A stretch of DNA of 64,000 nt. It comes from Nymphaea colorata. Its lineage: Eukaryota; Streptophyta; Magnoliopsida; Nymphaeales; Nymphaeaceae. Under the pieces are notes generated by a model that worked only from the letters and a program-made list of their open reading frames with translations, was not told where the DNA came from and searched no databases. Numbering within the stretch: the stretch's first letter is position 1; every line of letters begins with the position of its first letter. A program made the translations under genes and the position numbers. Shown piece by piece: positions 1 through 64,000 of this stretch. The stretch lies in contig NC_045143.1 in assembly GCF_008831285.2 (NCBI RefSeq), positions 4,537,503 through 4,601,502 on the forward strand, given 5' to 3'.

Positions 1-2700
1 TCACGTGGTGCAGGAAGGTCCAATAATGGCAGAACTTTAGCTACATAACATTAATGTTGCAGGAAAGGGTCTGTAAAATACACAAGAGCCGCCCCAAAGA
101 GATCAGTGGGAAGTGGGTAAAGGCAGGTTCAACTCCAGCCATGAATGCACCAACCTAGAACCAACAAATCTAGGTATGTAACTTCAATGCTGGGGGAAAT
201 CAGGATCATGGGCGTCTTATGATGCCCAGGAGAAAAGGAAGATCTACAGAAGAACAACGAGAAAAAAGACCAACAAAAATAGAGAAAAAGCATGTCATTA
301 GCGAGCGGAACTCCAAAGAAGTAACAGGTGGTTTTCGAAATAAAAGTTAGTCTCACAGGATTCAGGTCCATAAATGGCTTTCTCTTGCGGCTCTCAAAAC
401 TTGGAGCAAATGACCTTAATTTAGAAAATGCTGAAAGAAATGCACCTTGGTGTAATACAGACGTGCATTCACCTGGTTCTTTCTCAAAAGCTAAACTGAA
501 GTTGAGGTGATGGAGCCACATTTTTACGAGTAAAGAAAACCTTTTTCTGTGAGAAAGAGGAAATGGTTGGAAAAAATATCATACAGCTTTTTTCTTATGA
601 AAAGTGCATTTCTCACTTGTACCATTCATGTCAAATTCCGTTCACGGAATCCTACACGTCACAAGGTGCATCTATGTTTCCTCCTGTGGCTCCCTGCTTT
701 GTTTTCTGTCTTGAGGCACTAACAGATTCACTTCTCTGTGGTAGTGATAGACAAACAACCTTCAACGATTCAATCCAGTTCTTGTCAGAAAAGGGTTTCA
801 CTGGCTGAGTTAAAGGGAAATCATGTGCCAGGATGGTGTGGAATAAATAGATTGCCTTGATTTGAAGTGTCTGATAGTAGCCAATGTGTGAGAATTCATA
901 GTCAGACGATTCGGCAAGAGAAGACTTGTGCTTGTGCGTAGCAAGAACCAAATTATTGGCATAGTGAAATTCAAACACCCTGTGATTAGGAAGTGCTAGA
1001 AGCCTAGAAGCTGGTTTTCCCTACTGTAACTGCCAGGTGGTTCGTTGCCAGATTGTTCAAAACTCGTTTGGATCTTGAGGCAAAGCAGCTAAGGAGAGAG
1101 CCGTTCAGGTTACATACAGGAAACAAGTTCCGAACTGTTTCCTTAGATAGATAAATAAGAAGCATTACAGAGCTTGGTTGACTGCAGTGTATGCGACTAT
1201 GCTCCATTTTGTTGGTTGCTAGCAATACTGCTTGAAAGATTTGGTTGAAACCAGTTACAGAAGGAAACAGCAAGAAGAACAAGGACTTTTGGCAGGGTAT
1301 CTTGTTCTTTGTACAGAATCAGTATTAACTACTAATGATTTTGCTCCATGACAGAAGATCCGCACTATAGTTTCTGCTGGGAGTGTGATAGACATTCCGA
1401 GTAATCTCTGTCGGACAGCGAACATATATGGTAACAGGGGCCAATGACCCTGCGAGGGATGTTGTTCGATGTTGAAATTTCGACTTTTGTCTTTTTATCT
1501 TGAGAAAAGGTCGAGGGTCTAACAATCAACGGTCTTTGGAGCAAAAAAAGGATGATTTCACGTGAAACAAACAGGTACCACGGAAAAAGTCATGAAATCT
1601 GGTTATTTTTCATATATATGAGAGTTGAAGTAGCTGCAGAAGGTCAAATGTAACTGTTAAGACATTATTAAAGAAAAGTTCGAACCTGAGGCTTGAATTT
1701 AAATACCAAGTTGTAAAGGTTCGACAATTCAAACCTGGGGTATGTTTTTGGTGGTGTAATTTCATGTGGGCAGGGCTAAACCCAGGATTCTTGTCAAAAA
1801 AGAAGCAGCCTTGAACAATAGGAAAGTTGTTCGAATCTTGAGGTGAAGATCCAGAATCAAGTTCCAAGTTTCCCTTGCGCACCTGTCTCTTTCCAAACTA
1901 ATGTCTTCACATGACAGACAGGGTAAGGACTTTGACTTCTTATCAAGCAAGCACGCCAAGTACTTCAACATTAAAATTTGAAGTTTCATTTCTTTGGAAA
2001 AAATGAGAAATTTGTAATGTCAATCATTTTAGAGAAACTTGAGTCAAAGTGGCCGGGGTGGAAATATGATTCTGAATCCCACTTATTCATCAACTTGGGG
2101 TCGCAGCTGGCACCTTTGAAAGTTGGTTATCATGAAACGTGAGAAGTGACTATTTTCAAACGAAGGTGAATCAATTTCATGCATCAAATGGAAAATTATC
2201 ACAAAAGAAACATATTGAAGGACCATATACATGGCGCCAATGGCTTGGGCCCAGCAGCACCTGTGTGTTCGCTTTCAAGTCAAAACCGTGTGGTTGGTGC
2301 TGCAGACTACTAGCCTGTGAGACTGCCCAAGTTTGGATCTCAATTCCCCAGGCAATCTCATCTTGAAAATGCGAGGAAGGACGAATCGGTCATTTCGTCC
2401 CTTTCACACTTAATGGTGCTCTAACTATTAAGGTCATGGCAGCGTCCTCCATGAGTAAATGCCGAAGCAGTGGTGGATGCTCATCCATATTTGGCTTTAC
2501 TGGCAGGAGGGGGTGCCTCCCACAGTATTATCAGCGGTCGCCGGTGAACCGTGTTGATGATACATGGTTGTAGTTGATGATATGCTACATGATTATGATG
2601 ATGGTAATGGTTGGTCTTGGATGATAGCAAGACGGTGGAGTCTGCGTTGGGATGGGGTCTTTCACCGTTCTTGTTACTCCCCATGGCTGCAATTTGTCTA
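1..2700. other. Upstream region with no recognisable gene
   Basis: Six-frame reading gives only short open frames, the longest about 130 codons on the minus strand at 129-521. None carries a motif I recognise or looks like a conserved exon. No tRNA-like cloverleaf or clear transposon termini were seen. It could hold untranslated sequence or introns of a neighbouring gene, or the distal promoter of the F-box/kelch gene that starts near 3.2 kb. Confidence 0.4.
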
Positions 2701-2759
2701 ACATGGACCACCCACCTCCCCAACTATCTCCCACACGCTCATGCTCTCGCCGGTCGCCA

Positions 2760-3200
2760 CTCACCCACTGACTCTCTCTCTTTCTCTCTCTTCTCCTTTT
2801 CCTCTTTTGCTTAATGGTGGGTCATCTGTGTTAGGCGTTTTTCCTCTCCGAGTGCAGCTCTCAGTCCACCGTACCGCCACTCATCTTCCCCCGTCTTTTC
2901 CTTTAAGTTCTATAGAAAGGTACCCGTTGTTCTGTATCTGATCTGGGGGGTTGGGTTTAGGTTTTTCTTTTCCGACTTTGTGGTGGCGGTGGCGGAAGTT
3001 AGGCTGCATTCGATTTACAGGCCGAAAGTTGAGGTGTACCAGTTTCTGCCCATAACCTGGTTCTTTTCCTTCTCTAATTGTCTGTGAAAAAGTTCAGTCT
3101 TGTTGGTTGTATTTGGTTGAGGACTTGGGCTCTCTCTTTCTAGTTTTTGGGTGAAATGGATCCACTTTTTTCTGCTTGAGGTGAGCTGGTGTGGATCGTT
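2760..3200 (+). promoter_or_regulatory. Probable core promoter and 5' leader of the F-box/kelch gene
   Basis: A long CT-rich tract (about 2769-2810) is followed by some 390 nt of mixed sequence leading to the ATG at 3201. Pyrimidine-rich tracts just upstream of or within the leader are common in plant housekeeping-type promoters. I see no convincing TATA box. The exact transcription start is not visible, and a further 5'-leader intron cannot be excluded because a possible GT donor lies near 2921. Confidence 0.4.
3156..3179 (+). other. Short upstream ORF in the F-box/kelch leader
   Basis: An ATG at 3156 opens a seven-codon frame closed by TGA, ending 21 nt before the main start at 3201. If the leader is transcribed unspliced here, scanning ribosomes would meet this frame first, so it could dampen translation of the F-box protein. 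It encodes M-D-P-L-F-S-A. Such short frames also occur by chance. Confidence 0.35.
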
Positions 3201-3227
3201 ATGGAACGTGGGCTTCAGCCTCCTTTG
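3201..3227 (+). CDS. SAGL1: F-box/kelch protein, coding exon 1
   Basis: Nine codons (M-E-R-G-L-Q-P-P-L) end at a good GTGAGT donor. They join in phase 0 to the exon beginning at 8178, whose first residues are V-D-T-A-A-C. The joined N-terminus matches the Arabidopsis family member At1g55270 as I know it (M-E-R-x-x-Q-P-P-L-V-D-T), and this decides the start codon. The reading frame at 8166-8177 that appears to extend exon 2 upstream is intron sequence: it begins with TTG and ends in the TTTCCAG acceptor. Confidence 0.85.
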
Positions 3228-6200
3228 GTGAGTCCAGTTCTACCGATCTCTCTTTTGATTCTTTGTTTCGTTCCTGTTCCCATCATCATCATCATTATTC
3301 TGCTTCTTCCTCATTTTAAAACTGGCTTCTTTCTTAGCGGATGTTCTCCATTGAGACCGTGGGGTTAACTTTCGGATCTATTGTCCTGTTTTTCAGTTCG
3401 CAGTGAGCTGATGGTTAACTGTTGATCTGTCTTCGTGGTTGTATTTGTGTGGTTCTTAATTACTTGAAAATTTATTGGTCCATCTGCAGTTCTTATTTGG
3501 GTTTCGAAATGGCAATCTTTAAACAGGGGTATGATAGAAAGAAAAATGTGAACTTCTGATTTTAGAGGGGAAAACTCTGCAAACCATAGTTAGGAAATGG
3601 AGTCCAATTGATGTCAGTGGGAGCGTTAGATTGCGTTATGTTGCTCCCATCGCACAGTTGGAACACTTTTTGAGCGTGGTGTTTTCTGGGGTAATCGAAG
3701 TTTAGATAGTGGGTGGGTCATGAATTTCTGCTTTTCAGTAGGTCCTGCGTTCATAAGATGCCATTTTTCTTCTTCTCCTCTTTCAAGAAAAATTTAACGT
3801 TTTCCCCTTCCTATGACACTTTCCAAGATCCGATCTGGTTTTGACTGCTTTGTACCTTAAAAGAGGGTTTCTGAGTACTCTAATCCATTAGTAAAAATGT
3901 ATGTTGACATTGTTGATGAGTCACATGCATTATCAGTTATTTCCTTTGCAAAGATTTAGCCTTTTCTTTCTGAAGGGCTGTGAATTTGTTAGCTAGGAAC
4001 ATTTGAACTATTGTTCTTTGAATACTATCTATCTGCCATGGAGCTGTGGTTTTTTTCATGGCCTGTTGCTTTCAACCGGGTGACTGTTTTACGTAGCATA
4101 AACATGCCATGCTATATCAAATCACAGATGACTATAAGGTTGCCGAGTTTGCTTGTAAGTTGTTACTAACTTACTAGCTTTTCTATTTGGGTAATCTGCA
4201 TAGAGAAACTGCATGCTTTTGTTGATTGAATAAAAATAGTGTGACGTACAGAGGCGCATGCATTTTCACTTATATATAGCCTCTCTTCTAGACTACCAAA
4301 CAGTATTTCCACTTCATATTTCGTGGTACCATTTGCTTGCTTTTGTCATGGTGGAATTGGTATGCTGACATCATGCTGAAGAGTTCTACTCATTATGGCT
4401 GGAATGGAAGGTTTTATAATAACAATCGAGGATTCTCTACTTGTGCCTATACTCCTTGTTCTTATTTAAGAATTAAGACTGCAGTTCTCATTTGTCTGTT
4501 CAAAGAATGTGTTTTCTGCCTTTAGACAGGACTAGCTAGGCACATGTTTGTTGTGTGGCACCTAGCTCAAGACATAAGGGAGATACTGATTGGTTTGTAC
4601 TTTATACCATGTCATGGAGAATGGTAAGGGCAGGTTACTTTTGGAAGTGATTGCATGGCTTGTCAATGTCATAAGCTTCACCTTATATGGTAAAAGCGGT
4701 GGACTAGAATTTGGGGTTTCTTAGTTACTAGTTGGGACTGTTAATTTATATTTTATATTGTCATGGACATTAGGTCATTACCCTCTCACAATATTTAATC
4801 ACAAGGAACAGAGCATTTTGCAATTGCAACTTGATATCTAGTGCTAATTTAGAATTTAATTTAACTGGCATCTGCAGGTGCAAACCATAGTCACAAATAA
4901 TGTCTCGAAGTTTTAAACGACGAGGTTTTTTTTTCGGTATAATACGGCGGGCTTGAAAAATACGGGAAAAAACGGGAAAAAAATTGTATTTTTTTAAATT
5001 AAAAAACTGAAATGGGGAAAAATAAAATATGTGAGAAAATGGTAACACAAACATCAAAAGATAAGTAGATTTGCAACAAATAAAAAATAGAAAATGAAAA
5101 AAAAAATTGGCATTAAAAAATGGAAAAAATGGAGAAACACTTTTTTTTTTTTAAAGTTTTAAATGGCATTTCATTTTCTTGCACTTTTTTTCGAAAATAA
5201 CGCGTTTTTTGTGACTATGGACTGCAAACTTACCTTCTATGACATCTATTCATCTGCATTCAACATAAGTAGAGGCAATTCGTTAATTGTATAAAGGTGG
5301 TCTGCCAAGATATGTTTGTGGCAGCCTTATCAAGCACAAGTTACAACAACCAGTACAACTGTGTTGTTATCACACACAAAATGGAAGTCTTAAAACTTGA
5401 AGATAATATAAAAATCTTATTAATAAAGTTATAGCTACTAGTTGCATAAGTGTAATCTTGTAGAAAATGGGGCAAACCTAGTGCCATAAAATTGTCAGTG
5501 GAAGTGTGAGTAGTCAAGCTCTAGTCACATCAGCAGCTAGTAGCTACTCTAATGGATGCTTCATTATGTTATTCTTGAAAAGTGCCTATATATATGTGTA
5601 TTATTTGATGCCGTAGGATTTATATGAAAAGAATGCAGTGGAAACTGCTTATGATGGATCAGTGAGGCGAATTCTATAGCAACAGATACTGATAGGTTTA
5701 CAGGATTCTGCTGAATGTTTGTCCGAGATTCTAGCTCAGTTGTATATAACTTGATTAGTTAGCACAAAAACATCCATAGAAGAGTCCAAGAGAAAAGAAT
5801 TGTACATGGAATTTTAAATAAAGATTAGATTTATAGGTGTAAAACCTACACTTTGTAGTATTTACTATTTAGCTTTCAGAACATGTAAAATGATGAGTCT
5901 AGATCTTTTAAGTTAGAAAGAAACAGAAACAAGAAAATAATTTTGAATCTGTAAAAGATTTTTGAACTTGGAAAAATGTGTAACAATATCTGGATCATAT
6001 TGTGATATTATGTTTTCTTGCAATATTTCTAAATATCCTGATACTTCCCAATGATATCAGCGAGTCAGCAGACCATAATATGCCATTGATATTCTGATAT
6101 TTAGCAAATGGGTGGCATTAACCATGCTTGAATTACATCTTTATTTTTGTTTACCTTTTATCTGAGCAGCCCAAAACTCAAGATCAACAGCTGCAACCCA

Positions 6201-8177
6201 AAAATGAAGGGAATACATTAAGGGGACATATTGCTGTGAACAGCATAGGATCTAACCGATGTCAGGAGGATATTAGGGTGTTTTCTTGTCTGGTGGTACT
6301 AGAATCCCAAACGTGAGATAGAAATGCAAAGAAAGAGCATCATAATAAGATAAAGGACAAAGAATGTACAAAAAAGGTGGTAGCATAAATGACTTCGGTG
6401 GAAAGAATGAAGAGAAGGAAGATTTAGAAGTAGCACGGTTGTGGGAAGAAATCACTGAATAATGGAGGATGGTATTACATGGCAGGAATGCTTTGATTCT
6501 AGTATGAAAATAGTCTTTACTGAAATCTGTGAGTGGAGGAAGCTTCTGAGGGGGGAGAATTCTAAGCTTCTAGTGATTTCTCTTTTAGAGGCAACTATAC
6601 AATTCAGCCTTGATTAATTATTATAAAAAGTTTCATTAGACCAAAGTTTTGCAGGGGCCGACCTTATGTTAGTCTTCTTTTGTTGGATAAAGGAAATTTG
6701 ATACTTGATGTCAAGTCAGAGATGGAAGTATGTGCTTCATTTTATTTGAAAAAGATATTCTAAGGTTGAGATTTGTAGCTAAAGTTTCAAATCTTTTCTT
6801 CTTATGCAAAAGAGAAAAGCTTTGACTTACAAAAGTAGCCATTTTAGCAACACTTTTGTCATGTTTGATTTTATAAGTTGAAAATGTGGTGGTATCTCAC
6901 CTATTTTAGCAAAAGTTTTGCAAATTGCAGAGCTTGTATTTCTAACCAAACAAGGTAAATATCTTTTGAAAGCGTATGTTCTTTAAAGAAAGTTTTGCTT
7001 CTTCTATAAGAGAAAAGCTTTTGCCTCAAAATCTTTGTAAACTCGCAGTTCTGGACGTATGCAACTCTTTCTGCAAAAAGGGCATATGCTTGACCCCTTT
7101 TTTTGTTAACTTAGTATTGATGTGGAAAATTTTATCCAACAAAAAGAAACAATTGAAAAACCTTACCATACCAAAGCAAATTCTTGCCGGCAATCAAATG
7201 GGCCTGATTGATTAATACTATATGCCTGAATGAATAAAAGAAGCCAATATAATTTGTAAATATTTATGATTGTCCCAATATATGCATGTGTCAAATGAAA
7301 AGCTGCATAATCCCACCGTAAGCATAAAACAAATTTTGCACGTTTGAACATCAGTAGGTTTTATTAAGAAGCCCATGTCCTAGTATTTTGGATCAATACC
7401 GTTTGCTGTCCTTTGTTATTTTCTGATTAGTTAATGCAACCAACTTACAGACCCACAAGATCAACACCACAAAATGATTGTTAACTATATTGCAGTAAGC
7501 ATGTTGCTTCAGTAATGAAAATTCATTATTGTTTGTTGATTAAAAGATTGCATACTTTCAATTGAAAAAAGAAAATTGTGAGTTGGTCCTGAGTCAAAGA
7601 GTCATCCTTATTATTGTAACAACGTGTAATAGCGGAAGTATGTCCTCGGTTCTTCAGCTGCTGTAATTAGGGCATCCTGTGGATTTTCAAGAGCTGGGAG
7701 CCTACGAGAAACCAAATGACAGGATGCTGCTCTCAGGAAACCGTGTCTGGTCTTGGTTGTCAGGTTACAGAAGAGTTTTGCCTCAGCTCACATTTTGTCA
7801 GTCAGAATGAATCTTGTATTTTGAAAACAAGCATATTAAAGTTGAAAGCAGAAGGAAAAAGGCCTCTTTTTGAAGTTGAAGGACAACTTCAAATTTAACT
7901 GTCCATGTTTTTGCATACTTGTGATTAAGTAGTTTAGAATACAGTGTATAAACTTCCATCTGCATACATATTTATTAAATAAACAATTTCTATCTCTACA
8001 CGAACACTCTATTTCTTGCTTATTCCCTTCATCATTTCTATGAGTTCGAAATACCTTTAAAATTTAGAAATACTGGATATGCATAAAATGAAGTTTCTGT
8101 CTTTTACTTGTGCTGTAAAGGATTCCATTACCAGCATCATTTTGATAATCTAATGTTTCATTCGGTTGGATTTCCAG
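3228..8177 (+). other. SAGL1: Intron 1 of the F-box/kelch gene (4,950 nt)
   Basis: The donor is TTTG/GTGAGT at 3227/3228 and the acceptor TTTCCAG/GTTGAC at 8177/8178. The interval is AT-rich with no long open frames. It contains a 336-bp MITE-like element (4885-5220). A coding intron this long directly after nine codons often carries enhancer or alternative-promoter sequence, but I see no specific element. No internal coding exon is needed, because the two exons join in phase and match the family. Confidence 0.8.
4885..5220. mobile_element. MITE-like insertion in intron 1
   Basis: The ends are perfect 14-bp inverted repeats, CCATAGTCACAAA-type at 4885 and its complement ending at 5220. The interior is very AT-rich, with runs of A or T and GGGAAAAA motifs, and has no coding capacity. 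TGCAAA flanks both sides (just before 4885 and two bases after 5220), a possible target-site duplication. Size, inverted ends and lack of genes fit a non-autonomous DNA transposon. The superfamily cannot be named from this. Confidence 0.55.
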
Positions 8178-9428
8178 GTTGACACAGCAGCATGCTTTTG
8201 TAGAGTAGACACTGGCTTGAAAACTGTTGCCGGGGCTAAGAAATTTGTCCCTGGAACGAAGCTTTGCATTCAGCCTGACATTAAGCCATCCATCCATTCG
8301 TCAAGAAACAAGGGTGTTAGAGGAGATAGGAGTAGGAACCAATCCCCACTGCTGCCAGGCCTTCCAGATGACCTTGCAATAGCATGCTTGATTCGTGTTC
8401 CACGTGTAGAACATAGGAAACTTAGGTTGGTATGCAAAAGATGGTATCGCCTTCTTGTAGGAAACTTCTTTTATTCTTTGCGGAAGAGCCTTGGTATGGC
8501 TGAAGAATGGATCTATGTAATTAAAAGAGATAAAGATGGAAAAATTTCTTGGCATGCCTTTGATCCAATACACCAGCTCTGGCAGCCACTTCCACCTGTT
8601 CCAGGCGAATATTCTGAAGCACTTGGATTTGGTTGTGCTGTTTTAAGTGGCTGCCACCTTTACTTGTTTGGTGGGAAAGATCCGTTGAAAGGTTCCATGA
8701 GGCGAGTCATTTTCTATAATGCAAGGACCAATAAGTGGCACAGAGCTCCAGATATGCTGAGGCGACGTCATTTCTTTGGGTTTTGTGTTATCAACAACTG
8801 TTTATATGTTGCAGGTGGGGAAAGTGAAGGAGTCCACAGGTCATTAAGATCAGCGGAAATGTATGATCCCAATAAAAATAGATGGTCTTTTATTGCAGAT
8901 ATGAGCACCGCTATGGTTCCATTTATTGGGGTGGTTTACGAGGGTAGATGGTTTTTGAAAGGGCTTGGCTCTCATCGGCAGGTCATGAGTGAAGTTTATC
9001 TTCCGGAAAGCAACAGTTGGTTCCCAGTTTATGATGGCATGGTTGCTGGATGGCGCAACCCATGTGTATCCTTGAACGGCCAGCTTTATGCATTGGACTG
9101 CAGGGATGGTTGCAAGCTGCGAGTATATGATGCAGCAACCGATTCTTGGAGCAAACACCTAGACAGCAAATTGCACCTGGGAAATTCTCAAGCATTGGAG
9201 GCAGCTGCCCTTGTTCCCCTCAATGGGAAGCTTTGTATCATCCGCAACAACATGAGCATCAGTCTGGTTGATGTGTCAAAGTCCAATGAGGTGAGCATGG
9301 ATCAGCTTTGGGAGACAATTGCTGGCAAAGGACACTTCAAGACATTTGTCACAAACCTGTGGTCGAGTATTGCTGGAAGGAGCCGCCTGAAAAGTCACAT
9401 TGTCCACTGTCAGGTGCTTCAAGCTTAA
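8178..9428 (+). CDS. SAGL1: F-box/kelch-repeat protein, coding exon 2 (SAGL1-type SCF substrate receptor)
   Basis: With exon 1 this gives a 425-residue protein. An F-box lies at about residues 62-100 (S-P-L-L-P-G-L-P-D-D-L-A ... R-L-V-C-K-R-W-Y), the surface that binds the SKP1-type adaptor of an SCF E3 ubiquitin ligase. Kelch repeats follow from about residue 130, with G-x-x-L-Y-L-F-G-G and L-Y-V-A-G-G-E blade motifs and paired N-K-W / N-R-W turns, forming a substrate-binding propeller. The protein ends in C-Q-V-L-Q-A. Near-collinear similarity throughout identifies it with Arabidopsis At1g55270. That protein (SMALL AND GLOSSY LEAVES1) is reported to promote turnover of phenylalanine ammonia-lyase and of the wax enzyme CER3. 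The same role here is inference. The frame is intact and the gene looks single-copy in the window, unlike the cystatin cluster downstream. Confidence 0.92.
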   Translation, partial: VDTAACFCRVDTGLKTVAGAKKFVPGTKLCIQPDIKPSIHSSRNKGVRGDRSRNQSPLLPGLPDDLAIACLIRVPRVEHRKLRLVCKRWYRLLVGNFFYSLRKSLGMAEEWIYVIKRDKDGKISWHAFDPIHQLWQPLPPVPGEYSEALGFGCAVLSGCHLYLFGGKDPLKGSMRRVIFYNARTNKWHRAPDMLRRRHFFGFCVINNCLYVAGGESEGVHRSLRSAEMYDPNKNRWSFIADMSTAMVPFIGVVYEGRWFLKGLGSHRQVMSEVYLPESNSWFPVYDGMVAGWRNPCVSLNGQLYALDCRDGCKLRVYDAATDSWSKHLDSKLHLGNSQALEAAALVPLNGKLCIIRNNMSISLVDVSKSNEVSMDQLWETIAGKGHFKTFVTNLWSSIAGRSRLKSHIVHCQVLQA

Positions 9429-12350
9429 GGACAGACATTTTTAGCTGGTGCATGCGTGTCAATACGGCCATCGGAGTGCATGACAGATCCGTGTTTTCCT
9501 TGAATGTTAAACCAGCTGCCCCCAGGATCTCACTGCCTCGTAACTTTGCTACCCAAAATGAACGGCGAGGTGCTGTTTTAGTTGGTTGTCGGCTGCATCT
9601 GTTTTGGTACAAAAGGATCCTGTCGCCATCTTTCGGTCTCTTGCTGAAAGAACGCTTGAGGATGCCATCCTTTCCATGCTCTTAGTATCTCAATGACCGA
9701 CCGTAAGTTTTGTTTGTTTGGAAGCTGGAAGCATTAGTTGTGTCCACTGATTGTGATAGATGCACCTGAGATGAAGCACTTAGAGAATGTTGATTTTGGG
9801 GGCAATCTGACTTACAGATTGGAAGAAGGGCTTATAGAAGTTTCTATTGGATAATCATGCAGATTTTTTTGCTTGATGTTCAAGTACTGCAAGAGAAATA
9901 TATGCCACTTAAACGTTTCACGAAAAGTTAGTGAGGATGCTCATCCTTCCAGATGTTACCATCAGATGTTCCCGAAATAACATCTCTTTGTGCTTCATTG
10001 CTCCAGTCAGTTATTTGTTTAACCCATTGTTATATCAGTTTATTGGGCTTAATCAGCAGTTTTTGTATTATATAAGAACAGTTAATGATTTGTTTAGTTG
10101 CTGCGCCCTCTTACAAATCTTGTTTCACATGTCAAATGCTCTTGTTTGTTCATTTGAGACGTTACTACTTCATAAACCTCCCCTTGAATCAATGTCACCA
10201 ATTTCATCATCTGAATCTTTTGCGAAGCAGGCTGACACATTCACAATCCCTGATGAAAGCTCAGAAAATGTCAGCATGTTAGCAGTCTACCATCTAAAAG
10301 ATGTATAACATAAACGAAGGTGTGAAAAAATGAATAGCCAACAAAGTGCGTAGGCCATATTATTAAGGTGCCTCATTGACATGTTATTAAATAATAAATC
10401 TTATACCTTCTTTTCATCATTGAAATTAATAAATGGCAAATGCAATTTTTTATCCCTGGAGTCTGATTCTTTTGCCGGTCGATCTGTTTGCCCCAAATTA
10501 AGAGCAAACCAGTTCTACCATCATAAAGTAGAAATTATCCCACCCGAGCAATTATAAGAAGGAAGCAAACTTTTGGCTGCGCAGCATTTAACCATTCCAT
10601 TTAATTAAACAGGCTACATTCTAGACTGTTACAGACACATTCGGAGCTTTTAGGTACAATGCAATGATCATGACATTAGCTTTCTTTCTTCATAATCAGG
10701 GGAATTATTGAGCTTAAGGACATGTTAAACTTGCCAGTCTGATGTGAGATGTTTACAATGCCTTGTTTGGGTTGCTACTGAGTATTAACTGTTAATATTC
10801 GAAAGAAGCCTCCCCTGCTCGCTAAGAAGGCCTCACTGCTTCACCCTTTACTCTAGGAAGTGCCCGCTAAGATCATCGTTTGCTGTCTAAATTTCACTTT
10901 AAGAATTGCATGAATGGCCCTCATTTGTTTTGAAACTAAAGGAAGAGACCACGATATGCCATTTTTATTTCGAACGAGAGAGGATAAGCCTGGTCTTTCT
11001 TCCGTTGTATTTTGCAGAGGTATGGGGAAACTCTCATTAAACATCCACCTGTTCTTTAAATTCCCTACCTATTGCAAGAAATATATCAGATACTATACTG
11101 TTTCAGCCCCCCCAAACTTTAACCAATCTCTGCTGTGGTAGCACAAGAGAAAATTCAAGGATAAAAATAAAACAATGGACAGGCGTTGGGAAGATTTCTT
11201 CCGCACGGCCATATGGTTCCTATGGAAGGTGAGGGATAGCAGAAACCACAAGGGGAACTAGAGAACGAAGAATGTTAAAGACGGCTTTGGAGTTATTGCA
11301 GGAGAAGTTCTTGCCGACAGAAAATCGATTAAACCAAGTCAACACAAAGTCGAATTCGCCTGTTTCGAGCATTCTGTGGGGCTGTTGGACTGTGGAGAAC
11401 AGCTCGTGGGTCAACGTCCAAGTGGTATCTTGGATGAGAGGCAGGAAACTTGGTGCGGTGATGAGACAGAGATGGGAGGCATCTATATGGAGCTGTACCG
11501 TGTAGGGAGACTCCTGCGGCCGATGTGGACGATGAAGTGATGAAAGAATGTTTGCAACATTTGACTGTGGAGCAGGGAGAGGAAGGAACAATAGCGATTC
11601 TCTCAAACAATGGAGATTGGAAAAAGCAAATCGAAGACAACAAACTCAAGGCTGTTCTTGAGGCAAAGGACAACATTTTTTTGCACATAATTTGGAAAAG
11701 ATACCTAACACGTTTGGATTTTTACTGCAAGTTTCAATTTCACTCAGCTCTTTCTGGATCTGGATCTGGATTTTAACCGTGAGACACTGAGTTCGAGACC
11801 AGTGTGCAAGCCTAAAAAACACATGTATTCGGGTTTGGTTTACGATTTTTACGACAGCAACAGGGTCTGCAAGGGTTGTTTCAATTAAACCCACATGGAT
11901 CTGGGTTTGGGTGATCCATAATCCAGTTGACAAAGATACTGACTGCTGACGATGGGACTGCTTGTACTACTGATAATCTCCAAAACTTTCCATAAATAAA
12001 TTAATTGGCCAAAATATGACCAACACAGTAATTTACTAGTCTTAGTTAGCCGAACACGGTTTGGATATCATTAATTACTTTACAAAGTAAAGGAAAAAGT
12101 TTATTTTAGATTTTCAATCTTTTGGTTCGTATATAATAATCTCAAATACGAGCCACACATCTTGGCTTTCCTGATATGGGCCTCAGTTTTACTCACAATC
12201 GTCAAAACGAGGGCCTAGCTCTGTAATTGCCCTCTACCTTAATTAATATATTAGCAATGATATATAATGACAATACAAATCAAGAAAATTTCATAACTCA
12301 AAGAAGGCAGAGTTAAATATTCAAGTGTGTGCTCAATAAAGATAGCGTGT
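9429..12350. other. 3' flank of the F-box/kelch gene and intergenic DNA
   Basis: The 3' untranslated region presumably occupies the first several hundred bases. Poly-A signal candidates (AATAAA-like) occur near 10,390 and 10,425. Beyond that I see only short frames without recognisable domains. A weak resemblance to non-LTR retrotransposon sequence near 11.2 kb is not strong enough to annotate. Confidence 0.4.
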
Positions 12351-12351
12351 T

Positions 12352-12720
12352 TCAAGTATGGATGTAAAACAAGCGAACCGGGTTTGAGCTTGACTAATTA
12401 GAACTCGACCCACATATAGCTCGGCTCGAGTTTGACTTGAGCTTTATGAGGTGAGCTTGACCTCAACTTGTTTAACCGAGTATGAGCTTGAGCTCGACTC
12501 GTTTAAGTTTGTGTCCTTTATATATATTTTATGCTTAAAATTTTCATATTTTTATTTAATCCATTTTAAGTTTTTTAAATTACAAGAATAAGTATTAGTG
12601 TTAAACGAGCCTACTCAAGCTTTATGGAGTCGAGTTTATTAAACTCGCACTATGAATTGAGCTTAACCGAGTTCTAGTAGAGCCCAAGTTGGCTCGACTA
12701 GTTGAACATTTTTTGTTTTA
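12352..12720. repeat. GAGCTCGAG-rich dispersed repeat, probable DNA-transposon remnant
   Basis: The stretch is packed with GAGCTTGA, CTCGAGTTT and AACTCGAC motifs in both orientations around an AT-rich centre. That layout is usual for subterminal repeats of small non-autonomous plant DNA transposons. A second segment of the same type lies at about 59,755-59,895. No transposase is present and termini cannot be placed. Confidence 0.45.
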
Positions 12721-13079
12721 AGTCAGAATTCAACCATATTCCATGTGTTGAAGGAGTCCACGTTCTCTGAAGTAGGGAGCAAAGTTGTGTTACTTCTGGA
12801 GTTCCGCTGCCTTTTCGAAGAAAGGCACGTCTTTCAAACCAGAATTCTACCGTATTCCATGTGTTGAAAGAGTTCACGTTCTCTTAGGTTGCATTTAATA
12901 GCCTCGGATTTTAAATTCTATGGTGCATAAAAAAATATATTTTGGGAGTTTAAACTGAGGATTTTAAGTAGCATGACTACATGTAAAAACTATGGATGAT
13001 CTTATTTTAAATCTAGAAATCCAAAGATCTCAAATCATTCAGATCGGCGATGAAACAAATACAACCTAAAGTAAGCATG

Positions 13080-13430
13080 TCAACAAATCAGATTCAAATC
13101 AAATATATCCTTAAGTATGGTATCTGTTTTTTTTTTGGATATTCACATATTTAGATGCAAATATGAACACAAAAAAAGTTATATCTGAATCCGAATATGA
13201 AATTTGATTTCACAATCCCAGTCTCATTTTCACATTCATATACAAATCAAATTTTGAAACGAATCTACCTTATTTGAATCTACCTTATTTTCAAATTGTA
13301 AGAGCATTCGATATAAGATATTTATTTAAAACTAAATACGATCCAAATATAATCAGATGCCATTTTTAAATCCGAATATAATCCAATTCCTTAATTAGAT
13401 AACTTTTTTTTTCATATCCGTTTTTTTTTT
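13080..13430. repeat. AATCCGAATATG-type AT-rich dispersed repeat, copy 1
   Basis: The stretch is built of many variants of AATCCGAATATGAA and its complement, with two T-runs. The same kind of sequence recurs at about 40,795-41,225 and 55,255-55,680, so it is a dispersed family and not chance. It is probably a non-autonomous DNA transposon. No coding capacity was seen. Confidence 0.5.
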
Positions 13431-13900
13431 CCGAAATGCAAGTGCCACCATTTACTAAGACCTGATTATTACTAGGAACAACTTTGTTCTTATATTAGAA
13501 ATTAGCTTCATGCAATCTCTAACGCATACAAAATCAACCTTGTGTCTAATGAACATATCTTCCGCAGTCCGCAAGAAGAATTGACTGACCACCCAAATAC
13601 AACAAATGGCTTAATTTCCCATCAACAAGCATGTACTATTTAGCGGCAACCCCAAAAAAAAATGAAATAAAATAAAAATAAACGATATTAACAAAGCAGT
13701 ATGGATAATTGTGACGGCAACAAAACAAAAGTCGGTTCATAATCATAAAGAGTAGGTCACATACTCTTCACTTTGACATAGTGCTCGCAGCACACTTATT
13801 CAAAAAGGAATTACAATTACTGCACTGTACATATAAGTGCGTTTGCATTTATTATTGAAAGAAATATATATAGAACAGCAGGGGGACAATGTTCATTAAT

Positions 13901-14539
13901 CTAGAGGCGGTGGAAGTATCCCAAGTTGAGGACCGGTGGCTGGCCTGGAGCTGACAAGTCTTGGAACACTTCAATTTTGTATGTCTTCACCCTGTAGCTA
14001 TCAGAAACTTTAATGGTGAAGTGGTAGGTGAAATGCTCAGTGCCGCGATCCAGCATCTGTCCATACACCACCTTCAAGAGATTGAGAGAAGCATGGTTCT
14101 GGCTGTTGTATCTGTTCACAGCAAAGGAACACAGGTGCCAGGCGCGTCTATCGTTAGGAATGGTGATCCACTTGGGGTTTGGTTTAGGCCAGTAAGAGAT
14201 GGGCTTAAAGGAAGCTATGTTTAGCACTGGTGGCTCGTTCGGTGCCCCAAGATCCTGCAGGATCTCGCTAGAGTAATAGGCTGTGCGGGTTCCTTCTACC
14301 AGGTAAATGACGAGCTTGTAGGTATAGTGCTGGGTGCCACGGTCCAGCATCTCTGCATGCACCACCTTTATGAATTTGAGGTATGGGTTGTTCTGTTTTT
14401 GCACTGCATACTTACCCAAGCTCTGGATATGGCTGTCTTTTTCAACATTTGGGACGACGACCCAGTTGGTGGCTGCAGCCATGGCGGCCATGGAGGTGAG
14501 GACAACCAGAAGAAGAGGAAGGAATCGTACTCCACTCAT
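13901..14539 (-). CDS. Secreted two-domain cystatin-like protein, copy 1 (intact)
   Basis: The intronless frame encodes 212 residues. A signal peptide covers about 1-23 (R-F-L-P-L-L-L-V-V-L core, A-A-M-A-A-A before the cut), so the product should be secreted. Domain 1 (about 24-114) has the cystatin N-terminal Trp, the helix motif S-L-G-K-Y-A-V near residue 40, and the strand L-K-F-I-K-V-V. Domain 2 (about 120-212) repeats the same order with S-F-A-V and L-L-K-V-V. The cystatin QxVxG loop reads MLDRG in both domains and the usual C-terminal P-W is absent, so papain-type inhibition is uncertain. The start is set by GCAGCCATG, shared by the paralogs. This copy has N-D-R-R-A-W where others have N-D-G-R-A-W. 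A TATA box lies about 140 bp upstream. Confidence 0.85.
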   Translation of the reverse strand: MSGVRFLPLLLVVLTSMAAMAAATNWVVVPNVEKDSHIQSLGKYAVQKQNNPYLKFIKVVHAEMLDRGTQHYTYKLVIYLVEGTRTAYYSSEILQDLGAPNEPPVLNIASFKPISYWPKPNPKWITIPNDRRAWHLCSFAVNRYNSQNHASLNLLKVVYGQMLDRGTEHFTYHFTIKVSDSYRVKTYKIEVFQDLSAPGQPPVLNLGYFHRL

Positions 14540-14676
14540 GGCTGCTTAACAAATGGTAATGGATCTCTTCTCAAAAGGGAAAATAAAAGGCAAGCAAGCT
14601 AAGGAACTTATGCAGTAGAAGGAGAGGAAAGGATGGAGGAAAGATTGTGGTGTCAAATGCAAAGTTTTTGTCAGGT

Positions 14677-14684
14677 ATTTATAA
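14677..14684 (-). promoter_or_regulatory. TATA box of cystatin-like copy 1
   Basis: TATAAATA on the minus strand sits inside a block shared with the other subfamily I genes (ATTCAACCCCTCCCATC just upstream). It lies about 140 bp before the ATG, giving a leader of about 105-110 nt. Confidence 0.7.
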
Positions 14685-14800
14685 GATGGGAGGGGTTGAA
14701 CGGGTCTGACATGGATGAATGAATTAGTGTCCATTGATGTAACCTGTGTGCGCCAATTTGTGAATGAATTTGATCGGATGCGGATGTTTACATATTCAAT

Positions 14801-14853
14801 GCGTTGTTATAATTAACAAGATAACGCGTCGAGTGTATCCACCGCATGCTTCC
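14801..14853 (-). promoter_or_regulatory. Conserved upstream block with ACGCGT and GCATGC
   Basis: A block with AATTA, GATAACGCGT, GAGTGTA and CCACCGCATGC is found about 260-315 bp upstream of the start. It recurs at similar distances before copies at 24727 (about 24423-24470), 52857 (about 53111-53166) and 54106 (about 53801-53850). A shortened form lies before the broken copy starting at 47658. ACGCGT fits the CGCG box (VCGCGB) known to bind calmodulin-binding CAMTA factors, and GCATGC resembles an RY core. Conservation may also simply reflect recent duplication. Confidence 0.45.
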
Positions 14854-14859
14854 TGTTCC

Positions 14860-16900
14860 CGTTTAAAACTACTCTTCGGGAAACAGCCTCACACATCAAC
14901 CTCATTCACCGAAATAGTAAAGTAAGCAATTCCTCGAGTCTTTTCCCTCTGTGATGGTCCACACTCAAAATTTGAAACCCATATTTGATCATATTCCGCG
15001 TGTTGATCTAGTCGTCTACGTTCTCCAACGCAGGGAACGAAGGCAACTTCTTCGAGTAAGGCTGACTTTTTCGTAAAGGCGATTGATCATGATAATATAA
15101 AAAGTAACTAGTGGTTCAGAATCTTCCATCTTAATTCCTTGCTTTCTTAATGATTTTTAAGTCATGGCAATGTCATTTGTCATTTTTTAAAAAACTTTTG
15201 ATGGATTGCCCCACACCAGCTCCCATGTATCTCTCCCACTGGACCATCCGGAGGGAGGATTCATAAGAACATAAAAAAGAATGTAACGAGCGAACAAATG
15301 GAAGTGGACTGTTCTCCAAATAAATGAGATCGTTCGGAGCACGCAAAATGTACCATCAATTGTTGCCTTCATAACTACTTGTTGGGAGGCATGAAATGTT
15401 ATTAGAAAACTTCTCTCTCCCCGGCCCTACATCTCTTTTTCCATGTTTTTATCTTGTTCCCCTCGTAATTTATTAAGTTACAAAAAATAATGTATTTATT
15501 TTAACATAGCACTTGTATGAAAGAAAAGTGAAAAATCAATTAAACATTCGTCCATTTTATACGGAAATAACGATGCCACCTTGGAAACAAAAAAGGGAAG
15601 AATTAGTTCTTCCATTTTGTCTAATGTTCCATCCCTTAAAATATTTGTTTTTTAACTTTCACTTCATAAGTATGGGAACATTCCGGGGCCTACCAGTTCC
15701 TAATTCAAACATATGTAGTTTAAATAACATTGATTAGCAAGAGCAACCTAATTTGTATACAAGATTAAGATGCAAAGGGCAAAGGAATTTATGAAACTGC
15801 AGATGGAGAAAGAATGGATGGATGTGGTCAGTGGTAGAGCGAGAAAAATTGGTTAGAGGAGTACTCAGTTTAAAAATACTCATATCTGGAGTAGCGTCTA
15901 TATATGTATAAAAGTAAATATTAAATTTGTTAATGTGAAAATAAATAAATATTATGGAGCTGGTGCAGGCAACACCAGCCCACATGTAACTCTGCCACTG
16001 GATGTGGTGTGATACGTAAAGTTTTGATAAGTTATTTACCGAACACAGTTTTTAGTGGACAACATTCGTCCCCCTGACCCACTTCTATTGGCCCCTGTTA
16101 AGACCTGTGTACAATATAAACATATGCATATAACCAGGTTCGGTTTTATTGTAGGATAGAGGTTTAAATGGGTTTGATATCGAAGTTTAAAATATAGAGG
16201 GTATGACGTGTGAAAGCCGTGTGCTCTAAGTTTGAGTAGTTGACTACGTACAATGGTCATGTACATATTCCAAGACATTCCTTGGCTCGCTCTCCTTCCC
16301 TCTCCCTCTCTTTCTATTCACATTTGATGAGTTAGAAACCATAATTTTAATAACATTTTATGTGCTGATGAAGTCCCCAAAAAGGGAACAAAGCTAACTT
16401 CCAGAGTGCCGATCGTAACAAAATATCATCTCCAAAATTCTGCTGGCAGTAAATTCCGTAGCTTCTTGATCGCTTCGACTTCCGTCGCAGCAGTCTAGTT
16501 GAATAAGATCCTTAATATGATATCCACTAATACATAAAAACTTAACCTGAGTTACGTACCATGATCATAGTTACTATAGATTAATGGGAGAAGAAAAATA
16601 GAAAAGGAAAATACAATTAAATGATTAAGAATATAGTCTGCATGATTGTTACGCCAACAAAGTAAGTCAGGTCATAATTATAAAGTGTAGGCTACATATT
16701 CTTTACTTTGACAATTTGACAAAAGTTTAAGTGCACACAACAAACTTATTCAAATTAAGAAGGCATTACAACTACTCGCTGCATATATGCGATTACATTC
16801 ATCTTTTATTTTCTGAAGCAACATTTATTCTAAGAAGGCGTTAAAACAACTACACTATTTTTGTGCAATTACATTCACTTGATTATAGTTCTCCAGATCA
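14860..16900. other. Intergenic DNA between copies 1 and 2
   Basis: There is no gene. It contains a segment (about 15,400-15,760) that recurs inverted at about 22,310-22,700, and two similar pieces at about 15,205-15,250 and 15,965-16,010 (ACACCAGCxCxCATGT then CCACTGGA). The right end (16,600-16,920) is the 3' flank of copy 2. Confidence 0.5.
15400..15760 (+). repeat. Segmental duplicate, inverted relative to 22,310-22,700
   Basis: Shared stretches include GGATGGAACATTAGAC and the AGGAACTGGTAGG region in opposite orientation at the two places. Both lie upstream of a cystatin-like gene (copy 1 on the minus strand, the 24727 copy on the plus strand). The two genes were therefore copied together with long upstream flanks, in opposite orientation. 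Confidence 0.6.
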
Positions 16901-16966
16901 TGCCGCAGCAGCATTTATTCTTGAAACAAGTACATCTAAAATGGTAGGGGGGCAATGTTAGTTCAT

Positions 16967-17605
16967 CTAGAGGTGCTTGAAGTATCCCAAGTTGAGGACT
17001 GGAGGCTGGCCTGGTGCGGACAGGTCTTGGAACACTTCGATCTTGTATATCCTCACCTTGTAGCCTTCGGAAACCCTAATGGTGAAGTGGTAGGTGAAAT
17101 GCTCAGTGCCACGATCCAGCATCTGTCCATGCAACACCTTCAAGAGACTGAGAGAAGCATGCTTCTGGCTGTTGTACCTGTTCACAGCAAAAGAACACAA
17201 GTGCCAGGCACGTCCATCATTAGGGATGGTGATCCACTTGGAGTTTGGTTTAGGCCAGTGGGAGATGGGCTTGAAGTAGGCTATATTTAGCACTGGTGGC
17301 TCGTTTGGTGCCCCAAGATCCTGCAGGATCTCGCTGGCGTAGTATGCGGTGCGGGTTCCTTCTACCAAGTAAATGACGAGCTTGTAGGTATAGTGCTGGG
17401 TGCCACGGTCCAGCATCTCTGCATGCACCACCTTTATGAATTTGAGGTATGGGTTGTTTTGTTTTTTCACTGCATACCTACCCAAGCTCTGGACATGGCT
17501 GTCTTTTTCAACATTTGGAACGACAACCCAGTTGGTGGCTGCGGCCATGGCAGCCATTGAGGTCAAGACGACCAGAAGGAGAGGAAGGAAGCGTCCTCCA
17601 CCCAT
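16967..17605 (-). CDS. Secreted two-domain cystatin-like protein, copy 2 (intact)
   Basis: The frame encodes 212 residues and is intronless. Signal peptide 1-23; W26; L-G-R-Y-A-V at 41-46; L-x-F-x-K-V-V at 54-60; first loop M64-L-D-R-G68; domain 2 begins near W124, with S-F-A-V at 138-141 and second loop M162-L-D-R-G166. Each domain ends with a parallel segment (Q-D-L-G-A-P ... L-N-I-A-Y-F and Q-D-L-S-A-P ... L-N-L-G-Y-F), showing that the protein arose by internal duplication of one cystatin unit. C137 is the only cysteine. The gene is co-oriented with copy 1 about 2.4 kb away. Secretion and fold are well supported; the biological target is unknown. Confidence 0.85.
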   Translation of the reverse strand: MGGGRFLPLLLVVLTSMAAMAAATNWVVVPNVEKDSHVQSLGRYAVKKQNNPYLKFIKVVHAEMLDRGTQHYTYKLVIYLVEGTRTAYYASEILQDLGAPNEPPVLNIAYFKPISHWPKPNSKWITIPNDGRAWHLCSFAVNRYNSQKHASLSLLKVLHGQMLDRGTEHFTYHFTIRVSEGYKVRIYKIEVFQDLSAPGQPPVLNLGYFKHL

Positions 17606-17726
17606 GGGTGCTTAACAAATGGTAAAGGCTCTCTTGAATGAGAAAATAGAAGGCAAATGAAGGAATTTATGAAGCAGAGGGAGCTGAAAGGATGGATGTG
17701 GTGTGGCATACAAAGTTTTCGTCAGT

Positions 17727-17734
17727 TATTTATA
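17727..17734 (-). promoter_or_regulatory. TATA box of cystatin-like copy 2
   Basis: TATAAATA on the minus strand lies about 122 bp upstream of the ATG, in the same position as in the other subfamily I genes. Confidence 0.7.
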
Positions 17735-17739
17735 GGAGG

Positions 17740-20370
17740 GGAGCCGTTGAATGGGTCTGAAACGGCTGTTTAAATTAGTGTCTATTAATGCAACCTGTGT
17801 GCTCCAAGTTGAGCAGTTGACACATATGGATGTGTACATATTTGAGTTCATTCTTAACAAAGCAAGCGTGTTGATTATAAAGCAAGCGTGTTGATTATAG
17901 CCTCTCATCTGCACAACTTGCCATCTCTTGACTCTCTCTTTCTTGATGATTTCCAAACCATCAGTTAAATAATATTCCATGTGTTGTTTAAGTTCGCAAA
18001 TTGGGAACAATGATAACTTCCCGAGCGCCGCTGCGAGTGCGATAATGATATAAATTAAGTAATGGCGGCTGATAAGCATCCTCTTTCAAATTCTGCTGGC
18101 AGTAAATTGTATAGCTTCTTGATCGGATGGAATTCCATAGTTTGGTTGACAAGCTTAACGGTCCACCTCTTACAACCTCATCTCTTTGCCTTGAGAATAA
18201 TAAAATTTCCAATTTGAACAAGTCATATCGGGGTTGAAATCGCTGTTTCATATGCAACGTCATTGTATCAGGGTCAATTTAATATTTGTGAAAGTTGATT
18301 TTCCACTTATTTTCACCATTTTTTTTGGTGTTAGAAGGTATTATAGCCCTTTCATGCATCCGATGGTCGTGTTTCAGGCGCCAACACTAAACCTTCATGC
18401 TTTGGATTTTCTCTTTAAGGTTTGAATAGCTAGAATTCAGCAATATAGGTGTAACTAAAGTAAGTGGGGTCAAAAGGCATTATTAGCTACGGCTGCTGCC
18501 GTTGCCAAGAAAGAATATTACCAATATCCTCATGCCCAAGATAACGTATTCACACATATATATACACGCACTCTCTCTCTCTCACATACCAACCAAATTG
18601 AATATTCAAGGGGTTTGATTAAATCAATACGGCAAGAAGAAGCCGGAGTTGGCATCGACCATACGAATATTCGATAATCACATTGTCATCAAAATCCCCA
18701 ACCCAGACAACCATTCAGCTGCAACTTGCGGGAGAACATTGAGATAGAAAAGGACTCGCATATTTCCTTTAACTGGTCGAACTATAAGAAAACCTAATTC
18801 AGTAGTTACTATTTAATATAAATTTTAGAAAAGGCAAAAATGGCTGCTGGATGGGCTTTTCATTTTGACTTCCCATCATCCCTTTACAAAAAGTTTTCGT
18901 TTATCATGAACTACGGACTGACTTTCGGACATAATATTCTCAAATACGGGCATAACATTATATGATTTTAAATGTAGTACTGGACCCTGCATAGAAGCCG
19001 GCCGGAAACTATTTCTAACATCCTCTTTTTAAGTAAAACAATTTACTTAACTTTTTATACAAAAGAAAAAACGTTGTTGTCAGTTTGTATTACAACTCAT
19101 ATTTATTAGAGTGAAATCAGGGCAAGCACAAAGCTACGCCCTTATTTAACGGTTTTATATTTTTATGGCATAAGCGGACAGGATGTGTGCATGACACGTG
19201 CCCTCATTCGGATCTACATTACAAATCATGTCCCCTCAAGGTATTTATAGTGCGCTCATGAGCACCCCCATTCCCTTGCCTCCAGGATTCATAACTGCTT
19301 CAGGATATGGGTCTCATGGTACATCTTTCAACACATATGCCACCATTTGCAGTCCGGTCAAAAAGAATAATATTCATGGGAATTGAAATGAGCATGTGTT
19401 TATACTAAGTCTCTTTGGCTAGCTGACCAATTATACTAAGTCCCTTGGGCCGGAGCAACCCTTGCATGGGTCTCCATAAAGCAAAAGAATTTTAAGTACA
19501 AACATTGCTAAAAAATCGTAGACTAGACCCGTGTAAAGTTTCTAAGTCACATCGGTTTTGAACCCAGTGACCCACTGTTGGAGCCCAGAACCACTTTCAG
19601 ATCCAAAACAATCTTGTACCAATTCATGGTTTGATGTCACGGGCGGTACTTTCCATTGCCCTTTAGCCAGAATGTTGCATGAACGCTCGCACTCCCCCAT
19701 GCAAGAAAAACTGTGTACAAGAGTGTGCAATGACCAAAGTATACTTATTTAAATAAAAAAAAAGCATTTTAGAAGGATAAATCGGGTCATGAAAAGGTTA
19801 AAAATTTAAAATGGCCATTTCTTTATAAAAAAAATTCGAAAATACCCCTAGCTTTTCTTTTCTTTGGTGTATACTTGTGCATGAACACTTCTTTACACAC
19901 AACTCATTGTCGAAACGCCAAATTAATTTCACCAGCAAGGTCGAACGGGGCGACTTGGCTTGTGGATTGAAAGTGGTAGGGTGTTTAAAATGACTGTAAT
20001 ATTTTTGCGCATAATTAAGCATCACAGCAGCAAGTTCCTTTTTCAAATTTAGCTACATAGATTGATTTAGTTTCATTAATTAACATAACTCCTTTTCAAT
20101 AACATCTGTTTAAGTAGAAACTTTGAACGTTATTACCTTTTAAGAATCAGACTATCAAACATGATATTTATGATCAAACATGATATTGATCATAAATCTT
20201 GGCCTATCTTTCATTACAACCTAAATTCATAAGCACACTTATTCTGACAAGCTGGTTTAATAGCCACATTGTGCGATCACATAAAGTTGGGTAGGCCTTA
20301 TTCTGCCGCAGCATATGTTTACATAACCAAATATTAACTAAGACATGAAATTGTAGGAGGTAGCTAGCCA
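17740..20370. other. Intergenic DNA between copies 2 and 3
   Basis: No gene is recognisable. It has a short CT microsatellite near 18,570. About 19,140-19,750 differs in texture (less AT-rich, few repeats) and might be old transposon sequence, but no diagnostic domain or long terminal repeat is visible. The last 150 bp resembles the 3' flank of subfamily II copies. Confidence 0.4.
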
Positions 20371-20372
20371 AT

Positions 20373-20963
20373 CTAGATGGCGCGGAAGTATCTCAAGTTG
20401 AGCACACGTGGCTGGCCTGGTGTGGACAGGTCCTGGAACACCTCAATCTTGTATATCTTCACCTCCAGCCAACGTTTTTTTTTTTATATTGAAAAAAATA
20501 ATATTTTTTAATTGCGTAATGTATTTTTTGTATTAAAATTCAGTTTGGCCCTACCCGTATCCAAAGGTCGGACTGCCGGCCCGCCCTTGAATAAAATCCT
20601 GGCTTCGCCTCTGCTCACAACAAAGGCACACAGGTCCCATGCGTGCTGCTCAGTTAGGATGGTGACCCAGTTTTGGTATGGAGTTGGGTCGGGGATGGGT
20701 TTGAAGGAGGCTATGTTGAGAACTGGTGGTTGGTTGGGTTCCCCAAGATAAGTGTAGTGCTGGTTGCCACGGTCCAGCACCTCTGCATGCACCACCTTTA
20801 TGAAGCTAAGGTATGGGTTGTTCTGTTTAGCCACAGCATAACTGCCCAAGCTTTGAACATGGCGGTCTCTCTCAACATTTGGGACGACCACCCAGTTGGT
20901 GGCTGTGACCATGGCTGCCTTTGAGGTAAGAAGCAGTAGAAGGAGAGGAAGAAAGCGCCCCAT
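20373..20963 (-). pseudogene. Cystatin-like pseudogene, copy 3 (subfamily II)
   Basis: The ATG at 20963 opens a normal signal peptide and the first half of domain 1 (V-E-R-D-R-H-V-Q-S-L-G-S-Y-A-V). Two lesions follow. About 60-70 bp is missing between H-Y-T-Y and the L-G-E-P-N-Q-P-P segment. In domain 2 about 125-150 bp is replaced by a foreign poly-A-tailed insert (20475-20613). Beyond the insert the family C-terminus is recognisable down to a TAG at 20373-20375. The product would be truncated with a foreign tail, so I call it a pseudogene. Its closest relatives here are the broken copies at 26944 and 49810. Confidence 0.85.
20475..20613 (-). mobile_element. Short poly-A-tailed retroposon (SINE-like) inside copy 3
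   Basis: Read on the minus strand, a 139-bp segment starts GCAGAGGCGAAGCCAGG and ends in a run of A (T run at 20475-20485 on the plus strand), directly replacing cystatin-like coding sequence. A conserved 5' end plus a poly-A 3' end points to a small non-LTR retroposon or the tail of a larger one. No clear target-site duplication remains, because the flank on one side was deleted. The family is not identified. Confidence 0.45.
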
Positions 20964-21537
20964 GGCTGTATGGGATGCTTTATAAGATGGGTACTAGGAT
21001 TAATGGAGAAAAGAAGAAGGAGTTTATGATGCAGAAGGAGAAAGGATAAATGCAATGGCGATGGTGTCCATGCAAGGATTTCAGCTGCTATTTATAATGC
21101 CGGATTTGGCGCTTTGCTTTACGGCAGCAATCTGCTCGCCTCACATATTTTGCTGTGTTCTACAAGTTGCAGTGTTGGCAACGAACGGGATATAATACAT
21201 TTATTTCAGAAAAACAAAAAACAATGCATGTGCTGTCCGGTTATATTTTCTTGTCCGCATTGTAATAAAGTATCACTTAATTTTTTTTTCTAAATCCAAC
21301 AACGAATCCTTATCCACGCCCATAGTCAAACTAAGCATATACATGAAAAAAAAGAGATTACGCTATTGCTCGTTGATCTTGACTTTCTGTTCGTCGCCTA
21401 TAGCTCCCCGTCCCTCTCAATTCTACATACTCCCGGTTTCAATTCAAAGGAGTCGACCTTTTCTTTTGTCCACCCTTTCGTTTGTCTGTGGGAGGAAGGA
21501 CTGGAAATTGGTGTTAAACGACGATTAGATAGCACAC

Positions 21538-21540
<3 letters not shown>

Positions 21541-21588
<48 letters not shown>
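21541..21588. repeat. (AT)24 microsatellite
   Basis: Twenty-four uninterrupted AT dinucleotides lie in the upstream flank of pseudogene copy 3. Such a tract is likely length-polymorphic. Confidence 0.95.
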
Positions 21589-21590
<2 letters not shown>

Positions 21591-21599
21591 TTCTTGGTC

Positions 21600-24400
21600 G
21601 GTAGAACTTCCATTATGCAGTTAGGCCTGCCAGAAAGTAAAGGGGTAGAAAGTAAGTATTTATAATAAGTGAAGCATGTCTTCGTATTTTTTATATTATG
21701 CAAATTAAATTCTTCATAGATGTTGATCACGCCTTAATTAATCAAATGAAGTAGAACCCGACACGCACAGTATCGATCCGGTAGCGCCTGAGACTGATGA
21801 AATGTCCAGAGCATATACCATTGCGTGGAGTTTGATAATTTTGTGAACCCCAAGACCAAGAGACGATCAATCTCCAGCTCTCGGTATGGCGGCTCTTAGT
21901 CCGCCCACTTGGATGCAAATATAATGGTGAGAAACAAAAACTAGTAAGCCGCTTGGTTTCTTGTTAAGCAGAGACTTGGGACTCGAACCTTGAACCTAAA
22001 GCCACTGAATTGAAGCACGAAAATGAAGTTAAAACAACTTTTCCATGTAAATGATCAATTAATTTGCCTTTGTCTGAATTAAGGATATGCATGTTGTGCC
22101 AAAGTCAATTTCTTTCCTGAATAGATTTGCATGGTTTTAGGGAAAAAAATTAAACATGATTTCCTTAATCTTGTTACGGAGCGGTATACCTTTTATTTAA
22201 TTTCGTTAACATTTATATCGAAGCTTAATAACCTCACTTTTTAAATGATTTTGAATAGTTTAGTGTGAAAACTTGATGCTGTCGGAATGTTTAATCTTGA
22301 ATGCAAGCTAGGTTGCTCTAGATAATTAATGTTATTTAAACTACATATGCACGAATTAGGAACTGGTAGGGACGAAATGTTCCTATACTTATCGAGCGAA
22401 AAGATAAAAATCAAATGTTTTAAGGGATGGAACATTAGACATAAAGCGGAAGGAATATTTTATTTTATTTTATTTTATTTTTGTTTCCAAGGTGGTATCT
22501 TTAGTATGTTATAAAATAGGCAAATGTTTATTTGTTTTTCACACTATTAAATTTTCATTCATAAAGGTCCCACTTAAAATAAATACAAATTATTTTTTGT
22601 AAGTTGGTAATAGATTACGAGGGGGAGAAGGTGAAAACATGGAAAGAGGGATGCAGGGAGAGAGAGAAGCTTTCTAATAACATTTCATGTCTCTTAACAA
22701 GTAGTTATGAAGGCAACAACTGATTGTATATTCTGCGTGCTGGTAAAGATCTCACATTGTTAAGTCTCTCATGTATCTTCTCCTTCGTGGCGTTCTTCAT
22801 TACGGACACTACTTTTTCCGGTAGTTAATTGCACGACAGATTAACAAGTCTCCAAGATACTTTTTCCCGTAGTTAATCTCACCCTTGCATAAGTAAATTG
22901 GCTCCTGCTGCATCTAGTTGGCTCTAGAATCAATAAATTGTAATTCAATTGAGCTTTAACCACACACTGTTGTGGACAATAAGCAGCCAGAAAATTTTGG
23001 AAAGGTGGACTAGTTATAGAATTTTAAAATTTTGAAGGGAACTTATATATGAATGAGAAATTACCATGAAATATGAACACTTTTTGTGAGCCTATGTGGG
23101 CAATTGGCCACACTATGCCCACACCTAGTGTGGTTAGTCAACACCCACACTAAGCCAGTGAAGTTAGACCTGGTTTCAGTTACATGGGATGTCCACATCA
23201 AACCAGAGTTGACGACTCAAGTGCCTCACAGCCAAAAAAGCCTGGACTCTGTCAGGGGTTCTGGAGTTTGGCTATAGATCTGTGTTTTATGAAATGTAGC
23301 CAAGCCTGTAAAGAAATTAGGTACTTCTCTCTCGCATTCACGTGTCCGTGCGTGCATGTGTGTGTCGTGAGCAATGAATAATTATTAGGAGGCCGATAAG
23401 ATTTTCCACATTATGAACCTGCATCTAAATTCTTGACAGAAAAGGAAACAATTAAGCACGCAATAATAAGGTGACAAGACGTGATTACTTTCATTACTTT
23501 GTGTAAGTTTTGAATGCATTAATTGATTGGTTCATATTTGTTGAGTATCACAGACATCACAACCCGCATACTTCACAAACCACTTATGATTACTACAATA
23601 ATACACAATAAAGATTAGTTTTGATCTGCGAAGCGTTGAACAACCACAAAGAAAATTTCATTATTCTCAAATAGTTCTGCACCTTCATTTGGTGCAAAAA
23701 ACATTTCATGTTCTGTAACCGTTAAAAAAATATTGAATGGAGATATGCTTGTCTAAGTTTATAGCCAACAGGATCACGTGCATCTGCTAATTTACCTGTG
23801 GGCGCTTGAAATCACTTGAGCGGTTCATGTTTTAATTTAACATGCATCCCAAGACCTCCACTAGCATTTTCTTGTAGCCATTTGCTTTCCAACATATATA
23901 AGAAGAAATGGAACAATAGTAGAACTTTATATTCTCAAAGCAATGGTCCAATATCTCAGAAAATAAAAATCTTGATGTAAAAGTATATTTGCGATTCCTT
24001 TTCTCGGCAAGATATTCGAATCTCATACTGTTTTTTGCTAGAAGAGACCCACTTAAAACCAATTTGATACGACCGGTCGAATTCCCACCGATCGATAAGG
24101 TACCTGTCGACCTTCAATTTAGGAGAGCGATGGAGAAAGTAAGGTGGCTGAGTCTGAACCACTAGTTACTTTTATTATCATGATCAGTCGCCTTCTACGA
24201 AAAAGTCAGCCACACTCAAAGAAGTTGCCTTCGTCCCCTGCTTTGGAGAACGTAGATGACTAGATCAACACGCGGGATATTTAACAAATATGGGTTTCAA
24301 ATTCAGAGACTGATCGTGACAGAGGGAGAGAGAGTCGAGGAATCTCTTACTTTTACTATTTGGATGAATGAAGTTGATGTATGAAACAGTTTCCCAAAGT
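21600..24400. other. Long intergenic spacer upstream of the 24727 copy
   Basis: No gene was found. It holds the dispersed module at about 22,080-22,500, the inverted partner of 15,400-15,760 (about 22,310-22,700), and, from about 24,060, the distal promoter duplicated before copies at 52857 and 54106. A GTGTGGC/CCACACT-rich stretch at 23,090-23,160 can fold on itself but matches nothing I know. Confidence 0.45.
22080..22500 (+). repeat. Dispersed AT-rich intergenic module, copy a
   Basis: Recurring marks in order are GCCAAA(A/G)TCAAT, TGCATGGTTTTAG, CTTGTTA, AATAGCCTCATTTTTAAAT-like text, GTGAAAACTTAATG, TTAGCTTxGTxTTGCTC, and ATGTTATTTAAACTA. The same order appears at about 29,860-30,240 and 40,270-40,690 on the plus strand, inverted at about 55,900-56,310, and partly at 33,120-33,260 and 59,100-59,280. 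It is either a transposon family or flank that travelled with gene duplication. Confidence 0.55.
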
Positions 24401-24588
24401 GTAACTTCATACGGGAATCGGAAGCATGCGGTGGGTACACTCAACGCGTTATCTTTATTAATTATAGGAACGCATTTGAATAAGTAAACATTCCGTATCC
24501 GACGAACTACACAACTTGGGGCTCACAGGTTACATCAATGCACACTAATTCAACCATCCATCTCAGACCCATTCAACCTCTCCCATCC

Positions 24589-24596
24589 TATAAATA
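24589..24596 (+). promoter_or_regulatory. TATA box of the 24727 cystatin-like gene
   Basis: TATAAATA lies 131 bp before the ATG, preceded by the family block CATTCAACCTCTCCCATCC. Confidence 0.7.
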
Positions 24597-24726
24597 CCTG
24601 ATCAAAACTTCGGATTCCACACCACAATCGTTCATCCATCCTTTCAGCTCCTTCTGCATCATAAGTTCAGCTTGCCTTTTATTTTCCCCTTCCAAAAGAG
24701 AGCCATTACCATTTTGTGAAGCAGCC

Positions 24727-25365
24727 ATGGGTGGAGGACGTTTCCTTCCTCTTCTTCTAGTCGTCCTGACCTCAATGGCCGCCATGGCTGCAGCCACCAA
24801 CTGGGTCGTCGTCCCAAATGTTGAACAAGACAGCCATGTCCAGAGCTTGGGTAGGTATGCAGTGGAAAAACAGAACAACCCATACCTCAAATTCATAAAG
24901 GTGGTGCATGCAGAGGTGCTGGACCGTGGCACCCAGCACTATACCTACAAGCTAGTCATTTGTTTGGTAGAAGGAACCCGCACCGCATATTACTCCAGCG
25001 AAATCCTACAAGACCTTGGAGCACCCAACCAGCCACCAGTGCTCAACATAGCCTCCTTCAAACCCATCTCCTACTGGCCTAAACCAAACCCCAAGTGGAT
25101 CACCATACCTAATGATGGACGCGCCTGGCACTTGTCTTCTTTTGCTGTGAACAGGTACAACAGCCAGAAGCATGCTTCTCTCAGTCTCTTGAAGGTGTTG
25201 CATGGACAGATGCTGGATCGCGGCACCGAGCATTTCACCTACCACTTCACCATTAGGGCTTCCGAAGGCTACAAGGTGAGGATATACAAGATTGAAGTGT
25301 TCCAAGACCTGTCTGCACCAGGCCAGCCACCAGTCCTCAACTTGGGATACTTCGAGCGGTTCTAG
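24727..25365 (+). CDS. Secreted two-domain cystatin-like protein, copy 4 (intact)
   Basis: The frame encodes 212 residues. An in-frame extension upstream to 24538 exists, but it crosses the TATA box at 24589 and leader, so the ATG in GCAGCCATGGGT at 24727 is the start. Signal peptide about 1-23; L-G-R-Y-A-V in domain 1; first loop V-L-D-R-G; second loop M-L-D-R-G. Position 137, Cys in copies 1, 2 and others, is Ser here (L-S-S-F-A-V), while a Cys appears in the strand V-I-C-L-V-E-G. The gene is convergent with pseudogene copy 5 (26944-27442), and this pair is mirrored at 49810-52857. A poly-A signal AATAAA is at 25412-25417. Confidence 0.85.
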   Translation: MGGGRFLPLLLVVLTSMAAMAAATNWVVVPNVEQDSHVQSLGRYAVEKQNNPYLKFIKVVHAEVLDRGTQHYTYKLVICLVEGTRTAYYSSEILQDLGAPNQPPVLNIASFKPISYWPKPNPKWITIPNDGRAWHLSSFAVNRYNSQKHASLSLLKVLHGQMLDRGTEHFTYHFTIRASEGYKVRIYKIEVFQDLSAPGQPPVLNLGYFERF

Positions 25366-25411
25366 ATGAACTAACGTTGCCTCCTACCATTTTAGATATA
25401 CTTGTTTGAAG

Positions 25412-25417
25412 AATAAA
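25412..25417 (+). terminator. Polyadenylation signal of the 24727 gene
   Basis: AATAAA lies 47 bp after the stop inside GAAGAATAAATGCTGCGGCAT, a context conserved 3' of the 54106 and 56911 copies. Confidence 0.6.
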
Positions 25418-25419
25418 TG

Positions 25420-26940
25420 CTGCGGCATGATCTGGAGAAGTATAATCAAGTGAATGTAATTGCACACATATTAGTGCAGTTGTTTTAACGCCTTCTTAGA
25501 TTAAGTGTTCATCGTACACTTGGATTTATGTCAAAGTGAAGAATACCCGGTGTTTATAATTACGCGTACTGCCTTCTTAATCATTCTTTTTTTTTTTGTC
25601 GATCTCTCTTTTTTTCTCTTCTCCAGTCGTAGGTTCTATGTTGGTGGGTGGTGAAGCCACTTAATATGTTTGACACACTTGTCAATTTGCCTTGCAATTA
25701 AGCTATCAACTGGAATAAGTTGTGTTATAAGAAACAAGGTTAATTTTTTGTGGCGTGCATTTGTAAAAACAAACTCTTGCGGAGTAATAATCAGGTTTTT
25801 GGAGTAACAAGCCTATGCATTGCTATGAACGAGATTGACCTCACTGTTAAAAGAGGGAGAGAGAGAGAGAGGGAGAGAAGGAAATTTTCCATATATAACA
25901 ATCTGTTTCTTGTAGGCATATTTCCAGAAACAGCTGTCTTTTAATTGATCTCTACAAATTTATCCTTTTTCAAATTTTAGGACAATTTTATTGTTCTTTA
26001 TGTTTAAAACGTACGGTTCACTTGACAATTGAAAAATGACTGCTAAGTGATCATATTAATTATAAAATAACAATACCAACAATATCATTCTATTTTTACA
26101 TATTTGTGCATGCTTTTGATCTTCCAAGCATCTCTGCTTGGTGCAAACGCATGAATTGAAACGGTCGAGCTCCCAACTCCCTAATAGGTGTGACCTTTGT
26201 TTTATACTGTAGAAGAAGAGGACATCAACCATCTGAACTTTGTTTTATACTGAAGAATTAGACCATCAACCTTGCACCTGATCATATCGGAACACGTCTT
26301 GAGCCAACTATATGTATCTTCTGCTGGTTAGTACCTAGCTAGGTGTTTGTTCGCCGTCAAAACTTTGCCACCAGGCTACATGCTTGTGTTCAAGCGCTCT
26401 TAATTAACAACACAGCTGAACGTTTCTTTTTCAAGGCGGACTATCAAATATTATTTAGATGACTAATTCTAAAGTAAAGGATGCATGTGTACATCATCTG
26501 TAAATCCTGAAATAGTATATTCCCCACCCACAGTCTGACAACTCTTGTAATGAACTTAGTGAGGTTTCCCTCCTGCAGCCGGAAGATGGCAGTGCTACGA
26601 TAAAGTCGAAAAGCTCTCTAAGGTGTTCCGCTTAGTAATACATGCTTAATTAACATGAGTTATCGGAAGAGCGTCATTTAAAAAGGGGAGAGGAAAGAAA
26701 TGATGAAAAAAAAAGCACTTCCATTTAAATATAACGGCCCGGAAACAAGTTATTTAGCATAAAGCATGGCCTACCTCTCATGGCTACAACATAAATTCAT
26801 CTGCACACTTATTCTTACAAGCTGGTTTAATAACTATATTGTGTAATAACATTCAGTTGGGTAGGCCTTATTCTGCTCCAGCGTATGTTTATATAACCAA
26901 ATATTTAGGAGATGAAACTATAGGAGGTAGCTAGCCAATC
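25420..26940. other. Spacer between convergent copies 4 and 5
   Basis: No gene. It has a GA-rich microsatellite near 25,853-25,880. Much of it is repeated in inverse order at about 50,460-51,900 (for example the CATGAATTGAAACGGTCGAG region near 26,150 versus 51,350-51,375), showing that the whole convergent unit was duplicated. Confidence 0.5.
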
Positions 26941-26943
26941 TAG

Positions 26944-27442
26944 CTAGAGGGCTTGGAAGTATCCCAAGTTGAGCACCGGTGGCTGGCCAGGTGCGGACAG
27001 GTCTTGGAACACCTCAATCTTGTATGTCTTCACAGCATAGTTGTCCAGAACTTTAATGGTGAAGTGGTACGTGAAATGCTGAGTGTCCCGATCCAGCACC
27101 TGTGCGCTCAACACCCTCAAGAGCCTAAGTGAAGCATGGTTCTGTTGGTTGTACCTCTTCACAGCAAAGGCACACAGGTTCCAGGCTTGCTGGTCAGTTG
27201 GGATGGTTGGGTGCCCCAATTGGGTGCTCCACAAATAGCTGCCCTCTACAAGGCAAATGACTAATTTGTATGTATAGTGCTGGGTGCCTCGTCCAGCACC
27301 TCTGCATGAACCACCTTTATGAATTTGAGGTCTGAACCTGGCTGTCTCTCCCAACATTTGGGACGACCACCCAGTTGGTGGCTGCAGCCTTGGCTGCCAT
27401 TGAGGTCAGAACGAGCAGAAGGACAGGAAGAAAGCGCCCCAT
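26944..27442 (-). pseudogene. Cystatin-like pseudogene, copy 5 (subfamily II)
   Basis: The ATG at 27442 (CCACCATGGGGCGC) begins a normal signal peptide and A-T-N-W-V-V-V-P-N-V. The part with L-G-x-Y-A-V is deleted, so the text jumps to L-K-F-I-K. One G is missing in the D-R-G codons (GACGAGGCACC), shifting the frame, and the end of domain 1 (Y-Y through the N-W of domain 2) is deleted. Domain 2 from Q-A-W-N-L to L-G-Y-F-Q-A-L remains open to the TAG at 26944. Three independent lesions make a functional product unlikely. A TATAAATA lies near 27,560 on the minus strand. Confidence 0.85.
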
Positions 27443-27599
27443 GGTGGTATGATATGCTTATAAGTGGGGTATTAGGATTAAAGGAGGAAAGATAACGGAG
27501 TTTAGATGCAGAAGGAGAAAAGATGAATGTCGATGGTGTCCCTGCAAGGATTTCAGCCACTATTTATAGTGAGGGGTTTGCTCCTTTACTTTACGGGAT

Positions 27600-28411
27600 G
27601 AATCAGCCTTACATTTTTTATTGCGGGCCGCCGCTGGTACTGCAAGTTGTGGAGTTGGCAACGAAGTGGATGTTTATCTGTTTTTTTTAAAAAACTGTGT
27701 ATGAAATAAAATATATATCTTTTTTTATTTAATTCAACATAAAATCCTCACCCACGCCCACAGTCAAAACTAAGGATACATATAATGCAGGACATTTGGG
27801 TATTACTCGTTGATTTTGACTGCCCTTCTGATCTTTCTTTTATCAAGTTCAATTCAAATAGTTGGTCATCATTTCATTATCTAAAGGAGGAAGGAAACAC
27901 ATGGGGAAGATGGCACTAGATAGAACCATCAAGTCGGATTAGGAATGCTAGAAATCACTAACTACCGTGTATCCTTACTTTTAACTAATGTTGTGGAACA
28001 TTCTTCATAAATAATGTTGAGACCTTACAAATTATAAAAGATATCGGCAAAGCCGGTCGACTCTGGTCAAAAGAATGTCCTCTTTAGATGGTCATAAACT
28101 TGAAGCGGCTGACACTAAAGTTGGGTTTGCACATTATGCATGCGTGCGTTGTTTACTCCCCTTGTAGCAGGTGAGATGTGACGGATTGCCAACCCCTCGA
28201 ATTAGGTGTACAAGTTAACCGAATTTTGCATGTTGGTAAAAGGATCAGCTGATTAATTACCAAAAGATGGGTAACTTGATCGAGTGGGAGAGAGAGGCTA
28301 TACTAATCAGATACTAATCAGATGAGCATATTTGGTGGCATAATTTTCTACAAATAAAACACAGTGGAAGATAATCCACGATCAATTGATCATTTCATTT
28401 GGTTTTTTTCT
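27600..28411. other. Intergenic DNA upstream of copy 5
   Basis: No gene or recognisable element. The first 300 bp is subfamily II promoter flank, related to that before 20963, 31807, 49810 and 60870. Confidence 0.4.
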
Positions 28412-28753
28412 TGTTAGGAACAACACAAAACTCTTTACTGTCGCACTCTCAAGAGGGGTTTAGAAACAACAAGGAAGAAGACAAATATTTACTTGGTTCG
28501 GAGCAGTAATCTCCTACGTCCACGGTTGCACAGATCTTTTACTATTCACTTACAGTTGAACACAAACACTCACAGAGAGGAAGCCCCAAAATGAAACTAC
28601 GGCCTTCCTCTCAACATAAGCATTAGGGCGAAAACACATTTGTACAAAATAACATAAATGCCCTTATGAAAGAAAAATCCCATCGGGGGCTAAAGTTGGA
28701 TCCACGGTATTACATATGAGTGTCTAGTATGGATCAAGTTCCATACACCAACA
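28412..28753 (-). repeat. Long terminal repeat of the copia remnant
   Basis: It begins TGTTGGTGTATGGAACTTG and ends CCTAACA on the minus strand, the canonical TG/CA ends. The A-G-T-G-T-G-A-G-A-T polypurine-like tract lies directly before it. Confidence 0.65.
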
Positions 28754-28870
28754 ATCTCACACTTGGAATTTGATCCATCCAAGTGCTGGAACATCACATA
28801 CTCAACCTGTGCGAGGCCTCCTCATCAGTCAACCTTAGAGACCAACTGAGGTTAAACATAACGTCAGCTT

Positions 28871-29200
28871 CTAAGCAGTCACTGACTTTGTCAACATGTC
28901 TGCTGGATTCTCTGTTCCATGAACATTTTCAAGAGATAATATCTTATATTCCAACAAATCTCTAATAAAATGATACTTCAATTTAATATGCTTTGTTCTA
29001 GTATAAAACACTGGATTCTTGGCTAAATGAATTGCACTTTGACTGTCACAAGAGAGAACACTCTTCTCTTCCTTTACATGCAATTTTTTTAGAGTAGTCT
29101 TTAGCCAAATCATCTCTTTACTGGCTTCTGTAATTACAATATATTCAGCTTCAGTAGTAGACAACACAACGAATTTTTGATGTTGTGAAACCCAACTCAC
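28871..29200 (-). pseudogene. C-terminal RNase H part of a copia pol gene
   Basis: About 109 residues match the end of Ty1/copia polyproteins: S-T-T-E-A-E-Y-I, E-M-I-W-L-K, C-D-S-Q-S-A-I-H-L-A-K-N-P, R-T-K-H-I, and the closing N-P-A-D-M-L-T-K. The upstream reverse transcriptase is absent. It is a fragment, not a functional gene. Confidence 0.8.
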
Positions 29201-29330
29201 ACAGGTTCCTTCTATGGTGTAAATGTACCGGTGGTACTTCTCATACTATAAAAATCACCACTTCTCCTACTGTTGGATCCGTGGTATTGCATATGAGTGT
29301 CCAGTATGGATCAAGTTCTATACACCAACA

Positions 29331-30638
29331 TTTCTAACCTGAATACCAGCAGAGGTGAAACTTTCACATACAATGAGTAAATACTTGCTACAGATTGTCC
29401 AAATACTAGATTCGCCTTTGCGCTCCGGGTGATGCATTCAACCGCTGTGGCATTCACTTCGGAAGGGAACTTGCGCGTTTAGTGTTTAACAGACTTATGT
29501 CTAGTCATAACTTATGCATTGTGTGTCAATGTTTTTAGCAATAGGCAAGCTGCTCTTGAACGCTCGCCATGTGACAGATTTTGTGAGTAAAACCCTCAAA
29601 AAAGTTGATGACCATCAAATTAAGTACCAAACTTTATGAAATGTCAAATGCGTAGAAAGTCTATCTTACACTTTTATGAGGGCGAGATAGTTAGTACGAT
29701 TTTAATTGGAAAACAATGATAGTGATTCCATGAAGCTTTTTAAGAGTTTAGCACGCTAGAAAGACGTGGTTGGCCTTTGAATTGAAGAGAAGGAATGTTT
29801 TCAAAAAGGAGCGTATGCATCTTGTCAAGCGATTAATTAGACTTTGTCTGAACAATGTGCATGATGAGCCAAAATCAATAGAATGGCAGACTGGTTTTTA
29901 GAGGACAAAACTAACACGACATTTTAAATCTTGTTAACATGATATATATCTTTAATTGACTTTCTTGAATATAATTTTGTAAAATTTAATAGCCTCATTT
30001 TTAAATATGATTTTCAGTTAGTTTATTGTGAAAACTTAATGTGGTCGTTATCTTTAATCTTTCTATCAATTAGCTTAGTCTTGCTCAATAATGTTATTTA
30101 AACTATATGTATTGGGAACTGGGAAGGTATGCTTCTAAATTTTATTGTGAAAAAGTAAAAAAATATTAAATGGATGCAACAATATTAAAAAAGTAGGTTT
30201 AAGGGACAACAATATTGGTTCTTTTGTTATTAAAGTGTTACTTTTTCAGGTGACAGAGAGCTTCATCCCTACTGTCTTAAAAGATGCTAGAAGCACTCTC
30301 TCAACCCCCACAAATTTCCCCTATTTCTTGGGTTTATAACAGTGCCGGCGTTAGTCATAGCAGTAGAGCACCCTTCAACTTGAATGTTGTGCTCTATCAC
30401 CTTGATACACAAGAGCATAGAACCAGCATAAGTCAAACTAGAAACCTGCTTTTCTAGAGGCTCGTAGCACAACCAGCTATGTTAAGTTCCTTGAGTCATA
30501 GTGTTACCTTTAATATGTAATATAACATAGACAAATATTTTGATTTTCATGTCTTTTCAAATAAAAGTACTATACTAAAGCAAATATAAATTATTTTTAA
30601 GTTTCTAGCAAAATGAGAGGAGAAAAGATAAAAAGGTG

Positions 30639-30671
<33 letters not shown>

Positions 30672-31200
30672 TTTCTAATAATATCATTCCCACCTAAAAA
30701 GGAGCCAGGAAGGCAATGAAAAGAAATAAACTAGTGAAAGAATCATACAAAGGACAAGATATGGTGGGCATCGCAACAGACATTAGGATGACCTGGATGT
30801 CTGTAAAAGTGAGCTTTCACGGATGTCCAATTTTTCAGGCATCCGTGAGTCTGTCCTTTTTTGTAGTGTTTATGATTAAAGCAGCATTACAAATAAACCA
30901 CCTAAGTAGCTAGCTATATTAGTAATTGTGACTTTTACATTGCCACTAGGTTGGAGGGGTTGGTGCAATGGCCAGATTAGAAGCTGGTAGGCAATCAAAT
31001 CCAGTTTCAAATTTTCAAAGCATCAACTTTAAGTGGTGCAAAAAGAGAGCCAGTGATGTTCAAGTAGAAGCACTAGGAGCAGCACCTTGACCAAAAGTCG
31101 GGCTTTCATTTTAAGAGGATGAGGGGTTGAGGGATGTTTCAGCCCCAGAGATATGACGAAATACTATCTGGCTCACTCAAAAAGAAAAGCCAAATGTCAC
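29331..31200. other. Intergenic DNA with dispersed module and GA microsatellite
   Basis: It contains copy b of the dispersed AT-rich module (about 29,860-30,240) and a (GA)n tract at 30,639-30,671. No gene is supported. Confidence 0.45.
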
Positions 31201-31214
31201 ATATATAATAGCTG

Positions 31215-31351
31215 GGTATACCTACCCAAAGCTCTGGACATGGTTTGTCTTTCTCAACATTTGGAACGACAACCCAGTTGGTGGCTGCGGCTATGGCTGC
31301 CATTGAGGTCAGGACAACCAGCAGCAGAGGAAGGAATCACCCTCTACCCAT
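31215..31351 (-). pseudogene. Cystatin-like fragment, copy 6 (signal peptide and start of domain 1)
   Basis: The ATG at 31351 in GCAGCCATGGGT is followed by the family signal peptide and T-N-W-V-V-V-P-N-V-E, then similarity stops after the S-L-G region. The rest of the gene is missing. The TATA position reads TATTTACA (on the plus strand), so the promoter has decayed too. By position it corresponds, in the inverted duplicate, to the intact copy at 62771. Confidence 0.75.
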
Positions 31352-31454
31352 GGCTGCTTAACAAATGGTAATGAAAGGACAGAGGAAGGACTGTGTGGTG
31401 TGGAATTCAAGTTTTGATGGGGTATTTACAGGATGGGAGGGCTGAATGGCTTTG

Positions 31455-31540
31455 AATATACTTCATGTGTTCGGCCCTCACAACTGACTACGTTATTCCG
31501 TCGGGGGCATTTTAATATTTGTAGAAAGTTATTTACCACG
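31455..31540 (-). repeat. Segment shared with 61,130-61,215 at a duplication junction
   Basis: The stretch with AATAACTTTCTACAAATATT, GTAGTCA, TTGTGAGG and GAAGTATATTC (minus strand) matches 61,130-61,215 on the plus strand. It lies next to the truncation of subfamily II copies at both places, so it marks either the inserted DNA that cut them or the common deletion product that was later duplicated. Confidence 0.55.
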
Positions 31541-31807
31541 CGTTTGAGGCATAGTATCGGGTATAGCTGCCTTCTACCAGGCAAATGATGAGCTTGTAGG
31601 TGTAGTGTTGGGTGCCACGGTTCAGCACCTCTGCATGAACCAGCTTTATGAATTTGAGGTATGGGTTGTCCTGTTTAGCCACGACATACCCACCCAAGCC
31701 CTGAACATGGCTCTTTCTATCAACGTTTGGGATGACCACCCAGTTGGTGGTTGCGGGCATGGCTGCCATTGAGGTAAGAAGCAGTAAACGAGAGGAAGAA
31801 AGCGCAT
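31533..31807 (-). pseudogene. Cystatin-like pseudogene, copy 7 (subfamily II, truncated)
   Basis: The ATG at 31807 starts the signal peptide, but one base is missing in the leucine run, shifting the frame. Downstream the correct frame reads T-N-W-V-V-I-P-N-V-D ... G-G-Y-V-V-A-K-Q ... V-L-N-R-G-T-Q and ends at the segment shared with 61,130-61,215. Domain 2 is absent. Its inverted partner at 60870 is cut even earlier. Confidence 0.8.
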
Positions 31808-31999
31808 CGTGGCAGCATGGGGATGCTTATAAGTTGGGTATTGTGATTAATGGAGGCACGACGATGGAGTTTATGATGCAAAAGGATAAAGGATGAATGG
31901 CGATGGTGTACATGCATGGATATTAGCCACTATTTGTAGTGCGGGATTTTATGCTTTGTCTTCCGTGAAGAATCTCCTCGCCTCACATATTTTGTTGTG

Positions 32000-33965
32000 C
32001 ACTACGAGTTGCAGAGTTGGCAACGATCGGATGTAATATTTATCTCAAAAAAAAAAAAAATGCATGGGCTGATCGGATGTATTATCTTGTCTGCAATGTA
32101 ATAAAGCATCACTTGAATTTTTTATTTAAATTCAACAACAAATCCTCATCCATACCCATAGTCGGGCTAAGCATATACATAACAGAGGAGGAGATTAATT
32201 ATGCGATTACTCGTTGATTTTGTCTTTCTGATCCTCATCTGTAGCTGCCCCGCCCTCTTAATTCTACATACGACCAAATTCAATTAAAAAAGTCAACATT
32301 TTCCTCTACCTAGAAGAGGAAAGAAAGATTGGAAGATATACAAAACAAGGTAGGTAGGTTCTTGGTCGGTACAAGTTCCAGTGTAGAACCATAAAGTCAA
32401 GATTAGGAACCCAAAAAGTAAAGGGTAGCTAAAAAGCACTTGCATCTTATAATATTGTGCAGCATATCGTACCTACTTTTGATACTGCATGTGCACTAAA
32501 AAATTCCTCATAATTATATTCCTCATAATTATATTATTCAATTGAAGTAGAAGCCGACACGCAGGCATCAAATCGATCAGGTAGCGCTCGAGACTCTGTT
32601 GAAATGTTGCAATCGGCCCACCATATATGTAAAGCTCATAAACAAGAAGCAGCCACAGTAAAGTTAGGTTTGCTCATAGCGCCGGCCTTACTCATGTTGT
32701 GGCATGAGAGAAGTGACGAAGGGAAGTCACACGTTTATAAGTATCGTCTGATCTTTTGAACTAATTAAGAGCACAAAACTATGTGTAGCCACAACTTATG
32801 CATGATTACCTCATATAGCTTCACAGTGCGTCCATGTAAAGAGTTAGGGGCCACAAATGAGAAAAATGCCCTTGATGCTCAAATGGAAGATCCCCCCTTA
32901 TAAGGGCAAAAATGGGATTTTAGAAAATGTCTCCTAACAAAATTAATGTGAAAATGCCCTTCTGATAAAATGGTAGAACATGTTAGCCAGCTAACACGGA
33001 AAGCTTTCCAGGAGTACCATGTGACAAATTTGGCCAATATAGTCGTGCTTTCGGCATCTCAGTCAGTCGCGAATGACGACTCTAAGCTAGATTTTTGGTG
33101 GTATACTCACATTTCCTAATACGTAGAGTTTAAATAATATCAGTTAGCTAGCAAGAGTCGTATATAAGCTAATGAGCATTAGTAAGATCTTATAAAAACG
33201 ACAACATTGTTAACATTCCTAATCAGTTAAATGTGAGGTTATCAAGTTTGTTCGAAAAATATTATTCACAAAGTAAGCAAACGAAAGGTGCGTATCTCTT
33301 TTCTTGGTTGCAAAATTTTAATTTTTGTTTTCCCTTACGACCATGACCATCTAATAACTTTGGTTCATAATACATATAGTTGAGACGGATGCAAGTTAAC
33401 CAAATCATTCTTTTGTCCATTTCAAATCCGACATGGTCTTTCTTGCTATTGTCTTTGGTTTTCAAAATCAAACTTATCTTTTGTCTTTTACCCAAACCCA
33501 TACTTTACAAAGTGTAAGACAGAGTACTTTTTACACACTAGTTTAGCATTTTTATTAGCTCTTTCTAAGGGTGGATATATATATTAAACCCAAAGATCTA
33601 CATGTTGGGGCCTTGAGGATGACTTGCCTCCAAGGAGGATGATTTGAAGAAGAGCAGTTTCGGGAAATTTGACCGCATAATAAGTACTACAATGGAAAAA
33701 ACACAAAAAAAAAAGCGTTGCTACGTATACACAACTGGACTAATGTTAAACTTTTATGTTTCCGATGTAAATTTGTGTTCTTAAATGACAAAACTTTGGC
33801 AAGATTACAATTTTGACGACTTTTTGAGAGGTTTTAGTCTTTATGCACTCGTTTTCTAAAAAAAGTTATACAGACCATGATGCGTTACACCTTTACTGTT
33901 GATTGTGGATTTCACCTCTACTGTTGTTATCAGTAGAAACGCCACCAACTATGCTCATCTGTTTA
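32000..33965. other. Duplicated intergenic block (inverted copy of about 57.9-60.6 kb)
   Basis: No gene. It contains the GGGGCCACAAATGAGAAAAAT-type element (about 32,840-33,060) and a segment at 33,120-33,580 that is present twice in tandem in the partner region. The apparent 79-codon minus-strand frame at 33262-33501 has a near-identical partner at 58886, but both lie in repeat sequence, so I do not call a gene. Confidence 0.5.
32840..33060 (-). repeat. Dispersed element with ACATGTTAGCCAGCTAACACGG core
   Basis: It is present here, at about 48,520-48,690 and at about 59,340-59,560, always some 1-1.5 kb upstream of a subfamily II copy (31807, 49810, 60870). It carries GATCCCATTTTTGCCCTTATAA and GGTAGAACATGTTAGC marks. 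It is part of the unit that was duplicated, perhaps an old transposon. Confidence 0.5.
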
Positions 33966-33973
33966 GAATAACC
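33966..33973. repeat. Left target-site duplication of the hAT element
   Basis: GAATAACC here is repeated at 38824-38831. Eight bases is the standard length for hAT insertions. Confidence 0.8.
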
Positions 33974-35189
33974 TAGGGCTGGACATTGGGCGGGGCCGGG
34001 CCGGGCCGGCCCGATAAAAATCTCAAAATCGAAGCCCAGAAACTGTATCGGGCCAGCCCAAGGCCCGACCCGTTTCTAAACGGGCCGGGCCCATGTAATA
34101 TTGGGCCTCAGCCTTCGGTTGATGCCCAAGGCCAGGCCCGGCCCGGCCCGATTGATAACGGGCCGGGCGGGCTGAGTCGGGCTTTGGGGCGGGGCGGGGC
34201 GGGTTGGGCCTGTTCGCAACAAAATCTATTTGACATTGAACAGGAAAAAAAAAAGGTAGAGCACACTATAACAATCGGATATGATACTTGCAGAATTATC
34301 TCAATCATGCATCATTGAAGTTGAGCACATCTACCACGAAATTTCTTTATACTAATTCCACCTTTAGCAACAAAACTCTCAGGCAGCGCATGCACAAGAC
34401 CATGTAACCAAATCCCTCCCTTAAACTTTAAGTAATTGAAACTACAAAATCCTCAAACTAAAAAACTATAAAATCCTCTCTTGAATTGTGACAAACAGTT
34501 TAGACCTGCCATATTCTGACCATCAAAGGCAAGTAATAACAATCATAGTAACCCCAACAAAAAAATTATGTAAAAAAGAATAGCTGACACAACTACACAA
34601 GGGTTTGTCATCAAACAGAAGACTCCAACCTTAGTATAAAAGAAATCCATAAGCATGTACAATTGTTTTCCAATGGTGACAAAGTATATTATCGATCACT
34701 GTATCTCCAGATTAGTCTGCTTGTGGTGGTATCTTCCTTCCCAAACTTACAAGATCCCAAACCACCTTAACAACCAAGAGCAATATCTGCGTTTTCTTTC
34801 CATTGAGCAAAATCTGATCAAGCTTTGTTATGTGACGTCATTCTCCTTCAGTTGTGTTTTCATTGTAACAACTACACCCATTGCATTTGCATGAGAAAGT
34901 AAAGAGAGGAAGATAGATAATAAGATTGATCTGATATGGTGCAACACTATGTTTATAGCATAAGAAGCCAGCCTGTGTGTGCATGTGTGTCAAGGAGATT
35001 TTATAAAATGTCAAGGAAATGTTTTACCACAATGAAATATAAATCATGCTAATTAGTCACCAGAAGATTCTTCCTTATCTTCAAAACTACAAAAAACACA
35101 TCACCACAAGCAAAATACAATGTTAGTGAACCATGAAAAACAAAAAGAATGATTACAATTTAACATTAAATAATGAACATCTTACCTTT

Positions 35190-37150
35190 CACATGAGATA
35201 TCTTCATCACGAATCCAACTCTGTGTGCAAACTAGTGCTTCAACAGTTTCAGGAGTGGTTGAGCATCGATAATCATTAATGACTCTTCCAGTTGTACTGA
35301 ATGATGACTCAAATGCAACTGTGGATATAGGGATTGCCAAGATATCTCGAGCAATTTTGGAATAAAATCTATATTTACTTTCATTTGCCTTCCACCAAGA
35401 TAATATATTGAAGTTTTCAATAGATCGAGATCATTCTATTGGATCAGTTAATCTGCTTTCAGATCTGTGTGAGGTACTTGAGGAGTTGTAGAACTCATGT
35501 AATGTGTGAAAAAGGCATCTCTTGAAAAAGTTGAAGCTCTCTCTTTTTCAAAATCAACAATGGCGTTGTTTGCTTTTTAATTTTCTTCATTATGTGTACC
35601 ATACACATTTTTGTACTCAACATACAATTCATGAAGACTGCTCTCTATTTTTTCATATTGTACCATTGCATCAATTTCATTTAGACTCTCAAGCACATAC
35701 TTCAAATATCTTAGTGTGGACCTAGGATCTAAGACAAATGCAATTTCAATGAAGACATTGTAGTCATTTTTTCAATATTGTCAAACTTTTCTTCATTTTG
35801 TATGCTAATGACCTTATATAATCATTGTTTGCCAAATAATGTTTATGCAAATGATTGCATACCTTCTGTATTTCTTCAAAAACCACATTAGCTGTTATGT
35901 TTCTAGTGGCAGAAAAGATATTTGTAACATTATAGAATAACTTCAAAAACTGGCACAATGTAGTTGCATAAGACCATTCATCATCAGAAGGTAAATTTAT
36001 ATAATTAGGATCTACATAAGCTAAATGTTGAAATGCATCTTTGTAGAACAATGCATCTCTCAACATGACATATGTAGAGTTTCATCGAGTTGGAACATCA
36101 TAACTTAATTTCTTTGTACCAATCAAGCACACTGTTCTTATATAATCCTTAAAGGAATGTAACCGTTTTGGTGATCCATTTACATATTTAACACTTTCAC
36201 AAATTTTTGAAATTGTATCATGCAGATCCTGCATACCATCTTGAACCATAAGATTTAGAATATGCACACCACAGCGAATATCCAAATGTCACCCTTGCAT
36301 TGGAATAATATTTCTTCTTCCTAAGTTCCTTTTCAGTATAGTTATTACACTATCATTCGTCGAACAATTGTCAGCAGTAATAGAAAATAACTTTGACTGA
36401 ATGTTCTATTTAGAGATGCATTCTGATAAAGTTTCACACAAACTTTGCATTATGTGGCAGAGGTACATGTACAAAACTGAACATATAAGCATGCAACTTC
36501 CAATATCTATCAACATATTGTCATGTCACGCATAGATAACCCAATGTCTGCTGTGAAGTCCACATAACAAATGTCAATGAAACTCGCTGCATAGAAACAT
36601 TTATAAATCCTTCAAGTCAGATTTTCTCATTCTTGTACATTGAGATAATTTCTCTTTTCAAAGTTCTTCTAGAAAATGAAACGAACCTATGGTTGCAAGC
36701 TTGAAGAAGTTTGTTATGATATTTATATTCTGCCAAATTGAATGAAAGCTCATGTGCTATTACACACTTTAACCTCAACTTTCTTATAGACTCCATATCA
36801 AATTTTTGTATACAAACAGAAGTTGCACCAAAGTCACTAATTGCAAGTGATAAAGTTCATTGTTTTCCTTCATTGATTTGCCTATTTAAACAATATTTTA
36901 TATGTCGACTTAAATGGCTTGTTCCATGAGTACTGTTTGCTTTCAGTCGTTCTCCACAATGTTTGCATTTGGCAAACTCTTCTCCTTTATATGTAACCAA
37001 TATAAAATCAATCCATACTTTTGAAGTCCTTTTTCTCTTGGAGACAGCTTCTCTCTCGGTAGATGATTCAACTGATTCCATATTAGAAGTTGGACAATAT
37101 TCTTTATCAGAGGAACCAGGTGACATAACTGACATAAGTTGAAATGACAC
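35190..37150 (-). pseudogene. hAT transposase pseudogene
   Basis: From the N-terminus: a BED zinc finger at about 36,880-37,020 (K-C-K-H-C-G-E, then H-L-S-R-H-I-K-Y-C); a central piece with C-G-V-H-I-L-N-L-M-V-Q-D-G (36,082-36,285); a segment with L-K-L-F-Y-N-V-T-N-I-F-S (35,764-36,066); and a C-terminal dimerisation region near 35,215-35,420 (W-W-K-A-N ... S-T-V-A-F-E ... V-E-A-L-V-C). The conserved T-R-W-N-S-T motif has a stop (TGA) in place of Trp at 36082-36084, and several frame changes follow. It cannot make a full transposase. In a live element it would act in the nucleus, cutting at the terminal repeats. Confidence 0.8.
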
Positions 37151-38404
37151 ATGTAAATAACCAAAACAATAAAAGGACTATTAAGATGCACAATATCATA
37201 TGAATGAACTTATTGAAACTGTTGATAAACAATAACTAAGACAGAATAAGTTGCAACTTGTTGAAAGAAACAAACATACCAAAACATGATCTTTATGTGC
37301 ATACCTAAAAGATAAGCATTTCAACTAAAACAGACGTGCTACCATTAACCATATCATATATAAATGTCAAGAGTCTAACCTTGGCAAGTCAATAGGAGTT
37401 AAGTAAACCTGGTCCAAGAATTGAATGTCTTGATAATGTTTCCTCTCTTGGTTTTGGCACCCTCAAAGACCTACCATGTTGACAGTAAATGAAAAATACA
37501 AAAAATACAAAAAAAAAGTAAATCAAAAGTAACAAAAACATCCCCATCATCCTATATGCTTAATATGGAGCAACCAATAACGAAGAAAGGTTGGAATTCA
37601 CAAGCTTCAACTTTCAAAAAGATTAAAACTAAGATAACACTACATAAAATATCTAAAAGTAAATGTCCGGACATATCTAGGAAAAGAACTGTGAAAAATA
37701 TCTCATTCTTCCCCCTCAAACAATCCGGATGACTTTCCATAGAAAATCACATTTGTTTATGCTCCTGTCTGAATGGAGCCATGAATGTACCAAGGTTCGG
37801 CTATTCAGGAAGCAATTTCAATGAATAGTGAAAATAACAGATCAGAATATTGACCTGTTAAAGGAAGACCATGTCAAGGGCTGTTGGGAGATCAAAATAT
37901 TGACCTTTCTTTTGATCCCTCACTAAGCAACTGTTTGCCTCTGTGACGGCATTAGTGAATACTGAATTCCTTTGGCATAAGTGTGTGGAAGTAAGTAGTC
38001 ATGCAAGTGGTAGGCAATGGTGAAGCACTTGAGTTGGGTGATGTTTTTTAGGGCAAGACTCCTTTTATACCACCCATAGAGAAGTTCATTTTCTTACAGC
38101 TCACTGACCATCTACCCATGTTAAAAAAAGTAACAAAGAAGTGCAATCAGACGCCCAAATGGAGATTGAGATCATGGGAAAGGAACTCTGGATCCGAAAG
38201 TTATGTTCATTTCCATTTCTTTTCTCCTTTTCAGAAAAGGGGAGGAGAAGAACAACAGAAAATTTAATAGTGGAGCTACAAGCTTTAAATAAGTGAAGGC
38301 CAACAACCACAATATGCTCAAATTGTTTTGATAGGGAAGAAAAAAAAGGATGTGAAGCAGGGCAATTTTGACGGCCATGGAGAAAGGGGAAAAGTGGCAC
38401 ACCT

Positions 38405-38625
38405 ACAAGAAGGACGGAAGGGGAGGCAGCCGATGGGCGACGGCCACGGCGACGACCGATTGAGATGACCGGAGGAGGCAGTCGATGGGCGAAGGGGACG
38501 ACGACGGCAATGACCAACTGGGAGGACCAGAGGAGGCAGCCGATGGGCGACGACGACGGCCGAAGGAGGCAGCCGATGGGCGATGGCGACGGTCGGAGGA
38601 GGCAGTCTCGAGTCTCGATGGGGAG
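38405..38625 (-). repeat. GC-rich tandem repeat in the hAT 5' region
   Basis: Units of GGAGGCAGCCGATGGGCGA, spaced about 40-60 bp with GACGACGACGG spacers, recur at least five times. They lie between the transposase start and the right end of the element and are probably a leader or subterminal repeat of the transposon. Confidence 0.6.
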
Positions 38626-38823
38626 GAACAAGAAAATGGCGAGGAAGGAACAGGCAACATTAAGTATGAATTATGAAACCATAAGTTCATTTTTCTAAAA
38701 AAAAAAATGTCGATCACAGAGGCAGGGCCGAGCCCAACGCGTTAATTACCGGGTCAAGCCGAGCCCTGTAATTAACGGCCCAAAAATCAATTTTTCAAGG
38801 CCCGGGCCTGGTGCCGAGGCTTA

Positions 38824-38831
38824 GAATAACC
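38824..38831. repeat. Right target-site duplication of the hAT element
   Basis: GAATAACC is identical to the left copy and is followed by TCTCTCCCACTC, which continues the sequence of the empty site in the partner duplicate. Confidence 0.8.
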
Positions 38832-39179
38832 TCTCTCCCACTCCATCAACTGACCCACATTGACAAGTCGTTCTAATGGAGCAAGCGGCATGATTACCCA
38901 TCAACATTAATGATACTACAACGGGATTGAAAATAAAAAGGAGATAGAAAATAAAAGTAACCAATCAAAAATTCAACTCAGTAGGGATAATTATAACAGG
39001 TCGGGTAACTAATACACCAATAGTACTGCATGCGGACCACACATTTATTCAAAGGAGGCATTACAACCATTGCACTGTATATGTGGAATTACATTCAGTT
39101 ATTACATTTTAAGTTCATGCCGCAGCATTTATTCTTGAAACAAGTACATATAAAACTGTTTGAATCAATAGTAATTAAT

Positions 39180-39665
39180 CTAGAGGGCCTGGAAGTATCC
39201 CAAATTGAGGACTGGTTGCTGGCCTGGTGCCGGCAGGTCTTGGAATACTTCGATCTTGTATGTCTTTTCCATGTAATGTAGGTCGAAAACCCTAATGGTG
39301 AAGTGGTAGGTGAAATGCTCAGTACCGCGCTCCAGCATCTGCCTAAACACCACCCCCGAGAGCTTAAGAGAAGCATGGTTCTGGCATATGTGTTGCGGGT
39401 TCCTTCTACCAGGTAAATGATGAGCTTGTAGGTATAGTGCTCAGTGCCACGGTCCAACACCTCTGCATACACCACCTTTATGAATTTGAGGTACGGGTTG
39501 TTCTGTTTGTCCACGGCATACTTGCCCAAGCTTTGAACATGGCCGTCCCTCTCAACATTTGGGACAACAACCCAGTTGGTAGCTGCAGCCATGGTTGCCA
39601 TTGAGGTCAGGACGACCAGAAGCAGAGGAAGGAACCAGAAGCAGAGGAAGGAAGCGTCCACCCAT
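39180..39665 (-). pseudogene. Cystatin-like pseudogene, copy 8 (subfamily I)
   Basis: The ATG at 39665 is followed by an exact 19-bp tandem duplication in the signal peptide (TTCCTTCCTCTGCTTCTGG twice), which shifts the frame. Domain 1 then reads normally to V-E-G-T-R-N-T-Y, after which about 170 bp spanning the end of domain 1 and start of domain 2 is deleted. The frame is lost until the family end at TAG 39180-39182. A GTG-initiated frame covers domain 1, but that is unlikely to be used. TATAAATA at 39815-39822 (minus strand) is intact. This is the inverted duplicate of the intact copy at 56911. Confidence 0.85.
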
Positions 39666-39822
39666 GGCTGCTGGCTGCTTTAACAAATGGTAATGGTAGT
39701 GGCTCACTTCTCTAGTGAGAAAATAAAAGGCAAACGAAGGAACTTCTGAAGCAAAAGGAGCCGAAGAGAAGGAGGATTAATGTTGGTAGCGTCGAATGCA
39801 AAGTTATGATCAGGTATTTATA

Positions 39823-41749
39823 GGATGGGAGGGTTGAATGGGTCGGAAATGGATGTCTATAAAATATTAAAGTCCGTAGATACCGTGTGCTCTAAGTTGT
39901 ATGTAGTTGATGATGTAAGGCGGTCATATACATATCTTCAAAGGGACTCTTGATGAAGGAAGCGTGTTGATCTCTAAAGCTGTCATGTGATTTCCTGACT
40001 CCTTCTCTCTCCCTCGTGATGAGTTCTGAACCATAATTTAGTACTGTTCCATGTGCTGCTGAAGTCCACAAAATGGGAACGATGATAGAAAGTAGTGGCG
40101 GCTGACGGGCTGAGAGCCATCCTCTCACAAATTCTATTGACAGATACAGCTTCTTGGTGGATGGGAATTCTACCGTTTGCAGTTGAGTTGACAACTTTAC
40201 GGTCCGCCTCTTTGAAGCTCATCTCTTTGCCTTGGGAAGAATAAAATTTTTTCAGTAAATATGAATAAGTCAATGTTAGATATTATACATAGTAAGCCAA
40301 AATCAATAGATTGGCATGGTTTTAGAAAATGAAAAATAACATGATTTTTTATATCTTGTCACCGAGATTTGCATCTTTTATTGATTTTCTTGAATATTTT
40401 GTGGAACTTAATAACCTCATTTCTAAATGTTTTTGAATATTTTCTTGTGAAAAACTAATGTTGTTGTTACTTTTAATTTAATCTTGCTACGAATTAGCTT
40501 AGTGTGGCTCATTAACGTAATTTAAACTATATATACAAGAAAGTGCATGGCCAGGAAGGAATATTTCTATATTCATTGTCAAAAATATAGTAATAAGGGA
40601 TACAAGACTAAAAATGTTGTTTTGATTGTTAGCTTCGGTTTTTTTTGTTTTTGTGCTGTTATCTTCAGCATGTCATATAAAGGACGTGGACACATAGAGT
40701 GGGAGAGAGAGCTTAATTCTAATTACATTACACACACTTAACAAAGACTTAGATTGGAAGCAAAGAAAAGAAGTATACAAATATACAGATGTCAACGGAT
40801 GGATACAAATTGGATTCACTATTAAGCACTTCTGCTTTTTGTTGATGTTCACATATTCAAATTCGAATACAGATTTAAATGTGAATGAAGGAAAGTCATA
40901 TCCTAATTTGAAATCGAAACTTGATTTCACAATCTGAATCTGACTCGAATATGATATTTGAATTCATACGTGAATCCAGATGCAGATTTTAAACGGAATA
41001 TGGCTGACTATAAAAAATAAGGGCATTGGACATAGAAATTTAATTTGAAATTAAATTTGACTGGCACCAGACTGGATATTTATGTATATCTGAATTAAAA
41101 TCCAGTCGGATGTTGTTTCTCAAATCTGAACATGACCTGACTTCTTAATCTTTTTTTTTTTTTGTCATACCCGACTTTTTATGAAAGATCCAGTCAAGTA
41201 TGTGATCCAAACTGGATATATTGATATCCTACATGAATCTTATTTTATTAAAGACACGACATAATGAGCACTATCATCGAAATGACATAAGGCATGGATT
41301 AAAAATCTTTTTTTCTCCCAATCTATTTGACCAATGAGAAAGGCTTGTTTTCAAGGGCTTCATAGGACAAATACCACAAAGCAACATAACCAGATTACTG
41401 CTCCCAGAAACGAGTTCGTTTCACAGAAAATTAACCTTGTTTCAAATATAATAAGTAGCTTCGTTACCCATCAACATCGAATTTACAACGGGAGAATGTA
41501 AAAACAAAGAAAGAATAAATAAATAAACGATTAATAAGGCAGTATGCACAATTACCACGAGAAAAACGTAGGGTATTCTCCACTTTCACATAAATCCAAG
41601 TGCACGCAGCACACTTATTCTGAGAAGCCATCACAACTATTGCACCGTATATGTGCAATTACATTCACTTATGACATTTTAAGTTTATGCCGCAGTATTT
41701 GTTCTTGAAACAAATACATATAAAACTGTTTGAGGCAATAGGAATTAAT
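39823..41749. other. Intergenic DNA between copies 8 and 9
   Basis: No gene. It contains the upstream flank duplicated at 56,390-56,700, copy c of the AT-rich module (about 40,270-40,690), and an AATCCGAATATG-type repeat (about 40,795-41,225). All have inverted partners at 54.8-56.7 kb. Confidence 0.55.
40795..41225. repeat. AATCCGAATATG-type AT-rich dispersed repeat, copy 2
   Basis: It shares the same motif vocabulary as 13,080-13,430 and is the inverted partner of 55,255-55,680. Confidence 0.55.
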
Positions 41750-42059
41750 CTAGAGGGCTTGGAAGTATCGAATTTGAGGACTGGTGGCCGGCCAGGTGCC
41801 GACAAGTCTTGGAAAACTTCGATCATGTATGTCTTCTTTATGTAATATTGGTCGGAAACTCTAATGGTGAAGTGGTAGGTGAAATGTTCAGTGCCACGAT
41901 CCACCATCTGCCCAAACACCACCTTCGAGAGCTGAGAGAAGCATGGTTCTGGCTGTTGTACCTCTTCACACTAAAGGAACATAAGTTCCAGGCACGGACG
42001 GTGATCCAGTTGGGCTAAGGCCAGTAGGAGGTAGGGTTGAAGGAGGCTATGTTGAGCAC
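41750..42059 (-). pseudogene. Cystatin-like pseudogene, copy 9, 3' part (domain 2)
   Basis: Domain 2 is recognisable (Q-M-V-D-R-G-T-E-H-F-T-Y loop region, I-E-V-F-Q-D-L-S-A-P-G), but one base is lost near the C-terminus (TATCGAATTTGAGG where paralogs have TATCCCAAGTTGAGG), so the frame misses the family TAG at 41750-41752. Towards its 5' side it runs to GTTGAGCAC at 42059, where a copia LTR remnant begins. The matching 5' part lies at 47576-47658, on the far side of the element. Confidence 0.8.
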
Positions 42060-42559
42060 GGACGTAGGCATCAAAATGCCGAACCACGTATATGCTTGAG
42101 TGTTTTCTATGCTCTTCCATTCTAGTTTCTATCAAAGCGCTGGTAGTTATTGAGAGGGAGTCTTCTGGTGCAAAATCGCCCAGGAAGCAAAACCAGTGGG
42201 AGGAGGCATTCAAAACTGGACTGCAAAAAACCATCCCATTGCTCTCTTTTTGCAAGCGGCGTTGATTCCTCTGGCGACATCAACTGTCGGACAAGAGGAA
42301 AGCGATCCCAGCGATACCCGGAAGGGGCAAAGTGGTCCCCTTTTTTGCTGATTTTCGAGCGGGAAAAGCTTTGCCCGACCCTCTGCTCCTTTCTCATGCC
42401 TTCTCATTCAAACGACGGTGGAGCTTCCACCGGTTTTCAGCAACCCAAAACCAGAGAGGGTGGTTTTTTCCGCTGCTGCGCCTACCATCCGTTTGACGCT
42501 CCCAGCTGACGCTGCCCCCTCTGTTCTCATTTTTCCACACTTTTTGATTTTGGGTTTAC

Positions 42560-42960
42560 CCTAAATCGAGCAGAGGAGACCCCGCCGTCATCGCCAACCG
42601 CGCCGCCTCGTCGAGGATCGTCCTGAGATCCCGAGCTCCGCCCTGGTACACCGCTCGCTCCTTGCCCTCGAGATCCGCCTGGTACACTGCTCACCTCTTG
42701 CCATACAAGCTCCACCCTGGCAGACCGCTCGCTCCTTGCCCTCGAGCTCCGCCTGAGATTGGCCCCGTCGTCATCGCCAACCGTGCCGCCTCGTCGAGGA
42801 TCGTCCTGAGATCCCGAGCTCCGCCCTGGTACACTGCTCGCTCCTTGCCCTCGAGCTCCGCCTGGTACACCGCTCGCCCCTTGCCCGACGAGCTCCGCCC
42901 TGGCAGACCGCTCGCCCTTTGTTCTCTGTTTTTTAGGACACCAAAGCGGAACAATCGCTC
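42560..42960 (+). repeat. Internal tandem repeats in the copia leader
   Basis: A roughly 80-bp unit (CGTCATCGCCAACCGxGCC ... GAGATCCCGAGCTCCGCC) occurs at about 42,586 and again at about 42,762. A shorter CGCTCGCTCCTTGCCCTCGAG unit recurs several times between and after. It lies before gag and has no obvious coding role. Confidence 0.65.
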
Positions 42961-43118
42961 TCCCTTGCCCTCTGTTTTTTAGAGCACCGAAGAGGAGCAC
43001 ATCGCCTTCCGTGCAAGAATCTTCTCTTGCTGGAGAGCTCGTTGTCTGTTGGATCGCATTCGTCCGGTGAGAGCGTCCCTTAGTACTTGCTGGGCAGCGC
43101 GTTTTTACCATATCGTGA

Positions 43119-44116
43119 ATGGCCGGTATTCAAACTACTACTGCTCAAGGGGACGAGAATTCTAGAGGATCCAAATCCTCCGATCAATATGGAAACACTT
43201 TAAAGATCACATCAACCCTTCTCAATGAAACAAACTATTTAAGTTGGGTGAAGGCTGCATGTCTATTTCTTAGCGGGATACATCAACAAAAAAATCAAGC
43301 AGCCTGAGGAATGGGAATCTGAGAATGATATGGTCATGTCTTGGTTAATAAATTCAATGGATCCGTCTATAGCAAATATGTTCATGTATCAAGATACTCA
43401 TCAAGGCATTTGGGAGTCGTTAAAAGAACTTTACAGCGAGCAAAATAATCTTGCTCGAATATATCAAATTCAATGTGAGATTGCTAATCTCACAGTGGGA
43501 GACAAAGATATTCAACTTTATATTGGATGCCTTCATGGACTCTTTGATGAACTTCTTCAAAATATCGACCAACCACATCAGATCCCGATATCTTTAGACA
43601 ATGGTTTGAAGAAGATAAATTTTTCAGAGCACTGGCTGGCATCAGTGACGACTATGAAACCTTGCGCAGTCAAATTTTGAATTCTTCTGCTCTTCCAACA
43701 TTGAACACCATCTGTCAAATCATTCAAAGAGAGGTATCCAAACGAAGAGTTATGAACTCATCCTCCAAAGATGAACTTGCATGAGAAAACTCTGAAAAAT
43801 GGTGTATATTTCCCGCACTCAAGAAGGACAGAGACGTGGATCAAACAATATGAGACCACGCAGCAAGATGAAGTGCACTCATTGCAAAAAGATTGGCCAC
43901 ACCCGAGAACGATGCTGGGATATCATAGGGAGACCTGAGAAGGAAAAACCAACCTCGACCTCAAAGGAGACAAATTTGGCAAGCATGTCTTCAAAGGAGA
44001 TCAATATGGCAAATTTTGTTACAAAGGACAATCTGGAAATTTTTTTTCAAAAGTTCTCCAAGACCAACCTCTCTCCTCTCAACCAGTCGGAGAAAGTTCT
44101 GAAGGTAAACCTTTAG
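43119..44116 (+). pseudogene. Copia gag pseudogene
   Basis: It starts ATG at 43119. A UBN2-type gag region follows, with L-N-x-x-N-Y-L-S-W near the start and broken frames at about 43,307 and 43,680. A CCHC zinc knuckle (C-T-H-C-K-K-I-G-H-T-R-E-R-C) lies near 43,880-43,920. An intact element would make the particle protein from this region. Confidence 0.75.
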
Positions 44117-44127
44117 CTTTTCTTTCT

Positions 44128-45525
44128 ATGAGAAAAAATAATGTTTGGATTATTGACTCCGGAGCAACCAATCACATGACTAGTGAACCATCTACTCTTA
44201 GTGAACTAATCAAAGATTATAGACAGCCTGTTTTCACTGCTGATGGTTCTTCTATAAATGTCGAAGGTGCTAGTACTATGACGTTCTTTGGAAATCAGAA
44301 ATCTAAAGTTCTTCTTATTCCTAAACTAACAGCAAATTTGATTTCTGTTAGTAAGATTACTCAAGCTTATAATTGTTTGACAATTTTTTCTTCCAAGGAC
44401 CTGACATTTGAGGAACTGAACTCGAAGAAAGTGATTGGTAAAGGACATCTCCAAAGAGGACTATATGTTCTAAATGATGACTGTGTTAGTCTCCTCACCA
44501 ACAGTCGACGAAACTCTGAGTACCCGATATGGCACGCTAGATTGGGGCACATTTCAGACCGAAGTATCAAACAACTTATTTCTCACCTTACTACAGAAGA
44601 TTGAGCATGCAATGCTTGTGAGTTTTCCAAGTTTACAACACTTCCATTTCAATCGTCTGGAGAAAAATCTGTAGAAGTCTTTGATCCCGTTCACTCTGAT
44701 GTATGGGGACCCGCTCCTGAAATATCTCATACCAGATATAGATATTATGTCTCCTTTATCGATGATATGACTCATGTAACCTGGATTTATTTTCTCAAAA
44801 ATAGAAGTGAGGTGCCAAAAATATTTGAAGAATTCTATAATCTTATTCATACTCAGTATGGAATCAAGATAAATAAACTTCGCTCTTACAATGGTGGGGA
44901 GTATGTTAACGATATTCTTAAAGAGTTTATGCGAATGAAATGCATACAAACACAATATTCTTGTGTCGGAACTCGTCAACAAAGTGGCGTCACAGAGAGG
45001 AAAAATCGCCAACTCTTAAACATCACCCACATTCTCATGATACATATGAATGTGCCACAAAAATATTGGAATGAAGTCATTGGAACCGTGTGCTATATAT
45101 CTAACCGGATTCCTAATTCTAGCATTGATGACAAGGTACCTCTTGAACTTCTCCTCAAACGGCCAATCTCCATCAAGCATCTCAAGGTGTTTGGGTGCAA
45201 GTGTTGCATCCATGTGCAGGAAAAGTTTGGAAACAAATTTCAGAAACGTGCCATCAAATGCATTTTCATGGGATATTCAAGCAAAAAACATGGCTACCGC
45301 TCCCTTGATCCTACTACTAACAAGATGATGGTCTCAAGAGATGTAAAATTCTATGAGGCTGAAAATTGTTTTGAAAATACTCAACAAGAAGAGTGCCCTT
45401 CTCAGCTCTCCGTGCAAAACAACGACACTCATCGTCCCTTGATTGACGCCTTCAACCAAATCCTTCACCGAAAAGATGATGAAGTTAACCAGCCATCTTC
45501 CAATCAAGAAGTGACTGATGAATGA
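44128..45525 (+). pseudogene. Copia pol, protease-integrase part
   Basis: Protease active site D-S-G-A-T-N-H at the start; the pre-integrase histidine motif W-H-A-R-L-G-H near 44,530; integrase core with H-S-D-V-W-G, Y-N-G-G-E-Y and G-V-T-E-R-K-N. A TGA at 44602-44604 interrupts the same frame inside the integrase zinc region, and the frame closes at TGA 45523. Confidence 0.8.
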
Positions 45526-47253
45526 GAAATTCAAGCCAGTGATGTTTCTAATATTCCTTAAGTTAGACATTTCTCAAGACAATGCAGGCCACCAGTTAGG
45601 TTAAGTGATTACTATACATACATATCCACTAACAACATTCACTCTATTGAAAAATATTTGTCCTTTGATGGAATGTCTGAATCTTATAAATCTTATGTTT
45701 ATGCAACTTACAAGCTTCAAGAGCCAAAAAAATTTTAGGAGGCAAGTAAACATGAAAAATGGAGAGATGCCATGAAAGAGGAACTTAGAGATATTGAGAA
45801 AAATCATACTTGGGATTTGTCCCTTGTCCCGAAGGAAAGGAACTTGTCGGATGCAAATGGATTTACAAAATCAAATTCAAAAGTAATGGAGAAATTGAGC
45901 GGTACAAATTCCGACTTGTTGCTAAGGGATTCACTCAGACTGAAGGGATTGATTATACAAAAACTTTGGCTCCAGTTGCAAAAATGAATACGATAAGTGC
46001 TCTTCTTATTGTCGCTTCTATAAAGAGATGGAGTCTTTTTCAGTTTGACGTTAAAAACGTCTTCCTTCATGGCAAATTAAGAGAAGAGGTATTCATGGAA
46101 GTCCCACAAGGTGTCATAAGTAAACCGGGTCACGTGTGTAAACTCAAGAAAGCCTTGTATGGTCTCAAACAATCGCCCCACACGTGGTTTTCTCATCTTA
46201 GTGAAGCTCTCAACAAGTATGACTTCAAACAAAGCACTGCAGATTATACTATGTTTATAGCCACTCGAGGAGACAAGGTGAGTATACTACTTGTATATGT
46301 TGATGATATTATACTTACCGGGAATGATGTCGAGAACATACATATGATAAAGAAGTATCTCAACAAAGAATTTGAGATCAAAGATCTCAGAACTCTTCGA
46401 TACTTTCTTGGCATTGAGGTTGCTCAATCTGACAAAGATGTTTTTATCTGCCAACGAAAATATATTATTGATCTCCTCAAGGAAACCAAATATTTAGGAT
46501 CGAAGGCTGCAGAGACGCCTCTTGAGACAAATTGCAAGATGAAAAAAGAAGAAGGCAGCATTGTAAAAAAACATAGAGAGTTTTCAAAAACTTGTCGGCA
46601 AACTTATATATTTGACAGTTACTCGACCAGATATCACATATGCAGTCAGCTTAATCGGCCAATTTATGCATAATCTAAGGTCTAGTCATATCGAAGCAGC
46701 ACATAGAATACTGCGGTACTTGAAAGGGAGTCCAGGCAAAGGTATCTTAATGAAACCAAGCCAATCCCTTGTTGTGTCTGGGTACTGCGATGCTGATTGT
46801 GCTGGAGACCCCAACGATAGAAGATCTACATCGGGTTATTGTACATTTATTGGAGAAAATCTTGTGACATGGAAGAGCAAGAAGCAAACTGTTGTAGCTC
46901 GATCAAGTGCAGAAGCCAAATATAGATCTATGGCCGTATGTACGTGTGAACTAATATGGATCAAAGCGTTACTCAAGGATATATATTTGGATATTAGGGA
47001 ACCAAAGGAACTAAAGTGCGATAATATGGTAGCTATTCACATTGGATCAAATCTCGTGTTTCACGAGCGGACCAAGGACATTGAAGTCGACTGTCAATTT
47101 GTACATGAAAAGATTCAGGATCACATTGTACGAACCTCACACGTCAGGAGTGAGATTCAGCTGGATGATGTATTCACCAAGAGCCTTGGAAAAGAAAAGC
47201 ATAAAACTCTGATTAACAAGTTGGGGCAGATAGACATCTGCCTACCAACTTGA
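45526..47253 (+). pseudogene. Copia pol, reverse transcriptase-RNase H part
   Basis: The reverse transcriptase is seen from G-C-K-W-I-Y-K-I-K, with L-K-K-A-L-Y-G-L-K-Q and the catalytic Y-V-D-D. RNase H follows with G-Y-C-D-A-D-C-A-G-D and S-S-A-E-A-K-Y. There are stops before about 45,740, a frame shift near 45,810 and another near 46,600, so no continuous polyprotein exists. Confidence 0.8.
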
Positions 47254-47262
47254 GGGGGAGAT

Positions 47263-47565
47263 TGTTAGCAAAATCATAGGGATTGCCTCCATTTCTCTGT
47301 TGGGAAGGTCTATCTACAATTGCCATTCTCATAGTTTCCTTATTTTATAATCAAGATTTTGTTACCTTGTTTATCACGCAGGATTCCTGTGTGATCTTCT
47401 TACTTAAAATGGTCTGGCATGTACTCTATATATTGAGAGTTTACCTTCTCTCGAATCATCATAGAATATAAAGTGAGAGCTCCCTTATTCCCCTGGACGT
47501 AGGTGTCAAAATGCCGAACCACGTATATGCTTGAGTGTTTTCTATGTTCTTCCATTCTAGTTTCA
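47263..47565 (+). repeat. 3' long terminal repeat of the copia element
   Basis: It begins TGTTAGCAAAATCATAGG directly after the polypurine tract and ends CTAGTTTCA. Its last 70 bp match the 5' remnant at 42060-42130. Confidence 0.75.
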
Positions 47566-47575
47566 TGTTTTTAAT

Positions 47576-47658
47576 ACGACCCAGTTGGTGGCTGCGGCCA
47601 TGGCTGCCATTGAGGTCAGGACGACCAGAAGTAGAGGAAGGAATCGTCTTCTACCCAT
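47576..47658 (-). pseudogene. Cystatin-like pseudogene, copy 9, 5' part (signal peptide)
   Basis: The ATG at 47658 in GCAGCCATGGGT is followed by the family signal peptide up to the T-N-W codons, where copia sequence begins. Nearly all of domain 1 (about 250 bp) is missing between this part and 42059, so a deletion accompanied or followed the insertion. TATAAATA lies at 47791-47798 on the minus strand. Confidence 0.8.
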
Positions 47659-47799
47659 GGCTGCTTAACAAATGGTAATGGCTCTCTTCTGGAAGCGTAA
47701 AACAAAAGGCAAGCTAAAGATCTTAGGAAGCAGAAGGAGCTTAAAGGATCGATGAATGGTTGTGATGTGGAATGCAAAGTTTTGTTCAGGTATTTATAG

Positions 47800-49700
47800 G
47801 ATGGGAGGGCTGAATGGGTCTGACAGGGATGGTTGAATTAGTGTGCATTGATGAAACCATTGTGCCCCAAGTTGTGTAGTTGGTCGTATGCGGAACGTTT
47901 AGGAGTCGAGTACTGTACCCACCGCATGCTTCCTATTCCCGTTCAAAATTACACTTAGGGAAACTGCATCACATATCAACCTCGTTCACCGAAATACTAA
48001 AATAAGCAATTCCTCGAAGTCTTCTCCCTCTGTGATGGTCCACACTCTGAATTTGAAACCCATATTTGATAATATTCCGCGTGTTGATCTAGTCGTCTAT
48101 GTTCTCTAAAGCAAGGAACGATGACAACTTCTTTGAGTGCGGCTGACTTTTTCGTAGAAGGCTACTAATCATGATGATATAAAGTAACTTGTGGTTCAGC
48201 ATCGTCCAGTTTTGTCGCTCTCTTAAATTGAAGGGTCCGTAGATACCTTCTTGCTCAGTGTGAATTCACTGTTCGGGACGACCTAATTTTTATGGTCAAG
48301 GGACAAGGAAGGGTTGGCGTTAGATTTGTTTTGGGCTCATGTTCAACCTATAATAAAATCCAGAGTTGGCTTGCTGAGTTGGTTTGAGAATCACCCGAGT
48401 TAACTCGGATCGCTCGAAAACCTGACTATGAGTTAAGGTTGGCCTGGCTCATCACCAAGTTGTGCCTGACTTAGATGCTGAAAACATCACCAAATTCCTC
48501 ACATGGTTCTCGTAGAATGCTTTTCTGCCTAACATGTTCTACCAATTTAACAGAGGGGCATTTTCATCATTAATTTTATAAGGGAACATTTTTAAGATCC
48601 CATTTTTCCCTTATAAAGGGGGATCTTCCATTTGAACATCAAAGGCATTTTTATCACTTATGGCCCCTAACTCTTGTTATGGGACATAACACAGACTGCT
48701 TCGTGGTTCTCCGCATACGAATGTTAATATGCTCTTCTCCTTCCAAACTAAATTGAAGCTATATGAGGTAATCTTGCACAAGTGATGGCTACCCATAGTT
48801 TCTGTTTTCTTAGTTCAAAAGATCAGACGATACTTATAAACAAGTAACTTCACTTCGTCACTTCTCTCCTGCTACAACACGAGTAAGTAAGGCAAGGTCC
48901 ATAAGCAAACCTCACTTTACCATGGCAGCGTCTTGTTCTGACCTTTACAAAATCGGCATGCAGCACGCAATGATCTGACGGGACAGTTCAACGGTCTCAG
49001 GCGTACCTAATCGATTAGATGTATGCGTGTCGGCGTCCACTTCAATTGATTAATATAATTATAAAGAAGTTTTAATTACACATGCAATATTAAAAGTACG
49101 TACGATATGCTGCACAATATTATACCATACAAGCTACTACATACTAGGTTCCAAATCTTGACTCTACGGTTATATTCTGGAACTCATCCTGGTCAAGAAG
49201 CTACCTACTATGTTTGTATCTTCACCAGAAAAACTGTTATCCCATCCATACATAGAGTATTGCCTAGTGTGTACCATCATATCATGGTTGGACATCATCT
49301 TCCAGTCTTTCCTTCCTCCTTCGGGTAGAGGAAAAGGCCGACATTTGAATTGAATTTGGTAGTACGTAGAATTGAGAGGTACGCGAAGCTATAGACGATT
49401 ATTCAAAGGTTGAAATCAGCGAGTAATCGCGTAATCTCTTTCAGTACGTATATCCTTAGGTTTACTATGGGCGTGGATAAGGATTCGTTGTTGAATTCAA
49501 ATAAATAATTTGACTGATACTTTATTACAATGTGGACAAGATAATATATCCGAACAGCACATGCATTGTTTTTGCCCTTTTTTTTAGATAAATATTATAT
49601 CTCTTTGGCTGCCAACTCTGCAACTTGTAGAACACGAGTGGAGAGGATTTTTCCCGTAAAGCAAAGCAGCAAATCCCGCATTACAAATGGTGGCTGAAAT
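47800..49700. other. Intergenic DNA upstream of copies 9 and 10
   Basis: From the left: subfamily I distal promoter with the shortened ACGCGT/GCATGC block, a GAGTTAACTCGGAT-rich patch near 48,400, the ACATGTTAGC element (about 48,520-48,690), and subfamily II distal promoter. No gene. Confidence 0.5.
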
Positions 49701-49809
49701 CCTTGCATGGACACCATCAACATTCATCCTTTCTCCTTGTGCATCATAAACCACATCGTCTTTCCTCAATTAATCACAATACCCAACTTACAAGCATCCA
49801 CATACTGCC

Positions 49810-50455
49810 ATGGGGCGCTTTTTTCCTCTCCTTCTACTCGTGCTGACCTCAATGGCAGCCATGGCCGCAGCCGCCAACTGGGTGGTCGTCCCAAAAGTTG
49901 AGAGGGACAGCCATGTTCAAAGCTTGGGTGGATATGCCGTGGCTAAACAAAACAATCCATACCTCAAATTCATAAAGGTAGTTCATGCAGGGGTGTTGGA
50001 CAGCGGCACCCAGCACTATACCTACAAATTAGTCATTTGCTTTGTAGAGGGCAGCTATACCAGAGGGCAGCTATACCAGGTACTACTTCAGTGAAATCCT
50101 GCAGGACCTTGGGGCACCCAACCAGCCACCGGTTTTCAACATAGCTTCCTTCAAACCCATCCCCGATCCTACTCCTTACCAAAACTGGGTCACCATCCCA
50201 ACTGACCAGCACGCCTGAGACCTGTGTGCCTTTGCTGTGAAGAGGTATAACCAACAGAACCATGCTTCACTTAGGCTCTTGAGCGTGTTGAGCACACAGG
50301 TGCTGGATCGCGACACTCAGCATTTCACCTACCACTTCACTATTCAGGTTCTGGACAACTATGCTGTGAAGACATACAAGATTGAGGTGTTCCAAGACCT
50401 GTCCGCACCTGGCCAGCCACCGGTGCGCAACTTGGGATACTTCCAAGCCTTCTAG
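49810..50455 (+). pseudogene. Cystatin-like pseudogene, copy 10 (subfamily II)
   Basis: Nearly full length, with the start in GCCATGGGGCGC and the family stop TAG at 50453-50455. A 16-bp tandem duplication (AGAGGGCAGCTATACC twice, about 50,045-50,077) shifts the frame after domain 1, and the Trp of domain 2's A-W motif is TGA (CACGCCTGAGACC, about 50,217). Otherwise both domains are well kept, including V-L-D-S-G and V-L-D-R-D loops. The loop glycine is Asp in domain 2, as in copy 5. The TATA position is degraded (ACAAAT). Recently dead by these signs. Confidence 0.85.
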
Positions 50456-52218
50456 CTAGATTGGCTAGTTACCTTCTATAGTTTCATCTCCTAAATATTT
50501 GCTTTTATAAACATACGCTGGTGCAGAATAAGGCCTACCCAACAGAATGTTATTACACCATATGGTTATTATGCGGATGAATTTATGTTGTAGTCATGAG
50601 AGATAGGCCATGCTTTATGCTAAATAACTTGTTCTTGTTCCAAGCCGTTTTATTTAAGTGGAAGTGTTTTTTCTTTTCATCACTTATTTCTTCTCCCCTT
50701 TCCAAATGACGCGCGTTCTTCTGTTAACTCATGTTAATTAAGCATGTATTACCAAGCAGAACACCTTAGAGAGCTTGCGGGCTTTATCCTAGCACTGCCA
50801 TCTTCCTGTTGCAGGAGGAAACCCTGACTAAGTTCATTACAGAGTTGTAGACTACTCAGGTTAAGCCATACGCGCATGCCTATTTTTCTTATTGCTTTAC
50901 GTAAACAACTCATAAGTGGGTGAGGAATATACTATTTCCGGATTTCCAGATGATGTATGCATGCATCCTTTACTTGAAAACTAGTCATTTAAATAACATT
51001 TGATAGTCTGTCTGACTAGAAAAAAGAAACCTGCAGTCACGGGAGGAGGGAGGATTTTTATGCAACTAAAAATTTTCAATTTTTATAATGCAAATTTTTT
51101 CTTTTCCATTAGGTAGGCTGCCCCCCCTCCCTACGCCCCTGCCTGCAGCTGTGACGTTTAATTGAGAGCGCTTGAACACAAGCATGTAGACAAAGCTTTG
51201 ACGGTGAACAAACACCTAGCTAGCTGCTAGCCTGCAGAGGATACATACAGGCGTCTTTAGACTGAGTTCCGATTAGTTCCGATGGTTGATGGTCTCCTTC
51301 TTCAGTATAAAACAAAGTTCACATCTAGCCATTTGGAAGTTGGGATTTGGGAGGTCGACCGCTTCAATTCATGCGTTCGTGCCTAATAGAGATACTTGGA
51401 AGTCCAAAAGCTTGCACAAAAATTAAAATGGTGATATTAATAGTACTGTTACTGTATAATTAATATGATCACTTACCAGTCATTTTCAATTATCAAGTGA
51501 ACCGTTTTAAACATATAGAAAGATAAAATTGTCCTAAAATTTGAAAACTTAAGCATAAATTTGTAGAGATCAGATAAAAGGCATAACTGTTTCTGGAAAT
51601 GCGCCTACAAGACACGGATTGTTATATATGAAAAATCGCCCTCTCTCACTTTTGACAATGAGATCAATTTCGTTGGAAGCCAGCTTAGGCTCTTTTTCAT
51701 GGGCTTGGAAAGTCAAGTGCCAAGTATGCACCAAAACCTGATTATTATTCAAAGAAACGTCTGTTTTAACATTAGATGATTACTTGATGTATAGTATGAT
51801 TTGTAGGCGTATTGAGGCATGCCACAGAAAAATTAACCTTGTTTCTTATGAACGCAACTTATTTGAGAAAATAGCTTAATTTCATGACGAACTGACAAGT
51901 GTGTCAAATATAATAGGTGGCTTCATTACCCACCAAGATGGGATTTACGACGGGAGAAAGAAAATCAAGAGGTCGAAAAAAGGAAATTAAATGATTAAGA
52001 AGGTAGTATGCATAGTTATAACGAGAAAACGAATGGTATTCTTCACTTTGATAAAAACTACAGTGCACGCTGCACACTTATTCTAAGAAGGCATCACAAC
52101 TACTGCACCATATGTGTGCAATTACATTCACATCGTTATGCAGTTTTAGTTCATGCACAGCATTTATTCTCGAAAGAAATTATGCATATAAAACAGTAGG
52201 ACAGCAAAGTTAATTAAT
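50456..52218. other. Spacer between convergent copies 10 and 11
   Basis: Largely the inverted partner of 25.4-26.9 kb. No gene. The right third is the 3' flank of copy 11, with AATAAATGCTG-like poly-A signal (minus strand) near 52,160-52,175. Confidence 0.5.
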
Positions 52219-52857
52219 CTAGAGGCGATTGAAGTATCCCAAATTGAGGACTGCTGGCTGGCCTGGTGCGGACAGGTCTTGGAACACTTCGATCTTGTAT
52301 GTTTCCACCTTGTAGCCGTCGGAAACCTGAATGGTGAAATGGTAGGTGAAATGCTCAGTGCCGCGATCCAGCATTTGTCCATACACCACCTTCAAGAGCC
52401 TGAGAGAAGCATGGTTCTGGCTGTTGTATCTCTTCACAGCAAAGGAACACAAGTTCCAGGCACGTCCATCGTTAGGGATGGTGATCCAGTTAGGGTTTGG
52501 TTTAGGCCAGTAGGAGGTAGGGTTGAAGGAAGCTATGTTGAGCACCGGTGGCTGGTTGGGTGCCCCAAGGTCCTGCAGGATTTCGCTGGAGTAATATGTA
52601 GTGCGGGTTCCTTCTACAAGGCAAATGACCAGCTTGTAGGTATAGTGCTCAGTGCCACGGTCCAACATCTCTGCATACACAACCTTTATGAATTTGAGGT
52701 ATGGGTTGTTCTGTTTTTCCACTGCATACCTACCCAAGCTCTGGACATGGCTGTCTTGTTCAACATTTGGGACGACGACCCAGTTGGTGGCTGCAGCCAT
52801 GGCGGCCATTGAGGTCAGGACGACTAGAAGAAGAGGAAGGAAACGTCCTCCACCCAT
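52219..52857 (-). CDS. Secreted two-domain cystatin-like protein, copy 11 (intact)
   Basis: The frame encodes 212 residues from the ATG at 52857. The in-frame extension to 53085 runs through the TATA box and is not coding. Signal peptide about 1-23; L-G-R-Y-A-V; loops M-L-D-R-G in both domains; two cysteines (79 in the V-I-C-L strand and 137 in L-C-S-F). Near the end it has G-Q-P-A-V where all other copies have G-Q-P-P-V. It is head-to-head with copy 12 (1,248 bp between the ATGs) inside a large palindrome. The first about 155 residues are almost identical between the two, then they diverge. Confidence 0.85.
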   Translation of the reverse strand: MGGGRFLPLLLVVLTSMAAMAAATNWVVVPNVEQDSHVQSLGRYAVEKQNNPYLKFIKVVYAEMLDRGTEHYTYKLVICLVEGTRTTYYSSEILQDLGAPNQPPVLNIASFNPTSYWPKPNPNWITIPNDGRAWNLCSFAVKRYNSQNHASLRLLKVVYGQMLDRGTEHFTYHFTIQVSDGYKVETYKIEVFQDLSAPGQPAVLNLGYFNRL

Positions 52858-52990
52858 GGCTGCTTCACAAAATGGTAATGGCTCTCTTCTGGAAGGGAAA
52901 AATAAGAGGCAAGGTAAGGAACTTATGAAGCAGAAGGAGCTGAAAGGATGGATGAACGATTGTGGTGTTGACTCCGAATTTTTGATCAGG

Positions 52991-52998
52991 TATTTATA
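52991..52998 (-). promoter_or_regulatory. TATA box of copy 11
   Basis: TATAAATA on the minus strand, about 134 bp before the ATG, in the conserved CCCATCC context. Confidence 0.7.
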
Positions 52999-53964
52999 GG
53001 ATGGGCGGGGTTGAATGGGTCTGAGATGGATGGTTGAATTAGCGTGCATTGATGTAACCTTTGTGCCCCAAGTTGTGTAGTTCATCCGATACGGAATGTT
53101 TACTTATTCAAATGCGTTCCTATAATTAATAAAGATAACGCGTTGAGTGTACCCACCGCATGCTTCTTATTCCCGTCTCAAGCTACACTTTGGGAAACTG
53201 TTTCATACATCAACTTCATTCACCCAAATAGTAAAAGTAAGAGATTCCTCGACTCTCTCTCTCCCTCTGTCACGATCAGTCTCTGAATTTGAAACCCATA
53301 TTTGTTAAATATCCCAGGTGTTTACGTTCTCTATAGCAGGGAACGAAGCAACTTCTTTGAGTGCAGCTGACTTTTTCGTAAATTCTGTTGGCAGACGTGA
53401 TCGCTATCATAACATGTAAAGGGTCGATAGGTACCTTCTTGACCATGGGGTATATAGTCTAAATATGATACCACCCGGACCGGTAGAATTCCGATCAAGA
53501 AGGTACCTATCGACCCTTTACATGGTAAGATAGCGATAACCTCTGCCAATAGAATTTCTGAAAGCCATGGTCAGTCGCCTTTTACGAAAAAGTCAGCCGC
53601 ACTCAAAGAAGTTGCTTCGTTCCCTGCTTTAGAGAACGTAAACACCTGGGATATTTAACAAATATGGGTTTCAAATTCAGAGACTGATCGTGACAGAGGG
53701 AGAGAGAGAGTCGAGGAATCTCTTACTTTTACTATTTGGGTGAATGAAGTTGAGGTATGAAACAGTTTCCCAAAGTGTAGCTTGAGACGGGAATAGGAAG
53801 CATGCGGTGGGTACACTCAACGCGTTATCTTTATTAATTATAGGAACGCATTTGAATAAGTAAACATTCCGTATCCGATGAACTACACAACTTGGGGCAC
53901 GAAGGTTACATCAATGCACGCTAATTCTACCATCTATCTCAGACCCATTCAACCCCTCCCATCC

Positions 53965-53972
53965 TATAAATA
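53965..53972 (+). promoter_or_regulatory. TATA box of copy 12
   Basis: TATAAATA lies 134 bp before the ATG at 54106, mirror image of the copy 11 box. The 966 bp between the two boxes is a shared divergent promoter region. Confidence 0.7.
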
Positions 53973-54105
53973 CCCGATCAAAAATTCGGAGTCCACACCA
54001 CAATCGTTCATCCATCCTTTCAGCTCCTTCTGCTTCATAAGTTCCTTAGGTTGCATCTTATTTTCCCCTTCCAGAAGAGAGCCATTACCATTTTGTGAAG
54101 CAGCC

Positions 54106-54747
54106 ATGGGTGGAGGACGTTTCCTTCCTCTTTTTCTAGTCGTCCTGACCTCAATGGCCGCCATGGCTGCAGCCACCAACTGGGTCGTCGTCCCAAATGT
54201 TGAACAAGACAGCCATGTCCAGAGCTTGGGTAGGTATGCAGTGGAAAAACAGAACAACCCATACCTCAAATTCATAAAGGTTGTGTATGCAGAGATGTTG
54301 GACCGTGGCACTGAGCACTATACCTACAAGCTGGTCATTTGCCTTGTAGAAGGAACCCGCACTACATATTACTCCAGCGAAATCCTGCAGGACCTTGGGG
54401 CACCCAACCAGCCACCGGTGCTCAACATAGCTTCCTTCAACCCTACCTCCTACTGGCCTAAACCAAACCCTAACTGGATCACCATCCCTAACGATGGACG
54501 TGCCTGGAACTTGTGTTCCTTTGCTGTGAAGAGGTACAACAGCCAGAACCATGCTTCTCTCAGGCTCTCGAAGGTGGTGTTTGGACAGATGCTGGATCGT
54601 GGCACTGAGCATTTCACATACCACTTCACCGTTAGGGTTTCCGATCGATATTACATGGAAAAGACATACAAGATCGAAGTGTTCCAAGACTTGTCGGCAC
54701 CTGGCCAGCCACCAGTCCTCAACTTGGGATACTTCCAAGCCCTCTAG
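54106..54747 (+). CDS. Secreted two-domain cystatin-like protein, copy 12 (intact)
   Basis: The frame encodes 213 residues, one more than most copies because of an insertion in domain 2 (D-R-Y-Y-M-E-K-T-Y where copy 11 has D-G-Y-K-V-E-T-Y). The ATG at 54106 follows GCAGCC; the longer frame from 53878 includes promoter. Loops are M-L-D-R-G in both domains, with Cys at 79 and 137. The N-terminal two thirds equals copy 11 except for one Leu-to-Phe change in the signal peptide, while the C-terminal third resembles copies 56911 and 62771. This mosaic suggests gene conversion between palindrome arms. AATAAA at 54794-54799. Confidence 0.85.
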   Translation: MGGGRFLPLFLVVLTSMAAMAAATNWVVVPNVEQDSHVQSLGRYAVEKQNNPYLKFIKVVYAEMLDRGTEHYTYKLVICLVEGTRTTYYSSEILQDLGAPNQPPVLNIASFNPTSYWPKPNPNWITIPNDGRAWNLCSFAVKRYNSQNHASLRLSKVVFGQMLDRGTEHFTYHFTVRVSDRYYMEKTYKIEVFQDLSAPGQPPVLNLGYFQAL

Positions 54748-54793
54748 ATTAATTACTGTTGCCTAGAACAGTTCTATATGTGTCTGTTTCAAG

Positions 54794-54799
54794 AATAAA
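54794..54799 (+). terminator. Polyadenylation signal of copy 12
   Basis: AATAAA, 47 bp after the stop, in the conserved AAGAATAAATGCTGCGGCAT context. Confidence 0.6.
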
Positions 54800-56700
54800 T
54801 GCTGCGGCATAAACTAAAAATGTAATAAGTGATTGTAATTGCACATATACAGTGCAAGTTGTGATGCCTTCTTAGAATAAGTGTGCTGCGTGCACTTGGA
54901 TTTACTTGAAAGTGAAGAATACCCTGCGTTTTTCTCGTGGTAATTGTGCGTACTGCCTTATTAATCATTTATTTATTTTTTCTCTCTTTGTTTTTACTTT
55001 CTCCCTCGATGTTGATGGGTAACAAAGCTACTTATTATATTTGACGCAATTGCCAATCTGTCGCGCACACTACTGGAATAAACTGTCTCCATGTGAAACG
55101 AACTCGTTGTTGGGAGCAGTAATCAAATAGATTGAGAGAAAAAAGAAAAGAATTTTAATCTATGTCTTGTGTCATTTTAAACTGGGCATTATCCATGATA
55201 ATGCTCATTATGTCGTGTCTTTAATAAATAAGATTCATGCAGGATGTCAATATATCCAGTTTGGATCACATATTAGACCGGATCCTTCATAAAACGTCGG
55301 ATATGAAAAAAGAAAAAAGATTAAGCAGTCTGGTCATATTCAGATTTGAGAAACAACATCCGATTGAATTTAGATTCAAATATACATAAATATCCAGTCT
55401 GGTGCGGATCAAATTTAATTTCAAATTAAATTTCTATGTCCAATGCCCTTACATTTTGAGCGTAAGCCATATTCGGTTTAAAATATGCATCCGGGTTCGG
55501 ATGTGAATTCAAATATCATATTCGGGTCAGATTCAGATTGTGAATCAAATTTTGTTTTCAAATTTGGATATGACTTTTCCTTCATTCACATTTGAATCTG
55601 TATTCGAATCTGAATATGTGAACATTAAAAAAAAAAAAACCGAAATGCTTAATAGTGAATCCAATATGTATCCATCCGGTGGACATCCGTATATTTGTAT
55701 ACTTCTTTTCTGTGCCTTCCAAGCTAAGTCTTTGTTAGGTGTGTGTAGTGTTGCTAGAATTAAGCTTTCTCTACCACTCTCTATGTTCAGGTCCTTTACG
55801 CGTCCCTATCCACGTTTTCATCTTTTCCCTTTTTAATTAGTTAGCAACTAAAAAATAATTTCTATTGACTACTTTAGTATACTACTCTTATGAAAAGAAA
55901 GTGAAAATGATCAATAAATAGTTGCCTATCTTATTTCTTGTATGATATGCTGAAGATAACAGCACATAAACAAAAAAAGCGAAGCTAACAATGAAAACAA
56001 CATTTTTAGTCTTGCATCCCTTATTGCTATATTTTCGACAATAGATATAGAAATATTCTTGTATATATAGTTTAAAAAGCGTTAGTGAGCAACACTAACC
56101 TAACCAAATTGGTTGCAAGATTAAATTAAAAGTAACGACGACATTAGTTTTTCACAAGAAAATAGTCATAAACATTTAGAAATGAGGTTATTAAGTTCCA
56201 CAAAATATTCAAGAAAATCAATAAAAATGCATCTCTCGGTAACAAGATTTGAAAGTGATGTTATTTCTCTTTTTCTAAACCATGCCAATCTTTGATTTTT
56301 GGTTTCTATGCATAATATCTAACATTGACTTATTCATATCTACTGAAAAATTTATATTTCCCAAGGCAAAGAGATGAGCTTCAAAGACGCGGCCGTAAAG
56401 CGTGTCAACTAAACTGCAAACGGTAGAATTCCCACCCGCCAAGAAGCTGTATCTGCCAATAGAATTTGTGAGAGGACGGCTCTCAGCTCGTCAGCCGCCA
56501 CTACTTTCTATCATCGTTCCCATTTTGTGGACTTCAGCAGCACACGGAACATTACTAAATTATGGTTGAGAACTCATCAAGAGGGAGAGAGACAGGGAGT
56601 CAAGAAATCACAAAACACGCTTCCTTCATCAAGAGTCCCTTTGAAGATATGCATATGACCGGCGCACATCATCAACTACATACAACTTAGAGCACACGAT
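54800..56700. other. Intergenic DNA between copies 12 and 13
   Basis: It mirrors 39.8-41.7 kb, with the AATCCGAATATG repeat (55,255-55,680), the AT-rich module inverted (about 55,900-56,310), and the distal flank of copy 13 from about 56,390. No gene. Confidence 0.55.
55255..55680. repeat. AATCCGAATATG-type AT-rich dispersed repeat, copy 3
   Basis: Inverted partner of 40,795-41,225, with the same motifs and the same order in reverse. Confidence 0.55.
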
Positions 56701-56759
56701 ATCTACGGTCTTTAATATTTTATAGACATCCATTTCAGACCCATTCAACCCTCCCATCC

Positions 56760-56767
56760 TATAAATA
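56760..56767 (+). promoter_or_regulatory. TATA box of copy 13
   Basis: TATAAATA lies 144 bp before the ATG at 56911, after CATTCAACCCTCCCATCC. Confidence 0.7.
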
Positions 56768-56910
56768 CCATATCAAAACTTTGCATTCGACACTACAAAC
56801 ATTAATCCGACTTCCCTTCAGCTCCTCCTGCTTCAGAAGTTCCTTCGTTTGCCTTTTATTTTCTCATTAGAGAAGAGAACCAATACCATTTTTTAAAGCA
56901 GCCAGCAGCC

Positions 56911-57549
56911 ATGGGTCGACGCTTCCTTCCTGTGCTTCTCGTCGTCCTGACCTCAATGGCAGCCATGGCTGCAGCCACAAACTGGGTCGTTGTTCCAAAT
57001 GTTGAGAAAGACAGCCATGTTCAAAGCTTGGGCAAGTATGTTGTAGACACACAGAACAACCCGTACCTCAAATTCATAAAGGTGGTGTATGCAGAGGTGT
57101 TGAACCGTGGCACTGAGCACTATACCTACAAGCTGGTCATTTGCCTGGTAGAAGGAACCCGCACTGCATATTACTCCAGCGAAATCCTGCAGGACCTTGG
57201 GGCACCCAACCAGCCACCAGTGCTCAACATAGCCTCCTTCAACCCTACCTCCTACTCGCCTAAGCCAAACCCCAACTGGATCACCATCCCTAACGATGGA
57301 CGTGCCTGGAACTTGTGTTCCTTTGCTGTGAAGAGGTACAACAGCCAGAACCACGCTTCTCTCAGGATCTCGAAGGTGGTGTTTGGGCAGATGCTGGATC
57401 GTGGCACTGAGCATTTCACCTACCACTTCACCGTTAAAGTTTTCGACCGATATTACATAGAGAAGACATACAAGATCGAAGTGTTCCAAGACTTGTCGGC
57501 ACCTGGCCAGCCACCAGTCCTCAACTTGGGATACTTCCAAGCCCTCTAA
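56911..57549 (+). CDS. Secreted two-domain cystatin-like protein, copy 13 (intact)
   Basis: The frame encodes 212 residues beginning M-G-R-R-F-L-P. Signal peptide about 1-22, then T-N-W-V-V-V-P. Changes specific to this copy are K-Y-V-V-D-T-Q in the helix (Ala to Val) and V-L-N-R-G in the first loop, where all other intact copies keep Asp; the second loop is M-L-D-R-G. The inverted duplicate of this gene is pseudogene copy 8. The stop is TAA, where the relatives use TAG. AATAAA at 57596-57601. Confidence 0.85.
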   Translation: MGRRFLPVLLVVLTSMAAMAAATNWVVVPNVEKDSHVQSLGKYVVDTQNNPYLKFIKVVYAEVLNRGTEHYTYKLVICLVEGTRTAYYSSEILQDLGAPNQPPVLNIASFNPTSYSPKPNPNWITIPNDGRAWNLCSFAVKRYNSQNHASLRISKVVFGQMLDRGTEHFTYHFTVKVFDRYYIEKTYKIEVFQDLSAPGQPPVLNLGYFQAL

Positions 57550-57595
57550 ATTAATTACTGTTGCCTCAAACAGTTTTATATGTATTTGTTTCAAG

Positions 57596-57601
57596 AATAA
57601 A
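57596..57601 (+). terminator. Polyadenylation signal of copy 13
   Basis: AATAAA in CAAGAATAAATGCTGTGGC, 47 bp after the stop. Confidence 0.6.
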
Positions 57602-57869
57602 TGCTGTGGCATAAAACTTAAAATGTAATAAGTGAATGTAATTGCACATGTATAGTGCAATGGTTGTAATGTCTCCTTTGAATAAGTGTGCTGTGGGTGT
57701 ATTACTTATCCGACCTCTTTGTTGCCGTTATAATTATCCCAACTGATTTGAATTTTTTATTGGTTACTTTCATTTTCTATCTCCTTTTTATTTTCAATCC
57801 CGTTGTAGAATCATTAATGTTGATGGGTAATCAAGCCGCTTGCTCCATTAGGCCGACTTGTCAATGTCG

Positions 57870-57915
57870 ATCAGTTGATCGAGTGGGAGAGAGGTTATTC
57901 TAAACAGATGAGCAT
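57870..57915 (-). other. Empty site for the hAT element
   Basis: On the minus strand this reads ATCTGTTTAGAATAACC then TCTCTCCCACTC without interruption. The same flanks surround the hAT at 33966-38831, where GAATAACC is doubled. It shows the state before insertion. Confidence 0.85.
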
Positions 57916-58399
57916 AGTTGGTGGTTGGTGGTTTTTCTACTGATAACAGTAGAGGTGAAACCCACAATCAACTGAGTATATTTGGCTTATTTTCTGACAA
58001 TAACAGTAAAGGTGAAACGCACCATGTATAACTTTTTCTAGAAAACGAGTACATAAGACTAAAACCTCTCAAAAAGTCGTCAAAATTGTAATCTTGCCAA
58101 AGATTTGTCATTTAAGAAGACAAATTTACATCGAAAAGATATCAAATTTTAACACTACTCCAATTCCGCATATGTAGCAACACGTTTTCCTTTTTTTTTT
58201 TCAAGTTCTTTCCATTGTAGTACTTTTTATGTGGTCAAATTTCCCGAAACTGCTTCTTTCAATTATTTTTCATGTCAATTCTTACCTATTTTTTACGCAG
58301 GCAGGCCAATGGGAGCATGACGCGGAGCATAGCTCCTACGTGTTCCCTCCTTAGATGCAAGTCATCCTCAAGACCCCAACATTTAGATCTTTGGGTTAT

Positions 58400-59200
58400 A
58401 AAGTTAATAAAAATGCTAAATTAATGTGTAAAAGATCCTCCGTCTTACACTTTGTAAAGGATGGGTTTGCGTAAAAGACAAAAGATAAGTTTGATTTTGG
58501 AAACCAAAAGACAATGGCAAGAAAGACCATGTGGGATTTGAAATGGACAAAAGAATAATTTGGTTAACTTGCATCCGTCTGAACTATATGTATTATTAAA
58601 TGGACATGGTCTTAGAGGAAAAAAATATTAAAATTTTGCCACCAAGAGAAGGGATACGCACCTTTCGTTTGCTTACTTTATGAATAATATTTTTCGAATA
58701 AACTTGATAACCTCACATTTAAATCATTAGGAATGTTAACGTTGTTGTCATTTTATCAGATCTTACTATTATATATTCACAATTTTTATCAGATCTTACT
58801 ACTCTTATATATTCACCCTTAGAAAGAGCTAATAAAAATGCTAAACTAGTGTGTAAAAAGTACTTTGTCTTACACTTTGTAAAGTATGGGTTTGGGTAAA
58901 AGACAAAAGATAAGTTTGATTTTGGAAACCAAAGACAATAGCAAGAAAGACCATGTCGGATTTGAAACGGACAAAAGAATGATTTGGTTAACTTGCATCC
59001 GTCTCAACTATATGTATTATGAACCAAAGTTATTAGATGGTCATGGTCGTAAGGGAAAAAAAAATTAAAATTTTGCAACCAAGAAAAGAGATACGCACCT
59101 TTCGTTTGCTTACTTTGTGAATAATATTTTTCGAACAAACTTGATAACCTCACATTTAACTGATTAGGAATGTTAACGATGTTGTCGTTTTTATCAGATC
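58400..59200 (+). repeat. About 425-bp tandem duplication in intergenic DNA
   Basis: Sequence from about 58,404 (TAATAAAAATGCTAAA ... GTCTTACACTTTGTAAAG ... GACAAAAGATAAGTTTGA) starts again at about 58,831. The inverted partner at 33,120-33,580 has a single unit, so the doubling happened on this side after the large duplication, or was lost on the other. Confidence 0.7.
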
Positions 59201-59339
59201 TTACTAATGCTCATTAGCTTATATACTACTCTTGCTAGCTAACTGATATTATTTAAACTGTACGTATTAGGAAATGTGAGTATACCACCGGAAATCTAGC
59301 TTAGAGTCGTCATTCGTGAACTGACTGAGATGCCGAAAG

Positions 59340-59560
59340 CACTTCTATACAGGCCAAAGTTGTCATATGGTTCTCCTGGAAAGCTTTCCGTGTTAGCTGG
59401 CTAACATGTTCTACCATTTTATCAGAGGGGCATTTTCACATTAATTTTATCAGGGGACATTTTCTAAGATCCCATTTTTGCCCTTATAAAGGGCGATCTT
59501 CCATTTGAGAATGAAGGGCATTTTCCTCATTTGTGGCCCCTAACTCTTCACATGCATGCA
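59340..59560 (+). repeat. ACATGTTAGC dispersed element, right copy
   Basis: Inverted partner of about 32,840-33,060 and related to about 48,520-48,690. Confidence 0.5.
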
Positions 59561-59754
59561 CTGTGAAGCTATCTGAGGTAATCATGCATAAGTTGTGGCC
59601 ACACATAGTTTTGTGCTCTTATTTAGTTCAAAAGATCGGACGATACTTATAAACGTGTAACTGCACTTTGTCACTTTTCTTCTGCTACAACATGAGCAAG
59701 TAAGACCGCAGCTATGAGCAAACATAACTTTACGGTGGCAGCTTCTTGTTTATA

Positions 59755-59895
59755 GGGTTGTTCAACGAGTTGAACTAACTCGAGCTTGACTCGAACTCAT
59801 TCGATAAACTTGACTCAAGTTTGAGTTAAGAAATGAACTCAACAACCTAAACGAGTCGAGCTCGAGTTAAGTGAGCTCAGCTTGGTTAAACTCGG
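59755..59895. repeat. GAGCTCGAG-rich repeat, second copy
   Basis: Motifs such as CTCGAGCTTGACTCGAAC and GAGTCGAGCTCGAG match those at 12,352-12,720. A partner is not evident in the 32-33 kb block, so it may have inserted after the duplication. Confidence 0.4.
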
Positions 59896-60869
59896 TTAAT
59901 CTTGAGAAAGAAAATATACAAAGTACGTCTCATAAAATTATAAAAAAAAGTAGATTGCTTAAATGGGTATACACGTGAGTGATAAGCCGATTGCGGTCAG
60001 CCACGTTAGTAAATGAACTATTGAGCTTTACAAATAAAATCAGCAAGCGGCACGCGAGACTGGATATTTCAACAGTCTCAGGCCCTACCTGATCGATTTG
60101 ATGCATACATGTCGGCTTCTACTTGAATTGATTAATATAATTATGAAGATTTTTTTTAGCAATATCAAAAGTAGGTACGATATGCTGCACAATATTATAA
60201 GATATAAACACTTTCTAGCTACCCTTTACTTTCTGGTTTCCTAAACCTGACTTTATGGTTCTACACTGGAACTCATACCGACCATGAAGCTGCCTAACTT
60301 GTTTTATATATCTTGACCAGGAAAACCGCTCTCCAGCATAAATAGATTGCTTGACGCCATATTCCGTTCTTTCCTTCCTCTTCTAGGTAGAGGTAGAGGA
60401 AAATGTCTGACTTTTTGAACTGAACTTGGTAGTATGTAGAATGAGAGGGCGGAGGGGCTACAGATGATGATCAGAAAGTCAAAATCAAAGAGTAATATGC
60501 TTAGCTCTACTATGGGTGTGGAAGAGGATTCGTTTCTGAATTTGAATAAAAAATTCAAGTGATACTTTATTATAATGCAGACAAGATAATATATCCGAAC
60601 AGCCCATGCATTGTTTTTTTTCTTTCTTTTGAGTTAAATATTATATCCCGTTCATTGCCAACTCTGCAACTTGTAGAGGACAGCAAAATATGTGAGGCGA
60701 GCAGATTCTTCACGGAAAGCAAAGCATAAAATCCCGCACTACAAATAGTGGCCAATATCCATGCATGTACACCATCGCCATTCATATCCCTTCTCCTTCT
60801 GCATCATAAACTCCATCGTCTTTCCTCCATTAATCACAATACCCAACTTATAAGCATCCCCATACCGCC

Positions 60870-60937
60870 ATGGGGCTCTTTCTTCCTATCCTTCAGCTCG
60901 TTCTTACCTCAATGGCAGCCATGGCCGCAGTCACCAT
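60870..60937 (+). pseudogene. Cystatin-like fragment, copy 14 (subfamily II, signal peptide only)
   Basis: The ATG at 60870 (CGCCATGGGGCTC) begins the signal peptide with L-V-L-T-S-M-A-A-M-A-A, then family similarity stops and unrelated sequence follows. The TATA position reads ACAAATAG. The upstream 1.3 kb is the usual subfamily II flank, so the gene was truncated after duplication of the unit. Confidence 0.75.
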
Positions 60938-62600
60938 GTATACCATATTGCTAACATTACTACATAAATATGTTTAATCCTAACCCAGCTTAATTTAGTT
61001 ACACCATACGAATTTTAGCCATTCAAAGCGTTTTGAGAAAAACCATTCAGACGAATGAAGTGACTAAAACGCCTCAAACACAAGAAAAAAAAAGTGAAAT
61101 AACTAAAGGCATGGTACCTAAGGATGAAAACTAAGGTGAAAAATAACTTTCTACAAATATTAAAATGTCCCAACGTAGTCACTTGTGAGGATCGAACAAA
61201 TGAAGTATATTCAAACCTTGAACACTCCACCACCTTTCATGGAAAAAAGATCTAAACTTGACTTATTCATATTTGTTGAAAATTTCATTATTGTTTGGGT
61301 AAAGAAATGAGTTTTAAGAAGCCTAACATAATTGGTTAGACTAACAGATTAATAGAAGTTTGGTCATCAGTTTGATACTTATAGGTGTTACTTCTCTATA
61401 CTATAAACGATGGTTATGTGATGTTTAATTGATAGGTGTTCCACCTTCCACCCAAACCTCTTTCTAAACTTTTTTGATGAGGAAAACGGGAAGAAACTAC
61501 GGCTTTCCTAAGGTATTCTCTCCAGCAAGTAGATGAGGTTTCTAAGAGTTGACCATTAAGCTTGTCAACTAAACAAAAAAGGGCGGAATTCCCCACCACC
61601 AAGAAGCTATACAATTTACTGCCAACAGAATTTGAGAGAGATGCTTCTAAGCAACCACTACTTTTTATCATTGTCAGCGCCACTTGGAAAGTTATCTTGT
61701 GGACTGCAACAACACAAGGCTAAATTATGGCTCGGAACTCATGAAGTAGGAGAGAAAGGGGAGCAAGTTCTATATGCCACTTCATGTATATAATGAGCAT
61801 ATGCTGGATGTGGACCTTAATATCAATATATATATTTACTTTGATACTTAAACATTAAATATGCATGTGCCTGATATAACAAATATGTATAAAATAACTA
61901 ATAAGAATGAGATAATGTTTATGAGATAACAAAAGATTTACAAGATAACAAGATAAGAACATATATATAAAATAACTCCAAATGTAAGTATGATATAATG
62001 TTTGTTAGATAACAAATGATTTACGTGATAACGAGATAGCAGACAAATATATGAGATAACGTTAAACATAAGTATGAGACAATGTGTATGAGTTAATAAA
62101 ATAATTATGAGTTAATTAGATAAGTGACAGATGTATAAGATAACGCTAAGCATAAGTATGAGATAACGTTTATGAGATATTAAAATAATTATGAGATATT
62201 AAAATATTTATAAGATAATGAGATAAATCTATGAGTAAGACAAAAAAAATGAAAATGTTTTTTACTGCTTAAATGAGTATGTTGGTTCATTATGTATATA
62301 AAAACTGATCAATTTTACTTTTATCGAATTCTCAATTTTTTTGGTTTCTTTTTTGTCCCTACAAAAAATTTATTTTTGTATTCAATATGAGCATTTTTTA
62401 TTATTATTAAAATGATGTATGTAATTTCATACACGAGTTCAAAGTGTGAGAACAACAAATCAAAAGAGGAGGCTACAATCAACACGCTTCCTTCACGAAG
62501 AGTCCCCTTGAATATATGTACATGACTGCCGTACATGGTTAACTACTTAGAACTTAGAGCACACAGTATCTACAGACTTTAAATATTATAGATATCCATT
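60938..62600. other. Intergenic DNA between copies 14 and 15
   Basis: The piece at 61,130-61,215 matches 31,455-31,540. Next comes flank similar to copy 13's distal promoter (about 61,540-61,740), then a degenerate ATGAGATAA repeat (61,860-62,250). No gene supported. Confidence 0.5.
61860..62250 (+). repeat. Degenerate ATGAGATAA / AAGATAAC repeat
   Basis: Variants of TATGAGATAACGTTxA and ATAATTATGAGATAT recur about every 20-45 bp for nearly 400 bp. It is an AT-rich minisatellite-like tract about 0.5 kb upstream of copy 15 and is absent from its relatives' promoters. Confidence 0.6.
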
Positions 62601-62626
62601 TCAGACCAATGCAACCCCTCCCATCC

Positions 62627-62634
62627 TACAAATA
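62627..62634 (+). promoter_or_regulatory. Altered TATA box of copy 15
   Basis: The conserved position reads TACAAATA instead of TATAAATA, 144 bp before the ATG. A C at the third position usually weakens TATA-binding protein contact. Confidence 0.5.
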
Positions 62635-62770
62635 CCCGATCAAAACTTTGCATTCCACACCACACAGTCATCCCTCCATCCTTTCGGCTCCTAGTTTTGC
62701 TTCATAATTTCCTTAGCTTGCCTTCTATTTCCCCTTCAAGAAGAGAGCCAGTACCATTTGTTAAGCAGCC

Positions 62771-63409
62771 ATGGGTCGACGCTTCCTTCCTCTGCTTTTG
62801 GTTGTCCTGACCTCAATGGCAGCCATGGCTGCAGCCACCAACTGGGTTGTCGTCCCAAATGTTGAGAGTGACGGCCACGTCCAGAGCTTGGGTAGGTATG
62901 CAGTGGCTAAACAGAATAACCCATACCTCAAATTCATAAAGGTGGTGCACGCAGAGGTGCTCGACCGTGGCACCCAGCACTACACCTTCAAGCTCATCAT
63001 TTACCTTGTGGAAGGACGCAGCAACACATATTACTCCAGCGAAATCCTGCAGGACCTTGGGGTACACAACCAGCCACCAGTGCTCAACATAGCCTCCTTC
63101 AACCCTACCTCATACTGGCCTCAACCAAGCCTCAACTGGATCACCATCCCTAACGATGGACGTGCCCGGAGCTTGTGTTTCTTTGCTGTGAAGAGGTACA
63201 ACAGCCAGAACCATGCTTCTCTCAGGCTCTCGGAGGTGGTGTTTGGGCAGATGCTAGATCGTGGCACTGAGCATTTCACCTACCACTTCACCATTAGGGT
63301 TTTGGACCGATATTACATGGAGAAGACATACAAGATCGAAGTGTTCCAAGACCTGTCGGCACCAGGCCAGCCACCAGTCCTCAACTTGGGATACTTCCAA
63401 GCCCTCTAG
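62771..63409 (+). CDS. Secreted two-domain cystatin-like protein, copy 15 (intact)
   Basis: The frame encodes 212 residues beginning M-G-R-R-F-L-P. Signal peptide about 1-22. First loop V-L-D-R-G, second M-L-D-R-G. It is the most diverged intact copy: R-S-N-T-Y-Y in domain 1, G-V-H-N-Q for the usual G-A-P-N-Q, and the domain 2 Trp of R-A-W is Arg (R-A-R-S-L). The 3' flank lacks the AATAAA found in its relatives: the text jumps from TGTTTC to GCTGCGGC. With the altered TATA box, expression may be weak. It may be on the way to becoming a pseudogene. Confidence 0.8.
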   Translation: MGRRFLPLLLVVLTSMAAMAAATNWVVVPNVESDGHVQSLGRYAVAKQNNPYLKFIKVVHAEVLDRGTQHYTFKLIIYLVEGRSNTYYSSEILQDLGVHNQPPVLNIASFNPTSYWPQPSLNWITIPNDGRARSLCFFAVKRYNSQNHASLRLSEVVFGQMLDRGTEHFTYHFTIRVLDRYYMEKTYKIEVFQDLSAPGQPPVLNLGYFQAL

Positions 63410-64000
63410 ATTAATTACTATTGCGTAGCACAGATTCATATGTATCTGTTTCGCTGCGGCATAAACTTTAAAAGTATAGTCAAGTACATGTAATTGCACA
63501 TATAGAGTGCAATAGTTGTAATGCCTTCTTAGAATAAGTGTGCTGCGTGCACTTGCATTTATGCGAGAATGAAGAATCCCCTATTGTTTGTCGTGGTAAT
63601 CATTTACTCTTTTCTCTCTCTCTCTCTTCTCTCTTTGTTTTTCCTTTTCTCGTTTTCAATTCGATGTTGATGGGTAATGAAGCCATTGATTATATTTGAC
63701 GCACATTCCAATCTGTTGCTCACACTACGGGAATAAGTTGTCATCATGTCAAACACGGATAATTTTCTGTAGCATTACATACGTTCTAGAGATCGCATAT
63801 GTCAAGTTACTTTCTCATCAAGTTGGGACGTGGCAGTTCGTCCTTTGAAGCCCCTGAAAATAGAATATGACTCGCCCATTACTCAAAAAGAGTGAGGAAA
63901 AAAAAATTCTGTGCATTGGAATCTCAGTCATATGGGCATCCATATTTCCAGAAACAGATCTGTTGTGTCTTCCAAACTTATCCCTCCTTTTTCAAACTTT
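63410..64000. other. 3' flank of copy 15
   Basis: Conserved family 3' flank (TTGATGGGTAATGAAGCC region near 63,665) with a CT microsatellite at about 63,610-63,640. No further gene before the window ends. Confidence 0.5.

Follow-up and report, generated by a model that had tools for sequence, protein, structure and literature searches.

The window considered here, a 64-kb stretch of Nymphaea colorata DNA taken as a whole, raises the question of what a cluster of cystatin-like proteins does when the residues with which cystatins grip papain have been replaced. The explanation we favour, and consider fairly probable, is that the family has lost papain inhibition and gained a new, conserved binding edge that is under selection. 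An ORF survey of the window detected seven intact double-cystatin genes and nine broken pieces. The seven intact ORFs are uninterrupted and 212-213 codons each, all have a start that looks by eye like a signal peptide, and all seven proteins contain two full-length family domains, in agreement with the architecture proposed in an earlier sequence-only reading of this DNA. The reverse-strand genes are found at 13901..14539 (212 aa, with a by-eye signal peptide and two LDRG domains), 16967..17605 (212 aa, the protein on which both structure predictions were made) and 52219..52857 (212 aa). The forward-strand genes are found at 24727..25365 (212 aa), 54106..54747 (213 aa), 56911..57549 (212 aa, with LNRG in loop 1 of domain 1) and 62771..63409 (212 aa, again with two full-length family domains). 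For the genes at 24727, 52219 and 54106, the length is counted from the signal-peptide methionine, and the frame is open further upstream.

Seven of the broken copies lie on the reverse strand. The copy at 20376..20993 preserves domain 1 with LDRG and is then interrupted, and 26947..27457 has LDRD as loop 1 of domain 2. A signal and N-terminal piece (31142..31336) is followed by an N-terminal half in which loop 1 is LNRG (31536..31826), by pieces in two frames with LERG in domain 2 (39098..39679), by domain-2 pieces with VDRG (41668..42014) and by a signal-peptide piece (47566..47664). On the forward strand, 49774..50452 contains LDSG in domain 1 and LDRD in domain 2, and 60834..60974 is a signal-peptide piece. 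The family thus occupies 16 places, or 15 if the neighbours at 31142 and 31536 represent one copy; the fifteen copies first proposed agree with the merged count. The genes are apparently intronless, as also proposed, a call based on open frames rather than transcripts. The whole cluster spans about 125 kb, extending past the end of the window as far as 4.676 Mb on the chromosome, and a TATAAA (10/12) or TACAAA (2/12) is kept upstream of 12 chromosome-6 genes.

In predicted models, the fold of the family proteins is that of cystatins. The AlphaFold (AF2) model of the protein at 16967-17605 (pLDDT 96.8) has a helix packed on a curved antiparallel sheet, and the comparison with phytocystatins recommended by the sequence-only reading gives matches to potato multicystatin (Z 15.5, rmsd 1.3 over 84) and to tarocystatin as solved in complex with papain (Z 14.5, rmsd 1.4 over 81). 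The model of the double protein has a pTM of 0.53 for domain orientation. A family profile also recognises the canonical cystatins of Nymphaea colorata itself (probability 99.1, E 1e-18, 24% identity). When four of the seven intact window proteins were scanned whole against Pfam, the Cystatin profile, which had been expected to match, was above its cut-off in just one, while the SQAPI profile, which describes the same fold, was the best family in all four (33-41 bits against a cut-off of 31) and matched 64/67 family domains at E<=0.01. This match is not diagnostic of SQAPI, since ordinary QVVAG cystatins of Nymphaea colorata score higher with the same profile (up to 90 bits). The cystatin-like domain of phloem filament protein PP1 (PF07430) exhibits a weak profile likeness (17/67 domains at E<=0.01), and identity with it was rejected on scores below the Pfam cut-off in the scanned window proteins; a search of the Nymphaea colorata genome, which cannot demonstrate absence, gave no match.

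Phytocystatins (MEROPS I25, types I-III) share with the family the fold, the helix core LGxFAV, the strand motifs and a recognisable homology, but differ in the edge that contacts papain. QxVxG is present at loop 1 in 0/67 family domains, against 12/13 domains carrying it in a canonical comparison set, the only four pattern matches in the family lying elsewhere in the domain. Tryptophan is likewise found at loop 2 in 0/67 domains, as the sequence-only reading had noticed for the C-terminal P-W; the 11 [AP]W matches sit at residues 1 or 11, whereas 11/13 canonical domains have [AP]W. The QVVEG/QVVDG strings in L008 were rejected as true loop-1 motifs because strand 2, where they are located, precedes the LDRG hairpin. 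Compared with canonical cystatins, loop 1 has two extra residues and mostly reads (V/M)LDRGTxHYTY, loop 2 is also longer and mostly reads DLSAPGxPPVxNxGYF, and a conserved tryptophan is present at the N-terminus.

All but one of the domains in the intact window proteins (13/14) carry LDRG, the exception being the LNRG already mentioned, which bears out the claim that both domains carry this type of loop. LDRG was further said to stand at the position of QxVxG; exactly which residue faces each letter of QxVxG varies with the placement of the two-residue gap. The N-terminal glycine of phytocystatins is missing, since no window domain has a glycine directly before the tryptophan (0/14; N in 11 and K in 3); across the family, 17/67 trimmed domains begin with glycine. 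The helix motif [LVI][AGT][RKE][FY][AS][VI]x[EDQV][HYFQ]N is complete in 0/67 family and 8/13 canonical domains, with its first six positions preserved in 41/67 and 9/13, respectively. The family resembles potato multicystatin (type III) in its tandem domains but lacks the papain motifs, and it differs from type II phytocystatins in that the legumain motif SNS[LI] is found in 0/16 double proteins. Descent from the C-terminal, legumain-type domain of type II proteins was rejected, as in 2mzv, a solved two-domain plant cystatin, the first domain is matched better by the profile than the second (27.0 versus 9.8 bits).

No other part of the domain is conserved as well as the replaced edge. Among 22 representatives with less than 80% identity, mean entropy is 0.80 bits in the loops versus 1.73 elsewhere (P 3.5e-6), and 9 of the 12 family-specific conserved residues fall within the two loops (P 0.001). 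No variation is seen at Arg43 and His47 in these representatives, and Asp42, Thr49, Glu68, Asp72 and Asn83 are each kept in 20 or 21 of the 22. A codon model for 12 chromosome-6 genes gives a dN/dS of 0.088 in the loops versus 0.324 elsewhere (2dlnL 37.2). LDRG is retained in 60/67 intact domains versus 8/23 broken-copy sites (P 8e-7); a recount in which two likely shared losses were merged, one unclear site was dropped and the LERA clade was removed from the intact set gives 60/64 versus 8/21. There is purifying selection on the replaced loops in the window's cluster, where the earlier view of a replacement selected rather than decayed is upheld by a dN/dS comparison of the kind suggested for it.

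This constraint is not seen in every subgroup. By column bootstrap, the ratio of loop to remaining dN/dS is clearly below 1 in one of five groups, domain 2 of the chromosome-6 genes (0.26, 0.13-0.51), and domain 1 of the same genes, taken alone, just misses significance (0.45, 0.16-1.08). The intervals span 1 for the chromosome-3 ARF group (0.36, 0.09-1.39) and the chromosome-8 group (0.79, 0.29-2.06), and the chromosome-3 His-rich group points in the opposite direction with a wide interval (2.24, 0.66-11.1). The conservation of the loops could also serve folding in part.

The window cluster belongs as one branch to a wider family with at least 58 intact genes in Nymphaea colorata, 16 double and 42 single; ordinary QxVxG cystatins number about fifteen. 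All three published marker primers that were tried hit this genome once each, on contigs of the same number, in keeping with Nymphaea colorata. Elsewhere in the genome, single-domain relatives are arranged in larger arrays. The count of 58 was obtained from 62 full-length ORFs after exclusion of the canonical L069, the broken copy at window position 26947, and L061 and L063, in which a signal start is not clear; L053 has a shortened start but counts as intact. The set of 67 intact domains (A1) omits seven identical or near-identical intact singles (L023, L033, L037, L057, L058, L065, L066), and counts over this set are not independent because close relatives are included. In total, 107 loop-1 sites were found, 67 of them in A1. 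The remaining 40 comprise 23 that a manual count assigned to broken copies, including L061, in which LDRG is retained, and 17 that were omitted: seven chance or canonical-like sites (L003, L019, L074, L076, L093 and window positions 28448 and 29665), three intact copies identical or near-identical to A1 rows (L023, L033, L037) and seven members of the LERA clade (L057, L058, L063, L065-L068).

Because the papain edge has been exchanged for a different one that is well kept, the proteins probably grip something else. They would be secreted and two-headed, with a phytocystatin fold in which the three parts of the papain-gripping edge (the N-terminal strand and hairpin loops 1 and 2) have given way to the conserved tryptophan, the longer LDRG hairpin and the longer second loop. 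Papain-like enzymes would no longer be inhibited, the new edge would bind one conserved extracellular partner, and the two domains would offer two binding sites. Another secreted protein is the likeliest partner. Our leading single guess is a protease of another class, a tentative choice made because the squash inhibitor SQAPI is a known plant precedent; a role in defence is likewise conjectural.

Several other explanations were weighed against this one. That the proteins are remnants of a tandem expansion, decaying or evolving neutrally, as nine broken places out of 16 might suggest, is very improbable and is already contradicted by the selection tests: overall dN/dS across 12 intact chromosome-6 genes is 0.236, LDRG is often damaged in broken copies and mostly kept in intact ones, and the promoter TATA is retained. 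It is also unlikely that the family still inhibits papain-like enzymes, its divergent edge plugging some particular cysteine protease. The fold is the same as that of papain-binding cystatins, and in the window's cluster the edge is constrained as in working inhibitors, but both contact motifs are gone from all 67 domains, a charged Asp-Arg pair stands in the hairpin, and both loops are longer.

Recruitment of the scaffold against pepsin-like enzymes, as in SQAPI (squash aspartic proteinase inhibitor, MEROPS I55, PDB 2kxg), is a special case of the favoured explanation, so that the two probabilities overlap, and by itself it seems improbable. SQAPI is the known plant example of a cystatin redirected to a different class of protease (PMC2784779), has a phytocystatin-derived fold, and its Pfam profile is the best match noted above. 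However, that profile is unspecific, and the similarity to SQAPI is weaker than to ordinary plant cystatins: the solved chain 2kxg reaches just 17.1 bits (E 0.04), with the plant cystatins listed above it at 23-59 bits. Membership by Pfam name was rejected on these scores and on the higher-scoring canonical cystatins, and SQAPI is reported to be specific to Cucurbitales (PMC4189545). A modest chance is left for a site that binds small molecules, glycans or a receptor, or acts as an active site, with no inhibition of any protease class. The invariant Arg43 and His47 and the other well-kept residues listed above are consistent with it, as is the structural closeness of monellin (Z about 14, comparable to other cystatins), one fruit's sweet protein and a non-inhibitory cystatin fold (PMC12458679), for which the sequence-only reading had cited it; monellin differs in being a single domain, and its sequence does not match the family significantly (best E 0.07). 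Against such a site, SQAPI and Cystatin are the sole matches above Pfam cut-offs in the four scanned window proteins, and no enzyme or lectin is among the matches listed (60 of 75 solved chains).

Under the favoured explanation of a new binding edge, the family would be a further plant case beside monellin and SQAPI, two well-known plant cases, named in PMC2784779, of a cystatin that lost the ancestral activity and gained another; it would be a larger one, in a water lily. No account of an LDRG cystatin family was found among the papers listed in searches of the open-licence literature on cystatins, SQAPI and Nymphaea, and PMC11756074, the one paper retrieved with Nymphaea colorata and cystatin, is a peptide-hormone review whose available text lacks the word 'cystatin'. 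Automatic labels of Cystatin or SQAPI would mislead for dozens of genes, and the conserved edge should make the new target findable by pull-down.

Affimers, or Adhirons, are engineered phytocystatin scaffolds that become new binders through exchange of the same two loops. Such proteins account for many of the family's best matches in structure and sequence, but Affimer loops are man-made and varied, whereas those of the water lily are natural, conserved and present in dozens of genes. It is possible, if somewhat short of an even chance, that an early-diverging flowering plant carries a natural Affimer counterpart: a large secreted family in which the whole inhibitory edge became a polar recognition or active site (putatively Trp2, Asp42, Arg43, His47, Thr49, Glu68, Asp72 and Asn83) for a target other than papain-like proteases, and in which two-domain forms arose at least twice. 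The family would in that case be a natural comparison for the engineered proteins.

Between 13.9 and 63.4 kb of the window, a six-frame reading places seven intact ORFs of 212-213 codons and nine broken pieces, distributed over both strands. The seven intact proteins begin with a short arginine-bearing segment and a hydrophobic stretch with an alanine-rich end, a putative signal peptide as judged by eye, and each contains two full-length domains; the architecture proposed in the sequence-only reading, a signal peptide plus two cystatin-like domains, is thus present in all seven. The window covers 4,537,503-4,601,502 of contig 6 (chromosome 6), and the cluster extends past it to 4.676 Mb; this outer part includes five further close intact copies and, at 4.645 Mb, a more distant double gene. 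Upstream of the 12 close copies, TATAAA is kept in ten and TACAAA is found in two. Pieces of a Ty1-copia-type retroelement, with integrase-like and reverse-transcriptase/RNase H-like ORFs recognized by eye, lie within the cluster (window 44128-47253, forward strand), and a kelch-repeat ORF flanks it (window 8496-9428, forward strand; Pfam Kelch_1, E 8.5e-27).

The cystatin fold claimed for these proteins is borne out by both profile comparison and structure prediction. A profile of the 67 intact family domains matches the 13 domains of the canonical set from the same genome with a probability of 99.1 (E 1e-18, 24% identity), and the AlphaFold2 model of one window domain, built with the 67-row alignment, has a pLDDT of 96.8. 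The top solved structure for this predicted domain is potato multicystatin, at Z 15.5 and an rmsd of 1.3 over 84 residues, and the other best structural matches are Affimers (engineered phytocystatin scaffolds), tarocystatin as solved in complex with papain (Z 14.5) and, at Z about 14, monellin. A double protein is predicted as two cystatin-fold domains (pLDDT 90.4), in an orientation that the model does not fix (pTM 0.53). The Pfam check, run on four window proteins, agreed in part: the SQAPI (squash aspartic proteinase inhibitor) label was assigned to all four, and the Cystatin model exceeded its cut-off in only one. Membership in the SQAPI family was considered on the strength of that label and rejected. 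The SQAPI model also scores up to 90 bits on canonical QVVAG genes of the same genome, and the plant cystatin entries ranked above the solved SQAPI chain are closer in sequence to the family profile (23 to 59 bits) than that chain is (17.1 bits, E 0.04); the label therefore means a phytocystatin fold and does not by itself indicate an aspartic-protease inhibitor.

Inhibitory phytocystatins have been defined by three motifs, an N-terminal Gly, QxVxG and [A/P]-W (PMC12458679). In the family, loop 1 reads LDRG in 60 of the 67 domains, LERA in three, and MDRG, LNRG, FDRG and LERG in one each, and no Trp is found at loop 2 in any of the 67, in keeping with the earlier claim that the QxVxG position is replaced and the C-terminal P-W missing. 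Compared with canonical cystatins, loop 1 is longer by two residues and loop 2 by about four in the alignment. The hairpin turn is predicted at about Gly44-His47 in the AlphaFold2 model, with Leu41, Asp42 and Arg43 in the preceding strand. An ungapped count from strand 2, read by hand, sets Q-V-V-A-G opposite L-D-R-G-T; the aligner places the gap elsewhere, and single-residue equivalences to QxVxG carry an uncertainty of up to two positions. Twenty positions are conserved in 20 or more of the 22 representatives, and 12 of these are not shared with canonical cystatins. The two loops hold nine of the 12 (P 0.001), and the remaining three are Trp2 at the N-terminus, Glu68 in strand 4 and Gln25 at the helix end. 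This distribution shows that the papain-gripping edge has been exchanged, beyond the mutation of one loop. No published account of the family was found in a literature search of partial coverage, and the family is rated as a known fold with its functional edge replaced.

Column entropy averages 0.80 bits over the loop positions versus 1.73 bits elsewhere (P 3.5e-6). In a codon model of 12 chromosome-6 genes, dN/dS is 0.236 overall, and 0.088 in 56 loop codons versus 0.324 in the 131 others; constraining the loops to 0.324 worsens the fit (2dlnL 37.2). By group, loop/rest dN/dS ratios from a counting method (95% column bootstrap) are 0.45 (0.16-1.08) for chromosome-6 domain 1, 0.26 (0.13-0.51) for chromosome-6 domain 2, 0.36 (0.09-1.39) for the chromosome-3 ARF group, 0.79 (0.29-2.06) for the chromosome-8 group and 2.24 (0.66-11.1) for the chromosome-3 His-rich group, the last because dN/dS in its loop 2 is about 1.1, higher than in the other groups. 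Constraint on the loops is thus clear for the window's cluster taken whole, and is not uniform over the family. With broken copies as a control for loop-1 retention, LDRG is kept at eight of 23 sites versus 60 of the 67 intact domains (P 8e-7, only a guide, since sites share descent). For the window's cluster, the view that the replacement is selected and not decayed is upheld.

Entry into the papain cleft seems unlikely, given that the hairpin is charged and longer and the loop-2 Trp absent. That the edge is conserved, on a two-headed and probably secreted scaffold, would suggest a conserved extracellular partner, and the constraint on the loops speaks against a rapid arms race at these sites in the window's cluster. 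SQAPI and monellin have been described as two well-known plant cases in which cystatin function was lost and another gained (PMC2784779); SQAPI is a precedent for re-use of the scaffold against another protease class, and the non-inhibitory monellin for re-use to a wholly different purpose. The family may have a small-molecule or receptor role, but we prefer a protein as the candidate partner, and our best single guess is a protease that is not papain-like.

An 80-domain tree sets the family's 67 domains apart from the 13 others with support of 100/100. Among the chromosome-6 cluster doubles, domain 1 (99/93) and domain 2 (100/79) form separate groups, whereas both domains of the chromosome-8 doubles group with chromosome-8 singles (100/100). 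This pattern points to at least two origins of the two-domain form, unless conversion has homogenized domains within a gene. The tree has few columns for its number of rows, open forks and long branches that meet, and the position of the double gene at 3.06 Mb of contig 6 is not clear.

A genome search with three family members as queries and two Pfam models located, besides that gene, related loci on contigs 3 and 8. Contig 3 has single-domain members at 1.01-1.32 Mb and, at 7.78-7.84 and 12.40 Mb, a derived form with KLERAPGH; the contig 8 loci are at 4.13, 6.72-6.79 and 23.33-23.36 Mb. At least 58 intact genes have a complete family domain (16 double, 42 single); this count, 62 ORFs minus four set aside, is a lower bound; more small pieces exist beyond the loci counted, and some identical copies among the 58 may have been duplicated in the assembly. 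There are fewer canonical cystatins: QxVxG is present in 12 of the 13 canonical-set domains, and with one copy scoring like a counted one and the intron-split loci L081 and L084 the total is about 15. One published survey gives 5 to 26 cystatins per angiosperm (PMC4189545), and a wheat survey gives 55 (PMC8508539).

Several single-domain loci at 1.01-1.32 Mb of contig 3 (L039-L041, L043, L044, L046-L048, L051 and L053) have, between signal peptide and domain, a stretch rich in His, Asp and Glu (PDHDEHHDVHEVEHP and similar) that is suggestive of metal binding. In the derived clade (L056-L058, L060 and L063-L068), the loop reads KLERAPGHYSY (or HDSY) and the linkers are His-rich; the last 90 residues are identical in several copies, so recent duplication or assembly redundancy is indicated. 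Within the pairs L022/L023, L032/L033 and L035/L037 (contig 3, 1.03-1.05 Mb), the last 90 residues are also identical and the spacing is about 15.73 kb each, which would fit either a recent segmental duplication or a repeat in the assembly. Contigs 7 and 8 (L086, L087 and L089) and contig 1 (L092) carry further divergent, secreted cystatin-like ORFs that lack both QxVxG and LDRG; the loop of L086 is WATRAVGMTSYRF, with L089 near it and L087 (WSMKLLRATHHQF) more distant.
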